Below, one piece after another: positions 1-64,000 of a stretch of 64,000 nt of DNA. The notes below the pieces were generated by a model, which did not search any database, had not been told where the DNA came from, and saw only the letters and a program-made list of their open reading frames with translations. Origin of the DNA: Zymoseptoria tritici IPO323 (Eukaryota; Ascomycota; Dothideomycetes; Mycosphaerellales; Mycosphaerellaceae); contig NC_018202.1 of assembly GCF_000219625.1 (NCBI RefSeq), positions 310,001-374,000 on the forward strand, in the 5' to 3' direction. The translations under genes were made by a program, and so were the position numbers. Each line of letters starts with the position of its first letter. Position 1 is the first letter of the stretch.

Positions 1-3000
1 CTCCGGCAAACGCAAGCAAAGACAAGCAGCAAACCTCAGCGATACGAACAATGACTATGCGGCACGCTGCGACGCCAGCGGACTGTCCCAGCGCGCTAAG
101 ACAGAGGCAAGACACTACAATATCGTCAGTTGCTGCTGGAAGGAAGACAGACCACGAAACGGATCGCACAGATCACGGCGTCTCATCGTACCGACAGCAA
201 CCGGAAGCAGACAGGAGGAATGGTTACCAAGTGTTTGTCTTGCGCCTGGGCAAGAATACGAAGATACAAGGCAGGAAGACGAACACTTGCCTGCAGAGCG
301 TCTTTTGGAAGCAAGCAGCACTGGAGACGGTCGAAACTTTTGTACACAGGAAGCATCATACTCTTACATCCAACCTGCAGAACTTCACACAGTCGTATCA
401 ATGTTCCAAGCCATGTCCGTTTCATACAAATATGCTGATGCTCCATGGCTAATGTTTCCTGGTTTCCCTGTACTCCAACTCAGCGACTGGATCGAAATCG
501 TCTTCCCGGATGTGCCACAGATCCATCGAGTTCTCGGCACGTCTATCCAAACCTGCAGTCTGGACTACATGAATCTCCACGTTGCTTATTGACTACCCTA
601 GCTAGATACCGCAGTGTTTTGACATTTCTCTGTCCTCTCTCCCCCCTGTGGGTCCAGTCACAATTCTACACGAGAGAAGACTCATCACGAGGGTTCTTGA
701 CCACTACCTTAGAACTACTCCCCCTGCCGTGCCGTTCTCATCACGAACCTTCTTGTTGTCCACACCACCTCTTCGTTCCATTTACGAAAAACCTCTCTCC
801 GTACTTTATACCAATCGGTCCGTTCGCATTTCCATTCGTCGCATTCATTTGCCAAAAACAGAAGGACCACACCACTTCTTGCCGGGGTTTTTTTTTTTAC
901 AAAACTCCGTGGATATCAACGATTCTATTCATCGCCAACGATACTCATAGTCATCTGCTTTTCAGTTATTTTATGTCTTCTCCTTTCCTTTCCTTTCCTT
1001 TCCATTCCTCTTCCTCTCCACGGGGCCAGCAAGAAAACATTATTCATGTTTCATACATACATACTTTGAACCGGGAGAGGAAAAATTGCATGCATGTATG
1101 TGTGTATGCATAATACGGTATCTGCACATGGAGGAGAGAGAAATTTCGTACGTTTGGAAAAATCTCCTGGACGCGGGAGGTTTTTTCTGATTGAGCGAGT
1201 TTTGCTCTCCTTTGATGGCGACGAGCTGGTCTGCTTTGCCGACATTACGGCTGGGAGTTGGACGAAAGACATTGGACGAGTATGTGCCTCCTTCTCCTTC
1301 TCCTCCTCCTCGTTGTCGAAAGGCTTTGGACTAATCCTGTCGCAGAGAGACTGCTGCACTAGCAAGTCCAATTCCCTCCCAGCCAGCCAGCACCGCTGTC
1401 CCGGCGGTCCACATCCGCAATCAGTTCCAAACCTCTCACCCAGCTCAAGCCCTCGCCATATTCTCCCGACCAAAGAGTTCTCGGAAGCAGACTTGGCCCC
1501 CCCCCAGCAAAAGCACCAGGACCATCAACTCCGACATCCCAACCTCGACCAACGAAAAACGCCGCGAAGAAACACAGACTTTTCGAAAGCATCCGGCGCT
1601 GGGAAAGTGCCTCGACATCAAATATCACACGATTACAATCCGCCAACGCACACCGCGCCGTCCCGCGAGCAGCGCATTTTTTCAAAACTCGTCGCCGCGC
1701 CCAATCCGACGCAACTCCTTCCTCCACGGCTAGGAGCGTGGAGCATTTCTCACCTCAAAACACGAAGCGCCAGAACGGAGAAAAAGTACAAAAACCCCCA
1801 CGAGGCGGGGTTTTTTTTCTCGAAAACGTGTCCGACGCCGATTGCGCCAAGTGTTGGTTTCTCTCTTTCGTTCTCTTCGCGCAGTCGGCGATGTTTTTTT
1901 TTTTTTTTTTTTTTTGCATGTGCGGTGTCTGATGGGGGCGGAAAGTATGCTGGACTGCAGCCGGTTATGCTTTCTGTCCTTTTGAAGATGATGCGCTTGA
2001 TGAACGGAGGAGCGGGAGGCGGGAGAGGGAGTGGGGTTTGCGAACGAGGATGGAATGAAGTTCTGGAGGGAGGGGATGGGCGGGGGGTTTTTTTTTTCTC
2101 TTTCTTGGAGAATCGCCGTATGTCCGGCGGGAGGGAAGCGGTGGGTGCGGCATGGCAATGCAAAGATGAAAGTGCGCAACGGTGCCTTTTGGGAAGATGG
2201 GAAATGCAACAATGTTTCCGAGGATTTTCGCATCTCCGGGCGCGGCGGGAGGCGACTTACTCGGTCCTGCTTGAGACTCGGCAATGCATGCAGCACGGCT
2301 ATTCGACTTGGGCTGATGTTCACGATCCGATTGGAAGAAAGACGGCGGTTGTTCAAGTCGGCACAGACGGGCGGAAGGGCGGAGGAGGAGGAGCGGGAAG
2401 GTCAGGCATTGATGATGATGCTGATGTTGATGATGTTATTGTTGTTGTTGTTGTTGTTGTTGTATGTAGCTCTCCCTCGTCGCCACTTCTGCGTGTGAGG
2501 TTGCGGTGGTCTGGCCAGCCATCGTGATCGACACGTTTGAGTGGTGAGTGAGGTGAGAGTGAACGATATCTATCGATACGGTCTGATCAATACGCGGGTG
2601 TAGACTGGGAAATACTCAAGCCAAGCATATTCCATCTACCTCATTACTGTACCAGAATCAATTCCACGTCCACCTCATGTCATTCATCCTGATCTTAACC
2701 AACTCATCACCCTCCACCACCTCATTAATCAACTCCTCCACCCTCATCCACCTCATTCACCTCATCCACCTCCATCATCCTCCATCCACTCCCGTCACGT
2801 CCCGTCCCCTCGGAAATTGACTGGCCAAGACTTCAAGCTCAGGCCTGAGGTGCTCCCGTCCCTCACAAACGAAGCGTGTCCCGTGCACAAGTCTACCTGC
2901 GAACACCTTTTCCCACCGCGTGCTACCGGTTCACCCACCCCACGCTCGCTCGCGCGAGATGAGAACATTGCTGGCTCCTCCTCCGCCAAGATTCACTCAG

Positions 3001-3448
3001 TCGGACATTCTCTCTTCCCTCCGACATCCTCACGCATGACCATCTCCTCTCCCTTCCGTCTCGGCTGCGATTCCCACTTTGAACCGCCACACCCATCTCC
3101 AATGTTCAAACGCCCGAATTGGCAGAGCACGGATTCACTCCATTTTGCGACCAAGTTTCGCCATGGTCCCGACCTGCTGGATAGGAGCGGAGCCACTCCA
3201 CCCGCGCTCTCGGTACGCGACAATAGTTCAACCGCGAACTATCGGACATTCATTGCTCGCACGACCGCAGCGCGCATGAGGAGATGCACTCACGATGTCA
3301 CGATGAACGACCGCCAGCCGCGTCCAATTCCGAGCATACCCATCGCCGGTGATACTACTGGCTGGTCATTGATGTCATCGATTCCGCCTCCTCCCAGCAC
3401 GTTTCCGCGCGTGGAAGGGACGGTCAAGCGCTCGGCGTCGTCCCTGAA
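1..3448. other. No supported gene; low-complexity DNA
   Basis: This stretch has long pyrimidine-rich runs, a 22-base T run at 1894-1915, a TTG/GTT microsatellite at about 2438-2462 and CCTCATCCA-type short repeats at about 2690-2790. Several long open frames cross it, including one of 477 codons starting at 1094. They run through the T run (poly-Phe) and the GTT run (poly-Val), have no recognisable domain and are matched by equally open antisense frames. The composition fits leader, promoter or intergenic DNA better than coding sequence. Confidence 0.5.
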
Positions 3449-3636
3449 ATCAGGGCGAACCCATGTGAACAGGAGTTCGCATGCGACTTTCCGATGAACC
3501 CAAGGCCATCTCCGCGAAAGGTTTCCTGCCCGTCTACCCGTTATCAGGGCGAACCCATGTGAACAGGAGTTCGCATGCACCTTTCCGATGAACCCAAGGC
3601 CATCTCCGCGAAAGGTTTCCTGCCCGTCTACCCGTT
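3449..3636. repeat. 94-bp tandem duplication
   Basis: Two adjacent copies of a 94-bp unit (3449-3542 and 3543-3636) differ at only two neighbouring bases (GCGAC against GCACC). Near identity implies a recent duplication. It lies about 0.7 kb upstream of the gene starting at 4356. Confidence 0.95.
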
Positions 3637-3778
3637 CGCTGTCCATCCCTGCTCAAACACCCTAGCGGGCCGCGGAGTGGAAGATCTTCTGCCTCATCGT
3701 ATGCAGTCCTCTCCACTCTTCCCTGAGTCTCACAATCCGCTCCGGCTTCTTGCCTGCGCTGTGAAATTCTTGTTTCAA

Positions 3779-3877
3779 AGGAAGCAGCAGGAAGGCTCGT
3801 GCTGATCAGCAACTGATCTGTCTTGGAGGCAAGCAGCAGGAAGTCTCCTGCTAATCAGTAGCCTTGCTGTCTCGAAG
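3779..3877. repeat. 49-bp imperfect tandem repeat
   Basis: Two diverged copies of a roughly 49-bp unit share AAGCAGCAGGAAG, then TCxxGCTxATCAG. They sit in the promoter-side DNA of the gene at 4356. Confidence 0.7.
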
Positions 3878-4355
3878 GAGGTATACTTCACGATGCGCGG
3901 AAAGTATCCCACCGCTCTCTCTTCCTGTCCTGCAACTTTCCGTGGTCGTGGCGTTGCTTTAGCAACATCCTTGATTCAGTGCAGAAAGACTACTGGAAGG
4001 AAATTCGTGTGTCTAGAGCGCTGTTCCATCTTTTCCAAGCAGCTGCCTTTGCTGTTAAAACCCATCTTCCTCTTGTAATGATCCCGCCATCGACAAGACG
4101 GTCCTTTACATTCCAAGCCAAATCAGGTGTGAGTCGGATACTATTCTAAATTCTCTCGCTCGACTTCGATTGATCAACTCTCTTCTCTCTTCGACATCTC
4201 GGAGCACCGCACCCGGCCGGCCGTCACTACTTCATCGTCGACTACAACCCTCTACAAACGCCTCTCGAAACACCAGGCCGGCTTGTCTTGGACCATCACA
4301 GCAACTCCACACCCGCTCGATATCCTCGCTCGAGAAGGAAAAAGACAACTTCACA

Positions 4356-5837
4356 ATGAAACCCCACCGCAATGCAGAGCCCATCCACGAATACTATGCC
4401 AAAGAGCTAGACATTGAGGCGGCTTTGGCCTCGGTCTCCTGCCCAATCCGGATCTTCCTTACACACAAATCCGTTGCATGCAGAGGCCACATCGGTCCCT
4501 ACCGCATGGAGCGCATCTTCACCCTCCTCGAAGATCTACATTTCTACAAGTCCTTCAACGCCTCGTCGAACTCCCACGCTATTGCCACCATCGCCCGCAT
4601 CAGTTATCTGATCGTCAAGTCCCTCTTCTGCTCCAAGCACAAAGCGGAGGACTACCAGGAATATTCACAACCCCTATACGACCAGATCTACTCTAGTGCT
4701 CTAGACTGTAAGATCTTCCAGTGCTACGACGGGCGAGATTGGGATCGCGAGTTTCGAAGCATTACTGGGATAATGCAGAGGAACACGAAGCGCGCTCGCG
4801 AGGAGGAGGGAGAGGAGGAGGAAAATGAGATGATCCAGCCGTCAGCACTCAAGAAGCTCCGTCCATCAACCACTGCCAACTCTTCCGCCCTCTCGTCGAA
4901 CGGTTCAACCGACGAGGGAGACATCGTCTGCCCGCCGAGTGATGATCCCTTCTGGAACAATCTTCCCTGGCCGTCGACCGATCCCCTCTGGCAGCAGCAG
5001 CAGCAGTCCTCCGTCAACATTGATACTGTCACATCGCTACATGGAGGAGATGCGCTGCTGGGAGGGAACAAGGTCCAACAGATGAAGTCTGACACCCACT
5101 GGTGGCTTACTCCACTTCCTCCTCGACCATCAGGCGACAACACGTTGAAGGCTCATCGGCTCATCCTTCCCAACGACGGTTTCCAGCCATCTGCTCCTCC
5201 TCTGCCATCAGGCGACAACACGTTGAAGGCTCATCAGCACATCTTTCCAAACAACGGTTTCCAGCCATCTACTCCTCCTCTGCCATCGGGCGACGACACG
5301 TTGAAGGCTCATCAGCACATCGTCCCAAACGATGGTTTCCAGCCATCTGCTATGATGACGATGACGGCCTGCCAGGCGTCCCCATTGGTGGAGAAGCTGG
5401 CTCGTATCAACGCCCATGTTGGTAGCTCCTCGTCCTCGTCGTCGATGGGGAGCAACGTTGACCCCGTCACATCGCAGCAGCAGAGAGGTGTGTCTATTGA
5501 AGGGAACGAATTCATGCATTTCAATGACATCAATTTCGACGACATGACCTTCAACGACATGACCTTCAACTTCACCGAAACCAACTTCAACGGCATGTCC
5601 TACAGCGACACATGGCTTGATCCATTTCTTCACCAATCAAACGCCCCGTCAGTGACCAACACCTCAACCCAGCAACCCCTCCAACCAGACATCGCTAGCA
5701 CCTCCAAGGTGTCATCTACGGTGAACAGCAGTGCCGCCAATTCCGAGCCAGCCTCCTCACAGACCACTACTCCCAACCTGTTCACGGACAAAGCTGCGGA
5801 TGACCTACTGAAGGAGCTGTTCCCGGATGCCGACTGA
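4356..5837 (+). CDS. Probable nuclear protein with 26-residue repeats
   Basis: I do not recognise the family. One uninterrupted frame of 493 codons starts at an ATG in good context (CACAATGAA) and ends at TGA. The frame is open back to about 4170 but has no earlier ATG. The first 130 residues or so look globular, with several aromatic residues. Residues near 143-168 (TKRAREEE, then KKLRP) read as a bipartite nuclear localisation signal. Three 26-residue repeats occupy about 258-335, with cores SGDNTLKAHQ and GFQPS. A Phe/Asp-rich stretch near 390-425 (FNDMTFNDM) and the tail LLKELFPDAD resemble activation segments, so a nuclear regulatory role is inferred. No intron is needed. It is one of the few undamaged genes in the window. 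Confidence 0.75.
   Translation: MKPHRNAEPIHEYYAKELDIEAALASVSCPIRIFLTHKSVACRGHIGPYRMERIFTLLEDLHFYKSFNASSNSHAIATIARISYLIVKSLFCSKHKAEDYQEYSQPLYDQIYSSALDCKIFQCYDGRDWDREFRSITGIMQRNTKRAREEEGEEEENEMIQPSALKKLRPSTTANSSALSSNGSTDEGDIVCPPSDDPFWNNLPWPSTDPLWQQQQQSSVNIDTVTSLHGGDALLGGNKVQQMKSDTHWWLTPLPPRPSGDNTLKAHRLILPNDGFQPSAPPLPSGDNTLKAHQHIFPNNGFQPSTPPLPSGDDTLKAHQHIVPNDGFQPSAMMTMTACQASPLVEKLARINAHVGSSSSSSSMGSNVDPVTSQQQRGVSIEGNEFMHFNDINFDDMTFNDMTFNFTETNFNGMSYSDTWLDPFLHQSNAPSVTNTSTQQPLQPDIASTSKVSSTVNSSAANSEPASSQTTTPNLFTDKAADDLLKELFPDAD
5127..5360 (+). repeat. Three in-frame 78-bp repeats
   Basis: Three copies start at 5127, 5205 and 5283, each 78 bp long (26 codons), inside the gene at 4356-5837. Copies two and three share AAGGCTCATCAGCACATC. 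The period is a multiple of three, so copy-number change would keep the frame. Confidence 0.9.
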
Positions 5838-6585
5838 GGTGTTTGAGAGTTTGGCTGTATTCTCCGGCTGTATTGGATAGATGGTGTGGCAAAATATCGC
5901 TGCTACGAAATACTACGGTCCAGCGAATGAAGTGGAAGGAAACTTGACGAAATTTGGAGGAAATGCTCAAAGATGGAAGATGAGGAACGTACGAGAGAGC
6001 TCTGATGGAGATGTGGATTGGATTGGGACATGGTCTTGCGACTTCTGCATGATGCGGTCTTTTTGTCCTGACGGCCTGATCAAACATGTCGCGCGGAATG
6101 GATACAGAACATCAAAATTTTTCCTTGCAACTTTTGATTCTTGAGATTTTATCTTCTTCTTCTTCGGTTTGATGGATTGGGAGGAGGGCAAGCGGCATTT
6201 GACCCGTCTCGTTCATAGACCATCATCATCATCATCATCATCATCATCACCTTTTGTCGCCTGTGGGTTGTAGCATTTCTTGTAGGAAATATTCGAGACG
6301 AGTTGGAATGACGCCTGAGGCCGGAAAAGCGAAATGACGCCTGATGCCGGAAAACGAAATGACGCCTGAGGCCGGAAAAGCGAAAGTCGGGATCAGGCGG
6401 TAGAACGTTTTGCCCTTCCCTTGTTCTGGACATTGAACCAAACATGAACCAAACAACGACAAAACATAAACCAAGGACACTCTCGTCCCTCTCGCTCTCT
6501 TCTTCCTGTGGAACACAGAGCATCGGCGTCGGACAGACGTTCACCCCTACCGCCCCCAACTTACATCCCCACCCCCTACTACGCC
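5838..6585. other. Intergenic DNA with microsatellite and 25-bp repeats
   Basis: No gene is supported here. The stretch holds an ATC microsatellite (about 6222-6249) and three tandem copies of a roughly 25-bp unit (GACGCCTGAGGCCGGAAAA) at 6306-6386. Confidence 0.6.
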
Positions 6586-7123
6586 ATGTCCCCACCAACC
6601 GCCGAATGCTCAGCATCCAAGACGACGAAGACGACCACTACCACGACCCGAACCACCACCCGAGTCAAGATTACGCAGCTCTGGCTAGCAAGCAAAGCCG
6701 AGATCAAGTTCACCTTCCAAGCACTCACAAAAGTGGAACGTACGTCTTCCTCTCCTTCTACCCTTCACCCGACCCAATCCTCCCATCGATCAATCCTCAG
6801 CAGTCAAATCTACAGCAGTCAAGCAAGCAAGCAAGCAAGCAAGAAAGAAAGGAAAACTCACACAGATATGCAACACAATTACAGTCCGCTGGCTCATCCT
6901 ATGCCTTACCATCGTCTCGCTCGTCCTTCTCGCCGGCACGCTTTCTTCTTTCTCCTCCTCCTCCCCCTACTGGACCAAGAAGTCAGCCTCTCCAGTTCAG
7001 TCGAGGAGTCCTCCTCCGACAACGACATCGACGACGGGGAGCGAAAATCGAGGTGCGTGTGCGGGGGACTCGGGGGGTGTGGCTGTTTGTCCGATGCCGG
7101 ATGTGGGGTATTTGAATTGGTGA
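6586..7123 (+). CDS. Small spliced protein with one membrane segment (candidate)
   Basis: Exon 1 is 6586-6739, beginning at an ATG in GCCATGTCC context and encoding a Ser/Thr-rich N-terminus followed by LWLASKAEIKFTFQ. A GTACGT donor at 6740 and an ATTACAG acceptor ending at 6884 would remove 145 bp. Exon 2 (6885-7123) then continues in frame with one strongly hydrophobic span near residues 53-73 (LILCLTIVSLVLLAGTL), a Ser/Pro/Thr linker and a TGA, giving about 130 residues. No family is recognised. A membrane location is inferred from the hydrophobic span only. The splice pair, and therefore the join of the two parts, is a proposal. Confidence 0.45.
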
Positions 7124-7660
7124 AAGGAGGGGAAGATGGGGGGAGGGATGGAAAAGGGGAAGTAAGGGAGGGAGACAGTATTGTGGGCCAGAAGCGTGGG
7201 TGAGGGAGATGTCAGCGGTTGGGAGGAGGGTTGATAGATGGGACTGGGATGTGTGGGGTTTGGGTGACGCGGGAGTCTAGAGGGGAGGACGGAGGAGGAG
7301 AGGTAATTTGACAGAGGCAGAGGGCGGATTGGGGAGTTACGCAGACGGAGGGACAGTCCAGTCATCGAATGTGTTCGGGCGGAAAAGCGACGATTTGCTG
7401 CTGCGAACGGGGCTACGGCTCCCAATCGGCGTACGTTCGTGCGTGCGCGGTACCTTGGACATACGGTCAGTACGTCAACACCTTCTCCAACTCAAGACAT
7501 GGGATCGACAACATCTACCGCCGACGGTGGTTGTGAACAGCAGCCTTGATGTTGTGAACGGCTGCTGCGATATTGATGTCGGTGGCCGTGGCTTGGGGAG
7601 TAGTAGAGCGGCTCGTCAACAGCTGCTATAGAATATACGCGCCTATGATATTGCTCAAAC
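7124..7660. other. No gene seen
   Basis: G-rich sequence, then mixed sequence. Open frames on both strands are short or biased in composition. Nothing is supported. Confidence 0.4.
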
Positions 7661-8600
7661 TCAGCTCCACTGATATTCATAGACATATGGAATTAATCCA
7701 CTGACCCAAGATTCCCCGAGCAACTCGAACATACCGTCCTCGTCTGCTCTCGCGCGCTTGACCTCTTCTTGCGACCGGAATTTCCGCGACAGGCCCATCT
7801 CTTCTCTGTTGCAGATATAATCCTGATTCACGATAGCGATCGGGGAGGGCACCCAAGGTAGTTGAATCGTGATCGAAGGCGGCGGCTCCATGTCTGGGGT
7901 CGTTCTTCGCGGCGCTGGCGGTCTTTGTTTTACAGCTGGGCGCGAGTAGCAGTAGCTTGTTCGCAAACTTCGGCAAGTTCCTGCCTCGTCTCCTTGAGCT
8001 TCTACTTCGTCGCCTAAGCTTCTCCGTCATCGCCCTGAGCTTCTTCTTCATCTCCTGAAGCTTTGCCCGGAACTGGCCCAGCTTGTCGTCTAGGTCGCCG
8101 GCTGTGCGTCTTTCCTCGGCAATAGTCATCCGCATTCCCGTCTGCGCGAATACCACTTCGAGCAGCAGCTAAATGCGCCCATCCAATCTGTGCCTCGAGC
8201 CTATGGTTTGCCTTCTTTCAGCATATCCCAACTATCCTCTTGCGCGGTCCAGGACAGACGGCACGGTGGGCGAAGCCGGGTCCAATGATGTTATCCAGTC
8301 CCGAGACTGCGTTGCATGCAGATTGAAGTTCTTGTCCTCTTCCATAAGCCGGACGCCATGTTTCGAGCTTTACTCCGTCCCCAACGGCAGTAAAGTAGCC
8401 GTTCGTGGGTGCTGCGACGATCGTCGGGCCTGCGCTCTCTATCGAGAGGTGCTGGTAGGTGAAAGGGAAGCCATTGCCGAGAGTGATCCGCTCAAAGTTG
8501 CGACTTCATCGACGGATGGGACGAAGGGATGGAAGCCATCCATCTGATCGTGCCGCTGATCAATGTCGGCATCGCCCTGGTGGCCGCCCGGATTGCTGCC
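7661..8600 (-). pseudogene. Frame-broken coding fragment with coiled coil
   Basis: Reading the minus strand downward, one frame (about 8505-8230) has coding-like composition with NGYFTAVGDGVKLETW. A second frame at 8156-8010 encodes a charged helical stretch (KLGQFRAKLQEMKKKLRAMT) that should form a coiled coil. A third frame at 7900-7661 gives IAIVNQDYICNREEMGLS and ends in a stop. The three are in different registers and I see no clear splice sites joining them, so they look like one gene broken by small indels. It lies just downstream of the C48-like relic at 8622-9704 and may be its 3' part. Confidence 0.3.
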
Positions 8601-8621
8601 AAAGCTTTGCTCGTGAAATCA

Positions 8622-9704
8622 TCATTCTCCTCTCTTACTTTTCCTAGACAGCGACTTTACTTCTTTAGCATCCGGGGCCATACAACAGGTTGACCTTCCG
8701 ACCGGGAAGAGTCTTGGTGAGATGTATTCCGACAAAGCTTGAAGTTCCATCTCTGAGAAGAACAACGACTGTATGAGCTCCAGGACGAAGTTCGTCTCGT
8801 CTTCCAGTCGATCCATGCATTGCGAGAACATGAGGTGCTCCTTGGCTACCTTGCCGTCGTAATTTTTCTCTGCTGTCTGGATAAAGGCAACACCGATCTC
8901 ATGAAGTTGGACCAGCATCCAATCGGGGGAAGATCCGTATCCACGGCGATGTTGTTTTCATCCGCCTCGGCAAGTAGTCGGAAAGCTCTTCGCCAGACTT
9001 CCGGGATGACCTGTCCGCGGTGACATTGGTGCCCATGCAGGACTGCCTCAACAGTCACATAGGTTCGGCGCAGTCGCACGAGTTGCGCTGCAGCAGATTG
9101 TTCAAGGGGCGTTCGTGCTGCCACGCTCCAACGTCGGGATCAAATGGCTCGCGGTTCACAATCACAGTATTAGGCGGTGTTTGGTGCTTGGAGACGCAAG
9201 CTGCAGACCTCAATACCTGACCTAACATGGGGAGGTCTGTGGCACCATCGTTCGGGTCGTGAAGGAAGTATCTTCCATGTGGTCGATCCAAAACAGCCAA
9301 TATAAAGTCATTGTCCTGGTTCGAGACGTAGTAGACTGCCTCGGCCGCCGAGCGTTAGACTCCCCGTGCCGCCGAAGTCATAGATCCGTCGTCTAGAGCA
9401 TTCATTTGGAGATGTGGCCGGTGATCTTGGTATTGATATCAAGGAGCTTGATGAGCCAAGCGATAGCTCCTTTTTGGTGCGTGAAATCTCGTTGGCAAAT
9501 GACTTTCAGCAGGTGTGTAACGTCGTTGTTCGTAACGGAGAGTGGATGCGGTGGGCGAGCGACTTTCTCGGGACGACAGGACTGTTTGACGTGCGAGGCG
9601 GATGCACTGTGCCCGGGCTTGTGAGCGCGGTCTGCAGAAGTACTCAGAGTCAACGGGGCCGTAAACAGGAAAGACCCCGGGTTGGACTTCAGGCCAAGCG
9701 ACAA
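8622..9704 (-). pseudogene. Relic of a C48 (Ulp1-like) peptidase family protein
   Basis: Three registers in sequence give a C48-like core. About 9335-9080 encodes NDFILAVLDRPHGRYFLHDP, matching the usual strand pair in which HW-x-L-A-V is followed by an Asp; here DF replaces HW and the Asp is kept. The register then reaches NSCDCAEP, where the family has the catalytic DCG. One base later the frame shifts, and 9080-8925 continues as YVTVEAVLHG and VIPEVWRRAFRLLA, the helix expected after the cysteine. A further shift leads to 8918-8622 (VQLHEIGVAFIQTAEK). CTAAC followed by GGCAG at about 9336-9358 is a good intron 3' end just before the core. 9704-9402 probably encodes the preceding part. It is unlikely to make an active protein. 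Homology is judged by eye. Confidence 0.55.
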
Positions 9705-9883
9705 CGGAGAATGATCCGCAAGATGTGTGTTGCCTTTTGCCGCTGCTCGATCTCCGTCTCTTTATTGCTGTCTGCACTCCCGTGCTTGCGATCTGGTTGC
9801 ACATCTACGTTCTATGCGGATGTTACCAGTCCAGACGTGGGTTCTTTGTAATGCTTGACGTTTTGGAAGGTCCAACGAAATGA

Positions 9884-10477
9884 CTACGCCTCTGGCGACG
9901 TTTGCCGCATTGGTCTGGCTTTTGCTGAGTTGCGTGGGATTCCAAGGTGGGCTGCATCGGCAATGTTGCCCGCCGGTCTAGCCTGGCGACGGTCGCTATC
10001 GTCTACATGGATGGGTGATGAGCTGGGAGGATCGGTCGCCGAGTCGAAGCTGTTCTCGAGACTGGATTGAGGCTCGGCTTCGGACCTTGTTGCGCCCAGG
10101 GTTGTTCCAGATTCGCATTGGTCACATGCTGTGACCAATTCGACTTTGATGGCTTTGACTTCGAAAGTGCCTTTGTCTGTGAGTTGCCGGGTCCATTGCC
10201 AGTACCGTTCGCAGAGTTCCGGCTCCGGCTTTGCCATAGACTGGATCGAGGATGTCGGCTCTGGTTGCGGGAGAGCAATACGTCTTGCCGCTGCTATTTC
10301 TTTCGGCTGGGATATGTTCGTTGTAGTATTTCCGTCAGCATTGGTAGTGTCGGATTCGTCTCCTCTAGTGGCTCTTGCGGAGCCGAGAATGTGCGTCAGC
10401 ACCTGGAACCATTTGAAGTGTGGTTTTGGGCGCTGCAGTCGTTCGCGAGCGTAGCAGGATGTTTCCAAAAGCCGCAT
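9884..10477 (-). CDS. Hypothetical protein, 197 codons
   Basis: The frame starts at an ATG and ends at a stop, with coding-like codon use. The product is hydrophilic, rich in Ser, Pro and charged residues. A possible folded patch is LCERYWQWTRQLTDKGTF. No domain, signal peptide or membrane segment is seen. It lies just upstream of the C48-like relic on the same strand, so it could be a 5' exon of that gene rather than an independent one. Confidence 0.3.
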   Translation of the reverse strand: MRLLETSCYARERLQRPKPHFKWFQVLTHILGSARATRGDESDTTNADGNTTTNISQPKEIAAARRIALPQPEPTSSIQSMAKPEPELCERYWQWTRQLTDKGTFEVKAIKVELVTACDQCESGTTLGATRSEAEPQSSLENSFDSATDPPSSSPIHVDDSDRRQARPAGNIADAAHLGIPRNSAKARPMRQTSPEA

Positions 10478-10990
10478 GATAGCGTATCCACGCCAACATC
10501 ACGCACGAGTTGTTGCGGGCGTAGGTTCTAGGGCGACTTCTCCACCGAGTTCAGCCTCTTCTCAATGTCGCTCATCTTTTCCCCAGTCTGGTCGGCGTTT
10601 GCGAATTTACCGTTTGCTTTGGTCTGAGATCCCACGCTCGCCATTTGTCAAATTGCACGGTCCAAGAATGACAATCGGACGTCGGAACGACTTTGTCTCA
10701 CCTGCGCCCACCTCCCTACTCTCGCCCTCGGAGAATTACCTTATCGCGCACGCTTGGGAGAAGTACGGCATCCTTTCGTTCTTGTCCCTACACCTTGCCA
10801 CCTGCAATGCGAGAGAGAGACAAGGTGTATTTTTTGGAATTGGGACGAGTTTTGGGCTTGGGGTGAGGGAGCCATTGACCCTTTTGTGGTTCAGTTCTGA
10901 ATTGGATTGGTTTGGGTTAGTTTGCTGGGCTGTGGTCTGTCTTTGACCGCCCGTGGGTTTTGGCGTTGTTGCTTTGTTTGCCTTTTTTGA

Positions 10991-11020
10991 ATTCGGTTAC
11001 ATTCGGTTACATTCGGTTGC
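10991..11020. repeat. 10-bp tandem repeat, three copies
   Basis: ATTCGGTTAC occurs twice in succession, followed by ATTCGGTTGC. A second short array, TGTCCGTCGGCACTGT, repeats at about 11274-11316. Confidence 0.85.
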
Positions 11021-11337
11021 ATGATACCCACATTGTTAAGATTCGAGGAAAAGAGACGGGCCATCTGCTCCGACTCGGATCCGCCGGCTGAGGTAGAGTC
11101 GCCGCATGTGCGGGATAGTCATGCTGTGGAATATCGACTTCGTCGCCGGACGGCAGCCAGGGAACATTCATAAGGTCTCACAGTTGATGTCCCAATCGAT
11201 GTCCCAGTCGAACTCTCCGACGACATCGAGGTGGCAGGAGTCATTCGGCGATGGGAGACACTGTCTGCTCCGCCTGTCCGTCGGCACTGTTGTCCGTCGG
11301 CACTGTTGTCCGTCGGCTTGGGCGTGGGGACAGAGTT

Positions 11338-12144
11338 TTATCCACCTAACTCGATGTGACGATCCAGCTCGGCCATCCAGAGGGGCTGATCTTGCGAGTA
11401 GTCTGGAACATCGACGCGGTCTGTGAAGAGGGCCTTAATCATCATGTCCGCTGGAGAGGATGCGGTATCAGCTGGATAAGGTTGCTGGCGAACGTCGCCG
11501 TCGGTAGGCAGCGAGAGGAATGTGTCGGGGTCCCAGCAATTGTCGAGAACCGACCGCAAGGGGTACACAAAGTCCAAACTGGTTCGGCTTGGTAGAGGAA
11601 GCTTGGACGGAATGGATACGCGCCAGTCTGGCCGCTGAGGAAGACTGGGCTTGCGAGTCCGGAGAAATCCACGGATAGCAGGTATAGGCATTGGTGAGCA
11701 AGGCGTAGATATCGGGCAGAAACGGAGGAGGGTGGCGGTCGACATTCTCCAAGTCCTTCGCGGCGCCGGCTCCCTGCGGATGGCCGCCGCCGCCACCGGG
11801 AGTGTTGACGTGGAGCGACTGCCAGAAGATCGAATCGTCCAAGTCCAGATTCGCTCCCTTTCCGTCGGCGAACTTACGTTCGAGGTCCCACAGTAAGTCG
11901 GATTCAAGCACCAGTGAACGGATCCTAGTATTGATATGGAGAGTTCGCCTTCCATCAACTTCATCTGTCTCGAGAACCACCGGCCATTCATCGGATCGCT
12001 TTTGTCCGCGGGGCCTCGATAGCTGGCAATAGGCTCATCGCTCGACATCTGTTTAGCAGGTGCTTTTGCAACGCGAGAGACTGGAGCTATAGTTTGAGTC
12101 GCGGCGTAAGGCGGAGGCAGCACCACTGGAGCTTTGTGTGCCAC
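11338..12144 (-). pseudogene. Frame-shifted coding sequence, family unknown
   Basis: The start-side reading is clear in one frame (11980 to about 11680), with VVLETDEVDGRRTLHINTR, LDLDDSIFWQSL and FLPDIYALLTNAYTCYPW. From about 11670 the coding character moves to another frame that runs to 11338, with DNCWDPDTFLSLPTDGD and QPLWMAELDRHIELGG before the stop. Around the switch I see no GT-AG pair that would join them, so an indel is likelier than an intron. No known domain is recognised. It is probably an inactive gene copy. Confidence 0.4.
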
Positions 12145-12289
12145 GGTCGTAGCCGGAGTAGAAGTACCGGGCAGAGGCGGCCGTAGACTAGCTTGGAGAG
12201 ATCCGTGAGGTTATAATCTTTAATATGGTGTGACTCCTAAGCATGTTTCAGGCTCGGAGACGGAATGTCGTACGCTGGAGACGGTTTAT

Positions 12290-13747
12290 TCAGCTGCAAT
12301 TCCGGCGTGTGACGCCTTTCAACTCTGCTTGGACTTGGGCGGCTGCGACTCTTCGCCACTTTGATCCAGCCTCAGGCGTCATGCGATTCGATCGGTGATG
12401 CGATTGCATGTGTGCACGATGTGCTGGCGTCTTGTGGCAAGGATGCTGTTGCCGTTCTCGCAAGACCGCTGTTCGGTTGCCGTGCGTGCCGCCGAAGACT
12501 GTTGCGACGTCATAGTCGTAGAAACGCCAGGAAAGTGTAGTCGCTTCGTATTCATAACCCTGCCACTGGTCTAGCCAACAACGATGCGATTGTGATCGGC
12601 AGTCCAGATACATGTGCATAATATTGAAGCCATGGCAGAGGCGATGACACCAGCGCAGTTCGCATTCGTGCTCGAGGTCAGATTCGCCAGCCGAGCGATT
12701 GAGGTGCTGTCAAGGCCTGGATGAGGTGTACTATTTCGGCTTCGCCGTGGCAGAGCCGCTTGGGTCGCGATTTGCCAATCGGCCAGTCTCGACGATCTAT
12801 GTGTATGCGTAGCACTCCCAGTCGAGCGAGTCGATGCGCATGCTCTGACCTTGCAGTCGGGAAGATCGTCCCTCGTCCATGTGTATGCTCAGATCTCTCA
12901 AGCGCAAATGTCGTCGATATGCATGCGCAGCTCTTTGAATCGCAGGGACGGTCGTGCTCGTTCGCTTAGCGCCTCGCTCAAGTTGCTGAGGTGGTAGACT
13001 TCGCACCATTTGCATGTTTTCGTGTATGCGCATGTTTGCTAGTCGCAGATCCGTCGTCGTGTTTGCCCAACGGCTGGTGAAAGCTGCTGGAGTTGCGGAT
13101 CTGGCATCGATTGCATCTTTCAATCGATGTATCGTAGTCGAGATGCAACCAGATGCGATGAAGCTCGTGCGAAGTGCAGCATCCAGAGCTGTTAGGTAGT
13201 TGCTACGACCTCGATATTGAGCAGCAGTAGGAGACGAAAGTCGATTGGGTGTCTCCTGCTCTCGCGAACCCGAGTTCTCTTCGCCCTCTCCTCCAGGAAG
13301 TGGTTTCAGGCCGTCTGGGCGGCGCCAGCAAGACGTACCTGGGACATCAGACCGACTTGGGCGATAGTTCTGGGTGTGAGCAGGTTGAGCCAAGCTTTGC
13401 ATGCCTTATTCTCGGTCCGGCCGGATCCTGTGATCGCTGTCCCGAGTATCGCGAATGCCTATCCCGACTTGAGGTCCTGCGGAGTGCGGAGGGGTCCAAG
13501 GGATCTGGAAGTGCGCCTTTGCGCATGGCTGGCGCGACAGAGGTGCATCCTTGCTCTCAATGTCCGCGATCAGATGGGCGCTGATTCCGGAGGCTCGTCG
13601 CTCAGCCTCGGCGGCGAAGAACCAATGTCGACGTGGAGGTTGCTTGGGCAGTGAAGGCGCGCTGGGTGCAGATGAAGCCACACTTGCACGACTCGGCGGA
13701 GCGGCGTCGTTCGGCGTGGATAACACGGAAGACAAAGATAACACCAC
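12290..13747 (-). pseudogene. Long decayed frame with Cys/His-rich C-terminal region
   Basis: One minus-strand frame stays coding-like over about 1.46 kb but contains a TAA near 13404 and three stops (TAG, TAG, TGA) between about 12797 and 12709. The first part (13747-13406) is rich in Ala, Ser and Pro. The second (from the ATG at 13402) includes LTALDAALRTSFIASGC and MRIHENMQMVRSL. The third (12706-12290) has CELRWCHRLCHGFNIMHMYLDC, a Cys/His spacing that could bind metal. The three clustered stops may sit in an intron ending TTGACAG at 12707. The TAA near 13404 would then be a nonsense change or mark a second gene start at the ATG of 13402. The family is not recognised. Confidence 0.35.
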
Positions 13748-14844
13748 TGCACCTCACGGCCCTCCCACATCCCAGAAGCTCCACCTCGCCTCCAGCTGCC
13801 GTCCAACCACTGCTCTTACTGTCACTCTCACACTCCCTCACACAACCCAGGATTCACCTCGAGCACGTATCTCAGATGGTTCTTCTCCGTCAAGAATCAT
13901 CTGCAAGGGAATTAAAGAGGCCGAAGAGACATCTGATGCAAATCATGGACGCAATAATAATGTCCAAGTGGGAAGCCCGAGAAAGTGGTGCGGACGCCGG
14001 TTGCTCTCTCTCATCTGGCGCTGCTCTCTCATCTCCTCCAACGACGTCTCAACTTGCTCCCGCGCCAGCAGATGCCGATGTTAACGATGATTCTCGTTCA
14101 TCATCATCTCGATGGACTTCTCTTGATCAGACAATAATACTCACGAGATCCTTGTCGAGATTCTTTTGGTGTGGCTTAAGGGATCCCTTCCCATAGCTGA
14201 AATTCGGACTTCGTTGCCGTTGCTGCCACCGCCAGAAGAGTCATATCCGGGAATGATAGGATGGAGGGAGTGCGAGATCGAGGCGGTAGACACCTGCCCG
14301 TCGGTCGGCTTGCGTCTTCGTTCGGGGATGGCGGTTCATCGCCGCTCGTATGTCCATAGCTCTCTTCTCCGGCGATGCGATTGAGCATGGGAACAAGGCG
14401 GGAGAGTCTGGATGTGGTCGAGACGGTAAGCTGCTGAATGGATGGTCAACCGGCCCGGATGGGAAATAGATGTTTTGGCTCGGCACGCACGATTGTTCGA
14501 GGATCGATCGCACAGGCTCACAACCTCATCTCCAGCGCCAGCAAAGTTCAGCCGTCTGTTCGCCGTCGTTGCCCTATGTTCCGCGCCTGGTAGCGTTAAT
14601 GACATGCGCTTCGGAGAGCCAATGTTAGTATACCTGTGAGTCGTCTGAGAGGAAGCGAGGAAACCGAGGGAGTTTGGGGAAGCGGCCGGGTATAGGGCTA
14701 CCTGACCTTCTTCTCAGTGCGCTCCTTCCAAAAGGTCGATTTCGATGTCCAGGCACGAAATCCCGATCCCGAGCTTTCTTTACGACGGACTACACCTCAC
14801 AGAGGATAGCGCTGTAAATGTTTATCGATTGGAATGCGTGATAT
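13748..14844. other. No supported gene
   Basis: Short open frames occur on both strands with no consistent coding signal and no motif. This is probably intergenic DNA at the 3' side of the nuclease-like gene. Confidence 0.35.
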
Positions 14845-16224
14845 TTACGGAACCACCCGTGCGGCATCTGTAATGTTGTCCAGAATCTCTCGTCTGAGCC
14901 ACGGCCACCACACATCATCTGCCCACTTAATCAACACCCTCAGCCCAGCCACGACCTTACACGTCTCCAGCAAGCTCGTCGTACTCCCAATTAAGACCCC
15001 ATCGCTGTAGAATGTCGCCATGTTCTCTCCAGCTACGTCTTTGAAGCAGAGGAAATGCCATTCATGGCCCTGTACAAACAACAGCGGCATAACCGGTATT
15101 TCAACAATTCCAGCATCTGGACGGCCAAATTCTTTCAGCAGCTGCCGCAAGCGTGTGACCTGAGCCTGTGCCCAAGTCATGAGCTGCCGCATGCCGTCCG
15201 CTCTGCCTTCGCCTGGCAGCTTCGTCTCGATGCTTGCGACGATTGCGTCCAGCAGAAGGGGCGTGTAGTCCGTTTGGTTGAGGTGTATGTCGCGGGCTCC
15301 AAGGCGGCGCTTGATGTCGTCTGGCACCTTGAAGGTAAGGCAGAAGTCGACCTTGCGGGATTGGGAGGTGTCGGCGGGCACAGGTAGGAGTGCCGCAGGC
15401 ACGATCCTTGCAGTCGTGATATTGTCGAAACGGAAGTTGTGCCGAGCGCCGCGCAGAGAAGTGTTGAGCAGGGGATGGTGTACGGATGAATTCCAGGCCG
15501 GCTCGGACGCGAAGCGAATCATGTTCTCTCGGGCTTCCTCGACCAGTTCGCAGAGATGAGTTTTATCTGGCAAGAAGTCCACATGGTCGTTGGCGGGATC
15601 GTCTGCGCGGAACAGGGTTTGGAAATTTCGCTGATCTCGTTGATCACTGCCGCTTGTCAAAGCAGCTCGCCACTCAGGAGTGTTGGCTGCTCTTGGCAGG
15701 ATATCGACAGAGTCCTTGACTGAGTACATGAGTTCTGCCAAACTCCGCACATCCTCCGGAGCGCTTGTGAGATCTTCGGGGTTTACAAGCGAGGCCTGGG
15801 CAACCGGGTATTGTATGTTCATGCCGCGCAAAGCCATCTCTTTTTGAGGACTCTCTGATCGCCGACTCTTTTTGCTACCGGACGCCGTCGATGAGTGGGC
15901 GCTCGATTCGCTGTCAATGTGATCGCGTGCGCGCTTCGTCTGCCGGAAGTCCGGAGGCTCGGGAGCGTCACTCAACAGCGGGATCCGTGAAACTGGGCGC
16001 GGTGTCGTATCTGTGGTAGGTATGTCGAAGGGAGCGTCTCCGGGTGTTCCAACTTTCGCATTCGACGCTGCGCGGCGCTTCGGCGTGCCCATCTCGGCGT
16101 TGACGTCCATCTCGGCCAACGCCCGCTTGTGCTTCGCTGGGCTTGCGCAGTGGATGGCAGCGGCAGCAGAGCCAGTATGACGAGCAGCCTGATCTTCAAC
16201 CCAGCAGGATGTATATGAAGACAT
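14845..16224 (-). CDS. Fungal PD-(D/E)XK nuclease-like domain protein
   Basis: An intact 459-codon frame starts at an ATG. Residues 1-130 are a low-complexity region rich in Lys, Arg and Ser (KHKRALAEM, SGSKKSRRSESP) with likely nuclear signals. From about 145 onward the protein matches the fungal PD-(D/E)XK nuclease-like domain: EPAWNSSVHHPLL near 241, the conserved Asp293 in KVDFCL, the IETK motif (Glu333, Lys335) and Gln347 in the following helix, then LLFVQGHEWHFLCF near 381 and a WLR tail. All expected active-site residues are visible. The family is common in ascomycete genomes with unknown substrate. Related restriction-type folds cut or bind DNA, so a DNA transaction role is plausible but unproven. 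The upstream AT-hook gene is on the same strand, 430 bp away. It is undamaged, unlike most neighbours. Confidence 0.8.
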   Translation of the reverse strand: MSSYTSCWVEDQAARHTGSAAAAIHCASPAKHKRALAEMDVNAEMGTPKRRAASNAKVGTPGDAPFDIPTTDTTPRPVSRIPLLSDAPEPPDFRQTKRARDHIDSESSAHSSTASGSKKSRRSESPQKEMALRGMNIQYPVAQASLVNPEDLTSAPEDVRSLAELMYSVKDSVDILPRAANTPEWRAALTSGSDQRDQRNFQTLFRADDPANDHVDFLPDKTHLCELVEEARENMIRFASEPAWNSSVHHPLLNTSLRGARHNFRFDNITTARIVPAALLPVPADTSQSRKVDFCLTFKVPDDIKRRLGARDIHLNQTDYTPLLLDAIVASIETKLPGEGRADGMRQLMTWAQAQVTRLRQLLKEFGRPDAGIVEIPVMPLLFVQGHEWHFLCFKDVAGENMATFYSDGVLIGSTTSLLETCKVVAGLRVLIKWADDVWWPWLRREILDNITDAARVVP

Positions 16225-16292
16225 CCAGGAGGATTGGCGGCACTTTGGTCAGTTGTACGGGTGCAAATAGGTAGCCTTTGCGTAGCAGGAGC

Positions 16293-16325
<33 letters not shown>
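16293..16325. repeat. GTT/CAA trinucleotide microsatellite
   Basis: About eleven GTT units on the plus strand (CAA on the minus strand). It lies 70 bp upstream of the nuclease-like start codon. A short minus frame would read it as poly-Gln, but nothing else supports that frame. Confidence 0.9.
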
Positions 16326-16653
16326 GTGAGATGCGGCTCGGCGGCTAAGGCTCGGTCCGGCATCGGCAAGTTCAAGGTACCTCCCGGGTTCGGCCCGGAT
16401 CTGCACTCGACGCCCCGCATCGCTGTTCATCAAATTGTTTTTGCTTTTACGGTATGGACGAAGTCGACGAGGGAGTGACGTCCCGAGAAGATGGTTGTCG
16501 AGGAGATTGAGATGTTGTTGGTCATGACCTGGTTGTCGAACAGGAGGACATGATGGTTCTCGTGCGTGTGTTTTCCCTCCATCGAGGCTTCTTCCGCTGC
16601 CGGTCCAAGTCAGCATAGAGCGCCTCACAGACCGCCACGCAGACCTTTTTGGG

Positions 16654-17563
16654 CTACTTCTTCGTGTGAAGTTCGTAATCGCTTCGCAGGTCGAGAGAGG
16701 GTGTCGCAATGCCGCGATTTGCACCAGTTTTATCATGGAGTCCTTTGGGTTCAGTCTCGTTGATCGAACGCGGCGGATGTACGTGAGGATGTGACGACGG
16801 TGAGGATGTCAGACTGAGATCGCACATAAGCGGCTCGCAAGACGTCTTTGGTACATGTAGCCCGATTTGATGAGGATGGAATATCCCTCCGCGATGTGGT
16901 CGTTTGCAAGGACACGGGCTTTTGCCATGATATTCCACCTGACTGGCGTTCGACTGATCCGACTTCCGTGGCCTGCCTCGCTTCTTTGTCGGCTCTCGTT
17001 CACTTTGTGTTTGTTCAATAGCTAGCGCAGTCGGGTCGACTGCCACTGGGTCTGGGTACCCATCATCTTCATCCATCATCAAAGGGCCATCGTCCTCGAT
17101 CGAGCGTACCACGCCCCGGTCTGCATATCCAGCATTGGTGCGCTCTAGCTCGACGTCGGCTGCATCTGCCTCCTCATCGTGTGAAAGCGTTGTGCTCGGT
17201 GCATCACGGACGGCAAGCTGTGTACGTGGGTATATCTTGTCCATTGCATGTAACCAAGCGTTGCGGCGTCAGTCTTCCTCCACCGTGCCCGTCTGCCTCC
17301 AGCGCCAGTCTTCCTCCACAGTCGCCTCCTCTTCCATCATCCGTCTTCCCTTCATCATCCGACAACCCGCGTACAAAAGTCCTCGCAGCACTCACAATCC
17401 GATTGAGAAGACAGGTCCCAGAGCAAAGGTTCCAGATTTTCAGATCCTCGGAATCCTTCACAGTGCATTTCAGTCGCCGCCGATCTGTGCTTCGTCGCTC
17501 TGGTCGCAGTCGTCTCAGATTCGGTGCTTCGGGTAGCATGGTGTGGAGTTCGAGTCGTGGCAT
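16654..17563 (-). CDS. AT-hook protein, two exons (candidate)
   Basis: Exon 1 (17563-17396, 56 codons) starts at an ATG. A perfect GTGAGT donor at 17395 and a TACACAG acceptor ending at 17218, with a CTGAC branch-like site between, remove 178 bp in phase 0. Exon 2 (17217-16654) continues to a stop, for about 243 residues in all. Exon 2 carries an acidic stretch (DDGPLMMDEDDGYPD) and then the AT-hook core KKRGRPRKS near residue 135, a short motif that binds the minor groove of AT-rich DNA. The remainder is Pro/His-rich with no recognised domain. It is probably nuclear. The 3' part after the AT-hook is less certain because another frame there is also open. Confidence 0.5.
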
Positions 17564-18711
17564 AGAAGGGCGGCGATGCTTGTGGATGACAGCTCTCGTT
17601 GGTCTTTAATGATCGAACCACGACGACTGACCTCACGCATCACGCAAGTACATTCCAATAATTATCTCCTGCTTCCTTGCTTCCTTTGTCCGCCCGAAAC
17701 AAAAGGTCGGATTCAGTCTTGAAGATGGTCCACGTTGACGGCGCAGCTTCAACTCCACTAGCATCCACGTATCGTGGATCCGAAGAAGAAGAAGAAAGCG
17801 CCATGGTGTCGCTCCTCTAATAGCGCAAGGGACGTGGTCTTCGACAGCGACAACAGTGCCGTCGACCCGACATATTCTCCCTCCACGATGGGCTGTTCTC
17901 CTCGTCTAGTTGTGTAATGTTGGGTGCCGTGAGGAAGGCGCTTGGAAGAAAGCAATGGAGGGAAGGGATGGAGAGGATATGTAGGGAGGATAAAGAATAT
18001 GGAGAAAGAATGAGGATACTGATCCATCATCGTGAGTGGGTGATCAGTGCATGTACGTACCTGAACGAAAGAGGTTGATACTGGAAGAAGGGTTCGAAAA
18101 AGTCTTATCCAGCACCGAGAGTGCAGAACTTCAGGGACTCCACCGACCACTGACATACATACACTGCTTCACACATCTTCGGCAAAGCGCCAGCAGGCGT
18201 AATACACGATCTCCGGCCTGATGCGACAGTCGCAGATACGCACGGAGAGTCGTGCAGAAACCATCTCAGCGTCACCACACTCGCATTCTTGGATTGTTCA
18301 TAGGTAGCAGGAGATGCCTATAATGTATCCTAAGCGGAAGAATAGCGGGAATGCTCGCCGTGGACAGAGGCGCGAGGTTCCCGACGACGGCGCCCGAGGA
18401 ATTTAATATTCGGATTGTAAACAGCAAACAGCAATGCGTCAATGCTCTCTACGTCGATGTACATTTCACGGCCGGAGGCTATATGGTCGCTCGGTTCATT
18501 CGGATGCACGGAGGGAGGTCGTTGGGGTCGTCGACAGTGGACTTGGAGGTTGTGGGATAATTGGCTGATGTAAACAGAACAGTGGCGGCAACTCCATGGC
18601 GCGAGTCCTAGGGTTCGACGGAGGTACAGGTAACGTTCCAGATGTCGTCGAACCGCTTAGCGCGGCCGTGAGAGGCTGTACGGAATTCGATCCTGCGATC
18701 CCGATGAATTG
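17564..18711. other. No supported gene
   Basis: Open frames here are short and conflict between strands. A minus frame at 17758-18156 and plus frames near 18351-18560 have no motif. Treated as intergenic. Confidence 0.35.
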
Positions 18712-20034
18712 TCAGCGAGTCTGTTCCATCGGCGCAAGCAAGATGGAACTCGCAACCAACGACCTACCTTGGGGTCGTTGCCCAGTGTCCGTGTACAATG
18801 CCCTATTGTTTCGTGGGGACATGTAGATGCTGGGCTCCTCCGGTCTTTCGTCGGGCGTGATGGCTCTCGCTGCTCGCGTATCTCTAGCTTGGATGCCAAA
18901 GGAGGAGGACACTTAAGATTGCTCCAGCCTGACCTTGGCGTCGAGATACCTCCGCTGCTGTTTCTTGCGGACGAGGATCCGTAGTTCGTGCTTTGTAGGA
19001 TCCGGAGAGGAAATGTAGTACTTGTCGGCGTCGTCGGCATGCCTCCTTGCTCGCTTGTTGTTGCCCATTTCGCGCCGTGGTTGGTAAGGGTTCTGTAAGG
19101 GAGGGAGGGAGGGAGAGGTGGCCGAGGTCCCTAACGGTGTGAAAGTCCTGGATCTGCGGTAGAACAGTTGTTGGGCGCCGTGGAACATCTCGAACCCGGC
19201 CCTTGGTCGATCTTGTGTCGGTCTGGCGCCTCGCAGATGAGCCCTGCGGCGCCTCGTTAAATGTAGAAAGTGTCAAGAAGCGATGGTGGCACTCGAAGCT
19301 GGGTCGTTGAACATACCGAACTTCCGTTGAATGAGATTGATCGGCTCGCGCTTGGCATCAGATTTCGCATCCAGATATTTTTCCATCAACAGTACAATCT
19401 TCCGTCTGGTCGCATGTCGTTGGCTTGCATGTTGGTGTCCGTAGTATTCATTCCGTGGATCGACGAGCAGGCAGTTCGAGGAGGACTGTACGACGTTAGC
19501 ACAGGCCGAGAGATAAGACCTCAGCAATCTGTAGCATCTGCAGATCGATCTCATCATCATCATCATCATCACTGATCGTATATGCTGATGATATGAACTC
19601 CTTCCTCGTTCAGCGGAGTCCATGTTGGGGGAAGGCGTTCCCAGTCAATTGTGGTGCGGTACACGACGTTGTCACAAACCCGTCGTCTTCTACTCGATGT
19701 TGGATGGCAAGAGGACCTACGAGCGTACCCAGGCGTTTTGGGCAGCGTCCACACTTTGGCCGTCTCGATGAGATTCGATGAGCTTGAGCATCCATAGTCC
19801 GTCGTGTACCACACGATTGCGTCGTCGGCACCTGGAGCGGCTCGCAGCGTCTTGCACATGGCCTCGCCCATCGAAAGATGCTCGCGTGAGTGACCGGGAG
19901 GCATGCTCAAACTGCTGGTCCGGCGGAGAGACATTTTCGGAGTTGGGGGATTGGGCTCGCTGGGGAGCTGGTGTGTCTCGAGAGAATGCGGACATTGACG
20001 AGTCGGACTGGTGACGCCCCTGGAGACCGGACAT
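18712..20034 (-). pseudogene. Decayed gene in one minus-strand frame
   Basis: A single register carries several coding-like blocks. The best are VLLMEKYLDAKSDAKREP and LIQRKFGMFNDPASS (to 19273), then DDADKYYISSPDPTKHEL and KKQQRRYLDAKVRLEQS (to 18915), then PDERPEEPSIYMSPRNNR (to 18712). Between 19623 and 18712 only two stops interrupt it, a TGA at 19273 and a TAA at 18913. Upstream of 19623 several stops appear. The repeated YLDAK hints at an internal duplication. No family is recognised. An intron-containing gene cannot be excluded, but the TAA has no obvious splice sites around it. A short ATG trinucleotide run (about 19550-19571) lies inside. Confidence 0.35.
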
Positions 20035-20479
20035 GTTAGCGTGAGGAAAACACTCGGGGATGTTTCGGAGGCGTCGAGCATACCTTGTGTCTGCCGACTG
20101 CCGTCGGATTGCTATCTGTACCGTTCGTTGTCCGTGAGATTACCGGGGAGTTGTGCTCATCACATCTCTCCTCGGTGGTTCTTCGGTCTTCTCGGGCGGA
20201 TGTACGATAGCTTGAGGATCCAGCTGCGGCGAAGATGTAATAAGTACCGGACTCGTCTCCAAAGTCGAATTTCGCACGGCCAACACGGGCAAAGGAGACT
20301 CACCTTCTTGCTCCCAGCGCTTCCGGCATTATCACCATTACTATCGTCATCATCCTTCTGAGACGCCTCAATCCCACTCCCACTCGAGTATCAGAGTCTT
20401 CACCAGCGCTGCGCCTTTTGAGATTCTCGGCGAGATGTGGAGTGTAGCGACGTAGGATTGTGAGCCAGAGAGTCTCAAT

Positions 20480-21127
20480 TCAGACTGGGGAGTGGAAGTC
20501 GCCTGTGGTATTCTCTTCAATCCCGTCCGAGGGAAGGAGGATCTCGAAGCACGAGTCGAATGTGGGCGAAGATGCACCCGCAGTGACCAGCGAAAGTGAC
20601 GGCGCCGGTGTATGCCGAAAGGAAGACTTGTGAGCCAGAACTAAGCCGGCGAAGATGACCTCCGAGCCGGCGAACGTCTGTCTGGGATGGAGTCGATCGT
20701 GCTTTCGATTCAAAACCGAGGTGGTCGTGAGTGGTATCTTGCCGGGCGAAGTAGACGTTGCCAATTTCCTGCGGGTGTCTGGAAGTCGATGCGGCAAGTG
20801 CGGCTTGTTCGGAGGTGTTGCTGGCATACTCGTTGCTTTGAATCGACTGCGCTTGTCGGGACCGAGTGAGGCAGCTTGCTCGCAAGATTGCTTGTCCAGC
20901 ACCGGCAATGTAAATGGCTCGAGTGCCGTGTATCGGCACGTTGGTACAGCAACGTTCGAGCTCACAACGTGCAGCTCGAGGGCGGGAGTGCGAGTGTGCA
21001 AGGGCCAGCGATGCCGGACTGTCGAGGGCGCCTCGCTCGCTGGACTCGCAATATGATGGGAGACGGCAACATTCCTTGCTCTTCCAGCTTCTGCGGGCGA
21101 TGACGCGGCAATCAACTCTGGAGGCAA
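20480..21127 (-). CDS. Open frame without ATG, 215 codons
   Basis: Codon use looks coding (mostly G/C at third positions) across the whole frame, which ends at TGA. There is no in-frame ATG at its 5' end, so it would need an upstream exon or is truncated. The product is rich in Ser, Pro and Thr (TSMPATPPNKPHLPHRLP) with no hydrophobic or metal-binding segments and no recognised domain. Confidence 0.25.
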   Translation of the reverse strand: MPPELIAASSPAEAGRARNVAVSHHIASPASEAPSTVRHRWPLHTRTPALELHVVSSNVAVPTCRYTALEPFTLPVLDKQSCEQAASLGPDKRSRFKATSMPATPPNKPHLPHRLPDTRRKLATSTSPGKIPLTTTSVLNRKHDRLHPRQTFAGSEVIFAGLVLAHKSSFRHTPAPSLSLVTAGASSPTFDSCFEILLPSDGIEENTTGDFHSPV

Positions 21128-22424
21128 TTGTGCCTATCTCAATCACTTTGCGGAGAGTCCAACTCAGTACTTAACGTTGCCGGCCCGAAGCTTGCGGGTG
21201 GTCTGATGGCTTGGTGCAGACCGTTCGAGCGGGGAGCCAGTGGCCCGGTCGCCAAAGTTCCCAGTTCGTCGTGTATCTTTTCAAGAACTGATCGAATGGC
21301 AACCCTCGGAAATTGGCGGAAAGCGCCCGTAGCAGCACAATGGCGGAGCCACGTGCACTGGCTGGCATCTGGGCATTGAGCCGGTCGCTGTTCCAGTAGA
21401 TCCTGTCGAAATGCCAGCCTCTCGAACAGCCGCGGGTTCAGCGGTAGACATGTTATTTGAGCCTTTCCTAGCATGGCGAAGAAAGCAGAAGTGGTGTCCT
21501 CTTTTCGATCCTGTCAATCCGCGTGTAGTGGCTTGCAGGTTCCGCGGCTTTCGTTCTTGCGAGTCGATGCCAGGTTGGTAAATGATAAGCTCCGCTGATT
21601 ACCACCCTCGATCCAGCTGCAACCTTCTGGCCAAGCGAGACATTCGTGCCCTCGAAGAGTAGGAGCACGTTGCTCTTGCAATGCGTTTGGGCTGGCGGCT
21701 GCTGTGCGAAGATCGCGATTCACTCATTGTGCACCTCGCACATCCTGACGATGATGGTATGCTCAGCGTCGGCGGAGATAGATGGAGATGTTGTCAATCG
21801 ATGGTCTTCAAGACAGGGTGGATTCGCGAGGGAGACGGCGCTTCGGAGCGGTTGCTGCTGACTTGGGAGCGCCTCGGGTGTGGTGGCAGCGATGCGAGTG
21901 GCTGACTACGACGCGATGAACAGGCTCATGGTCAGCGAACGAGGTGCTAACCTCTCAAGACGGTTGGTCGTTCTACTTGTCAGCATCGGACTTCTGGCCA
22001 GAGTCGCTCGCTGTTGGAGAACCCATCCTGGAACCTGATGGTGTCCGCGTAACCGAGAGCATCGCTCAGCCGAAAATGATGCTGACGTCACAACTGGCAA
22101 AGCCGAGAGTGAAGTGAAGGTCAACTGTCACTGGCGAAGCCATAGAGCCTAAGAAGGAGTCGACTGAGACTGCGGAGACATTGCTGTGTATTTGGAGTTC
22201 CGTGACGAACTACATCGGTGTCAGTATATCGTCTTGTGTTGTTGACCTTCCTCGTTGTTGTACCTTCTGTCATCTGAGCGAGCTTCGCCGGCTCCATCTT
22301 CGTCTTGACGATTTTCGAAGCGACAATTTGACCGGTCGGTCTGCTGCCATCGTACCGTTCGGCGCGGTGACAGATAGCGAAGCTTCCCCTTCCCAGCGCT
22401 GGTCCTGTGGCATAGTTGACACCG
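21128..22424. other. No supported gene
   Basis: Mixed short frames on both strands with no motif. Nothing can be called. Confidence 0.3.
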
Positions 22425-23471
22425 CTAGGCTCGGTGACGATAGGCGGAGGCGGGTCGCAGAATCGATCGGGGAGGTTGCGGATCGGGCTGCACCCGGTTG
22501 GTCAATGAGAAAGCTGGAGACACCTTGGAGTTTTCATGACTCAGCCGGCGGCGGTGTTGTTTATGCTCTTGCTCTGCCATGCTCTTGCTCTGCCATGCTT
22601 TTGCTGACAGTTGGTGAACGGATGCCGCCGCTAGTGGTGGTGTCGGTGTCGGAGTCGATATCCAGCTCCACGCAGGCTGCGAGCGCCTGGGGATGTTGAG
22701 GGCTGGTGCGCTGCCGTGAGCGCAGGGTGCGAGGCTTCTGAGATTGCCGGTGGAGCGGCCGGTGGTGAGGAAGGAGACGATGAGGCGGCCGGTGCGATGG
22801 TCGGTGCGATGGTAGATGGTGTCGGTGGAGCTGTAGCTGCTGGACGGATCAAGTCGCCGTCGGATAACATCTGACCCTATCGTGGTGAAAGGAATGACGG
22901 CCTTGGCAACGAGCTGCTCTTCGAGCGCGGTCAACTGAGAGGTCAGCGATTCGAGCTGAGCCTTCAGTGTGGACGTGCGCCCAGTCCGTGAGGCACGAGA
23001 GCGACGAGGTCTTGGCGTTGGTGCCGGTGAAGGGATAGTGGACGGCTAAGCAGTCTCCGAAGGTGTTGGTGCCGGAGTTGTTGCTGCTGGCTCTCGCGAA
23101 CGTGCACGCCAGTCGTTGTTGTGGCATTGAATGTGGGAGCTGCTGTGACCGTGTTGTCGACAGCGGAAGCAGATGTTGAGCTTGATACATTGATCCTTCT
23201 GCTCTTGCGTGAGCGACTCGAAGTACCGCGCTTGCGGTGATGAGGCTTGAGCCGGCTGCGGTGATGCTGGTGGTGAGGGCGGAAGAGCCTGCGCTCGAGC
23301 AAGGCCAATCTTGTATCCACGCAACTCAGTCTCCAAGCTCTTGATGCGCTCATTTGCGCTGGCGAGCTCCTGCATGAGCTGCGCCTTGGATGGCATGTTG
23401 TATTGCCCTTGCGTTGCGAGGCACGGGACTTGCGGCATTGTTGTTGCTCGGAGTGGAGCCAGTGAGTCCAT
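22425..23471 (-). pseudogene. Gag-like zinc-knuckle protein relic
   Basis: The first 141 codons start at an ATG (23471). A helical stretch (LMQELASANERIKSLETEL) is followed by a Pro/Ala linker and a zinc knuckle, CFRCRQHGHSSSHIQC, spaced C-x2-C-x4-H-x6-C, close to the retroviral-type CCHC knuckle. A TAG then interrupts, but the same frame continues with a second helix (LKAQLESLTSQLTALEEQL). Near 22880 the coding signal moves to another frame with an Ala/Pro-rich stretch. Such proteins are typical of LTR-retrotransposon Gag or genes derived from it. No protease, reverse transcriptase or integrase motif and no LTR was found nearby, so it may be a solo relic or a former domesticated gene. Confidence 0.45.
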
Positions 23472-24455
23472 GCATTGCGAGGCAAGGGAGAGGTATTATT
23501 CATGATCAGTGGACGGCGAGGAAGGGCGCTCGCGTGACAGACTGACGCTGGAGATGGCAAGTCGCTGTCGGTGATAGACTGCGCTGAAGAGTGGCTAGTC
23601 GCTATCGTTGTACACAGAGTCGGGGCTCAAACCCAAGCTCTTCTGTGAATTCTGCTATCGACCGGCGACAGGAAGGTGTAGGCAGTCGGTGCCAAGGTGC
23701 TGTGTGCGAGGAGAAAACTCTGCGAGTTCGTAGAACCAAGCGATTTTGATAGAGATTCTGGTGGTATTCCTGGTGCGGGACCCGTGGGCTCTACCTCTGT
23801 TGGGCGGTGGATTGATGGTGGCTATCGAGCCATGGAGAGTGCGTGGCGGTGTCGCGCGAAGGAAGGCGTCGTTGCTGTTGCTCTTGAGGTGCGATATCGA
23901 TGGATTCGATAGATTCGCGTGTAGTGGACGCATCGAGGGCGGTGGAAACGAGGGCAGTGAGGCCGTCCTTTGACATGGACTCTGGTACGCACAATGGCGT
24001 CTAGTAGGTTCTTGTGATGATCGAACTTGGTGTCACGGCTCAAATAAGAGAGGCTGGCCAGAGGCGTGTGTGCAAGCACCGGTCAGGGAGTCACGGCGTT
24101 GGGACGAAATTGGGGGCTTGGTCGCCGGATTCGCTAGCGCTGACGTGGCAGGAATGAAGAGCCCTGGAGAGAAGAGCCGAGGGCGCTGAGGATATCAATT
24201 GAAGAGAATATGGGATGGTGAGCCCGAGTTGCCGTATTGTCTGGATCCAAGTCTCGAATCGGAAAGGTGCGGTGCGCAGCTCTACCACTCCTCGGTCCAG
24301 GATGTTGAGAGGCTGAGAGACGGGTTGGACCGAAAATCGAGCATCTAACGGTGACGCGGGAAAATCAGATGGAGGGAAAGCCAGAAGAGGGTAACGGGAG
24401 GTAGACAGTGCTGTGAAAGTCGAGCATTTCGATGTGAAGGCAACGGAGTGTTGGA
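23472..24455. other. No supported gene
   Basis: Only short conflicting frames. The stretch separates the Hsp20 fragment from the Gag-like frame. Confidence 0.3.
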
Positions 24456-24743
24456 TCATCCAGAGTTGGCACCTTCACCTTCGATGAGGCTAGCCGGAGG
24501 GGTGCCTTCTTCGCGGTGGTGTTCAGTGCGGCCCTTGATGGTGAGAGTCTGCGCGTCCGAGAACTCGATGTTGATGTTCTTCTGGTCGATGCCTGGTAGT
24601 TCGCCGTGGAGCTCGTAGTGGTCCTTGGTCTCCCTGACGTCGAACTTCAAAGTGAAGCTGCGGACATACTTGGAGATGCTGGATCCTCCGTCCTTGCTGG
24701 AGACGTGGGTGGCGTAGTCGTCCAGGAGGCGGAACGGCAGGAG
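24456..24743 (-). pseudogene. Small heat-shock protein (Hsp20) fragment
   Basis: The frame reads PFRLLDDYATHVSS, then KFDVRETKDHYELHGELPG, IDQKNINIEFSD and TIKGRTEHHREEG before ending EGEGANSG and a stop. This is clearly the N-terminal region and first half of the alpha-crystallin domain of a fungal Hsp20 chaperone, the ATP-independent holdase class. The start codon normally found a few residues before the RLLDDY segment is absent; the frame runs back without an ATG. The second half of the domain, including its conserved GxL motif, is also missing. The gene piece is therefore cut at both ends and directly abuts an unrelated minus-strand frame (24790-25808). It is probably non-functional. Confidence 0.75.
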
Positions 24744-24789
24744 GATGGGAGTGGTATGTCGAATCCGCCAGGTCGATGCAGCTGCTCTG

Positions 24790-25808
24790 CTATTCTGCGA
24801 CGTGAAATGAGGGTCGACACTCGGACAATCCGTTCAGTCGGCATTGATAGCCATCGATAGACGCCGGCTGGCCATCCGCTGTTGTCGAGGTGGTGGTAAT
24901 GGAGTGCTTCAAAGAACTGCAGTGCATCTCCTCAGAAAGGCGGGAATTAACGTCGACAGAAGGAGGTTTGTCTGCGGATGAGTCGGACATCAAATGCGCG
25001 GCGTGGCCTGGCGAGAATTCGGTGACGATTGCTATGGGAGTGAGGTAGTCCATTTGTCGATTGGTACCTCTGGTGTAGGTAAGGACAGCGAAGCCAGTGA
25101 AGCCAGGTGCGTACATGTAAGCATGCCGTACTGGATCCACAATGAAGAGTCAAAGTCGGTTACCGTGAATTTGCGGCCATGTTGCATCAGCCACGGCCTG
25201 TGCGATGTTCCTCTGTAACGTAAGACGTAGCACGTCTCAATGTAGTGGAAGACAGGTGTCGAACTCGGCTTGTGCGGATCGTCTTGGGCGGCAGTTCCGA
25301 GGGCCATGACCTTGGTGCGGAAGGTCTTGACTTTATCGAGGTGAGAAAAGGCGGACTTGATGGGTCGCGCGGTCGCACGTAGACAGAGAGTGTCGACTTC
25401 CATGTCCTGACGGTCGGCGCTGTTGCGGCTGAACTGCTGGCAGAAGTTCCATCTTGGCCATGGCGGACTCTGACCGGATGGAGTGATGGGAGATGACAGT
25501 GCGGCTTTTGCACTTCTCGAAGAGTCATCGTAGGAGTAATGGTACGCCCTTCCGACGCGCTGCTGGCGTGGAAGTCGGACGTGTCCGTGCTGTACTGCGG
25601 TTTCGCAGGCTTGGTATGGCACCAAAGGAAGACAGATCGAGGTGGATACAACATAGTGGCCAGCGGGAGCCGGTAGCTCATGTTGAGATGGCGTGGAATT
25701 GGCGTGACTTGAGTCGAAGCGGAGTGCGCTGTGCAGCGGCAGATCGCCGGCAGAGCGATGTCTGTCCGAGGAGCAGGCTGAGCGGGCGGGACAGACTTTG
25801 GGTTGCAA
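24790..25808 (-). pseudogene. Frame-shifted coding fragment, possible distant C48-like core
   Basis: From 25808 one frame carries coding-like sequence with SHLDKVKTFRTKVMALGTAA, HYIETCYVLRYRG and KFTVTDFDSSL. At about 25150 the register changes and 25140-24790 continues with DPVRHAYMYAPGFTGFAVL and TNRQMDYLTP, ending close to the Hsp20 fragment. The GFAVL then MDYLTP pattern loosely resembles the strand pair of the C48-like copies elsewhere in the window, but this is weak. One small indel explains the frame change. Confidence 0.3.
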
Positions 25809-25817
25809 GCATCGATG

Positions 25818-26694
25818 TCAAGTGCTGCTGACACAGCTGAGTTGGCGGATTTGTGTGAAGACGAGACGGCAGCTTAGCACTACCCCCATTTTGAGTGATT
25901 TGTTACCCCTAGTCATCTGGGCGAGCTGTGGGTGAGACGGGCTGCGACAATTTCCCACCGCATAGGTGCTTGCCCAGCTGGCACAAAACGCACGTTCGAC
26001 GATGTCAAACAATGCAGCGGGCTCGGAAAGTTGGAGTGGAAGGTGCTGAGATGTGACATCCGTATTCGACATTGTCTGACATTCCGGCGGGCTCTTGGAG
26101 GTTGGAGACGAACAAAGTTGGCTAGCCGGTACGATTGGTAATCGATGATGCCGGAACAAGGTGGCGACCTGGGCTAGTTGGACTTGGAGGTCTGCAACGA
26201 AGGTGCCGAGCCGGTGGGATTCGTATTCGACGTCTCGGCCATGGCGAGGCGGTGAAATTGGTTTTGGCGGGCGCTGCGGCGGACGACGGGCGCACGGAAA
26301 GAGCTGGCGGCGTTGTTGTGGGAGGATTGAGAAGATGGCGGAAGGGACGGCTGCTACGACGCGATGGATGGTGGAGATCGGAGTCAAAGGCGTCGGAGTC
26401 GCTGGGAAGAGTGTCAGAGTCGTTGCTGAAACATTCTCTTAAAGTGAATGTACTCTGGCTCCTGTTTGATCTTGGTGGCCCTTTGTCCACACGCTGTAAC
26501 AACAGTCTTGACATTTTCCTCTTCACCGCTCGACACAGCAGGTGCGACAACATGATGCGCGGTTTCAAGAGCAGGGCGTGACTGACTCGGAAGGCAGAGG
26601 TTGAACTGTGGTCCTGGGACGTGTGCCGCTGGGGGAAGCTGTCAGTGTGTAGTGGGTGGGTGGAGTGTCGGGATGCACTCACTGCAGAATACAC
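25818..26694 (-). pseudogene. Frame-broken fragment, family unknown
   Basis: The 5' side (to about 26200) encodes a Ser/Asp/Pro-rich sequence (CFSNDSDTLPSDSDAFDSD). The register then moves and HGRDVEYESHRLGTFVADLQ with VQLAQVATLFRHHRLP follows, a likely helix. No domain is recognised. Confidence 0.2.
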
Positions 26695-27196
26695 TCACTG
26701 CCCGTTCCTGTCTTCGCCAGCGTGAACGCGCACTGCGTTCGATCACGGCGATCCGCTTCACGATGCCGTCCATCTTTGTGCTGACTGCCTTTAGGTAGGC
26801 CATGACCTCTTCTGGGACCCTTCCAGGTGCGCTGATCCCGCCTTGTTCAATCAGTGCGCGACATTGGTGTTGACGGTGAGCATTGTGGCGGCATCTTGGT
26901 GGCTTGGAGTAGAAATGGGAAGGAAGATAGGATGACTCCATCCAAGGATAGGGACCTGGATGCCGTTCGCCGGCGGGATGTTGGTGTGCAGAGAGTCGAT
27001 ATGCAGGAAAAGATGAGGCCCGGACGTTGTGTCGTGCGTCGATCGGTCCGCGGCTAAGGTGCGTTCTTTTGACTGATTGAGCGGTGTGAAGTCGCTCTCT
27101 GCGGAGCTGGCTTTTGATAGTATTGTTTGTCCGCTCTTGCTCTCCGTCGGCCACGAAATTGGTGCTCTTGAGGAGGCTTTGTGACGGCGGTGACAT
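26642..27196 (-). CDS. Hypothetical open frame with C-terminal helix
   Basis: The frame is open for 184 codons but begins without an ATG. Only its end looks clearly coding (VPEEVMAYLKAVSTKMDG, then VKRIAVIERS), a predicted amphipathic helix. It partly overlaps the neighbouring relic. No family is seen. Confidence 0.2.
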   Translation of the reverse strand: MSPPSQSLLKSTNFVADGEQERTNNTIKSQLRRERLHTAQSVKRTHLSRGPIDARHNVRASSFPAYRLSAHQHPAGERHPGPYPWMESSYLPSHFYSKPPRCRHNAHRQHQCRALIEQGGISAPGRVPEEVMAYLKAVSTKMDGIVKRIAVIERSARSRWRRQERAVSVFCSECIPTLHPPTTH

Positions 27197-27771
27197 GGGT
27201 GGATTGGATAGAGCGCTTGGTTACGCTCGTGCTGTGCGGGCGGCTCGGTCAGAAGGTCAGTGTCGCTGACTTTTTCGCTGTCCGGCTGTCGATCGTGGTG
27301 GTGATGCCGAGTCCACGGTCTGGATGTTGTGTATCAAGTCTTTTGCCTCGCTGGCTGGAGGATGCACGACCCGAAATGGCCTCCACGGCTGGCTGTGCTC
27401 TGTCATGGTGGTTCGGGTGACGTTGGTATCGTGCATAGCGGGTGGGAGTGGAGCGTCCCGGAGAGTTCGGCTGGACTGACATTCCTGCTCGTGGGGTTGA
27501 TAGCGGCTGATGAAGATTTCACTGAGATCAAACGTGCCTTCGCGCGAGGCGGTGTGGTTAAGAAACCATCGGCTCTCGTGGTTGTGCCTTGGTCCAGTCT
27601 TTGCAAGTCGACGCCGCGTTGACGTGGTCAGCGCTGACAGCTTCGAGTGCTGACGTCGATCCATGCATTCGAGGTTTGCAGGCTGTCTCTTGTGTGTGGT
27701 GGGAGAAATCGCGGGACCGAGGTGTGGCAGAGATCGACTGCTCAGAACGAGATTACTTCTGCAAGGAGTTG

Positions 27772-28251
27772 TCAACACACGCAGAACGAGGCTACTGCGA
27801 CTGTGGCAACCTTACCTGATTTTGACCAGAAGAAAGCAAGTGCCGGCCGGCGGGTGCAATTGAGGGTGAGGTCAGGTTTGGTGGACTTGTTGGTCCCAAT
27901 CATGTCAGCTCTGAGCAGGCAGCAGGCAGCAGGCAGCGTATACTCATGGTGTCCCTGTCTGGATGCAGAACGGTAGCGCAGTCCAGTGATCAGCGTATGT
28001 ATGGTAGGTGATGAGTGCTGGGTGCTGGGTGCTGGCGGCCATGACGGAGGAATGGAAGGTAGCGTCCGAGTGTGTTGATCAGAATTGGGAGGTGGTGGAG
28101 TGGTGATGCGGTTAGGCGATGAGGTGTGTGGTCTTCTCCTGGGGAGACAGGAGGCGAGCTCCTTCTTGAAGTCCTGGTGAGGGTGTGGCGCCGATCTGGA
28201 GAGAGCGGGGAGATTGCTCAAATGCGTGTGCGACGAAGCCACGCAGCGCAT
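27772..28251 (-). CDS. Hypothetical protein, 159 codons
   Basis: An ATG-started frame. The product is Pro/Ser/His-rich in its first half and ends in a Cys-containing hydrophobic tail. There is no recognised domain and antisense frames are also open, so support is weak. Confidence 0.2.
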   Translation of the reverse strand: MRCVASSHTHLSNLPALSRSAPHPHQDFKKELASCLPRRRPHTSSPNRITTPPPPNSDQHTRTLPSIPPSWPPAPSTQHSSPTIHTLITGLRYRSASRQGHHEYTLPAACCLLRADMIGTNKSTKPDLTLNCTRRPALAFFWSKSGKVATVAVASFCVC

Positions 28252-29874
28252 GAGGAGGCGAAACGGCAGTCGAAATCTCGTGACAGCCTTGACGCCGGTC
28301 AGTGAACATCCTCAGCGGAAGAGCAAGCAAGTGAGAACGTACTCCCAGCAGTCCCGCACGGCTGCGAAAACGCCACACACATTGAGCGCAGTTGCGAAAC
28401 TAGGATCGCTGCCGTGCTGAGCAGATTCGAGATCTTTCAGCCTGTGGATTCATGTCAGAAAAGCTCAAGTGTGGTAAAGAAGGGGCGCCCACCAGTCAAA
28501 CTCAGACTCCTGTTGAGGACAATTTTCAGTCTCCGACGACGACGACGACGAATCCGATTGCCAGCTTCGAGTTTTGGTATCTGTTCAGGCGACGAAGTAC
28601 TCCGTGGTGTTGCGACCAAGTCATAACGCTTCATCCCCAGCTCTGAGCGAGGGTAGAGACAACGATGGAGGTCGGAGTCTATCCAACAGCGCAACCAGAT
28701 CGTTCGATATGCGTCCTTCAAGCCATACTGGTTGGTGTTGGAGCCACGTGCGGCGGAAAGGACGGCGCCGGCGATGTCTCAGATGACGCGGCCTTTGTCA
28801 ACGGGAAGGATAGATCATAGGCAGTGCAGCAAGAGCCGTCCGGGTTGGCGAGACATGCGGTCGTCGTGAGCGAGCCGAGTGTCTTTGATGATCACGCAGT
28901 AGTCGATGGGTGCTCCTTGACAAATCCTACGTCGTTGGAATGACTCGACGTCGGCAGACAAGCGCGATTCGGTTTCAAAGACCTTCCCGCCGAGAACGGA
29001 CGCTTGAGTGCCAGCTTTCCCGAGACCCAGCCCTGCATTTGATCTCTGGCGGTGACATGTAACGATGCGAAGGGTCGTGCTCTTGCTGATAGTTGACAAA
29101 GTGGATGCGGCCCAGGGTGGGATCATCACCGCTCGTACGGGGACTGTGCCCATAAGATGTTGTTGATGTTGGTATGATCCGCTCAAGCGATGTGTTCGGT
29201 GAACTCTGGTGCGGAAGTCTATGCTTCTTGCGGCGAGGCCAGGTGACGAAGACTGCTCATAGTGCAGTTTCCATTGGACAAGCGCTGCGGAGCGATTGGT
29301 GCGGAGCGTTGCAACAATATCGGAGGCGGAGCAGGGCGAAAGATGCGGTGTCAAGTTGGCCGCCACGTTTGCGGGCCGCGAAAAAGGCGTCGGCGTGTAT
29401 GTTGCAGCGGTAAAGCGTTGCGGCGGCGTGAAACTTGGCAGGGTAGGAAGACGTCAGACTGTCGGTCGAACGTGCCCTTGGTAGGGCGTGCGCAAAGTAG
29501 AGACAAGGCACGGCGGGCCATGCAAACGGCGATGAACTCGGTGTTATCGCATGTTGACGCATGCCCTACGCGTAGAGCCACTACCGCTAGTGGTGCGAAT
29601 GTCGGTGCAGTGAACAGTCGTGACAACGATCTCAGTGAAGCTGCTCGTGTTTGTACTCAGCGTTCGCTCCTTTTGATCCAATGGCACGTTCGGTGTGGGA
29701 GGGCGCTGGGGTTGTCGGCGGCGGAAGGGCGCGTTCGTTCGTGTCGTGGCAGTCGTGACCATCGCAACGAAGCGCCAAGATTACCAGTGAGAGACTGAAT
29801 GGTGCGCTCGTTCCTGGCCTTCGGACATGGTTGTGCGGCCATGGTAGGCGCAGGTAAGCCTCTGTGGCAGGCGA
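28252..29874. other. Unresolved stretch with conflicting frames
   Basis: Minus-strand frames near 28815-29366 and 29257-29626 and plus-strand frames near 29262-29798 are all open. None has a motif I trust. Coding debris is possible. Confidence 0.25.
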
Positions 29875-30933
29875 TTATTGGCATGGTGGGGTTCTTCTGT
29901 ACACCTTTGTGGAGGCAGCAGTGAGCGTCTCGAATCGGCGATTGTGGTAGAGGTGAAGGCCGATGATGGCGGATCGATTGTGGGTGAGTTGGCGATGCCG
30001 AGACTCAGCAAAAAGCTCGACGTCTTGCAATCGTTGCGAGAGTGGATCGGAACTGGCATGGAACCGGGGGTTGAATTTGACGTTGAGGCCAAGTCCTGCG
30101 CCTTGGACGAGGGCGCAGTCGAGAGCGATGAGTTCAGCGCGTTCGTTGGAACTGCACACGTGTGACGTGGAGCGATCTGTCTTGAATTGTTGGAGCGACT
30201 GATCGGGTGTTGCGGCGACCGGTGGAGATCCAGTACCGAGTGGACGGTGGAGTTCAGTTGACGGCAAAATCCTGTTGACAGTAGAGCGACTGACAGTGAC
30301 AGCGCGCAAGGCGGCCCGGGAGGAATATGTGCAAGTCTGTTTGCAATGTGGCCGTGTCTCGAATTCCAGCGACGGTGCGTGAGTTGGACGGCTGCTTCCT
30401 ACGCGTCCGCAGTAACAACCGTCTCTCACATTGCCACATGTTCTGAGTCCACTGCACCCAGTGCCAGCAATCAAGGTATCCTTCTTTGGGTCGTGATCAT
30501 TGGAGGAGATGTGGACCTTCTCCAGTCGCCTGCGCTGCGTTCGAGCTCTGTGCCTCCAGCTCCATCTCCTGTCCGGTGGTGCTGCTGGCTGACCGTAGCC
30601 GTCATGATCGGGGTCATGGAGGCCTTCCTGCATCTCACGGATGGCTTGGTCGATCAGGCTAGGTCGGTTGGAGTTGTCGTCCTCTTCGACGGAAAGAGGC
30701 GACTCGGGTGGTGGATGGAGATGTGTTCTTTCTGATTGTATCCGGCGCCGCGCACGGCATGCTGAAGCTCCAATGTATGAAGGTGTGCGGGACCGTTGGC
30801 AAGGCCGGTGGATTGGCATCGCTACCAATGTCGCTGGAGAGTTGTCTTGCTGCGCGTCTTGACTGAAAGCTGCTCGGCGTGAAGCGCGAGGCGACGGCAC
30901 ACTTGTGATGGTTGTCGCGACGCAAGGCGGCAT
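29875..30933 (-). CDS. Hypothetical protein, 352 codons
   Basis: This is the longest ATG-started frame between 17 and 41 kb. Codon use is coding-like throughout. The N-terminal third is Arg/Ser/Pro-rich. An acidic helical stretch follows (SLIDQAIREMQEGLHDPDHD), then a Cys-rich section (GCSGLRTCGNVRDGCYCG), and near residue 265 the motif SSNERAELIALDCAL. That motif resembles the NRAEL helix of type-1 RNase H, but I could not find the other catalytic acids in register, so RNase H is only a possibility. No signal peptide or membrane segment is seen. Confidence 0.45.
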   Translation of the reverse strand: MPPCVATTITSVPSPRASRRAAFSQDAQQDNSPATLVAMPIHRPCQRSRTPSYIGASACRARRRIQSERTHLHPPPESPLSVEEDDNSNRPSLIDQAIREMQEGLHDPDHDGYGQPAAPPDRRWSWRHRARTQRRRLEKVHISSNDHDPKKDTLIAGTGCSGLRTCGNVRDGCYCGRVGSSRPTHAPSLEFETRPHCKQTCTYSSRAALRAVTVSRSTVNRILPSTELHRPLGTGSPPVAATPDQSLQQFKTDRSTSHVCSSNERAELIALDCALVQGAGLGLNVKFNPRFHASSDPLSQRLQDVELFAESRHRQLTHNRSAIIGLHLYHNRRFETLTAASTKVYRRTPPCQ

Positions 30934-31924
30934 TGCTCGGGTGAAAACGATAGTAGTGTTGCAAGTGCTTGTGCCGCAGGGGGCGATCTCTGTGGATGGG
31001 TATTTGATTCTGGCGGCCGTTCAAGGTCGTTCGTGGCTTTGCTTTGGTAAACGGCGAGGAGGTGGTCATTGAGACTTGAAGGTTGAATTCGGCGGCGGGT
31101 GAAGCGTCTCCGAATGCGGTCGTTGCTACTGCGAGCAGTAGTCGTGCGAAAAGTGCGAGCAAGGCGATTGCAGAACGCTGGCTTCCTCCTCTGCTGGATG
31201 TTAGAAGTCGAATTGAGGGGTCGGACAGCAGCGAGGTTTTGCGGAGAAACATACAGAAACATCTTTCTTAAACAGAAGGCTGCGATTGTGCCGGTGGTAC
31301 GCTGCATGCAGCGTGTGGTGGGAGGAGATTGCGTCAAGTACAATCATGTAGTGGTGCAACCCTGCTCTTCGTTTCGTCGTTGGTGAAGGCCGGATCAGGT
31401 GGTCGACACGGAGCGGCGTAGTAGGCGTACGTGCGAAAAGTCTGGACGGGATCGAGGAAGAGAGCGATAATGAGCGGCTTCTAAAAACAGTGTTAGCATG
31501 AATTGACGAAGCTGATGGAAGCTGCCTGAGAACTACCTCACTTGAGCGAAGCAGAGCATGCACTGCAATGTATCGACATGCGCTGAGGTGTCGAGTACGT
31601 ATTCGGGCTGAAAGCTACATAATCAGCAGCTGAAGGTGTGAGTGTACTTGCCATTTCACCGCCTCGATGCAATCCAGTGTCCGGAGGGTGTGATGTGCCG
31701 GAGTGTGTGATGTGTCGAAGTGTGTGATGTGTCCTGAGTGCGGTTCGGAGGCCAGAAACCAGTGTCCAACTGCCGAACTTCACCAAGCGACATCCATCTG
31801 CTCCGTGAGGAGTGAGTGTATCTGCAAGCTTTTGACGGCGAGCTGGTGCGAAGCGTGGACTGGAGCCTCAAACCAAACGACAGCTAGTGTCTTGCCGCTC
31901 CTTTGCAGGGGATGGCATGGTATC

Positions 31925-32039
31925 GAAGCAGCCGAACTTCACCATACGACAACCTCCCGGAACAAGTGTCCATGAGCGAGAGTTCGCGAGGAGGTGTCTT
32001 GCTTCTCAAAGAGCAGCATTGGTAAGGAAGCGTGGGCTT
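31925..32039. repeat. 115-bp duplicate, copy 1
   Basis: A 115-bp segment is repeated 250 bp downstream (32175-32289) in the same orientation with only about three differences. It includes CTCCCGGAACAAGTGTCCA. Confidence 0.9.
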
Positions 32040-32174
32040 GTTGACGGTGAGCGGCACCGGTGTCGAGCTTCATCAGCGAGACCATCTTCAGAGCACAAGC
32101 TAACGGTCCTTCTCCGCCTGACCGTTATAGCTCACATGAAGGACGTCTGCCAGTTCGGAGAACTGTCTGATCAT

Positions 32175-32289
32175 GAAGCGGCCGGACTTCACCATACGAC
32201 AACCTCCCGGAACAAGTGTCCATGAGCGAGAGTTCGCGAGGAGGTGTCTTGCTTCTCGAAGAGCAGCATTGGTAAGGAAGCGTGGGCTT
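32175..32289. repeat. 115-bp duplicate, copy 2
   Basis: Second copy of the segment at 31925-32039. The DNA between the copies is unrelated, so this is a dispersed or slipped duplication, not a simple tandem array. Confidence 0.9.
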
Positions 32290-33000
32290 TGTCGTCCGAA
32301 CAGGTGGTGCGATGGTGGTCGTGCGGTGGTGGTCGTGCGCAGGTGGCCGTGCGAAGATGAGTCGGTCGTGCGAAGGTGGTCGTCCACGTGTGGAATTTGT
32401 CGGCGAGCTGCAAAGGTTCGTTCGGAATTGATGGAAGGCCAAGGTGAAGTGCGAATGTATGAGTGATGATTGATTGAGTAATGATTGATGAAGGCATTGA
32501 TGATGTGAGGGTGATGGGTGAGGGTGATGGGTGAGGAGGACAAGTGTTGTTGATGAGTCGTCGCGGAAGTCGCAAAAAAACCTGCCCGCCATGATGAAGG
32601 CAGTCACAAAACATGACGCGTCCGTGTGACTTCCTCATACCGCGGTGACTTCCTCATACCGAAATGTTCAGGTTATGAAATTAACAGATCAACCTGAAGT
32701 TGTACTGTGGTGCATTGTAGAAATCACGGCGTAAATGGAGCCGATGTCAGCCATTGCTTCAAATCGATGGGCTCTTTTTTGTGAGAAATGTATGTCCATA
32801 GTCGGATCCTGTGATGGTGGTCAAGCGCATTTCGTGAAGCATGGAGAAGTCGCAAACCGGTGTCGTTCGAATAAGGTCGTTGCCTTTGGCATCTCTGCGT
32901 TCGTTACGTCACTTGACACTTGCCATTGCACGTGACGACGTCGGCGACGAGGAAATCTGCCCGGTGCCTCAATAACTTCACCAACGATACCGTCCCGTCG

Positions 33001-33276
33001 ATGCGCTCCGCAATCCCTCATGACATTGATGCACATGCATGCTCCCGGAATGCTACCGCTTTATTGATATGTACACTCTCCCGGAATTCTACCGCTTTAC
33101 TGATATGTACACTCTCGATACTCCTCTCGCTCAGCGTTGCATTCTTCAAATACGGACATTCTACCGCACATTCGATGTCCCTGGTCCTCCATTCGACCCT
33201 ACGATACGGCGCCTGCTACATATCCTACATGATATGTGAAGCATCATCTCGCTATGCATGTTCGATGACCCAATGA
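33001..33276 (+). CDS. Small open frame spanning a 36-bp tandem duplication
   Basis: An ATG-started frame of 91 codons contains a hydrophobic stretch (ALLICTLSILLSLSVAFF). It covers two 36-bp tandem copies (33042-33077 and 33078-33113) that encode a 12-residue doublet. A second frame over the same DNA is also open. Function unknown, weak support. Confidence 0.15.
   Translation: MRSAIPHDIDAHACSRNATALLICTLSRNSTALLICTLSILLSLSVAFFKYGHSTAHSMSLVLHSTLRYGACYISYMICEASSRYACSMTQ
33042..33113. repeat. 36-bp tandem duplication
   Basis: Two copies starting CTCCCGGAAT, with two differences. The length is a multiple of three. Confidence 0.9.
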
Positions 33277-33977
33277 TCCTGCCATCCGACCCTTCTTGGC
33301 CTGCTACCAATTCGACCGACCGTCAACCGTCTTGACGCGAGCGACACCGAGAAAGAAAGATGAGGGGAGAGAGAGAGAGAGAGAAAGGATCTCAGCGAGC
33401 TGAATACACTGTCGAACGCCTTGCCGATCACACAAAATCCGCGCAGTTCGCCAAAAGTCAGAGATGGAGATGGAAAAAGGATACTCGCGCAATCCGCCAA
33501 TTTGCATGCGCCGTCTGTTCGCACCGACAGTCGACGTATACTCGTCCGTCACCTCCGAACTGCCATCGATCGCGTCCGCCCAGCTCCGCCCACCGCGTTC
33601 TCCAGCTACGCCCACCGCGTTCTCCGGGCAAGAACTCGAAGCCACTTCTCGCACTTCTCGCACTTCATGACCGCCGGTCTGAGCTCACCTGGCGAATGCA
33701 GTTAATGGCCCAGCAGGAAGCGGTGCTTCAGAAGACAAAGGTACCAGCTCGTCGGTCACAAGACTGATCGCCTTGCTATCGTCTAGCATCCATTCACGGC
33801 GACTGCTGATGCCTGGTGCAATCCAACACACTTTCGCGGATGCTACGAACGTCAGATTTGTACGACAAAGCTCGAGATGAGGAGGGAGAGACGACTGGGC
33901 ACTGTTACTCGCCAGTGGAAGCTAGACCGCAATATCTGGCTGCTCTCGCTTCCCAACAGTAAGTCCTTTGCTGCTAT

Positions 33978-34565
33978 GTGCATGGCCGCATCGTAGTTCC
34001 AGTGGTATTCCTTGTTAGGACGCTTGCACATCCAGCTTCTCTTTTCGCACTATCAGTACTTCCTCTTTGCATTCTCTTATCAACTTCCATCCGCCCGCTA
34101 TCGCCGGCAACACCACGCACGCACATTCAAACGACACAGCACAGATTTTCATCCTGCGCTGGTGTCCGCGCAATGAGATACGTTCTCGTCCGAAGCCGGC
34201 CACTCCTATACCACGCCAATACATTGCACTGGAGCGAGAGAGATAAGCCCACGCTTCTTACCTTCCTGCAAAGGTGCTCAACAGACGCACTCACTTCTTC
34301 GATACACTCACGCCCTACAAAACAGGAGCTGTCGTGTGGCGAGTATCAGCAGTCGGACCCGGGACCCGCAGGCACTCTTGAACTTGTGCTCACAGGATGG
34401 GACCGCGCCGCAAGGAATGGCCTGGCAAGTACACTGACTGCTGAACGTAGTTCCAAGCTCGCCGTCACCATGTCCATATTCGCTGTTCCGCTCACAATCG
34501 GTTTCTCGCCCAGCATCGACCGACACGAGTCTTCGCCCATACCAGGTAAAGTTGTTACTGGCTGA
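33978..34565 (+). CDS. Open frame with hydrophobic N-terminal region
   Basis: A 195-codon frame that opens with GTG rather than ATG. Residues 5-40 are strongly hydrophobic (VVPVVFLVRTLAHPASLFAL), suggesting one or two membrane spans. The rest is polar. Its 3' end runs into the 70-bp tandem repeat. No family is recognised. Confidence 0.2.
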   Translation: MHGRIVVPVVFLVRTLAHPASLFALSVLPLCILLSTSIRPLSPATPRTHIQTTQHRFSSCAGVRAMRYVLVRSRPLLYHANTLHWSERDKPTLLTFLQRCSTDALTSSIHSRPTKQELSCGEYQQSDPGPAGTLELVLTGWDRAARNGLASTLTAERSSKLAVTMSIFAVPLTIGFSPSIDRHESSPIPGKVVTG

Positions 34566-34654
34566 TATTAGGATTGCTCGATATATCGAACGACACGAGT
34601 CTTCGCCCATACCAGGTAAAGTTGTTACTGGCTGATATCAGGATTGCTCGATAT
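34521..34654. repeat. 70-bp tandem duplication
   Basis: CGACACGAGTCTTCGCCCAT starts both copies, at 34521 and 34591, with one internal difference (TATTA against TATCA). Near identity points to a recent event. Confidence 0.95.
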
Positions 34655-35151
34655 GGCACTGAAATTGATTTTCACGAGCAGCCCAGCCAGGAGCTGTCGA
34701 TCACTTAACTCCGCCACCCGACCTCCTCGATCGCCTTTCGCCCAAGCCTGACCTGCGTGCATACAAATCCATGAACCTCCGAGATGCCAGCACTCGAAGC
34801 TTCAACCACGTCCAAGCTTTCGCTTGGAGTGCGTGCCCACGCCACCTTCGATCTCTGCCTTTGAGATCAGCACTTAGATCCCGGACGACACTCGGACGTT
34901 ATCAAGACTTCGTTAAATGGTACAATTTTCCAACAAAAGAACCCTAGACGTCCACCTCCAATGTACTGAAGTTTCCACAGCGTTTTTGACAAGCTTCAAC
35001 GTCGCTATGATTGTCCTCGTACAGTTCCGGCCTCTCATCCAGCCTGCAAAGACTGAGATGCATGTTATAGCAGCCTATACCCAGACGTACGGACTCGCTC
35101 TCAACATACCTTCGGCTCCACAGACCTACCTCCACTACCGACATCGCTCCT

Positions 35152-35412
35152 TTGAGCTTACCAGCTCAAGCGCGAGCATCGGTGTTTCCATATTTCCTTA
35201 GCCGAATGCAGAAGCTGGAAGCAGAGATCACCAGAGCTCCGCGCTACACAAAGGCTCTCGAAACGTACACCGCAGATACTGGCAAATCAACCCACCACTT
35301 CCACCGTGCTTCCCTGGCTGTCAAGGAACTCTTCACAGCCATCGCGAGGACTGCGGAGTGCACCAAATCGCAAGTGATCAGAGGCATCAAAACCATGTTC
35401 TCCACTTCATGA
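35152..35412 (+). pseudogene. Short coding fragment, family unknown
   Basis: The frame has clear coding-like codon use: SRMQKLEAEITRAPRYTKAL, then ASLAVKELFTAIARTAEC and IRGIKTMFSTS before TGA. It has no ATG at a suitable start and looks like the helical C-terminal part of a larger protein. Confidence 0.25.
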
Positions 35413-35788
35413 TTCCCAATCATGATCTCGAGCGAGAAATCCACTTTCCTTTCGCACAGCCACTTACATGGCTACTGAGAGGTCTGGCCTTCAGGGATTG
35501 GCTTGCCTGCACGATGCTTCCGGTGACAATGCTTCCGGTCACATAATGAGATGAGAAACGCCACCGGTATCGTTCGTTACCGGCAGGTTCTTGAACGATT
35601 CACGACTCAAATGACATTCAAGCATTCAGCAGGCGGGTGTATCAGCGGAAGCGGCTATGCCATGCCAGCCGGCGCGATTCCTCCCCTCGATCAGCCGTGA
35701 CATCCGCCCGGCATTCTGTCCGGATGTTTTGCAACTGCATGTCACTGTCACCACACGACCATGATCAAACATTGGCGATGAAAGCCGC

Positions 35789-36043
35789 ATGTGTTCTTGG
35801 CTCACATGCCTTCCAGCTATACGACTGTCAGCGCTCCGCCAGCCATTTCTCGACCTCTCGGATCCTCAACGCATCAACCCAATCGTACGCACTGACAAGA
35901 TCTCAAAACATGTCAAGGCCGACGCAATTCGCAACTTCATGAAGATGCGTCTTCACTACAGCCCAGGAGACGTCTTTGATCCAAACGACAAACTTTCTTA
36001 CGCAGTATGGTTCACGAGAAGCGAGATTCATACCGAATATTGA
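35789..36043 (+). CDS. Small coding frame, 84 codons
   Basis: ATG-started frame with coding-like composition: RQPFLDLSDPQRINPIVRTD, KISKHVKADAIRNFMKM and GDVFDPNDKLSYAVWF. It looks like an exon of a folded protein, but I do not recognise it and see no certain partner exon. Confidence 0.3.
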   Translation: MCSWLTCLPAIRLSALRQPFLDLSDPQRINPIVRTDKISKHVKADAIRNFMKMRLHYSPGDVFDPNDKLSYAVWFTRSEIHTEY

Positions 36044-36279
36044 ATTCTTTACATCTACTGCAGCGGCACTGATCTCTATCCTGCTTCTCCTTCTCATCAT
36101 TGCCCATCCTAACTCGGCGCAGCTTTTGAAAGTGGCCTCTCCGGTGCCGTATGGCTCTTCACCTTGGTATTACCTTGAGCAAGCGGTGTCTGCTTAGAGG
36201 AGGCGGTCGCAGGGTTTCGTCGGAAGTTACGGTTGAAGGCGCGGACGATGTCCAGTTCAAGGTTCTACGACAGTGTGCG

Positions 36280-36859
36280 TTAGTACGAACAGGCGAGCAA
36301 TTCATCGATGCTTCGAGTTGTGCGCGCACCATGCCTTTCGAGGAAGACACGAAGTTTCACTCTCCCGCGGTGAGTGACCCTGGTCCACTGATCTCGGAAG
36401 GTTGTGAAAGATCGAAGACATTCCTCTTCCCTCGGCGTCAACGAGGATTCCCCCTCACTCTGGAATGGTCCTCCTTGGCCTTGTTCGTGTTCTTGTCCTT
36501 GACCATGTCCTCGCTCACTCTTATCCCTTCGTAAGCCTTTTACTCCAGTAGCTTAGCGCCATGGGAGGCACGGGCGGCTTGAGGTCGAAGATGAGGGCTG
36601 TTGTGGGCAGGAGTCGGCCGCTGCGCTTGGTGGGTTCGTGGGTGGGTCCGTGGGAGAAGACGAGAATCGCAGATGGAGACTTTCGTGATTTTCGCGTCTC
36701 GGACTGTAGTATGCTGTCGGTGTCCGATGATGTTTGGCTCAGACGAGGGTGGTCTTTGAAGGTGTCAACCTCCTTCGAAGGTGAAGGTTGCCATGCTTCG
36801 AGCGAGGGAGGTTCCAGGTTCTCTGCACTGGACGCCAAGACCGTGAACCCCGCACTCAT
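36280..36859 (-). pseudogene. Ser/Thr-rich frame with one register change
   Basis: From the ATG at 36859, 112 codons read as a Ser/Pro-rich protein (SQTSSDTDSILQSETRKSRK). The frame stops at about 36521. The adjacent register continues with coding character (TPREEECLRSFTTFRDQW, VKLRVFLERHGART) to a stop at 36280. A one-base indel near 36530 would explain both halves. No family is recognised. Confidence 0.3.
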
Positions 36860-37619
36860 TCATCTCCAACTTCATCACTTCGACTCCCTTCTACATCTCT
36901 GACTGCTTCACGCCTCCGTGCTTCTACATGTCCCGCGAAGATCCCAATCCCCGCCGACGACTCGCCCGAACGGCGTTCGACGACTTAGACTCCGTACGAT
37001 CGTGCTATGGACTCGCAGACAGACATGCCATCGACACACCCCTTCTCGCGATCATTGGAAGACGGCGTCCGATCCACCTCCGACTACAATAGCTGGCCGC
37101 AAGGCATCTTCGATCGATCCAACCTCTTCCATCCACCCATGCCATGCGCTTTTCCAAAAGCCACCTACCCTTGCTGCCTCACTACTTCACTTCCCATCGA
37201 TCGAAGGTGTCCACCCTCGCAGTTTCCGCACCTCTGGAGTCCGGAATACTGTCGCTGAGTAATGTCAAGGTCATCGTCGCTGTCCACAAAGGAAGTGGGT
37301 GCATGCCATCTTGAATGGAGCTTGCGGCATTTGTAAAGGAGTGGATGGCTCGGAAGAAGCGAGGGACAGCGCACGGTCGTAGGCGTGAGCGTGAGCGTGG
37401 AAGAGGGGATCGCCACTGGTTGTAGGGACAACGAGGGAGCGGAGGTACCCACGCGGGCGAGTCTGAAACTGCACAGTTGTGAATACCTGAGGCCATGGGA
37501 CGCTCGTCTGAGACTGCACCGGAGATGTGTCTGCATCGATCAGATCTTGCAACTTCACACATGCAAGCGAGCCCTCGAATTGAAACAGGCCGACCATCAC
37601 TAGACCCGTTCCTCTGTCA
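36860..37619. other. No certain gene; antisense frame open
   Basis: A minus-strand frame covers about 37903-37271 with coding-like composition (ELFDEVVHVLSNVTKRERL, LACVKLQDLIDADTSP) and overlaps the plus-strand frame described next. Which strand is real cannot be settled by eye. Confidence 0.25.
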
Positions 37620-38534
37620 ATGTGCTCTTCATGCCACAATCGAGGTATCATGATCCTTCGTCTCGCATCATTCGAGTTCTCCGTCCATTCGTCACGATCA
37701 GCATCGCTGCTTTCTGCTTTCATTGGATGCGGTCTGCATCTAAGTCGACGACAAATGAGCATATATTTCCAGACATCTACCAACAAATCATTCAGAGTAT
37801 TGACTTGCACGTCACCGGCACCTTTCAGGGAACACAGCCGTTCTCGTTTCGTCACGTTGGACAGCACGTGCACAACCTCATCGAAAAGCTCGTTTCGTCC
37901 TCCGGTTCCAAGGAGGCTACTTACACCACTTCCTCAACCATGCTGCCACTTGCGTCGACTGCACCTCATGCGACATTGCAAAGATCCTTCGGCTTACTCT
38001 CGACTGCACATCTTCTTCGCCTCGTCTTCCTTCGAAGCCCCAGAAAAGGGTCAACTGCCACTCTTGTCTCGAATCAGACCGATGGATATTGCTCTCGTTG
38101 TCGAGGCTGCTACCCGAGTGCCTCGTTCTTCAGCGTCGTCCGTAGGCAGAGAGGAATGGGAATAATGGGTGCGAAAGAGGAGAAAGTCTTCGAATCTCGG
38201 CTTTGAACAATTGGCGAACGACGTTGTGAAACTGATGACATTGATAGCTGCTGAACCTTACGGGCCATTGACTCCGTTTCTCCCCCTGGCGAATATTGCC
38301 TCCCACATCTATGGCGAGCTGGAAGAGGTTGGCGACATCTTTTCCAAGGACGGCACCTCTCCTCCAAAAATATTGGCACGTGCGATGTCATCACAATCGC
38401 TTTCGACGACGACGATTGCACTCCAATCCCCATCGCCCCGACCTCGTTTCCGGAAGAATCGGCATGAGAAGAATCATCACTATGAGCAGCATCATCAGGA
38501 CCAGCACATACAAGTGTCACCAACAGAGCTTTGA
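37620..38534 (+). pseudogene. Coding region with stop or 45-bp intron
   Basis: The 3' part is the clearest: LGFEQLANDVVKLMTLIAAE, PFLPLANIASHIYGELEEVG and a His-rich tail before TGA at 38534. Upstream in the same register a TAA lies at 38163. It would be removed by a 45-bp intron (GTAGGC at 38142 to AAAG at 38186) in phase 0. Further upstream the best coding signal is in a different register (HIFPDIYQQIIQSIDLHV, HVGQHVHNLIEKL), and a third register at 37930-38080 gives a Cys-rich stretch (CVDCTSCDIAKI). At least one frameshift is therefore needed. No family is recognised. Confidence 0.3.
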
Positions 38535-39957
38535 TCCCACCCATCGGCTACCATCACGGCCAGTCCTTTTCGTTACCGACCGCGAGCACCGGAGTTCTCG
38601 CCGTGCTACAGCTACCTGGCTATCATAGTATCACCACCTCTACCGCCAGCAGCCACTCATAGTCTTCCGGCGGGTCCAACTGTACCGGAGGCCTTGAAGA
38701 GCCAGACCGGCGATACTTGCAGCAAGGCCCTGCTGTTTCGACCAGATGTCTCGCTTAGGATATGCTTGATTTCGTGGAGGGCGCCGAAAGCTACTTTGGT
38801 AATGCGGGTTGACTTGGCGTGAGCGACAGCCGATGAACGATGGTCGTGGGTTCGGCGTGGAAGAAGATGGGTGCGGTTTGAAAAATGGTTGGATGGGCGT
38901 ATCTTGTCATGCCGCTCGGACATCGACCCGCCATGACCACCCCACCGTCAGTCACTTGCTCGCGACCGCGTCCGCACACAAACTCGCCCAGCAATCTCGT
39001 ACACACTATGAAGACACCCGCACCATAAACTGTCCGAGGGCCAGACGGACAGCGCTAGCAGCTGGAAGACACGAACCTGCTTGATCGACCTCCATCCGGC
39101 TTTCCCATGTGATGTCTCCATTCACTGCTCAACCACATATTCTATTTCCTAGACAAACACTCCTTGGCTCTTCCTCGTCCCCGGTACTCTCAACAACCAA
39201 GATCCCGCACATCACCCGGACCAGAGTCCGCACACGCCCTCAATCCTTCGGCTTTCACGACGGCGAAGAGCGCATGGTTTCCGATGCCAGCAGCGTGAGG
39301 CTACGTTCGTCGCGCGGGAGACTTCGTGGTGCGGCGAGGTGGCAGAGGCGTCCAAGAGGAGCGTGGGCTAGGTCTGTGTTCTCGGTACGAGGACAATAGG
39401 CAGGCTTTGAATTTCCTACAAACCTCAGTGGGCGGAGGAGAAGGAGGTGAAGAAAGAGATGAAGTGTCGGCAGACGAAGTCTTGTGCTGACACCTTCCCG
39501 TAGAGCTGGTCGGGCCGGACTCCAGCGCAAGCTCCACGAGGCCAGGAGGTTGCTTCGGTGACATACCCGAAGACATTCCAGAATGTCTTTTCATAAATGA
39601 CCCGGTCATCCCAAGACCTCGCGATGCTGTCGATGCGGCCGTGCGCTGATCGAAGCGCGCCTAATCATGGTGTCAGCCCTCGATCTTATAATGAGGATAC
39701 GGAGCCGAGGGTAGAATTCCGGAAGTAATGTCGATCTGTCCCGCTCATGCGAATGTCTCGAGGAGTCAGACGAGGGTTCGGCTCAAAGTTCGCGAATTCC
39801 GTCCAAAGAGCGACCACGTCCTCCTTGGCTTCTGGAATTTTCTCTGTGGGAGCAACATATGCGGGTTCCAGAGCAGTGGATTCATCCTTCCTTTCTGAAC
39901 GTAGGTGTTGTTGGCTTCAATGTTCAGATCTGCGGCCATGCACTGCTTTTTCCCTTG
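38535..39957. other. No supported gene
   Basis: Short frames on both strands without motifs. Nothing could be supported. Confidence 0.3.
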
Positions 39958-40463
39958 TCACCCGCAGTCAAGTCGCCACATCTTATCGTGCCTCGTTGTT
40001 CCGAGAGCCTTGTGGTCGTCCTGGCTCGTGTCCTCCATTGTGAGAAGGCGCCGAAAGTTGTTGCGGATTCGTGCTTGGTAGGCTAGCGAGAGGGCATCGG
40101 GAGGGCCGCCAAGCGTTTTTGGACGGTGCGACTGGCCTGGAGTGATTGCGGAGTGCACATGTGGTTGAGGATGCTGCGGGAAAGCCTCGAGGCCAGTAAT
40201 GGGTAAAGGGATGCGGAGGGAGGCATGACTGGCTTGATCAATCAGCGGTATGCGCATCTTCCATTGTGGTCGGGCTGAATCGAGAGGAGGACGATTTCCA
40301 GATTCCAGCTTGTAGTAATGATTGTCGACTGCAAAAGTGGAAGTCTTTGCAGGGGAACAAAGTAAAGATACTAAGGTATGACATTCCTGCCAGAACCCAT
40401 CATTCTCGCCACGAGGTTTGGCCCTCCACACACGCCCATGAACAAAGCGAGCGTGGTCTCCTC
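39958..40463 (-). CDS. Probable 3' coding part of a spliced gene
   Basis: From about 40343 downward the frame is strongly coding-like: VDNHYYKLESGNRPPLDS, then MRIPLIDQASHASLRIP, PPDALSLAYQARIRNNFRRL and DKMWRLDCG before TGA. The upstream exon at 40721-40464 ends near a GTAAGA donor at about 40468, and TTTGCAG acceptors lie near 40345, but I could not find a pair that keeps both frames. It may be a separate short gene from the ATG of MRIPLIDQ. Confidence 0.3.
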
Positions 40464-40881
40464 TTACTTGCGAAGTTTCCACAGGACGGATAAGTATATA
40501 TTCTCGGCAGACTCGAAAGCATACCAATGCAGCATCTCAACATACTCCTTCACCCACCTGCAGCTGAGGCTCATCGCTGCAGGGACACGTTGTGATGACA
40601 AGCAGAGACAGCGGCGGGGACGACCAACACCTTTCAAGGCATGTTTGATTTCCGCGACAGTTCTCTCAACACAGGTCACACTTTCAGACGTCATCCGAAG
40701 CCGACGCGGCCCACGACGATCCTGCAGCCAGTAACTGTGTTAGCCCCATCTTCGTGTTTGGCTCCCTGCATGACACTCCTTCGCTGTCATCGCACACTCC
40801 ATCCAGCGCCAGTTCTCGACGAGTTTCTTCCATGCTGCGGTCGAGGTCGCTCCGCATTTGTTGCAGGAGATCGAGCGCCAT
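40464..40881 (-). CDS. Small two-exon gene, about 113 codons (candidate)
   Basis: Exon 1 (40881-40798) starts at an ATG and encodes a charged helix (MALDLLQQMRSDLDRSMEET). The intron is 40797-40722 (76 bp, GTGTGC donor, CTAAC branch site, CTGCAG acceptor) and joins in phase 0. Exon 2 (40721-40464) encodes CVERTVAEIKHALKGVGRP and WVKEYVEMLHWYAFESAE before a stop. The branch site and phase match are good evidence. It overlaps the predicted end of the C48-like gene on the same strand, so it could instead be the true 3' end of that gene. The GTAAGA at 40468 may add a third exon. Confidence 0.4.
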
Positions 40882-43362
40882 TGCAGACTACTCCCCGTCG
40901 GCCCTTTCCCTCTTGTTCTTCCGCCCTGCGCTGAATACTCCGCATCCTTTCCCGCCACCCGGACCCGAGCTCAAGCTCAATCAGAGCAGCCATGGCGCCA
41001 CCAGATACCTCGCCCAGTCTGACCGCAGTCTCGCCAAGTTCCACAGTGCGATCAGACCTAGTCGGAAGTTGTCTACTCCGAAAAATCTCCTCGAGCAAAT
41101 CGTAGGTTGGCCGTTGACGTCTGAGATGCTTGCAATGACAGCTCAGCGCAACACGGCGTTCCTTTGCTAGTCTGCGAAAGTTCTTGATACACTCCGCAAT
41201 ATACGGCAGTAAGAGGGGCTCCGAGACAGACGGTGGGTGAGCAACATCCGGTAGGTGAATATTCGGTATAGCCGAAGATGCCACTTGGAGGCCACGATGC
41301 TTGGCGGCCAGCACGGTAGCAAAAACGCTTCGTACCACTGCAGGTTCGATCTGGATACCAGCGCTCGGGATCACGAAAATGCCGCAATTGATGCTGTCGT
41401 CTTGTTGTAGGCACCCTTTATCGATTTCGCATTGCTATGTTTCCGTCCGGGCGTCCCGTTTGCGATGCTCTGGTTCCGTTCGGTTGTCCAGCAGCTGACA
41501 AACGCTTCGGACCCGAGACTGCCATTGCGAACCTCTGTGAACCGCATCTCGAAGAGAGTCCAACACAGCAAAACTGCTGCGGGTCCGGTATAGGACCACG
41601 AGGGCCCAACGAGCTCCATCACACATCGGGAGAAGAAAGTTGGGTAAAGCGATTGGTTTGCATTTAGCCAATGGCTTGTAGCCACGAGCATCCTTAAGAT
41701 AAGACCCCTTCGAGCTCGCACAGTCCACAATGTGCCAGTCTGTGGGAACAAACATGCGCAGTAGCAGGTCGATCGTGCTGCTCTTGATCTCCTTTGCCGA
41801 CAGCAGGTTCTGCACGGCGTATTCGTATCCAAGCTGCGCCTGCGTAGGTGACGAGTCCTTGAGGCTTGACAGGTCCGCCTTCAGGTTTGAAACATCGACT
41901 GCCAACTGCTTGGATAAAATAGACTCATCGTGATAGGGTGGGTCTCGTGAATCCGTTGGAGTCGGAAACTGCACTGACAAGGCTGACGACTTTTGCTTGT
42001 CCTTGAGAAGCGATTTGCCAAGAGAAAAAGGATTGGCCCACCGTCTTGGGATGTGGATCTTCATCAACGACGAAGTCTAGACTGAATGAACTCGAGCGTT
42101 TGCTGCTTCGTGCATCCGTGGACCCAGCGTTGCCATCGCCCAAATGCTTGCGCTTGCGGCTGATCGACGGCGACGGAGAATGATCATCTTGCAGACCCGG
42201 AGGGCCGTGGCGACCTCGTTCGATGTCACGTTCGCTATCGCTGTCATTGCCATCTGGAAAGTAGTCCACCGGGTTGTCAGAGTCGTTGCCATCGTTGCTT
42301 CGGGATTTTTGACCCTGAAACCCGCCATCATGGTCGCCATAATCGACAGTGGAGTCTTGATCAGGAGGCTGTGCAGATTGAGAGCGTGCGACAGTTTTGG
42401 CACCAGACCTAGCAATCAAAAATTCACGCGTATTCGTTCCTGCATGTTCCGGCCCAAGGCTCTGTCCTGAGACCGTTTTCACTTGTTCAAATGCTCTACT
42501 GCCGGCTCCCACTGCAAGTCCGGTGCCATTGCGGTCTCCTTTCACTTGTCCAGATGCCCTGCTACCGGCTCTCACTGCAAGTCCGGTGCCATTGTGGTCT
42601 TCATGCTCTTGTCCAGATGCCCTGCTGCCGGCTCTCACTGCAAGTCCGGTGCCATCACTAGCCTCATCGTCTTCGTCTTTGTCTGGAAGGTCGTCCCTCA
42701 GGGCTGCGGTCTGGTCGTTCAGCAGGCCTTGAGCCGGGAGCCCTTCCGCTACAGCGGTGCAGTCTGACGGCTTGAAGCGCAAGACCTTCCTACCGGATCG
42801 CACCCCACGCTCTCTCCGTGTTCGAGCGATTTGCACGAGCGCCGGCAAAAAATGGTCGAGGTTGTAGCCCGGCTTTTGAACCTTGGCGAGATTGTTCACA
42901 AACTCTCGGGTCAGACCACCATGTCCAAGGCGACAAAGGCCTACCAGATCGAGCTTGGTCAAGGGAAGCCAAGCACAGCTGTCTGCTCGTTGATTGCGCG
43001 CATCGGGTGGGCTGAGGAGTGAGGCGATGGCGCTTCTGAGGTTGCCGTCCTGGTTGATGATGGCGGAGATCCAGCCATCAATGATGAAGACAGCGTCCTG
43101 GCGCGGGACTTGTTGAATACGCCCGAGGCGGAGGAGATCGTGACATGTCACGAATCGATCGTAGAGAGCGTAGTATTTGTTGATATAATTCTTCGTGATG
43201 GACTGTCTGTGGACTGACGTCTCCAGACATGTCCGCCGTGTTGAGGAGCTGTCGAGAGTCAGATTCAGTGGAGGTCTAGTTCTATCCAAGTGGGAGAGCA
43301 GGGCAAAAGCAAGCTCGATTGACGTAGTTCCAAGCTGAAGCCCACTCCAGTACCTCGATTAA
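40787..43362 (-). CDS. C48 (Ulp1-like) peptidase family protein, possibly disabled
   Basis: Frame one (open from 43362, no ATG visible) encodes a helical N-terminal region (TSIELAFALLSHLD, FVNNLAKVQKPG), three 21-residue repeats and an acidic basic-patch linker (SRKRKHLGDG). A 73-bp intron (42041-41969, GTGGGC to TGCAG) would lead in phase 0 to frame two, which carries the C48-like domain: ARWALVVLYRTRSSFAVLDS, where Arg stands for the usual His before Trp and the Asp is kept, then DDSINCGIFV with the expected Cys. Between them an in-frame TAG (41437-41435) must be read as nonsense or removed by a 69-bp GT-AG intron (41503-41435). The tail has a coiled-coil-like helix. C48 enzymes remove SUMO or related tags. 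Without His this one may be inactive. Confidence 0.6.
42481..42669 (-). repeat. Three in-frame 63-bp repeats
   Basis: Three copies of 63 bp (21 codons) inside the C48-like gene encode NGTGLAVRAGSRASGQ with small changes. They separate the N-terminal region from the acidic linker. Confidence 0.9.
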
Positions 43363-43486
43363 CGTCTACATCTCACAACACAGAGCATACCAGCCTCCAA
43401 CTAATAGAAAGTCAAGTCGAGCGCTGTCACCCGCCTACCAGAATCCGGCACCGACCTTCGATCAAACCACGATCACCGTCGCCAAA

Positions 43487-44175
43487 ATGGCAGACGCAAT
43501 ATGGAGCAGGCCGTCGAGCGCTGTGGCAGCGACACGGAAGAAAGACGAGGACGAGGAGAGTGGAAGGAAGAGATGAAAAAGGCGTCGAGCCTCACTCCGT
43601 GCACCTCTCCAAGACCAGGCCCAAGGCTTCTGGCAAGAAGACCACCGCGCCTACACAAACCGACACATCCACGAAGAAGCGCAAGTTAGATGCCCCTCCG
43701 AACGGCGACATCGACACCAGCGTCACGAACTTCCGGTCACGTCGCCACAGGTGAACTCGCAGAAGGCAAGGCAAAGGCGAAGGCCAAGGCCAAAGGCAGG
43801 AAGGCTTGCACATCCAAGAACCGGACTTCTGACTCGGACGGTGCCGGAGATTGTGACGACCTCCCTCGACCCCACACCTAGCAACCCATGCCTGACTATC
43901 GACGACAGCGAAGAAGAGTAGAAAGAGTATGGACACAGGCAACGAGCGCCGAACACGGACGGTTGAAAGACACACATGGTTGACCGAATGCATGGACAAA
44001 GCAAAGCCGAAAGCGCGACGTATGGAGGACGTCATGACTCAGGACGGTGGACAAAGAAGCAAGGACGAACGACGGCTGGACATGCCAGTCGACCGTGATA
44101 CAGGTAGCAAACAATGAGCAGACAAAACACATCTTGTTCCTCTCGCAGTCTTCAACACCCCAAGCAAGTAGTACA
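43487..44175 (+). pseudogene. Lys-rich nuclear-type protein relic
   Basis: An ATG at 43487 opens a frame (MADAIWSRPSSAVAATRKKD) that stops at 43577. Other registers continue with a basic nuclear-type stretch (TDTSTKKRKLDAPPNGD), then GELAEGKAKAKAKAKGRK, then from about 43929 ERRTRTVERHTWLTECMDKA. A good 45-bp intron lies at 44104-44148 (GTAGCA, pyrimidine tract, CTCGCAG), after which a short exon would end VFNTPSK. Two or three indels are needed to join the parts. It is divergent from the C48-like gene, with about 125 bp between the ATG and that gene's open frame. No family is recognised. Confidence 0.3.
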
Positions 44176-44281
44176 GGACTCGATCTGTGGCAAGATTGCT
44201 CCATGTAACCAACTCCACACAGTATGATGCTGTCCGTTTTCCGGCCGCATCATCACAGCGGACATCTCTCGGCCCTCGGAA

Positions 44282-44764
44282 GTGATCAACGGACATATCC
44301 AGTATTGCGTTGGTGTGGAGAACATGGCGGACGAGCTCCTCTCCTTCGGCAGAGGAGGTTTCGAAGCCGCACTGGCCATACGACACGCGTACGACACATA
44401 CAAGCTGGTACTGCGGACGGATCCAGGCCCAAGGCGAGATTGCAAGTCAATGAAGCGTTTCGAACGGAGAAGCTTTGAGAACAACGTAGTAACCATACAG
44501 GAGGTGAATACACTCCCCGGTATAACGTTCAACATCAGCACCGCCGAGCGAACCCAGCCACCCTTAGCCAGCGACTGGAAACTTGGCTCCTCTCTCTCTC
44601 TCTCTCGCTCCGCCAAAAGCGAACGCCCAACCGAACGCAAGCCCGACACGACCCCAGCGATCACGAACGGACACCTCGCTGCTGTTAGAGACGAAACGGG
44701 ACTTCTTCGACCCGAATCTGCCGCAGCGAGCTGGATAGAGGTGATATCCAGCTCCAACAACTAG
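44282..44764 (+). CDS. Hypothetical coding frame, 160 codons
   Basis: The frame reads ISRPSEVINGHIQYCVGVEN, then FGRGGFEAALAIRHAYDTYK and FENNVVTIQEVNTLPGITFN, followed by a Ser/Pro-rich tail. Composition is coding-like, but there is no ATG at its start and the upstream register differs. It may be an exon of the gene starting at 43487. No domain is recognised. Confidence 0.3.
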   Translation: MINGHIQYCVGVENMADELLSFGRGGFEAALAIRHAYDTYKLVLRTDPGPRRDCKSMKRFERRSFENNVVTIQEVNTLPGITFNISTAERTQPPLASDWKLGSSLSLSRSAKSERPTERKPDTTPAITNGHLAAVRDETGLLRPESAAASWIEVISSSNN

Positions 44765-45015
44765 ATCAAGGCCGTCGTGAAGTCGGAGAGTACCGGAGAG
44801 AGCACATTGTTTGAACCGCCTTTTCGGCGCTCGAGAGTCCGATTGAGGCAATGAGCAAGCAGTAACAGCGAAAGATTACCTCTATGAGCGGCATGTTCAT
44901 GCCGAGGAACAAGGAAAACTATGCTGCGGAAGATTTCAATCCCCAGTAATTGACGGCGACGGACGGCAGCAATGTCAATTCGTCGTGGGACTTCGACAGA
45001 TCATTATGATCACTT

Positions 45016-46163
45016 TTGACGACAATCCCCGAGCGGTCAAGGACAATACGACAAGACGAAATAGCACTGGCTTGGGCGATAAGTCTCTCCCAAACGTTCA
45101 TCTATGGACCGATTTTGAAGTACTCCGGCGGCGATGTCAAGGCCATCACCAGCTCAACATGCTGCAAGACAAATTCGCCGTCGGTCACTCCTCGAAGGCC
45201 ATCGGAAGTGGTGTCCTTCCGTTTCCAACTTCTTCTCTGCCCCAACGGGAACAGCCGGCTCCAAACCTCGTTCCAACGATCTGCTGCTCACGCCCTCTCA
45301 CCAATCGCACGCTCGCAGCACACTGGGCTGACCCTCGAGACCAACAGTGGTCTCCGAAAAACGGGCAAAGCCAAGCGCAAGAATCTACCTGAATGCGTCC
45401 CATCATCAACTCCAGTGCGGTCTGAGAGAGGTTCACGTTCGTTCCGAGGATCAGCTGCTGATTGATCAGGTCTTGGTACGGTGAGATCCCGAAGACTGCC
45501 GAGCCAAATCACTTCAAGTCCAACTTGTGTCGAGGCGGCGAGGAGATGAGCTGAGCTGAGCTGCTTCTCGTCTTTCTAAATACCTCCGGGGCACAAGGTG
45601 CCACGACCAGCCGCGATTGAGATTCCAGCCGCGATGGAGATCGCACCCGAGATGCAGATGCCACCCGTTCGCACTTGTCGTTGCCGATCGACAGAGTCAA
45701 TGGGCTCATGATCTCTACGCATCGCACTCATCGTCGTCGCTGCTATACTGGCACAAAAACTCCAGGAGGACCGAGTGCAAGTCACCGTACCAGCGGATCG
45801 CCGCTCGCTTTGCGATCCCGACGAGCAGAACCTGCTTCAATACCTCGAACCTCGCCGAGGACTTCCCAACCTCCCAGGCGTACTCTTCCCAAAGCAAACG
45901 GACTTGCGAGGGTCTTACGGGTTCGGAGAGGCTCTGCCATCTGCTGGATACAAGGGAAGGGTGCTCAGCAGAGCATTGAACACCTCATCGAGACTCACTG
46001 GGCGGTCATTCCCGATGGACCGTACCGCACCCAGCTAATATGGTCAGAGCTCCACCAGCCCGCCGTCGCGCCGCAGCAGTATCCAGTACTGTTATCCTTC
46101 TCCAGCGGCCTCGGACCACAACTACGCTGCAAGCACCTTCGCTGTCCCGCAATCCACGTCTGA
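45016..46163 (+). pseudogene. Fragmented coding sequence in several registers
   Basis: Coding-like blocks appear in turn: DEIALAWAISLSQTFIYGPI near 45060, SPYQRIAARFAIPTSRTCF near 45790, and IETHWAVIPDGPYRTQLIW near 45990. They are in different frames, and antisense frames are open too. Probably one or more broken genes. No family is assigned. Confidence 0.2.
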
Positions 46164-46630
46164 TACATCAACAGCATATCTGAACAGCTTGTTGATGACC
46201 GCCTTGTCATTCAAATTCCGCGGCTTGCTCGGTATGGAATGAAATCCCAGCGCCCCATGAGTTGCGTGTTGCTGATCGCCTTGTTTGACCATGTCCTCCA
46301 GATGGATCCGCTTATTCTCGAGCTTTCAGGTGTATTATGCTCAGGTCGCGCTCGGGTCGAGATGGCCGATACGAGCAGCACATCAACAACTGTCTGCATT
46401 GAGCGAATGGGTAGGACACTCTGAGTACAGGTAGAGGCATTAGTCTTCTACCATATTCTCCTTGGCTGAGCTTCAACGATTCAACCTAACGTTTTGGAGG
46501 AGCTCGCCCTGATTGTCGCTTCGCTTCAGGGAGGAGCCTCGGACGTCTGTTGAGGCCTTCTCATTTCGTGGAACGACTCTGATTGCCCATCGTTCTTTAC
46601 CTCCGATAACCATTGCGAACCTGATGTATC

Positions 46631-46957
46631 ATGTATCTGAGGATGGTGTGCTTGAACATGTCACCCGCATCCACTCCACTAATTTTCCGCCTCGAACTTG
46701 TAAGATACTCCTTTGATCTTTTTATCACGTCCTCTTCTTTGGCTCGCAGACCTCGCCTTTCTTTGCCTGTCCTATTTACTGTTCCTGTCCCTCACCTCCT
46801 TCAAGACAACGAATTCTCCACCGCAGACGATCATAACATCGTTGTTGAACTCGACAAGGTGCTATTCGAGAAGAAGACTAGCGTGTGCTGCCGTAGGTCG
46901 ATCAGTACGTCCGCACAGCATAGGCTACTACCGAGCCAAGATCTGTCTGTCTGGTAG
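46631..46957 (+). CDS. Hypothetical coding frame
   Basis: The 3' two thirds look coding: LQDNEFSTADDHNIVVELDK and VLFEKKTSVCCRRSISTS before TAG. Its start is uncertain. No domain is seen. Confidence 0.2.
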   Translation: MYLRMVCLNMSPASTPLIFRLELVRYSFDLFITSSSLARRPRLSLPVLFTVPVPHLLQDNEFSTADDHNIVVELDKVLFEKKTSVCCRRSISTSAQHRLLPSQDLSVW

Positions 46958-48559
46958 TCGTCTTGCAGTCCTTTGAAGCTCTTCGGCTCGCATGATACGG
47001 TGATACCTCTACGAGCAAGCGACTGGTAAGACGGCTCAATCAACGTCAGATCTGAGGACGAGACGGTAAGGGAGACGGTCGCCAAAATGCCCGGGATGAA
47101 TAAGGTATAAGCAACAGCAGCGGACTACGAAGGAGCAGTCGGCGCTGGAGGCTTTTGGTAAGCGGCTGGGCGACACGAGCGTGCTGCTCGACACGGGCTC
47201 TAACGATAGGGACCTCACCCGGAAACAATGTCATAGCGGCAATTATAGCGGAGGGCTTCTTTCTCTTCGTCAATCCTACCCGGCAGCCAACAGCTTGCGC
47301 GAAATCAAATTGCAGCCACTGCAACTCATCCGCTGCCGCGCTGAAGCAGTGTGGAACATGCCAGAGCACAGCAGCGAGGAGACGACGTTTTGACGATATC
47401 ACAATTTGCTCAAGCAGCTGATCTGTGCTCCGGAGCACGAGTACGATATGCCGGAGACGAACAAGATGACTGGTGGAGCATGAACAAGGCTGTCGCAGCG
47501 ATGCTCACGCACCATGATTGAAGTGGGTGATCCGGGTATTGATGGCGATCAAAACGTTAGCCTTTGATTTCTAAGATACAGTCGACGATCATGCACCACT
47601 AAATTCCAGCACTGCCAGCGTCCGTGTTCTTGACAGTGATCTTGTGCTTACGTTGACAGCCGAGATCAGATAAACATCTCCCACGGACGGACAGCAAAGA
47701 AGACTTGATGAATTGATGCCGGATCTCCCAAACTTGCCGTGCGACAGACCTTTCCTTCGGCCTGTGCTGAACGCGTACGGGAACACTTGGCTGGTCGTAC
47801 GGCTCGTGCTCACTTTGCTTGTGTCAGGCCGGAGCTTCGATTTAGCGAAGTGCTGGTTCTGCGTTCGGCGACCTCCTCGCGACGATGCTCAAGCCCGACT
47901 CCGTGAGCATTGGTTGGCGAGGGTGCGTTGAGAGCTCGGCAAGCGTTGTCCAAGAAACTTTGGCTGGGCAGCCTGAAGCGCCGGGAGCTTGCTGACCTCG
48001 CCGTGTAGTTCCCGGGACGAGGTCGTGGCGTGTCCTGCTAAGGAGTCTCTTGCTGTACGGGTTTCGCCGGTGGGTGTGGTTGCGGATGAGGAAGAGGAGA
48101 TGGTCGAGCGGAGGAAGGCTGTGATATGTGATGCTGCTGTCTCAGCTCACTGACCGGGTACTCACTGCTCACCTTGCTTGCTTTCCCTAGTTGCCGCCAT
48201 AGACTGCTTGGCATTCCTCATCCTCTCCTACCTGTGCTGCTTGTCAACATTCTCGTTCCGGAGGTTGTGGGGAAGCCCGCGGTGTCGACGGCGGACAAGC
48301 GTCCTCCAGAAGAACATAGGGCGCGTCCATGCTTTGCAAGTTCGATGTAGTCCTCGTTTGGAGCATAGCATCAAACCGTTGAAACGCCATCGCGTGCATC
48401 TCTGTTCGTTCAGATCTCCTCCTCCCTCCTGCTTCTGAAGATGTCCTGGAAATCGGCCAGAAAGGAAGGTGCCCCGGGAGTGTTCACTCTGGTAGTCCGG
48501 GAACTTGATTATGCTAAGGGCACACGCATGGTTGAAAAGGACGTCCAGTGAGAGGAAGG
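46958..48559. other. No supported gene
   Basis: Short conflicting frames. A minus frame at 48587-48228 borders the C48-like relic upstream and may hold its damaged 3' end. Confidence 0.25.
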
Positions 48560-48990
48560 CTGTCAGAATGTCTGATATCTGCCACATCTGACGACGTGTT
48601 CTCGCTGAATGTTACTTGATAGACACCGTTAATGAGGTTATTCTGGTTCAAAGCTGGTAGCTGTTGTGCATGACTTCAAGACATGCGGATCAATGTTGTT
48701 AAATAGCACGCGGAGATGTTGCGCTGATCGAAGCCGTGACCTGCTCAGGGCCCGTTGCAAGCGCTTGGCCTTGCGAGCGCATGGCAAGCTATTGACCGGG
48801 AACATGTCGAAGACGGCAAAGGATGCGGTGTTGATAGCCAGGTTCCCTTGCACAGGCGAGGCCAGGTAGAATTGTCAAAGAAACGATCCCAACCCCTTGA
48901 GTGATTTCGCTTGCGACGGTATCGTTCTGAGAGATCTCATTGTCCTCAAGGTATAGCAAGTCGAAGTTGTAGTATTGTAGCCGCTCCGTG
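48560..48990 (-). pseudogene. Relic of a C48 (Ulp1-like) family protein
   Basis: From about 48976 the frame encodes LLYLEDNEISQNDTVASEI and GVGIVSLTILPGLACA. After a one-base shift near 48855 it continues GNLAINTASFAVFDMFPVNS and RKAKRLQRALSRS. LAIN then FAVFD matches the C48 strand pair ending in the catalytic Asp, but the His-Trp before it is missing. About 70 residues on, near 48640-48610, a third register gives NNLINGVYQVTF. This aligns with DDSINCGIFVIP of the copy at 41 kb but lacks the Cys by deletion. It is inactive and fragmented. The match is by eye. Confidence 0.45.
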
Positions 48991-50560
48991 GAGGGTAGAG
49001 AAGGTTGTAGCATCATCAACCAAGCGCGGTAACCAAGCGCGGTGACCACGCTGCTCACCACGCTGCTGACCTGGATGCGTCGGTGGTGGGTCATCGTCTT
49101 TGGAGCCAGAGTTGGACCGCGGGAGGGGCCGTATTCGCGACGGGAGATAGTGCAGTGAGTTTCCACTCGGTTGGATAGGACGGCATAGGTCGGAGAAACA
49201 GGTTCTCTTGTCCGAACCAGAGGTCAAGTCAGTCAGTGATCATGTCGTGACTACCGTCGATCTCGCTGCCGATGCACCAATCGATGCGTTCGATACATCG
49301 AGGTCCTCCACACTCGCCGTTTCTCGCGAGAGTGGGTTCAATTGCAGGCATGCGGAGATTCGATGTGAACGACGTATAGCAGAGTATCCTCATTTTCCAA
49401 CACTGGCCGAAGGTGTTCCGGGTATCACTTCTTCTCGTCCCGAATATGGTTTGCAATCCGCCCTCCTCAAAAGTGTACGCCGTACACCATCTTCATCACC
49501 CCTGACAAGCTTTATCTTCACCAACTCAAACCTGCATTCTGTTGCTGTTCCCGGTGGAGCTGGTAGTGATTGTTCCTATTGCTGTATAGTTGCTGCTTGC
49601 CACGGCTGTGCGGAGAGGAGAAGCCCTGCTCGATGTTACAACATGGCTGAATGGTGATGAACATGTTGGTGAAGGAGGAGGGACTGGCCATCCGGCTGAC
49701 GATGCGGTCTACAGCGTGTTGGGACAGAGTTCGCTGCATACTGTCGAAGATGGCGTCCTCAGCCAAGCGTTGAACATCAAGACCAGGGAGATGCGAAGTA
49801 GAATTGTACACTCATCATTCTATTCCATGGCCTGCTGATTTCACGGAGGACCCGCGGTCAGTGATGGTGTTCTGCAAACCACTCCAGCGAAGCTGCTTTA
49901 TGCTGTCCATAGTCCCTGGTCAAACGCTCGCCAACCATTGTGTCTCGTATGTTCTGCACCTGGAAAAAAAACAGCCTCGACCCGCTGAACAGAGGTTTTC
50001 CATGAACAGACTTACGGCAGTGATGTGTTTCACGATGTCACCATCTCGTCCTTGTCCTCCATTCCATCGGTGTGCGCCGTCGTCATCGTGCTCTTGTGTA
50101 TCATCGTGCTCCTCAAAGGCACCGACGAGGTGAGTGCTGTTGGGATGGTCCAGCAACTCGCGGACTGTTTCGAGCAACACTTGACATTGACGTCTGTAGG
50201 AGATGTGGTGACGGCGGATGTGGTATGGGCGCGGATTGGAACGGCTTCGTGGTTCTCGTGGACGGCTCCGAACGAGATCTTCGTGAGACGGGTGGTGTTG
50301 TTAATAAAGTCGATCCAGATCGTCTTCACACGAAGCATGCTCTACTTGAGTGGTAAGATCTGCGACGATACGGATGGGCGGAAGAGAGGTGCGGCTTGGT
50401 GGTGGACGGAAAAGAGATGCAGCGCGGCGATGGATGGAAGAGAGGTGCAGCGCGGTGGTGGTTCATCTCATCGTACGTCGCAGGGCACGACGCGCGACTG
50501 TGAGGCTGTCTGGATTGGACTTACCGTCAACACCATCCACTCCGAGGTCAGTGTGATTCA
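48991..50560. other. No certain gene
   Basis: Both strands have open frames at 49208-49657 (for example LQTIFGTRRSDTRNTFG on the minus strand). No motif is found. These could be the N-terminal part of the C48-like relic or noise. Confidence 0.25.
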
Positions 50561-50713
50561 GGAATGTCGTTTAGGAATGTCGTTCTGAAATGTCGTTCTG
50601 CAATGTCGTTCTGCAATGCCGTTCTGAAATGCCGTTCTGAAACGTCGTTCTGAAATGTCATTCAGGAATGTCGTTCTGAAATGTCGTTCTGAAATGTCAT
50701 TCTGAAATGACGC
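50561..50713. repeat. 13-bp tandem array, about 12 units (cluster A)
   Basis: Eleven full units and one partial unit of GAAATGTCGTTCT follow each other without gaps. Variants are GGAATGTCGTTCT, GCAATGCCGTTCT and GAAATGTCATTCT. Related motifs recur at 52.4, 55.36 and 55.53 kb. Confidence 0.95.
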
Positions 50714-50791
50714 GCAGCCACCCTCTCGCTGACGTGCCCAACGCCATCAATTTGCCCTTCAACACATCAATTTGCCCTTCATCACATCAAT

Positions 50792-51495
50792 TTGCCCTTC
50801 ATCACCCTCTCTCTACGGCCGGAAGCAACAAGCGCACGCGAGCAGGCTGGCGATCAGCGCGACCACGCACAGACACCCACCAAGCAAAGTCGTCGAGACA
50901 TATACTTAAGGAGATGGGAACGCGGCCGCGGAGGTGTCGCCGTTGTGCTTCAGGACAAGCCCGAGGAGCCTTCTGAAAAACGCCTCGTCCGGCCTCAACC
51001 CACGGCCATCGAGAAGGAGCCAAGACCGCAGACGCAGAACGAGCATGCGCAGGAGCAGCACATTCTGGACTTCAGGCGGTCTGGCGTCGCATGACGCTGT
51101 TCTCGCCACGGTCACCGACATGAGCAGTGTTGCGGCCGCCGCGAGCATTCAGCTGAAACCATACACGAGCCTTTCTCACACGCAAGAAAGACCCGGAGGA
51201 CGAGATCAGCACCTTGAATACGACATCGCCAGGAGGATCTGAAGTAAAACGGAAGACGACCGGCAGCGAGTCCGACGATGAGGTGGAACCTTCACTCAAC
51301 CCGTTTGAGCGCCGCGAGACGACCTACCGGAGACGATTCATTTTACAGGATCACGATGCGCCGAGCTTCTCAAACCCGGAAGAAGAGCAAGGAAATCATC
51401 ACAATCTCGATGAGCGGGCCATGAACCGCAATTCCCAGGATGTCGAGTCGAGCTTCTTGCCGCATGCCGGAGGCGAACCGTTCAGGAGCAGATAA
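50792..51495 (+). pseudogene. Charged coding fragment
   Basis: Two registers carry coding-like sequence: SEKRLVRPQPTAIEKEPRPQ (to 51094), then GSEVKRKTTGSESDDEVEP and RRETTYRRRFILQDHDAPSF (to 51495). Highly charged and probably disordered. It sits between 13-bp clusters A and B. No family is seen. Confidence 0.25.
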
Positions 51496-53084
51496 TACAT
51501 ACCTGGTTTTGGCGCAACCAACAAGCATAAGAAGAGGAGGCAGAGGAAAGCAGTGACTTGGATATTCTGGTAGGAGAATGCCGGAACTCTGCGGCCAGAC
51601 GACTCGACAATTGCAAGGAGGCTGAGTTTGCATACATACACAAGGCGCCAAAAAGACGGATCAAAGAAGCATTAAGGCCGCAAGACCGCACAGCTGGGAG
51701 GCATGTCCAAAGCAACCAGGCGCAGGCTTTGGCTACGTTTCATCTGTCCGGTGGCCAGCTGCATAGGTGTATAAGTTTCGTCCACGCAGGCATACGCAGG
51801 GACGTGGAGTTTCGCCATCAAGAGTCGGGCGTATGAGCGAATTGGCGCATGAGCAGTCCAGACTGACGTTTTAGAATTCGGAGCGAGACAGACCAATCGA
51901 AGAACGACTGCAGGGATTCAGGCAACGAGACTCTTCCATCGAGAAGAACCTCCAACAACATGCGAGCTCAGGCGCGAATCATTTGAGAGGCCACATGCTT
52001 CGGCATAGTTGTTTGGAAGGTCGCTCCCCATGCCGCGCACCAAAGCTCGGCGTGGTATTCCTGACGATGGAGTGGGGCAGGATCAGGTTTAACAGCTTAA
52101 CACTAATGGTATCTTCATGTTTCTGCTCCAAACCAAAGTCTAATCCGTCACTGCCTCTAAGTCCAATCCGTCGGAAGATGACAGCTTCAGCGATGGAGAC
52201 AGGTAAAAGTGATGTGGTTGGGCGGAGAGACTGCCTTGCTGAGATGTTGAATTCTGTACGCCGCGGCTACGATCGAATGCATAGCAGGGAGAGTGATGAA
52301 CGATCGCCGCGATTGGTCAACGAGCGGAGTCAAGGGAGAGTAATTGTTTATGTTGCGTATAAGATGGGTGGCGTGGGAGTAGTCAGGGTAAGTCGCGTAT
52401 GTCTGAAATGACATTCCTGAACGACATTCCTGGTTAAAATGTCGTTCAAGAACGACATTCCTGTTTGTTCCTCTCATCCAACACTAACAACCTTATAGAT
52501 ACTACTCTCTAAAATATATGTTTACATAACGACCCGGACCTGTTACAGAGCAGTGGTAAAAAGGCGTAACCTCGTCGTAGCATAATACAATACCTCGCCG
52601 CCGAAAATGCACCACGGGGGAGCCTTAGGCCACCAGATCCTGGTGCGGCTGGCTCGGCTGCAGATTAAGGTACACGCATCGCCACGATTGCCTACATATC
52701 GTGGCTTCGCGTCTTCCTTCATCGTCCTGGTCATTGACATTGACAGCCCGCACGTCCGCAACTGGCGGTCTATGGCGATGAAGGTAGGTGGCTTGTAGTA
52801 CCCATCCCCGTGTAAGTGTCGATGAATTCATTTCTTCTCACACAGTCGGGGCATGTTGGTGTACAAAAGCGAGAATTCCCCTCATGGTAGGGTATTCCAT
52901 TATGTCCGCGTCCCATCAGCTAGTGAGGTGGGAGTCACGAGAATCTGAAGGGAAGGAGCAGAGGAAGTCACGGCGCCCTTTCTCGAACTTCTCCTCGTCA
53001 TACACGACTCCAACCTCACTTTCATAATTTCCTCACTGGCCCTTGAAGATTTCTTTCATCACTCCCCAATTCTCCTCTTCCGCA
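51496..53084. other. No certain gene; contains 13-bp cluster B
   Basis: Weak frames only, such as a 92-codon plus frame at 51558-51836 and one at 52607-52798. The leader of the gene at 53085 is pyrimidine-rich (CTCACTTTCATAATTTCC). Confidence 0.35.
52404..52462. repeat. 13-bp motif cluster B, mixed orientation
   Basis: Three reverse-orientation motifs (one AATGACATTC and two AACGACATTC) surround one forward AATGTCGTT. A reverse motif at 52420 and the forward motif at 52439 form an inverted pair able to fold back. Confidence 0.85.
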
Positions 53085-55058
53085 ATGCCGAACAAGAGAC
53101 GCCGGCTTGGGCCGAAACCGACCGATGATGACAAGGCGCTTCTGGACAATTTCTACAATGACAGCGCCGCCGGCCAACGCCGCCGCACACAAAACGATCT
53201 GGACCAAATCCGTGCCGCGCTCGAACGCTCCGACCGAACGGTGACCGAGGCTACGACGGTGAAGCGGCGGGCGTTGGAGAAGGGAAGATGGCAACTACGA
53301 ATCGAGGATCTTTTTGCCAACTTTGGCGACAAGTACAAGAGCGAGAGATTCCTTGTGGAGCTGTACAAGGCAGAAAAGACGGTAAGGCGGGGTGCAGGAT
53401 TCAAGGCGTTTCGGGCGGCAATTCAGCAAGCGGCGGAGGCAAGGAAACTGGACCGCGCAAAGGTGGTCTACACACCTGCAGATGTCTCTGATGCCGCGTG
53501 CTCGATGGCGAGTAAAGAGGGAGATGGCTTAGACGAGAACGACCAGGACCTCAAGGAGGACGACGAAGAAGAAGATGCAGACGGCGAAGACAAGTACAAC
53601 CAGGACAAACAGGACGACGAGAGCGGCGAGCTGTACAAGGATGGAAAGCTGGACAAGGATGAAGAGCTGGCCAAGAATGAAGAGCTGGACAAGAACGAGG
53701 AGCTTGGAAAGGACGAAGATCTCTCCATGGAAATTGAGAAAGCAAGAGGCGTGGACCACAACGTATCGGATGATCCGTCTGGGACTTCATACCGAGACTG
53801 GGACATGTGTGACAGCAACGACGACAACGACGACGACGACGACATGGCCTTGCTCGAGCATTTCAACACCGGCGGCAGCTTCGTGCACTCATTGGTAAAA
53901 GGTGAAGTTTCGGGCACGTCGGGCGTGTCAGGCGTGTTGGGCTTTTCCAACGAACCCCGCGTCATCCCGATGAAAGAATTCGAAGATTTTTTGAACGGTC
54001 GTCGAAGCAACATCAACTCGAAAGCCAGCATTCTCGAAGCCATCTCCACCAGCGATATCTTGACCAGCAATCCATCCTACAACCACACATCGCTCAGCAT
54101 GCTTATGACGGATGTGGATCTTGACATCGCCCGACAGTCTCTGCTCACCAGCAACGACTTCACCGCCGCAGCTCTGAACACCATTCTGGGCACATTCCGA
54201 CCGCTTACTTGGTACATCCATCCGCCTTGTACGTTGCAAGATGGCCAGCTGGTACCCGACGGACAACACCCTCCTACGAGCAGACACGACCTTCTCCTGC
54301 CGGTTCACGTCGCCACCAACCATCAGCAGCAATGGTGCCTAGCCTTTCTCCGGAGACGCTCCGCCACGGAATTCTACCTCTCGATCCCTGGATTTTCGCA
54401 AGAGGATAAAGAAGCAGCGACCGAGGTCGAAGGAGCGGTGCGACAATGGTGCGAGACGTGGAAGGACGACACCAAATCCGTCAGCGTCATCATCCCGCCA
54501 GCAGTACTCGACACGGACTTGAACACTTCCCATTCCCTGCTCCTGCGGGCGATTCTTGCCATGGCCGAAGTACCCCTCTGCACACCCTTCGATCGCGACA
54601 CTGGCCGTGTTATCCTCCAGCGAATCCTCTCTGAGATGTCACCACATGGCACCGCTGCGAAACCCGAGCCAGCCAAATTCGCCGTCGTCGAAGACTACCC
54701 CAACTTGAGCGACGCCGTCACCCCCGAGCATTCCAAGGGCATGGTACAGCAATTTCTGGACAGGGTACGGCCCGCCTGCGACAACTTTGACAGGAGGCAT
54801 GCTGCAGTGCACGCTGTCCGGACCGCACTAGCTACCACGCGAGATGGGGTGCAGCTGACTATTTCGCTGCAATGGGCACCTGCTGGGATCAATGCAAGCG
54901 TTCTCGAAGCCATCAAAGTCGTAGCTGGGGATGGGGAGGACAGGGTCAAGGTCATGAACAGGCTGATTCAAGGGCTCGACGAATTGCTGGCGTGCATGCG
55001 GGCGGACAATGCGTTGCTCAGGAAGCATGTCGAGAAGGGTATGGTATATGTAGCGTGA
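53085..55058 (+). CDS. C48 (Ulp1-like) family protein without catalytic residues
   Basis: An intact 657-codon frame from an ATG in CGCAATGCC context to TGA. The frame is open a little further upstream but without an ATG. The start has a basic nuclear-type patch (NKRRRLGPKP). A helical region follows (FLVELYKAEKTVRRG, AIQQAAEARKLDRAKVVYTP) that resembles the same region of the gene at 41-43 kb. Residues about 144-255 are an acidic linker with six-residue repeats (KDEELAKNEELDKNEEL). Residues about 345-510 form a C48-like domain: DLLLPVHVATNHQQQWCLAF, then EFYLS where Asp is expected, and NTSHSLLLRAIL where NCG is expected. His, Asp and Cys are therefore all absent from their places. The tail is helical. 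It is probably a nuclear, non-catalytic protein that could still bind a SUMO-like partner. Confidence 0.7.
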   Translation: MPNKRRRLGPKPTDDDKALLDNFYNDSAAGQRRRTQNDLDQIRAALERSDRTVTEATTVKRRALEKGRWQLRIEDLFANFGDKYKSERFLVELYKAEKTVRRGAGFKAFRAAIQQAAEARKLDRAKVVYTPADVSDAACSMASKEGDGLDENDQDLKEDDEEEDADGEDKYNQDKQDDESGELYKDGKLDKDEELAKNEELDKNEELGKDEDLSMEIEKARGVDHNVSDDPSGTSYRDWDMCDSNDDNDDDDDMALLEHFNTGGSFVHSLVKGEVSGTSGVSGVLGFSNEPRVIPMKEFEDFLNGRRSNINSKASILEAISTSDILTSNPSYNHTSLSMLMTDVDLDIARQSLLTSNDFTAAALNTILGTFRPLTWYIHPPCTLQDGQLVPDGQHPPTSRHDLLLPVHVATNHQQQWCLAFLRRRSATEFYLSIPGFSQEDKEAATEVEGAVRQWCETWKDDTKSVSVIIPPAVLDTDLNTSHSLLLRAILAMAEVPLCTPFDRDTGRVILQRILSEMSPHGTAAKPEPAKFAVVEDYPNLSDAVTPEHSKGMVQQFLDRVRPACDNFDRRHAAVHAVRTALATTRDGVQLTISLQWAPAGINASVLEAIKVVAGDGEDRVKVMNRLIQGLDELLACMRADNALLRKHVEKGMVYVA

Positions 55059-55356
55059 GTGGTGGGATCGCGGCACGACCGCCGTGGCTGGGAAGTGGAA
55101 TGGAGGGTTGAGAGACGAGCGGGACAATGACGGTTGACGAATACCAACGTGCCGACGAGCATGGAGGACCAACATGAATATATCCTGCATGTATGGATTA
55201 AAATGAATGCTTTGTGAACGCTCATGGCCCATATCCTCTCCTCACAGCAGAGCGGGAGCAGCAGTAATGTCCGTTCCACTCTTCAGGGAGATTCCTCCAC
55301 TGCAGGCAGAGGGGTTTGCACCCAGTGGAATAGTGTGGCTACCTCGGAGATAGGCG

Positions 55357-55410
55357 GGAATGGCGTTCAGAACGACATTCCGAAATGTCGTTTTGAAAAC
55401 GACATTCTAG
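55357..55410. repeat. 13-bp motif cluster C, inverted pairs
   Basis: GGAATGGCGTTC faces AACGACATTC, and CGAAATGTCGTTTT faces GAAAACGACATTC. The two back-to-back pairs could form hairpins. It lies 300 bp after the stop codon of the gene at 53085-55058. Confidence 0.9.
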
Positions 55411-55524
55411 CCTGCTGCGGGTTGGCACATCCGACGGATCACCGCTGGTTGTAATCCGAGTCCCTGCTATATCCCAGCCTTACAAGGAGCGGTGGCTACC
55501 CCGGTGTGGCCCGTTATATATACA

Positions 55525-55595
55525 GGAATAGCGTTCCAAAAACGACATTTCGGAACGTCGTGTCAGAACGACATTCTGGAACGACGTTCTGAACG
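55525..55595. repeat. 13-bp motif cluster D
   Basis: Contains GGAATAGCGTTCC, AACGACATTT, CGGAACGTCG, AACGACATTC and AACGACGTTC. Most units are in reverse orientation relative to cluster A. Confidence 0.85.
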
Positions 55596-57203
55596 ATGGT
55601 ATACTGGCGTACATTTATAACTCTGCTGGCTTGAAGACGTGACTTGAGCCTTAGCGATGAGTTCGACTGATGCTCGGGATGCTCTGCAATTGCATTGGTT
55701 GCTGAACTCCCTGTCGGTAGCTTGGAGTAAATGGTAATGCCTGGGCCTGAGGTGGTGAGATGTGTCATCGCCGGACCGCAACACTCCACACCTCCGTCAC
55801 GTTTCTAACAATACACCACTCACTACTCACCACCTACCGATTCTCTAGACTCTGGATACAGTGCGCGGCTTTCCGACTCCAACTTGGCAAAATCTAGAAG
55901 ACTCGCGACATTGCCTTCCATGATCTGGCCTTCTCCTCAGTCTGCATCGACCAGACCAACACCAATAACGACCTCCGCATACATTCGCCGCATGAAGCAG
56001 GACTTCCCGTCATTGAGCGCGCGTACGAAGAGGAAGAGGCTGAGCCACTTGAGAAGAGGGAGCAGAGGACAACACACGAAGCACAGGCGACGACTATGAT
56101 GAGAAGGCCTTTCCTTGGGACAAAGTGCCACACTCGCGAATCGAGCCAAAGAAAGACGGTGAATTCGAAATGATCGATCTGGTGGTCATGCAGGTGGCGG
56201 AGAATGAGGCCTTGTGACTCCGGCGCAGAGGACGGACAGCTACAGAGGTCATGGATAGAGCGATCGGTCGTGATGAGGTCGTGCCAGCTCACCTCCTTTG
56301 TCGTCCAACACTCCGCTCCGAGTGCCGGAATATCTGCGTATTGCCAACTCCGCAGCAGTCAAATCCGATCTCCGCCACGCCTCGACAAGCTCTTCAAGCA
56401 TTCTCTGCCTCGGCACTCAGCACTGAAGCCATGCAAGCCGTGTACAAGTCCTCCCTGCACGACTATCGCAACTCCACAAGGCACATATTGGACGCCATTT
56501 CACCCAGACGTGAGATTGACGATACCACTTGCTGCTCATGCTCCCAATACCAACCAACAGATTCCATCAACAAATGAACCTCCGCCGGCCTGAGACCAAC
56601 CCATCGCACCAACTCCTCGCGCTTGTTCCGCTTCGCCTCACACCTCTGGCCGACCCATGCAATGGCTGCTCTTCGCAATGACTCGAGAGAACGATTCCGC
56701 CGACCAACAGACCGAACACCTCGACCTTGCCGCCATGTAACACTCCTACCTTCTCGCGCCATATGAGCCATCATGCCAACAACAACAGCTCGCGCGACCA
56801 GATCGCTTCGACCAGCATCGGCCCGCCCTCGTCTTAGGAATACAAGGATTGCGCCCTGGATGCTCAGCCTCCACCTCACTCTACTACACCGCACCACCCG
56901 TCGTCACAGACCCCTTCCGCCAATGCGGGCATGTCGCGTGTGTGAAGGAGCTGGATAGACAAACAGCACCGCCTTTGAGGAAGTGATCCATCAGCAACAT
57001 GTTTGCGATAAGGGCATTGGATACGGCACGCTATTTTGAGTGGCGCGATGTGTCTGAAGACGTTGCGCCCGAGATGCCCAGGGAGCCCATCGACCGACCA
57101 CCAAGCGAAAGGTGGACATCGACCTAGACGCTTTGAGCAGACCGAGGCGCCGACAAGCTTCGTAATCACGGCAGCCGACAAGTCCGTAAAGTCACGTTAC
57201 GGT
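55596..57203. other. No supported gene
   Basis: Short frames without motifs. The part from 55880 to 56900 has open frames on both strands, none convincing. Confidence 0.3.
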
Positions 57204-59056
57204 ACTGTACCAGATTCCAATCAAAGCGAGAAAGAAATACTCGGTTCTGCAGCACGAGGAAGATCTCTCAAGTCGCGGTGCAGATCTGGCAACCCACCAT
57301 GGCGCCGCTCAGTGGTTGTCCCATTCCGCTTTACATCCGTGCCCAGAACTTCGGCTTGTTCATCACTCGCAACAATGCAAGAGTCAATTTCGACTGATTT
57401 TGGGACCTTCGCCATCATCAGCGCTGTACGAGGTAGGCTGTTACGCACAGTCTCCGGGTCGCCATCCCACTCGACATCACGAACGCCAGCCCGAATGCTC
57501 CCTCAAGCCGGACCCGGGAATGCAAGTCCAAACTTACTACAGCGGCCGCACGTACGACGGAGACAGCGATACAACCAGCCCGCCGGCCTTTTCAAAACGT
57601 TCCTTTGGAGGCATCTCCGGGTGTCGCAGAGTGCACGATGTCAGGATTGACTGTCATTTCTGTTCATACAGGTCGGCATTGTCTTGTCAAGCGATCACCT
57701 CGCCGGGCATGATCTCCACAATCAACCTCCGCTTATCAAGGTGCTCAGTGTCACCTTCGGCAAGCGCAGTCGGGAGGTCAAACTCAGCATGGTTTCCGTG
57801 GTCTCCTTCGGCGTCACGAAAGCCCAGCAAGAGAACGGTCTTCACTTAGCTTTGGCATAAGATCTGCAGGACTTTCAACATTCTTGCCTCGATTCGTGAA
57901 GTTGCGTTTGCGCCTCTTGCTTCTCTGGAGCAAAAATCGACCACTGAAGCTTTGCTGAGATTGGTCGACGATACCGGTCACAACATGCTCCTGCAGAAGA
58001 CCTCGCCGCCAGCAGCTAGAGTCGGCCGCTGAAATTCCCTCTCCTGTTTCGTCGAGCCTTGACGACACAATGGCAAAGTGAGCCACCGCATCCTGTCCAA
58101 TCGATGGTCCACCGTGCAGCACATGGAGAAGCATGTTCGAGGCGTCGACTTCATCCTTTGGGAAGCTCAATCCACCAATCTTTCCCTCCTTCAAACCTGT
58201 CGTCCTCCAGCGCACTGACGAAGTATGGCGACAAGCTCTTCATTGGACTTTCTGCGCGGCGTATACCGGCTGAGAGTAGTATTCGCCAATGGTGATCTTG
58301 ATAAGCGCTGCGAGAGTGATTGAAGTGTTCTGGCATCGCATTGGCGGATGAAACTCGGCCCGAGGTAGGTGACAAGATGACTGTCAGACTCATGATCAGC
58401 ATTCACGGCGATGAGGTGTCTACGACAGTCGATTGCAGTCTTGGCGGAATTGCTCGGCGCAGCCTCCGCGACCCACACATCCGCGATAGGGCAGCTACAT
58501 GGAAGACACTTGGATGTACTGAGACTACCAAAAGCTCGGCTTCATCACCCACGAAAGAGACACTTTGCGCGGCCAAGCTCCCGCAACCACGCCACCGATG
58601 TCATAGCTGGAAGCGCAAGGCGACACGATTTGTCTGCTTGACGAACTCGAACTCGTACTGGATCCATCCTCCAAGTCAGCCAAGTCGGCCGATTCAGGTA
58701 CCGTCACCAAGTCGACGGAAACCCAGATCACCGGTACCTCGACCCAGGCCGCCCAGCACGCGGACATTCTTCTCCTGGCACTGGCGCCACCAACAAGTTT
58801 CAAAGCCACCATCGAAGGTCCATCGACTTGCATTGAGCGTGCAACACTGCTCACCGACCGACTTCTGTCCACGTTTTCCAAATATACCGCTGACAAACCT
58901 AGCCGCCTTTGCACGCCATACCCTTCGCCTGGAGCGCAGCTCCGCACCCGCCAAACGCCGGATACCCTCGCGCCGAATGTGTACCAACGCCTGTCAGTCC
59001 GCTCTAAAGGCGCCGCCGATCGCATCCGACCAGCACCAAGTCTCCGCAGTTTCTGA
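57204..59056 (+). pseudogene. Relic of a C48 (Ulp1-like) family protein, several exons
   Basis: Near 57260-57385 one frame reads KISQVAVQIWQPTMAPLSG, then CPIPLYIRAQNFGLFITRNN and ARVNFD before a TGA. This matches the C48 strand pair, with NF where HW is expected and an Asp in place. The next register gives DFGTFAIISAVRGRLL. A likely intron end (TTGAC, pyrimidines, CATACAG at about 57671) precedes VGIVLSSDHLAGHDLHNQ, where the helix after the Cys would be; the Cys itself is not clearly present. A separate exon, 58607-59056 after a TCATAG acceptor, encodes LEAQGDTICLLDELELVLDP and ATLLTDRLLSTFSKYTADK and ends at TGA. Frame changes and stops make an active product unlikely. Confidence 0.4.
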
Positions 59057-61236
59057 GCTCGACCTTAACGGCACAACTCGCACCACAGCGCACGTCTTTG
59101 CCATCGGTCTGGGAAGAGAGAGAAGAAGACCAAGCCTGTACTTGGACCGACTCTTCTACTATCTCAGCATCCTCGCCCTTCTTATCCCTCTGCGCCGCCC
59201 TCTCTCTCTTCCTAACCGCATCGTCGTCTATCGCGTCCGCCACGATTATCCGGGCGAATCCTTCTCCGACGAAGACTTATCCTCCCACGCCTCTACGAAT
59301 GTCTCGTCATTCTCCGAGGCCTCGACGAGCGTAATGCTCTCCGTCGCGGTCTACAGCGCAGAACGTGCGGGCTGTCCTCTGCATGATGCCCGCACACTGA
59401 CATTGATGACAAGTTGACTTTCATCGACAAAGTCCTCACTAACAAGTCTGTCCATCTCCCCGAATTGATTTCCTGCGCCTAGCTCGACCAAATGATTTAC
59501 CTCCAGCCACTCTCACCTCCCGTCTCACCGTCCCTCACATCTGTCTACTCTTGATCTACTCAATCTTGAGCCAGGAATTGACATCCCTTGTTTCAGGAAT
59601 GTGTAAATCTGCTACAGGGGACCTGTTTTCTGCGCTATTGTCGACGATATTTGTGCGCTGTGCTCTCCTCCATGAAAGTCTCTTCAGCTAGCAACGCAGC
59701 CAGACGTCTAGTCTCGAGGCGGCATATGAGATGCGCGGAAATTGAGGCATTGTCGGAAGTTCCTTAGAAGTCTGGTTGTCGTGCCGTCTATTTTGTCCTT
59801 CCAAACCGCAACTAATCAAACCTGAGCTCCCCACAAGCATGTTTCCATCAGCATAGTCGCCGTCTGTGTATGTCTTATCGCGAGCAACCTAGGACCTTGT
59901 ACCGCCATCATAATCTCCTTCGCCGCTGCTAGTCCTGCCGTCAGGATTTTGCACAGCCGTGACGGGTCTGGCGCCCGATCATCTACACAACATTCGAACG
60001 TAGCACTCCGGTCGTCCATCGAAGCTACAAACAAGCGTGACGTTTCAACAATTTCCGGGTTTGAGAGAAATTCTCAAGCAGTGGAGGAAGCACCACCAAT
60101 CCGACTCTGCCCTCCTTCGACAACAAATCAACGGCGGCGGACGCGCCCAAGCCATCCATTTGAAAGGAGAGATTTACTGCGTCTCGGAATCACCCTATCA
60201 CTCTATGTAGGTCTGCCGCGGATTTGACCTCCCTATCCAGCCCTTGCGTTCATCACCTTGGCTGGAAGGTCTGGGTACCCGCGACCGGTCTCGTTAGGGG
60301 TCCATTCTTCTCGACCTAGACTCTATCGCCCTCCTTGTCTCTCATGGCTCTTAGAAAGGAAAGTCAAGACACGCTCTTGTCCCGTAACAGCAACACCGTC
60401 GTTAGGTTTGGTTACATATCATGTCTGCGAACGACAATAAGCCGAGGTGCTCTCCCTTTCCCCTTTATTCGCCTTCTTGCCCTCATGGCTGCCTCCCAAT
60501 CCGACGCCGCCGTCATGATCGTCGCCGGCTTCGTTATTTACAGTCCGCCTCCTTGTTACGGTCGCCGTCTGCCTGCTGCTCAATCTGCTCGCCGAGGAAG
60601 GGCGAAAGTCTCGCGCTAACAATAATCGCCTCGCAGCCGCCCTCCCTCCTCGCCTCGTGCTACATCGCTGACCGCTTCGCCCCGCTACTGCTCCCGTAGC
60701 ACTATATGATCCCCATTATTCGTAGCATCCCGGAGGGCCTTGCGAACCTTTTCTCTTCCGGCTTAGCACGGACCGCCCTTTCCGGATCCTCGACTATCGT
60801 TGCTGGAATAGCGCAGCCACTGCTACTCTACGGCTGGATAACCTAGCTTCGGATCGAGGGACAGAGCTAGGAGCTAAAAGTCCGGGAGAACGAGTCAAGG
60901 CAGTATTCTGTGGAATCGAGAGATAGGGGCGGTGGGTGTAGGTGTGCCCGTGCGGTCGACGGGGAACGACGGTAGTTAACCAAAGGTACGTGTCCGAGGG
61001 TGTGCACTCAGCCTATCCGTGCTAGGCTTTATCCTTGCGCGGACTAGAAGCTTTAATGTCCTGGGCTTCGTCGTGGTGGGTAAAAGTAGCAAGGTTGGTC
61101 TCCGGTGTACGTTAGCTCGCAAGTTTCCTGCCTCTGATCTCACAACTCCTTGCCATGGTATAAAAGCCTCTTGCTCTGGTCGGACGACTCCTTGTGCTGG
61201 CTTTACCGCTCTAAGAAAACGGCACCAGCATGGGAC
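59057..61236. other. No supported gene
   Basis: Pyrimidine-rich and mixed sequence. Plus frames near 60335-60699 are Arg/Cys-rich in composition and have no motif. Confidence 0.35.
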
Positions 61237-61985
61237 TCAGACTGGCGGCATATGACGGCGCTGTCGTCTACGGGTTATGCGTGTGAGCTGTGCTATATTG
61301 TGGTCACAGGGAACTTTGCTGCTTTGACGACGCTGGAATGCGAGGTTGCTCGGCCTGGCGAGGTGCTTTGCGTTTGAAAATTGAACGACTGGTAGGCCAG
61401 GCGACCTTGAGCAGCCGTCGATTGCTCGGCTTGGGGAAGGGCTTTGGTTTTGAAACCGAATGACTGGTAGGCCGGGAGAGGTTGGACAGTCGTCTTGTGG
61501 ACTCATGGCAGCAGGGACTTGATACTAAGCTGGAGCTAATCTGACGAGTCCTGGCGGTATTGCTGGCTTGAAGACGGTCGTGCTGGTAAGGACGAGGTTG
61601 AGACGGAGTCCGCCGCCGCTGCTGCTGCCTCTGCGATTGTAGCTGAGATGAGGTAGTCATGGGCGAGGCCAGGCTAGGTTGCGTGTGGGGATGAGCCAAA
61701 TGTTGCTATATCGGCTGTGGTGGAAAGGGATGTTCCCGCCGCCTTGGCACTTCAGGTCGAAGAAGTTGAGGTTGTGATGCCGAGGGTCGAAGCGGAGGCT
61801 GTTGCTGATAATGGTATCAGTGCAACGACGTCCGGGATCGTAGTATCCTTCGGATATCGCAGTTTTCGACCATTGCGTGGTCCTGGGGAGTTCGTCGAGG
61901 TTGGTTTCGTCACTTGAGGAGAGCCGAAGCTCCAGCGTCCTTGGACAGATCCGAAGGATCCTGTGTGTTCTTCTTGTTTAGCCAC
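61237..61985 (-). pseudogene. Possible retroelement debris with tandem protein repeats
   Basis: Minus frames at 61985-61752 (QVTKPTSTNSPGPRNGRKLR) and 61699-61237 are Ser/Pro/Arg-rich. The second contains a duplicated stretch (SPGLPVIRFQN and SPGLPVVQFSN) caused by the 76-bp tandem repeat below. The low-complexity basic composition recalls Gag-type sequence, but no enzyme domain is present. Confidence 0.2.
61346..61485. repeat. 76-bp imperfect tandem duplication
   Basis: TTGCTCGGC starts both copies (61346 and 61422) and GACTGGTAGGCC recurs near their ends. They differ mostly by transitions. Confidence 0.75.
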
Positions 61986-61989
61986 GAGG

Positions 61990-62330
61990 CCACATTAATA
62001 AAAGCTTATGGCACTTTTATACCTCGTCGACTTTACTTCTACTTAGTTATTCGTTAGTGCAATTCTCGTGCTTATAGATATTGCGTAGGCATTCGGAGAT
62101 GCTTTAGATACGATAAAGGTAATAGCCGTCGATGCCGAGCGAAAAGGTCGCGACGGTAATAGCATTCTCTTAGTAAAGTACTTTAGGATCCTTAATTAGC
62201 CGTTATCCTCGAAGGTATTACGATTGTTCGTTATTTGTTAACTATTTATCTACATTTAGTGTAGTTGTCCTTACGAATGCGCCTATTATTGCACGAGGTA
62301 CGAGTGCCATTTTATGAAAGACTGCAGCCG
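61990..62330. other. AT-shifted island, RIP-like
   Basis: Base composition changes sharply to TA-rich sequence (TTAGTTATTCGTTAGTG, TATTTGTTAACTATTTATC) with many TpA steps and no open frame. This is the expected look of repeat-induced point mutation in an old repeat. The exact source element is not recognisable. Confidence 0.5.
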
Positions 62331-62534
62331 TCTTCTTCCACCGACAGGGATCTTTCAAAGGTCTGTTTTGATTGGTTTTCCTAACAAAAAGAGGGGTCTA
62401 TCAAAGCTCGCTTTTAATTGGTCCCTCGCATTCTCGCATTCTCGTACCGTCGCAATGTCGCATTGTTACCTCGGGCAAGGTAAGCTCCCTTGCCGTGCTT
62501 CTACGGTAGAAGAAAAAAAAGAGGCGTCGCATCG

Positions 62535-62600
62535 TTGTATTATCGCATCGTCGCATTGTCGTCGCATTGTCGTCGCATTGTCGCATCGTCGCATTGTCGC
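62535..62600. repeat. GTCGCATT-type short tandem repeat
   Basis: Repeated GTCGCATTGTC and GTCGCATCGTC units on the plus strand, joined to the SINE-like unit. Confidence 0.85.
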
Positions 62601-62601
62601 C

Positions 62602-62750
62602 GGGTTCAATTCCTTCTCTTTTTGCCCCGTCGTACCGTCGCAATCTATAAAGGTTGGGACAGTACGATTCGACGGGGCAAAAAGAGAAGGAATTAAACCC
62701 GCGACCCTAAAAGCGAGATTCAACCGCTCTTTCCAATCGGCTAAAACGCC
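62602..62750 (-). mobile_element. tRNA-headed SINE-like unit with inverted repeat
   Basis: On the minus strand an A-box-like TAGCCGATTGG (62743-62733) and a B-box-like GGTTTAATTCC (62699-62689) are 44 bases apart start to start, the spacing inside a tRNA. The B box differs from the usual GGTTCGATTCC by C-to-T and G-to-A changes. T-arm pairing is partly kept and the acceptor stem is not, so this is not a working tRNA gene. A 31-bp inverted repeat, 62602-62632 against 62670-62700, is identical but for one transition; its left arm repeats the B-box part (GGGTTCAATTCC) on the plus strand. A decayed tRNA-derived SINE or its fold-back duplicate is the best reading. Confidence 0.5.
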
Positions 62751-63064
62751 GGCCGATTAATTAGTCTAAAAGACGATTTAATATATTAGGCTCGTAGCTC
62801 TTCCTCGTGCACATACTTGGACGTAGAGAGTCCGCTAGAAACCTTGTAGAATAGGCACTAGAAGGACATAATAACCTTTGTCGTTATCGTAAGGATCTCA
62901 CTACCGCCAGATTGAGGTATACCATGCCAGCTTGACGGCAATGTCGGTCGTTGTGCAGTCTCCACTAAGAATCGCTCCCAAGAGTCCATCTGCGGCGGCG
63001 ATCTGAGCAAAGCGGCATAGAAGGACAGGGTGAATACCTCATCGTGAATGAAATCGTCGGGCTA

Positions 63065-63185
63065 AGAGGTGTAGATGAGCAGAGGTGTAGACGAGCAGAG
63101 GTGTAGACGAGCAGAGGTGTAGACGTGCAGAGGTGTAGACGTGCAGAGGTAAGACGTGCAGAGGTGAGAGAGACGTGCAGAGGGA
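63065..63185. repeat. 16-bp minisatellite
   Basis: About five regular copies of AGAGGTGTAGACGAGC (with TGC variants), followed by two irregular ones. Confidence 0.95.
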
Positions 63186-64000
63186 GAGAAACATGGAGGC
63201 ACTTTGCTGCGTCTCCTCCATCATCATCTCGCCCTCACCTCTCCCAATCCCACCCACCTCTCCAGTTCGCCACTTATCCTCTTCGGCATTCTATCTCTCT
63301 CGCTCTCGGATCCGGCAGAGAGTGCAAGCAAAAGTGGTATAGAGAGAGAGGAAAAGCAGCAAGAGGAAAGGTGGGGAAGGGAACGAATAGCAGGGTCGAG
63401 TGGAAGTGGAAAGGTGCATGTCGCATGTCGTTATTTGAGGAAGTGTCACATGAACGAAACGTCGTCGAGTTGGGTGTTGTCGGGTGTTCCATTGTCGGGT
63501 CTGATTCCCCGCGGCGGACATGAGGTGGTTCCATTCTTTCCAAACTGCTGGAAGAAGCGTCGCCTTCTCTTTGGCGACTGCACATGAACATGGTGGAGAT
63601 TCTGCAGCCATGAAGAAATTGAGAGAGATTTCCTGGCCGATGTGTCCAGAGTCATCTGCTAGCAGGAAGGAATCCATATTGCAAGTCCTGTCCTGCGATA
63701 TTCTTCTACCTTGGTCTGGTGCGACGAAGCTTGAGGATCAGGCACAAATCCAAGGCAACAACATGACTGGAACTGTGCACTTCTCCTCTTCCAACCTCAA
63801 CAACCCTCGACTTCATCCACATACTCGTTCTGTCCTGGCCCCCGTGCTGCCTTGGAACCACCGCTCCGGCACGTCTGACCACACCGAGCGACCGAGCGCC
63901 TCCCCTTGACGAACCATGCGAGTCCCATTCGACCATTCTCGGCGAGCGTCGACGAGCTAAGAGCCGCGGCGATGAATGGCATCGAGAAAGTCGCCAGGAA
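63186..64000. other. No supported gene; possible gene start at the right edge
   Basis: Open frames at 63204-63587 and 63520-63909 have no motif. An ATG at 63972 (GGCGATGAATGGC) opens a frame that leaves the window, which could be the 5' end of a gene but cannot be judged. Confidence 0.25.

Follow-up and report, generated by a model that had tools for sequence, protein, structure and literature searches.

How dispensable fungal chromosomes are retained and over-transmitted is an open question, according to the available text of PMC9508043. The window analysed here, a stretch of 64,000 nucleotides, is part of one such chromosome, accessory chromosome 17 of Zymoseptoria tritici. A first-pass annotation proposed that it contains five paralogues related to the SUMO protease Ulp1 (Peptidase C48), mostly relics, from a family multiplying either by host birth-and-death or as cargo of a mobile element. 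We asked how many of these copies are real, what the proteins are, how the family has spread, and whether it may contribute to the persistence of the chromosomes that carry it.

Family copies in the window

Three of the five proposed copies are real family members, at 9.06-9.35 kb (minus strand), 40.8-43.4 kb (minus strand) and 53.1-55.1 kb (plus strand):

8972..9354, minus strand: C48-domain relic with its main piece at 9058-9354 (phmmer, tblastn, genome search, alignment)
40790..43358, minus strand: interrupted family gene (PF02902, match to C17:558k, N-terminal profile, alignment)
53085..55058, plus strand: intact group B gene of 657 codons (isolate identity, match to C16:486k, N-terminal profile, hhalign)

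The 9-kb copy lies at 9058-9354, not in the frame at 8622-8957 in which it had been placed. Its closest relative is the first C48 domain of C17:265k, a family member with two C48 domains, which it matches in phmmer at 2e-7 (over 1602 six-frame pieces). The relic was also recovered by tblastn (6e-8, plus a short second piece at 8972-9010) and in the genome search (1.4e-4). According to the alignment, it has Asp at the position of the catalytic His and retains the Asp, Gln and Cys; the frame stops just past the Cys.

The 41-43-kb gene, proposed correctly, is made up of an N-terminal exon (41928-43358), the front half of the C48 domain (within 41438-42076) and the Cys half (within 40790-41434); between these pieces there is a single in-frame stop and the frame changes once. 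The alignment places an Arg at the catalytic His position. The gene matches PF02902 at 8.7e-4 (23.3 bits; cut-off, 20.7), C17:558k at 6.7e-20, and an N-terminal profile built without rows from the window at 3.8e-5.

The 53-kb copy also belongs to the family, but as an intact gene rather than a relic. Its protein is identical to P0003 of another isolate at 635 of 657 positions (97%), with 22 differences and no gaps. The gene encodes an N-terminal domain, an acidic linker, a C48-like domain (about 54141-54644) and C-terminal helices. It matches C16:486k at 4.3e-57, and it is tied to the family through its N-terminal domain (9.9e-22 to a profile holding no window rows). The tie through the C48-like domain is weaker: hhalign against group A gave P values of 1.3e-4 over 144 columns and 9.4e-4 over 150 columns, the His, Asp and Cys are missing at the aligned places, and there is no Pfam C48 match. 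Both AlphaFold models that we obtained were of low confidence, and that of the 53-kb gene was unusable. The helix pattern FVNNLAKVQK/FLVELYKAEK, reported as common to the 41- and 53-kb genes, does recur, and falls within the shared N-terminal domain.

The two other proposed copies, at 48.6-49 kb (minus strand) and 57-59 kb (plus strand), found no support: there was no phmmer match at E ≤ 1 and no tblastn match below E 1, and four profiles found nothing with E values of up to 2. The sensitive tblastn search was controlled with the reversed window and the four-profile search with reversed pieces. Ten ORF pieces from the regions of the proposed copies gave no C48 match when scanned singly against Pfam. 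Measured against the annotation's own criterion, by which matches of one or two copies to C48 would count against it, PF02902 alone matches one of the copies and the group A C48 profile matches two weakly (0.011 and 0.03), although the pairwise matches are strong.

Some further weak matches in the window were not accepted. A possible N-terminal relic at 44155-44760 (minus strand) matched one N-terminal exon at 0.0013 and a second at 0.21, but did not match the profile of the N-terminal exons, and the reversed control reached 0.011. The tblastn matches at 30.1-30.2 kb (0.050) and 26.5 kb (0.084) compare with a best reversed-window match of 0.085.

Domain architecture of the family

An N-terminal helical domain, probably a coiled-coil, is common to three groups of family members, which we call A, B and C. 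In a leave-one-out test, the profile of the remaining sequences found seven of eight N-terminal domains at 7.5e-5 or better; the exception was C17:264k (2.3). A profile search also located the domain upstream of the group C genes on chromosomes 18, 14 and 20. The domain has no Pfam match.

The C-terminal domain of group A is a Peptidase C48 domain by sequence similarity. The group A profile matched Ulp1 (1euv) at 1.1e-11 and 6dg4 at 2.8e-17, and SENP1 and SENP2 were matched too. PF02902 scored above its cut-off at four places on the accessory chromosomes, among them the 41-kb copy, C17:87k and C21:277k; no Pfam C48 match was obtained for C17:265k, P0002 or the members of groups B and C. The full His/Asp/Gln/Cys set is present in three of the four open-frame group A domains (C17:87k, C21:277k and the first domain of C17:265k), and is incomplete in the second domain of C17:265k as well as in the 41-kb copy and the 9-kb relic. 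Group A resembles the Ulp1/SENP enzymes (PF02902, Peptidase C48) in its catalytic-domain profile and in the positions of His, Asp, Gln and Cys. The family differs from them in its shared N-terminal domain lacking a Pfam match, its member with two C48 domains, its groups without the catalytic set, and its accessory location. The C48 genes of the core chromosomes are distant, the best match being C9:916k at 1.4e-5 in a small search.

Group B is probably C48-like with the His, Asp and Cys lost, a link that rests on the P value of 1.3e-4. Outside the N-terminal domain, profile comparisons matched group C to neither group A nor group B. A classification of group C as C48 was rejected, given these failed comparisons and the missing Pfam match; the group is kept in the family because its N-terminal domain alone matches.

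Spread and decay on the accessory chromosomes

Searches of the fungus's own genome found 23 family places at E ≤ 1e-3, spread over all eight accessory chromosomes (14 to 21), and no core match at this threshold with any family query. The accessory chromosomes hold 49 of the 53 matches to seven family queries, and the four core matches all have E > 0.05. The idea of a multiplying C48-related family was therefore right, and on a larger scale than one window could reveal. The copies are approximately 20-50% identical to each other and represent every state of decay.

Of the two modes of spread that had been suggested, birth-and-death fits better, because of the low identity, the full range of decay states, the absence of RIP marks (all 17 family stretches examined lacked the signal) and the flanks, which for seven of the nine genes tested were no more similar than shuffled sequence. 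Judged on sequence, the family is probably old and fast-diverging, evolving by birth and death and comprising deSUMOylase-like proteins as well as pseudo-enzymes; duplication within the accessory set would produce copies that then decay singly.

The alternative, that the copies spread as transposon genes or inside a transposon, draws on the local density noted by the first-pass annotation and on arrays of the word AAYGWCRTT on either side of group B genes. In the window, arrays of this word lie at three places:

50563..50709, no strand: 13-bp tandem array with the word AAYGWCRTT, 11.3 copies (Tandem Repeats Finder, word scan)
52407..52461, no strand: four-word AAYGWCRTT array, ~620 bases upstream of the start codon of the 53-kb gene
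55359..55595, no strand: two more AAYGWCRTT groups, from 300 bases past its stop codon

Such arrays flank the two intact group B genes on both sides. Genome-wide, the exact inverted pair of the word was found twice, each time next to the 53-kb gene (the arrays at 52407..52461 and 55359..55595). However, the group B genes also have elevated scores when their flanks are compared in direct orientation, and the arrays are therefore not necessarily terminal repeats. No pair of copies was seen to share DNA on both sides; together with the missing RIP signal, this led us to reject a recent RIP-hit transposon. The copies are also too dissimilar for a recent burst. Near-identical copies, shared flanks or terminal repeats, and RIP marks, by which recent transposon cargo would be recognised, were not found, with the group B pair and its arrays as a possible exception. 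We regard transposon cargo as very unlikely for the family as a whole, while keeping it in play for group B.

A further rival is neutral decay, with accessory genes copied by chance, without present function and all heading to loss. Interrupted copies are indeed many (for example C17:193k, C15:69k, C19:213k and C20:58k), and broken copies occur in the control families as well (see below). Against this, six members (C17:87k, C21:277k, C17:265k, C17:363k, C16:486k and C18:216k) have long open frames despite being only 20-50% identical to their nearest relatives, and the 53-kb protein differs from its counterpart in another isolate without a single gap. Neutral decay seems unlikely to us.

Proposed function and possible role in chromosome persistence

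The members with a full catalytic set (C17:87k, C21:277k and the first domain of C17:265k) most likely strip SUMO or a similar tag from fungal proteins, and we infer that the N- and C-terminal helices would pick the protein partner. The 53-kb gene and the rest of group B probably encode pseudo-enzymes, and group C may do so too, depending on the nature of its C-terminal part; having kept the targeting parts, such proteins could bind the partners of the active members or block them.

A role of the family in the persistence or drive of accessory chromosomes is possible and unproven. In yeast, loss of Ulp2 reportedly produces disomic cells, and locally encoded SUMO-protease-like proteins might alter SUMO-dependent cohesion, replication or segregation such that accessory chromosomes are kept or over-transmitted. 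It fits this proposal that each of the eight accessory chromosomes has at least one family place, and that the meiotic drive of these same chromosomes has no known mechanism, factors encoded on them being sought (PMC9508043, available text). On the other hand, the members are highly unequal, many are relics, and their role is predicted from sequence. The confinement to accessory chromosomes looked striking as a sign of function until three control accessory genes proved almost equally confined (4 of 4, 17 of 18 and 14 of 14 matches on the accessory set); it is thus not special to the SUMO-protease-like family. We consider such a service to the chromosome unlikely, about on a par with neutral decay.

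That accessory chromosomes of other fungi carry Ulp1 genes is already in print. The available text of the respective papers places Ulp1 genes on AC23 of P. nodorum (PMC8146201) and, in Colletotrichum graminicola and C. lentis, on minichromosomes (PMC10779208), and these, too, lend the proposal some support. As in Z. tritici, Ulp1-type genes lie on dispensable chromosomes and some are duplicated, but one or two are named per chromosome, compared with our 23 places, and the comparison covers gene type and location. None of these genes was among the matches returned in a family search. In C. graminicola, removal of one Ulp1 gene left growth and virulence unimpaired (PMC10779208, available text). 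Among the matches listed in the open-licence literature, none describes a SUMO-protease-like family on the accessory chromosomes of Z. tritici; the accessible part of the genome paper names other expanded peptidase families (PMC3111534). A general rule is less likely still, though not as improbable as transposon cargo. Under it, fungal accessory chromosomes would time and again come to carry Ulp1-like genes and amplify them, since these aid persistence; in Z. tritici, an active and a pseudo-enzyme set, with members of the family on every accessory chromosome, would adjust SUMO at the nuclear edge, at centromeres or at sites of replication and so confer a transmission advantage. The family is a testable candidate for how dispensable chromosomes persist, although other genes there are similarly confined, and the short list of intact genes now named enables a direct test of the SUMO route.

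Finally, the family and the three controls, four kinds of accessory query in all, each proved to be a multigene family confined, or nearly so, to the accessory set. In the available text of PMC4502367, by contrast, 79.3% of accessory genes are counted as orphans. Small as a sample of four queries is, the finding suggests that the eight accessory chromosomes draw on a single old gene pool that they share.

A C48-like family in the window and on the accessory chromosomes

The first-pass annotation had proposed five C48/Ulp1-like copies in the window, at 9, 41-43, 48.6-49, 53-55 and 57-59 kb. Three of the five were recovered (9, 41-43 and 53-55 kb); at 48.6-49 and 57-59 kb nothing matched in phmmer, sensitive tblastn or profile searches. 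The following matches were obtained when family members were used as phmmer queries against 1602 six-frame pieces of the window:

9058-9354, minus strand, phmmer match
within 40790-43358, minus strand, phmmer match in several pieces
53028-55055, plus strand, phmmer match
44155-44760, minus strand, weak extra phmmer piece (0.0013) resembling the N-terminal domain of C17:531k (contig number and approximate kb position, as for all such labels below)

The weak piece sits upstream of the 41-kb gene on the same strand. It was not accepted as an N-terminal copy: a second N-terminal exon as query gave 0.21, the profile found nothing and the reversed control reached 0.011. Sensitive tblastn recovered the same three strong places; further matches at 30.1-30.2 kb (0.050) and 26.5 kb (0.084) were taken as background, the best match in the reversed window being 0.085. 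Profiles built without window rows also put the same places on top, the C48 profile scoring the 41-kb pieces at 0.011 each and the 9-kb piece at 0.03, and the N-terminal profile giving 9.9e-22 at 53 kb and 3.8e-5 at 41 kb. When 10 open reading frame pieces of the named regions were searched singly against Pfam, none had a C48 match. A genome search with PF02902 found nine places, one each on C6, C7, C8, C9, C10 and C21 and three on C17, among them the 41-kb copy (C17:351333-351635).

Our genome searches covered 21 contigs (39,686,251 bases); the window corresponds to positions 310001-374000 of contig 17. Eight of the 21 chromosomes of the reference isolate IPO323 are accessory, according to the available text of PMC13059725, and are numbered 14-21 in that of PMC4502367; to judge by the number and sizes of the contigs, the contig numbers used here presumably equal the printed chromosome numbers. 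Seven protein queries and PF02902 identified at least 23 distinct family places at E <= 1e-3, not counting five core C48 genes:

Family places by contig
C14: 669k, 724k
C15: 69k, 370k
C16: 314k, 486k
C17: 87k, 137k, 142k, 193k, 264k, 319k, 351k, 363k, 530k, 558k
C18: 216k
C19: 213k, 247k, 332k
C20: 58k, 275k
C21: 277k

C17:558k enters through PF02902 only, C19:159k (0.30) is not in the count, and C17:137k and C17:142k may be a single interrupted gene. Family counts are lower bounds, because only the best candidates get scored. Among the matches listed for the seven queries, 49 of 53 are on C14-C21, and the remaining four are on core contigs (E 0.083, 0.134, 0.236 and 1.26). In a small search of core pieces only, the profile of group A (members with the C48 domain) matched C9:916k at 1.4e-5 and C7:1541k at 0.0015; the core C48 genes are distant relatives. 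The family is real, larger than had been claimed, and located on accessory chromosomes in this genome.

Isolate 3D1 of Zymoseptoria tritici has a protein that matches C17:87k, a gene on the same contig as the window, with 100% identity. We searched 5.8 billion proteins with the whole of C17:87k, its C48 and C-terminal part, and the C-terminal two thirds of the 53-kb protein; among the matches listed, only Z. tritici proteins appeared (P0001, P0002 and P0003). Relatives may escape these searches, as they rely on shared five-letter words and two of the three scored only ~8,000 candidates. P0002 comes from isolate 1E4; it shares 37% identity with its query and ~35% with its top match in the fetched loci, so copies vary between isolates.

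Domain architecture and the three groups

The domain order is an N-terminal domain, an acidic low-complexity linker, a C-terminal domain and further helices. Leave-one-out profiles, for which all rows had been aligned jointly before one was removed, recovered seven of eight N-terminal domains at 7.5e-5 or better; that of C17:264k was not recovered by the profile of the other seven (2.3). The all-eight profile also finds the domain upstream of the C19:247k relic (7.4e-5) and of group C genes on C18 (1.8e-13), C14 (4.9e-6) and C20 (9.3e-5). In the AlphaFold model of C17:87k the N-terminal helices are fairly confident (block means 59-86, residues 41-190) and the rest is poor (mean 47.8); that of the 53-kb protein, with a mean of 34.2, is too poor to be used.

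The group A profile (11 C48 pieces, the window's included) matched the solved SUMO proteases 6dg4 (2.8e-17), Ulp1 (1euv, 1.1e-11), SENP2 (7.9e-11) and SENP1 (2.4e-10); single group A proteins matched 1euv more weakly (0.0062 and 0.0015). In the alignment, the full His/Asp/Gln/Cys set is present in C17:87k, C21:277k and the first domain of C17:265k, whose second domain retains neither Asp nor Cys. In the 41-kb copy Arg stands in place of His, and a stop separates its halves. C17:558k and C19:247k are interrupted by stops. Introns might remove any of these stops, that of the 41-kb copy included.

Group B comprises C48-like members such as the 53-kb gene and C16:486k, which are 41% identical in the C48-like part. 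It aligned with the group A domain in hhalign (P 1.3e-4 over 144 columns; 9.4e-4 over 150 columns), and His, Asp and Cys are absent from both genes in this alignment. The simplest reading of these sequences is that group B is a putative pseudo-enzyme. A relic can be ruled out for the 53-kb gene, because isolate 3D1 has a gapless 657-residue counterpart with 635 identical residues.

Group C shares a common C-terminal region (C17:530k, C18:216k, C17:137k, C20:58k and C14:669k; shorter in C14:724k and C16:314k), which had no match to groups A and B in profile comparisons. The N-terminal domain, found in four members (C17:530k, C14:669k and those on C18 and C20), is what makes group C part of the family. 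Within the C48 kind the family is a variant marked by an N-terminal architecture of its own, by a member with two domains and by a group lacking the catalytic set.

Confinement and Ulp1 genes on dispensable chromosomes

Three other accessory-contig genes, chosen as long open reading frames, served as control queries, self matches being counted:

window 14848-16248, minus strand, PDDEXK_12 gene, 467-residue frame, nuclease superfamily (PF20516, 8.8e-62)
window 4059-5834, plus strand, 592-residue open frame, no Pfam family above cut-off, relatives form a family
fetched locus L034 2350-3945, minus strand, 532-residue open frame (C21:274k), no Pfam family above cut-off, another accessory family

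All four listed matches (E <= 0.01) of the PDDEXK_12 gene were on accessory contigs (C17, C18 and C19), as were 17 of 18 for the 592-residue frame (E <= 1; the other on C8) and 14 of 14 for the 532-residue frame (E <= 0.01). The controls being nearly as confined, confinement is usual for accessory genes and, taken alone, is no sign that the C48 family has a chromosome-related task; the pattern suggests that the eight accessory chromosomes share one old gene pool.

Published cases of Ulp1 on such chromosomes were taken from the available text of two papers. Two Ulp1 genes lie on AC23 of P. nodorum, and the authors of PMC8146201 bring up SMT3, MIF2 and the stability of mini-chromosomes. Of the 25 shared genes on C. 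graminicola chromosome 11, Ulp1 is described as the sole one whose function is known, and one strain has a paralogue in tandem; a sentrin/SUMO-specific protease lies on chromosome 12 of the other strain, and Ulp1 also on C. lentis chromosome 12 (PMC10779208). When one of the C. graminicola Ulp1 genes was lost, that paper reports no defect in growth or virulence. In Z. tritici, accessory chromosomes show female-parent-linked drive, whose mechanism the available text of PMC9508043 calls unclear. This recurrence of genes described as Ulp1, in two papers found by looking for this very connection, is the strongest external argument for a possible chromosome-related role; genes of Ulp1 type may also be nothing more than a frequent component of dispensable DNA. 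We regard a chromosome-service role as a testable reading, and an improbable one.

Flanking sequences and mobile elements

The first-pass annotation had considered cargo of a mobile element. The window and 13 family loci, compared at the DNA level, showed no pair of copies with shared DNA on both gene flanks, and the RIP index was negative in all 17 family stretches. Inverted flank scores were no higher than in 60 shuffles for seven of nine genes, the exceptions being the two intact group B genes (33 vs 26 and 44 vs 29). Each of these has AAYGWCRTT arrays on both sides, mostly with 13-14-bp spacing, and none inside the gene. An exact inverted pair of the word occurs twice in the genome, each time next to the 53-kb gene. 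The arrays might be terminal inverted repeats, but this is only one option, because the direct flank scores are likewise raised (36 and 40); boundary or regulatory arrays are the others. Degenerate arrays are present in other loci as well.

AAYGWCRTT arrays
window: 50563-50709; 52407-52461; 55359-55595
L032 (fetched locus, as are the next two): 121-148; 4592-4639; 7543-7591; 8564-8598; 9546-9594
L040: 3141-3351
L031: 6011-6117

The word is palindrome-prone, often 13-bp spaced, and lies near group B genes and some relics. Upstream of C17:264k (L030 769-1007), a 39-bp near-palindromic unit occurs in inverted order, 161 bases apart and 79% complementary. The C17:193k relic is adjoined by C17:194k (L031 8235-8681, minus strand), a broken helicase C-terminal piece (PF00271, 9.3e-5, 23.1 bits, just below cut-off) that we take to resemble the terminal part of a protein of SNF2 type. 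Finally, window positions 20001-32000 have a GC skew of 0.155 to 0.223 over three 4-kb blocks and many short open frames.
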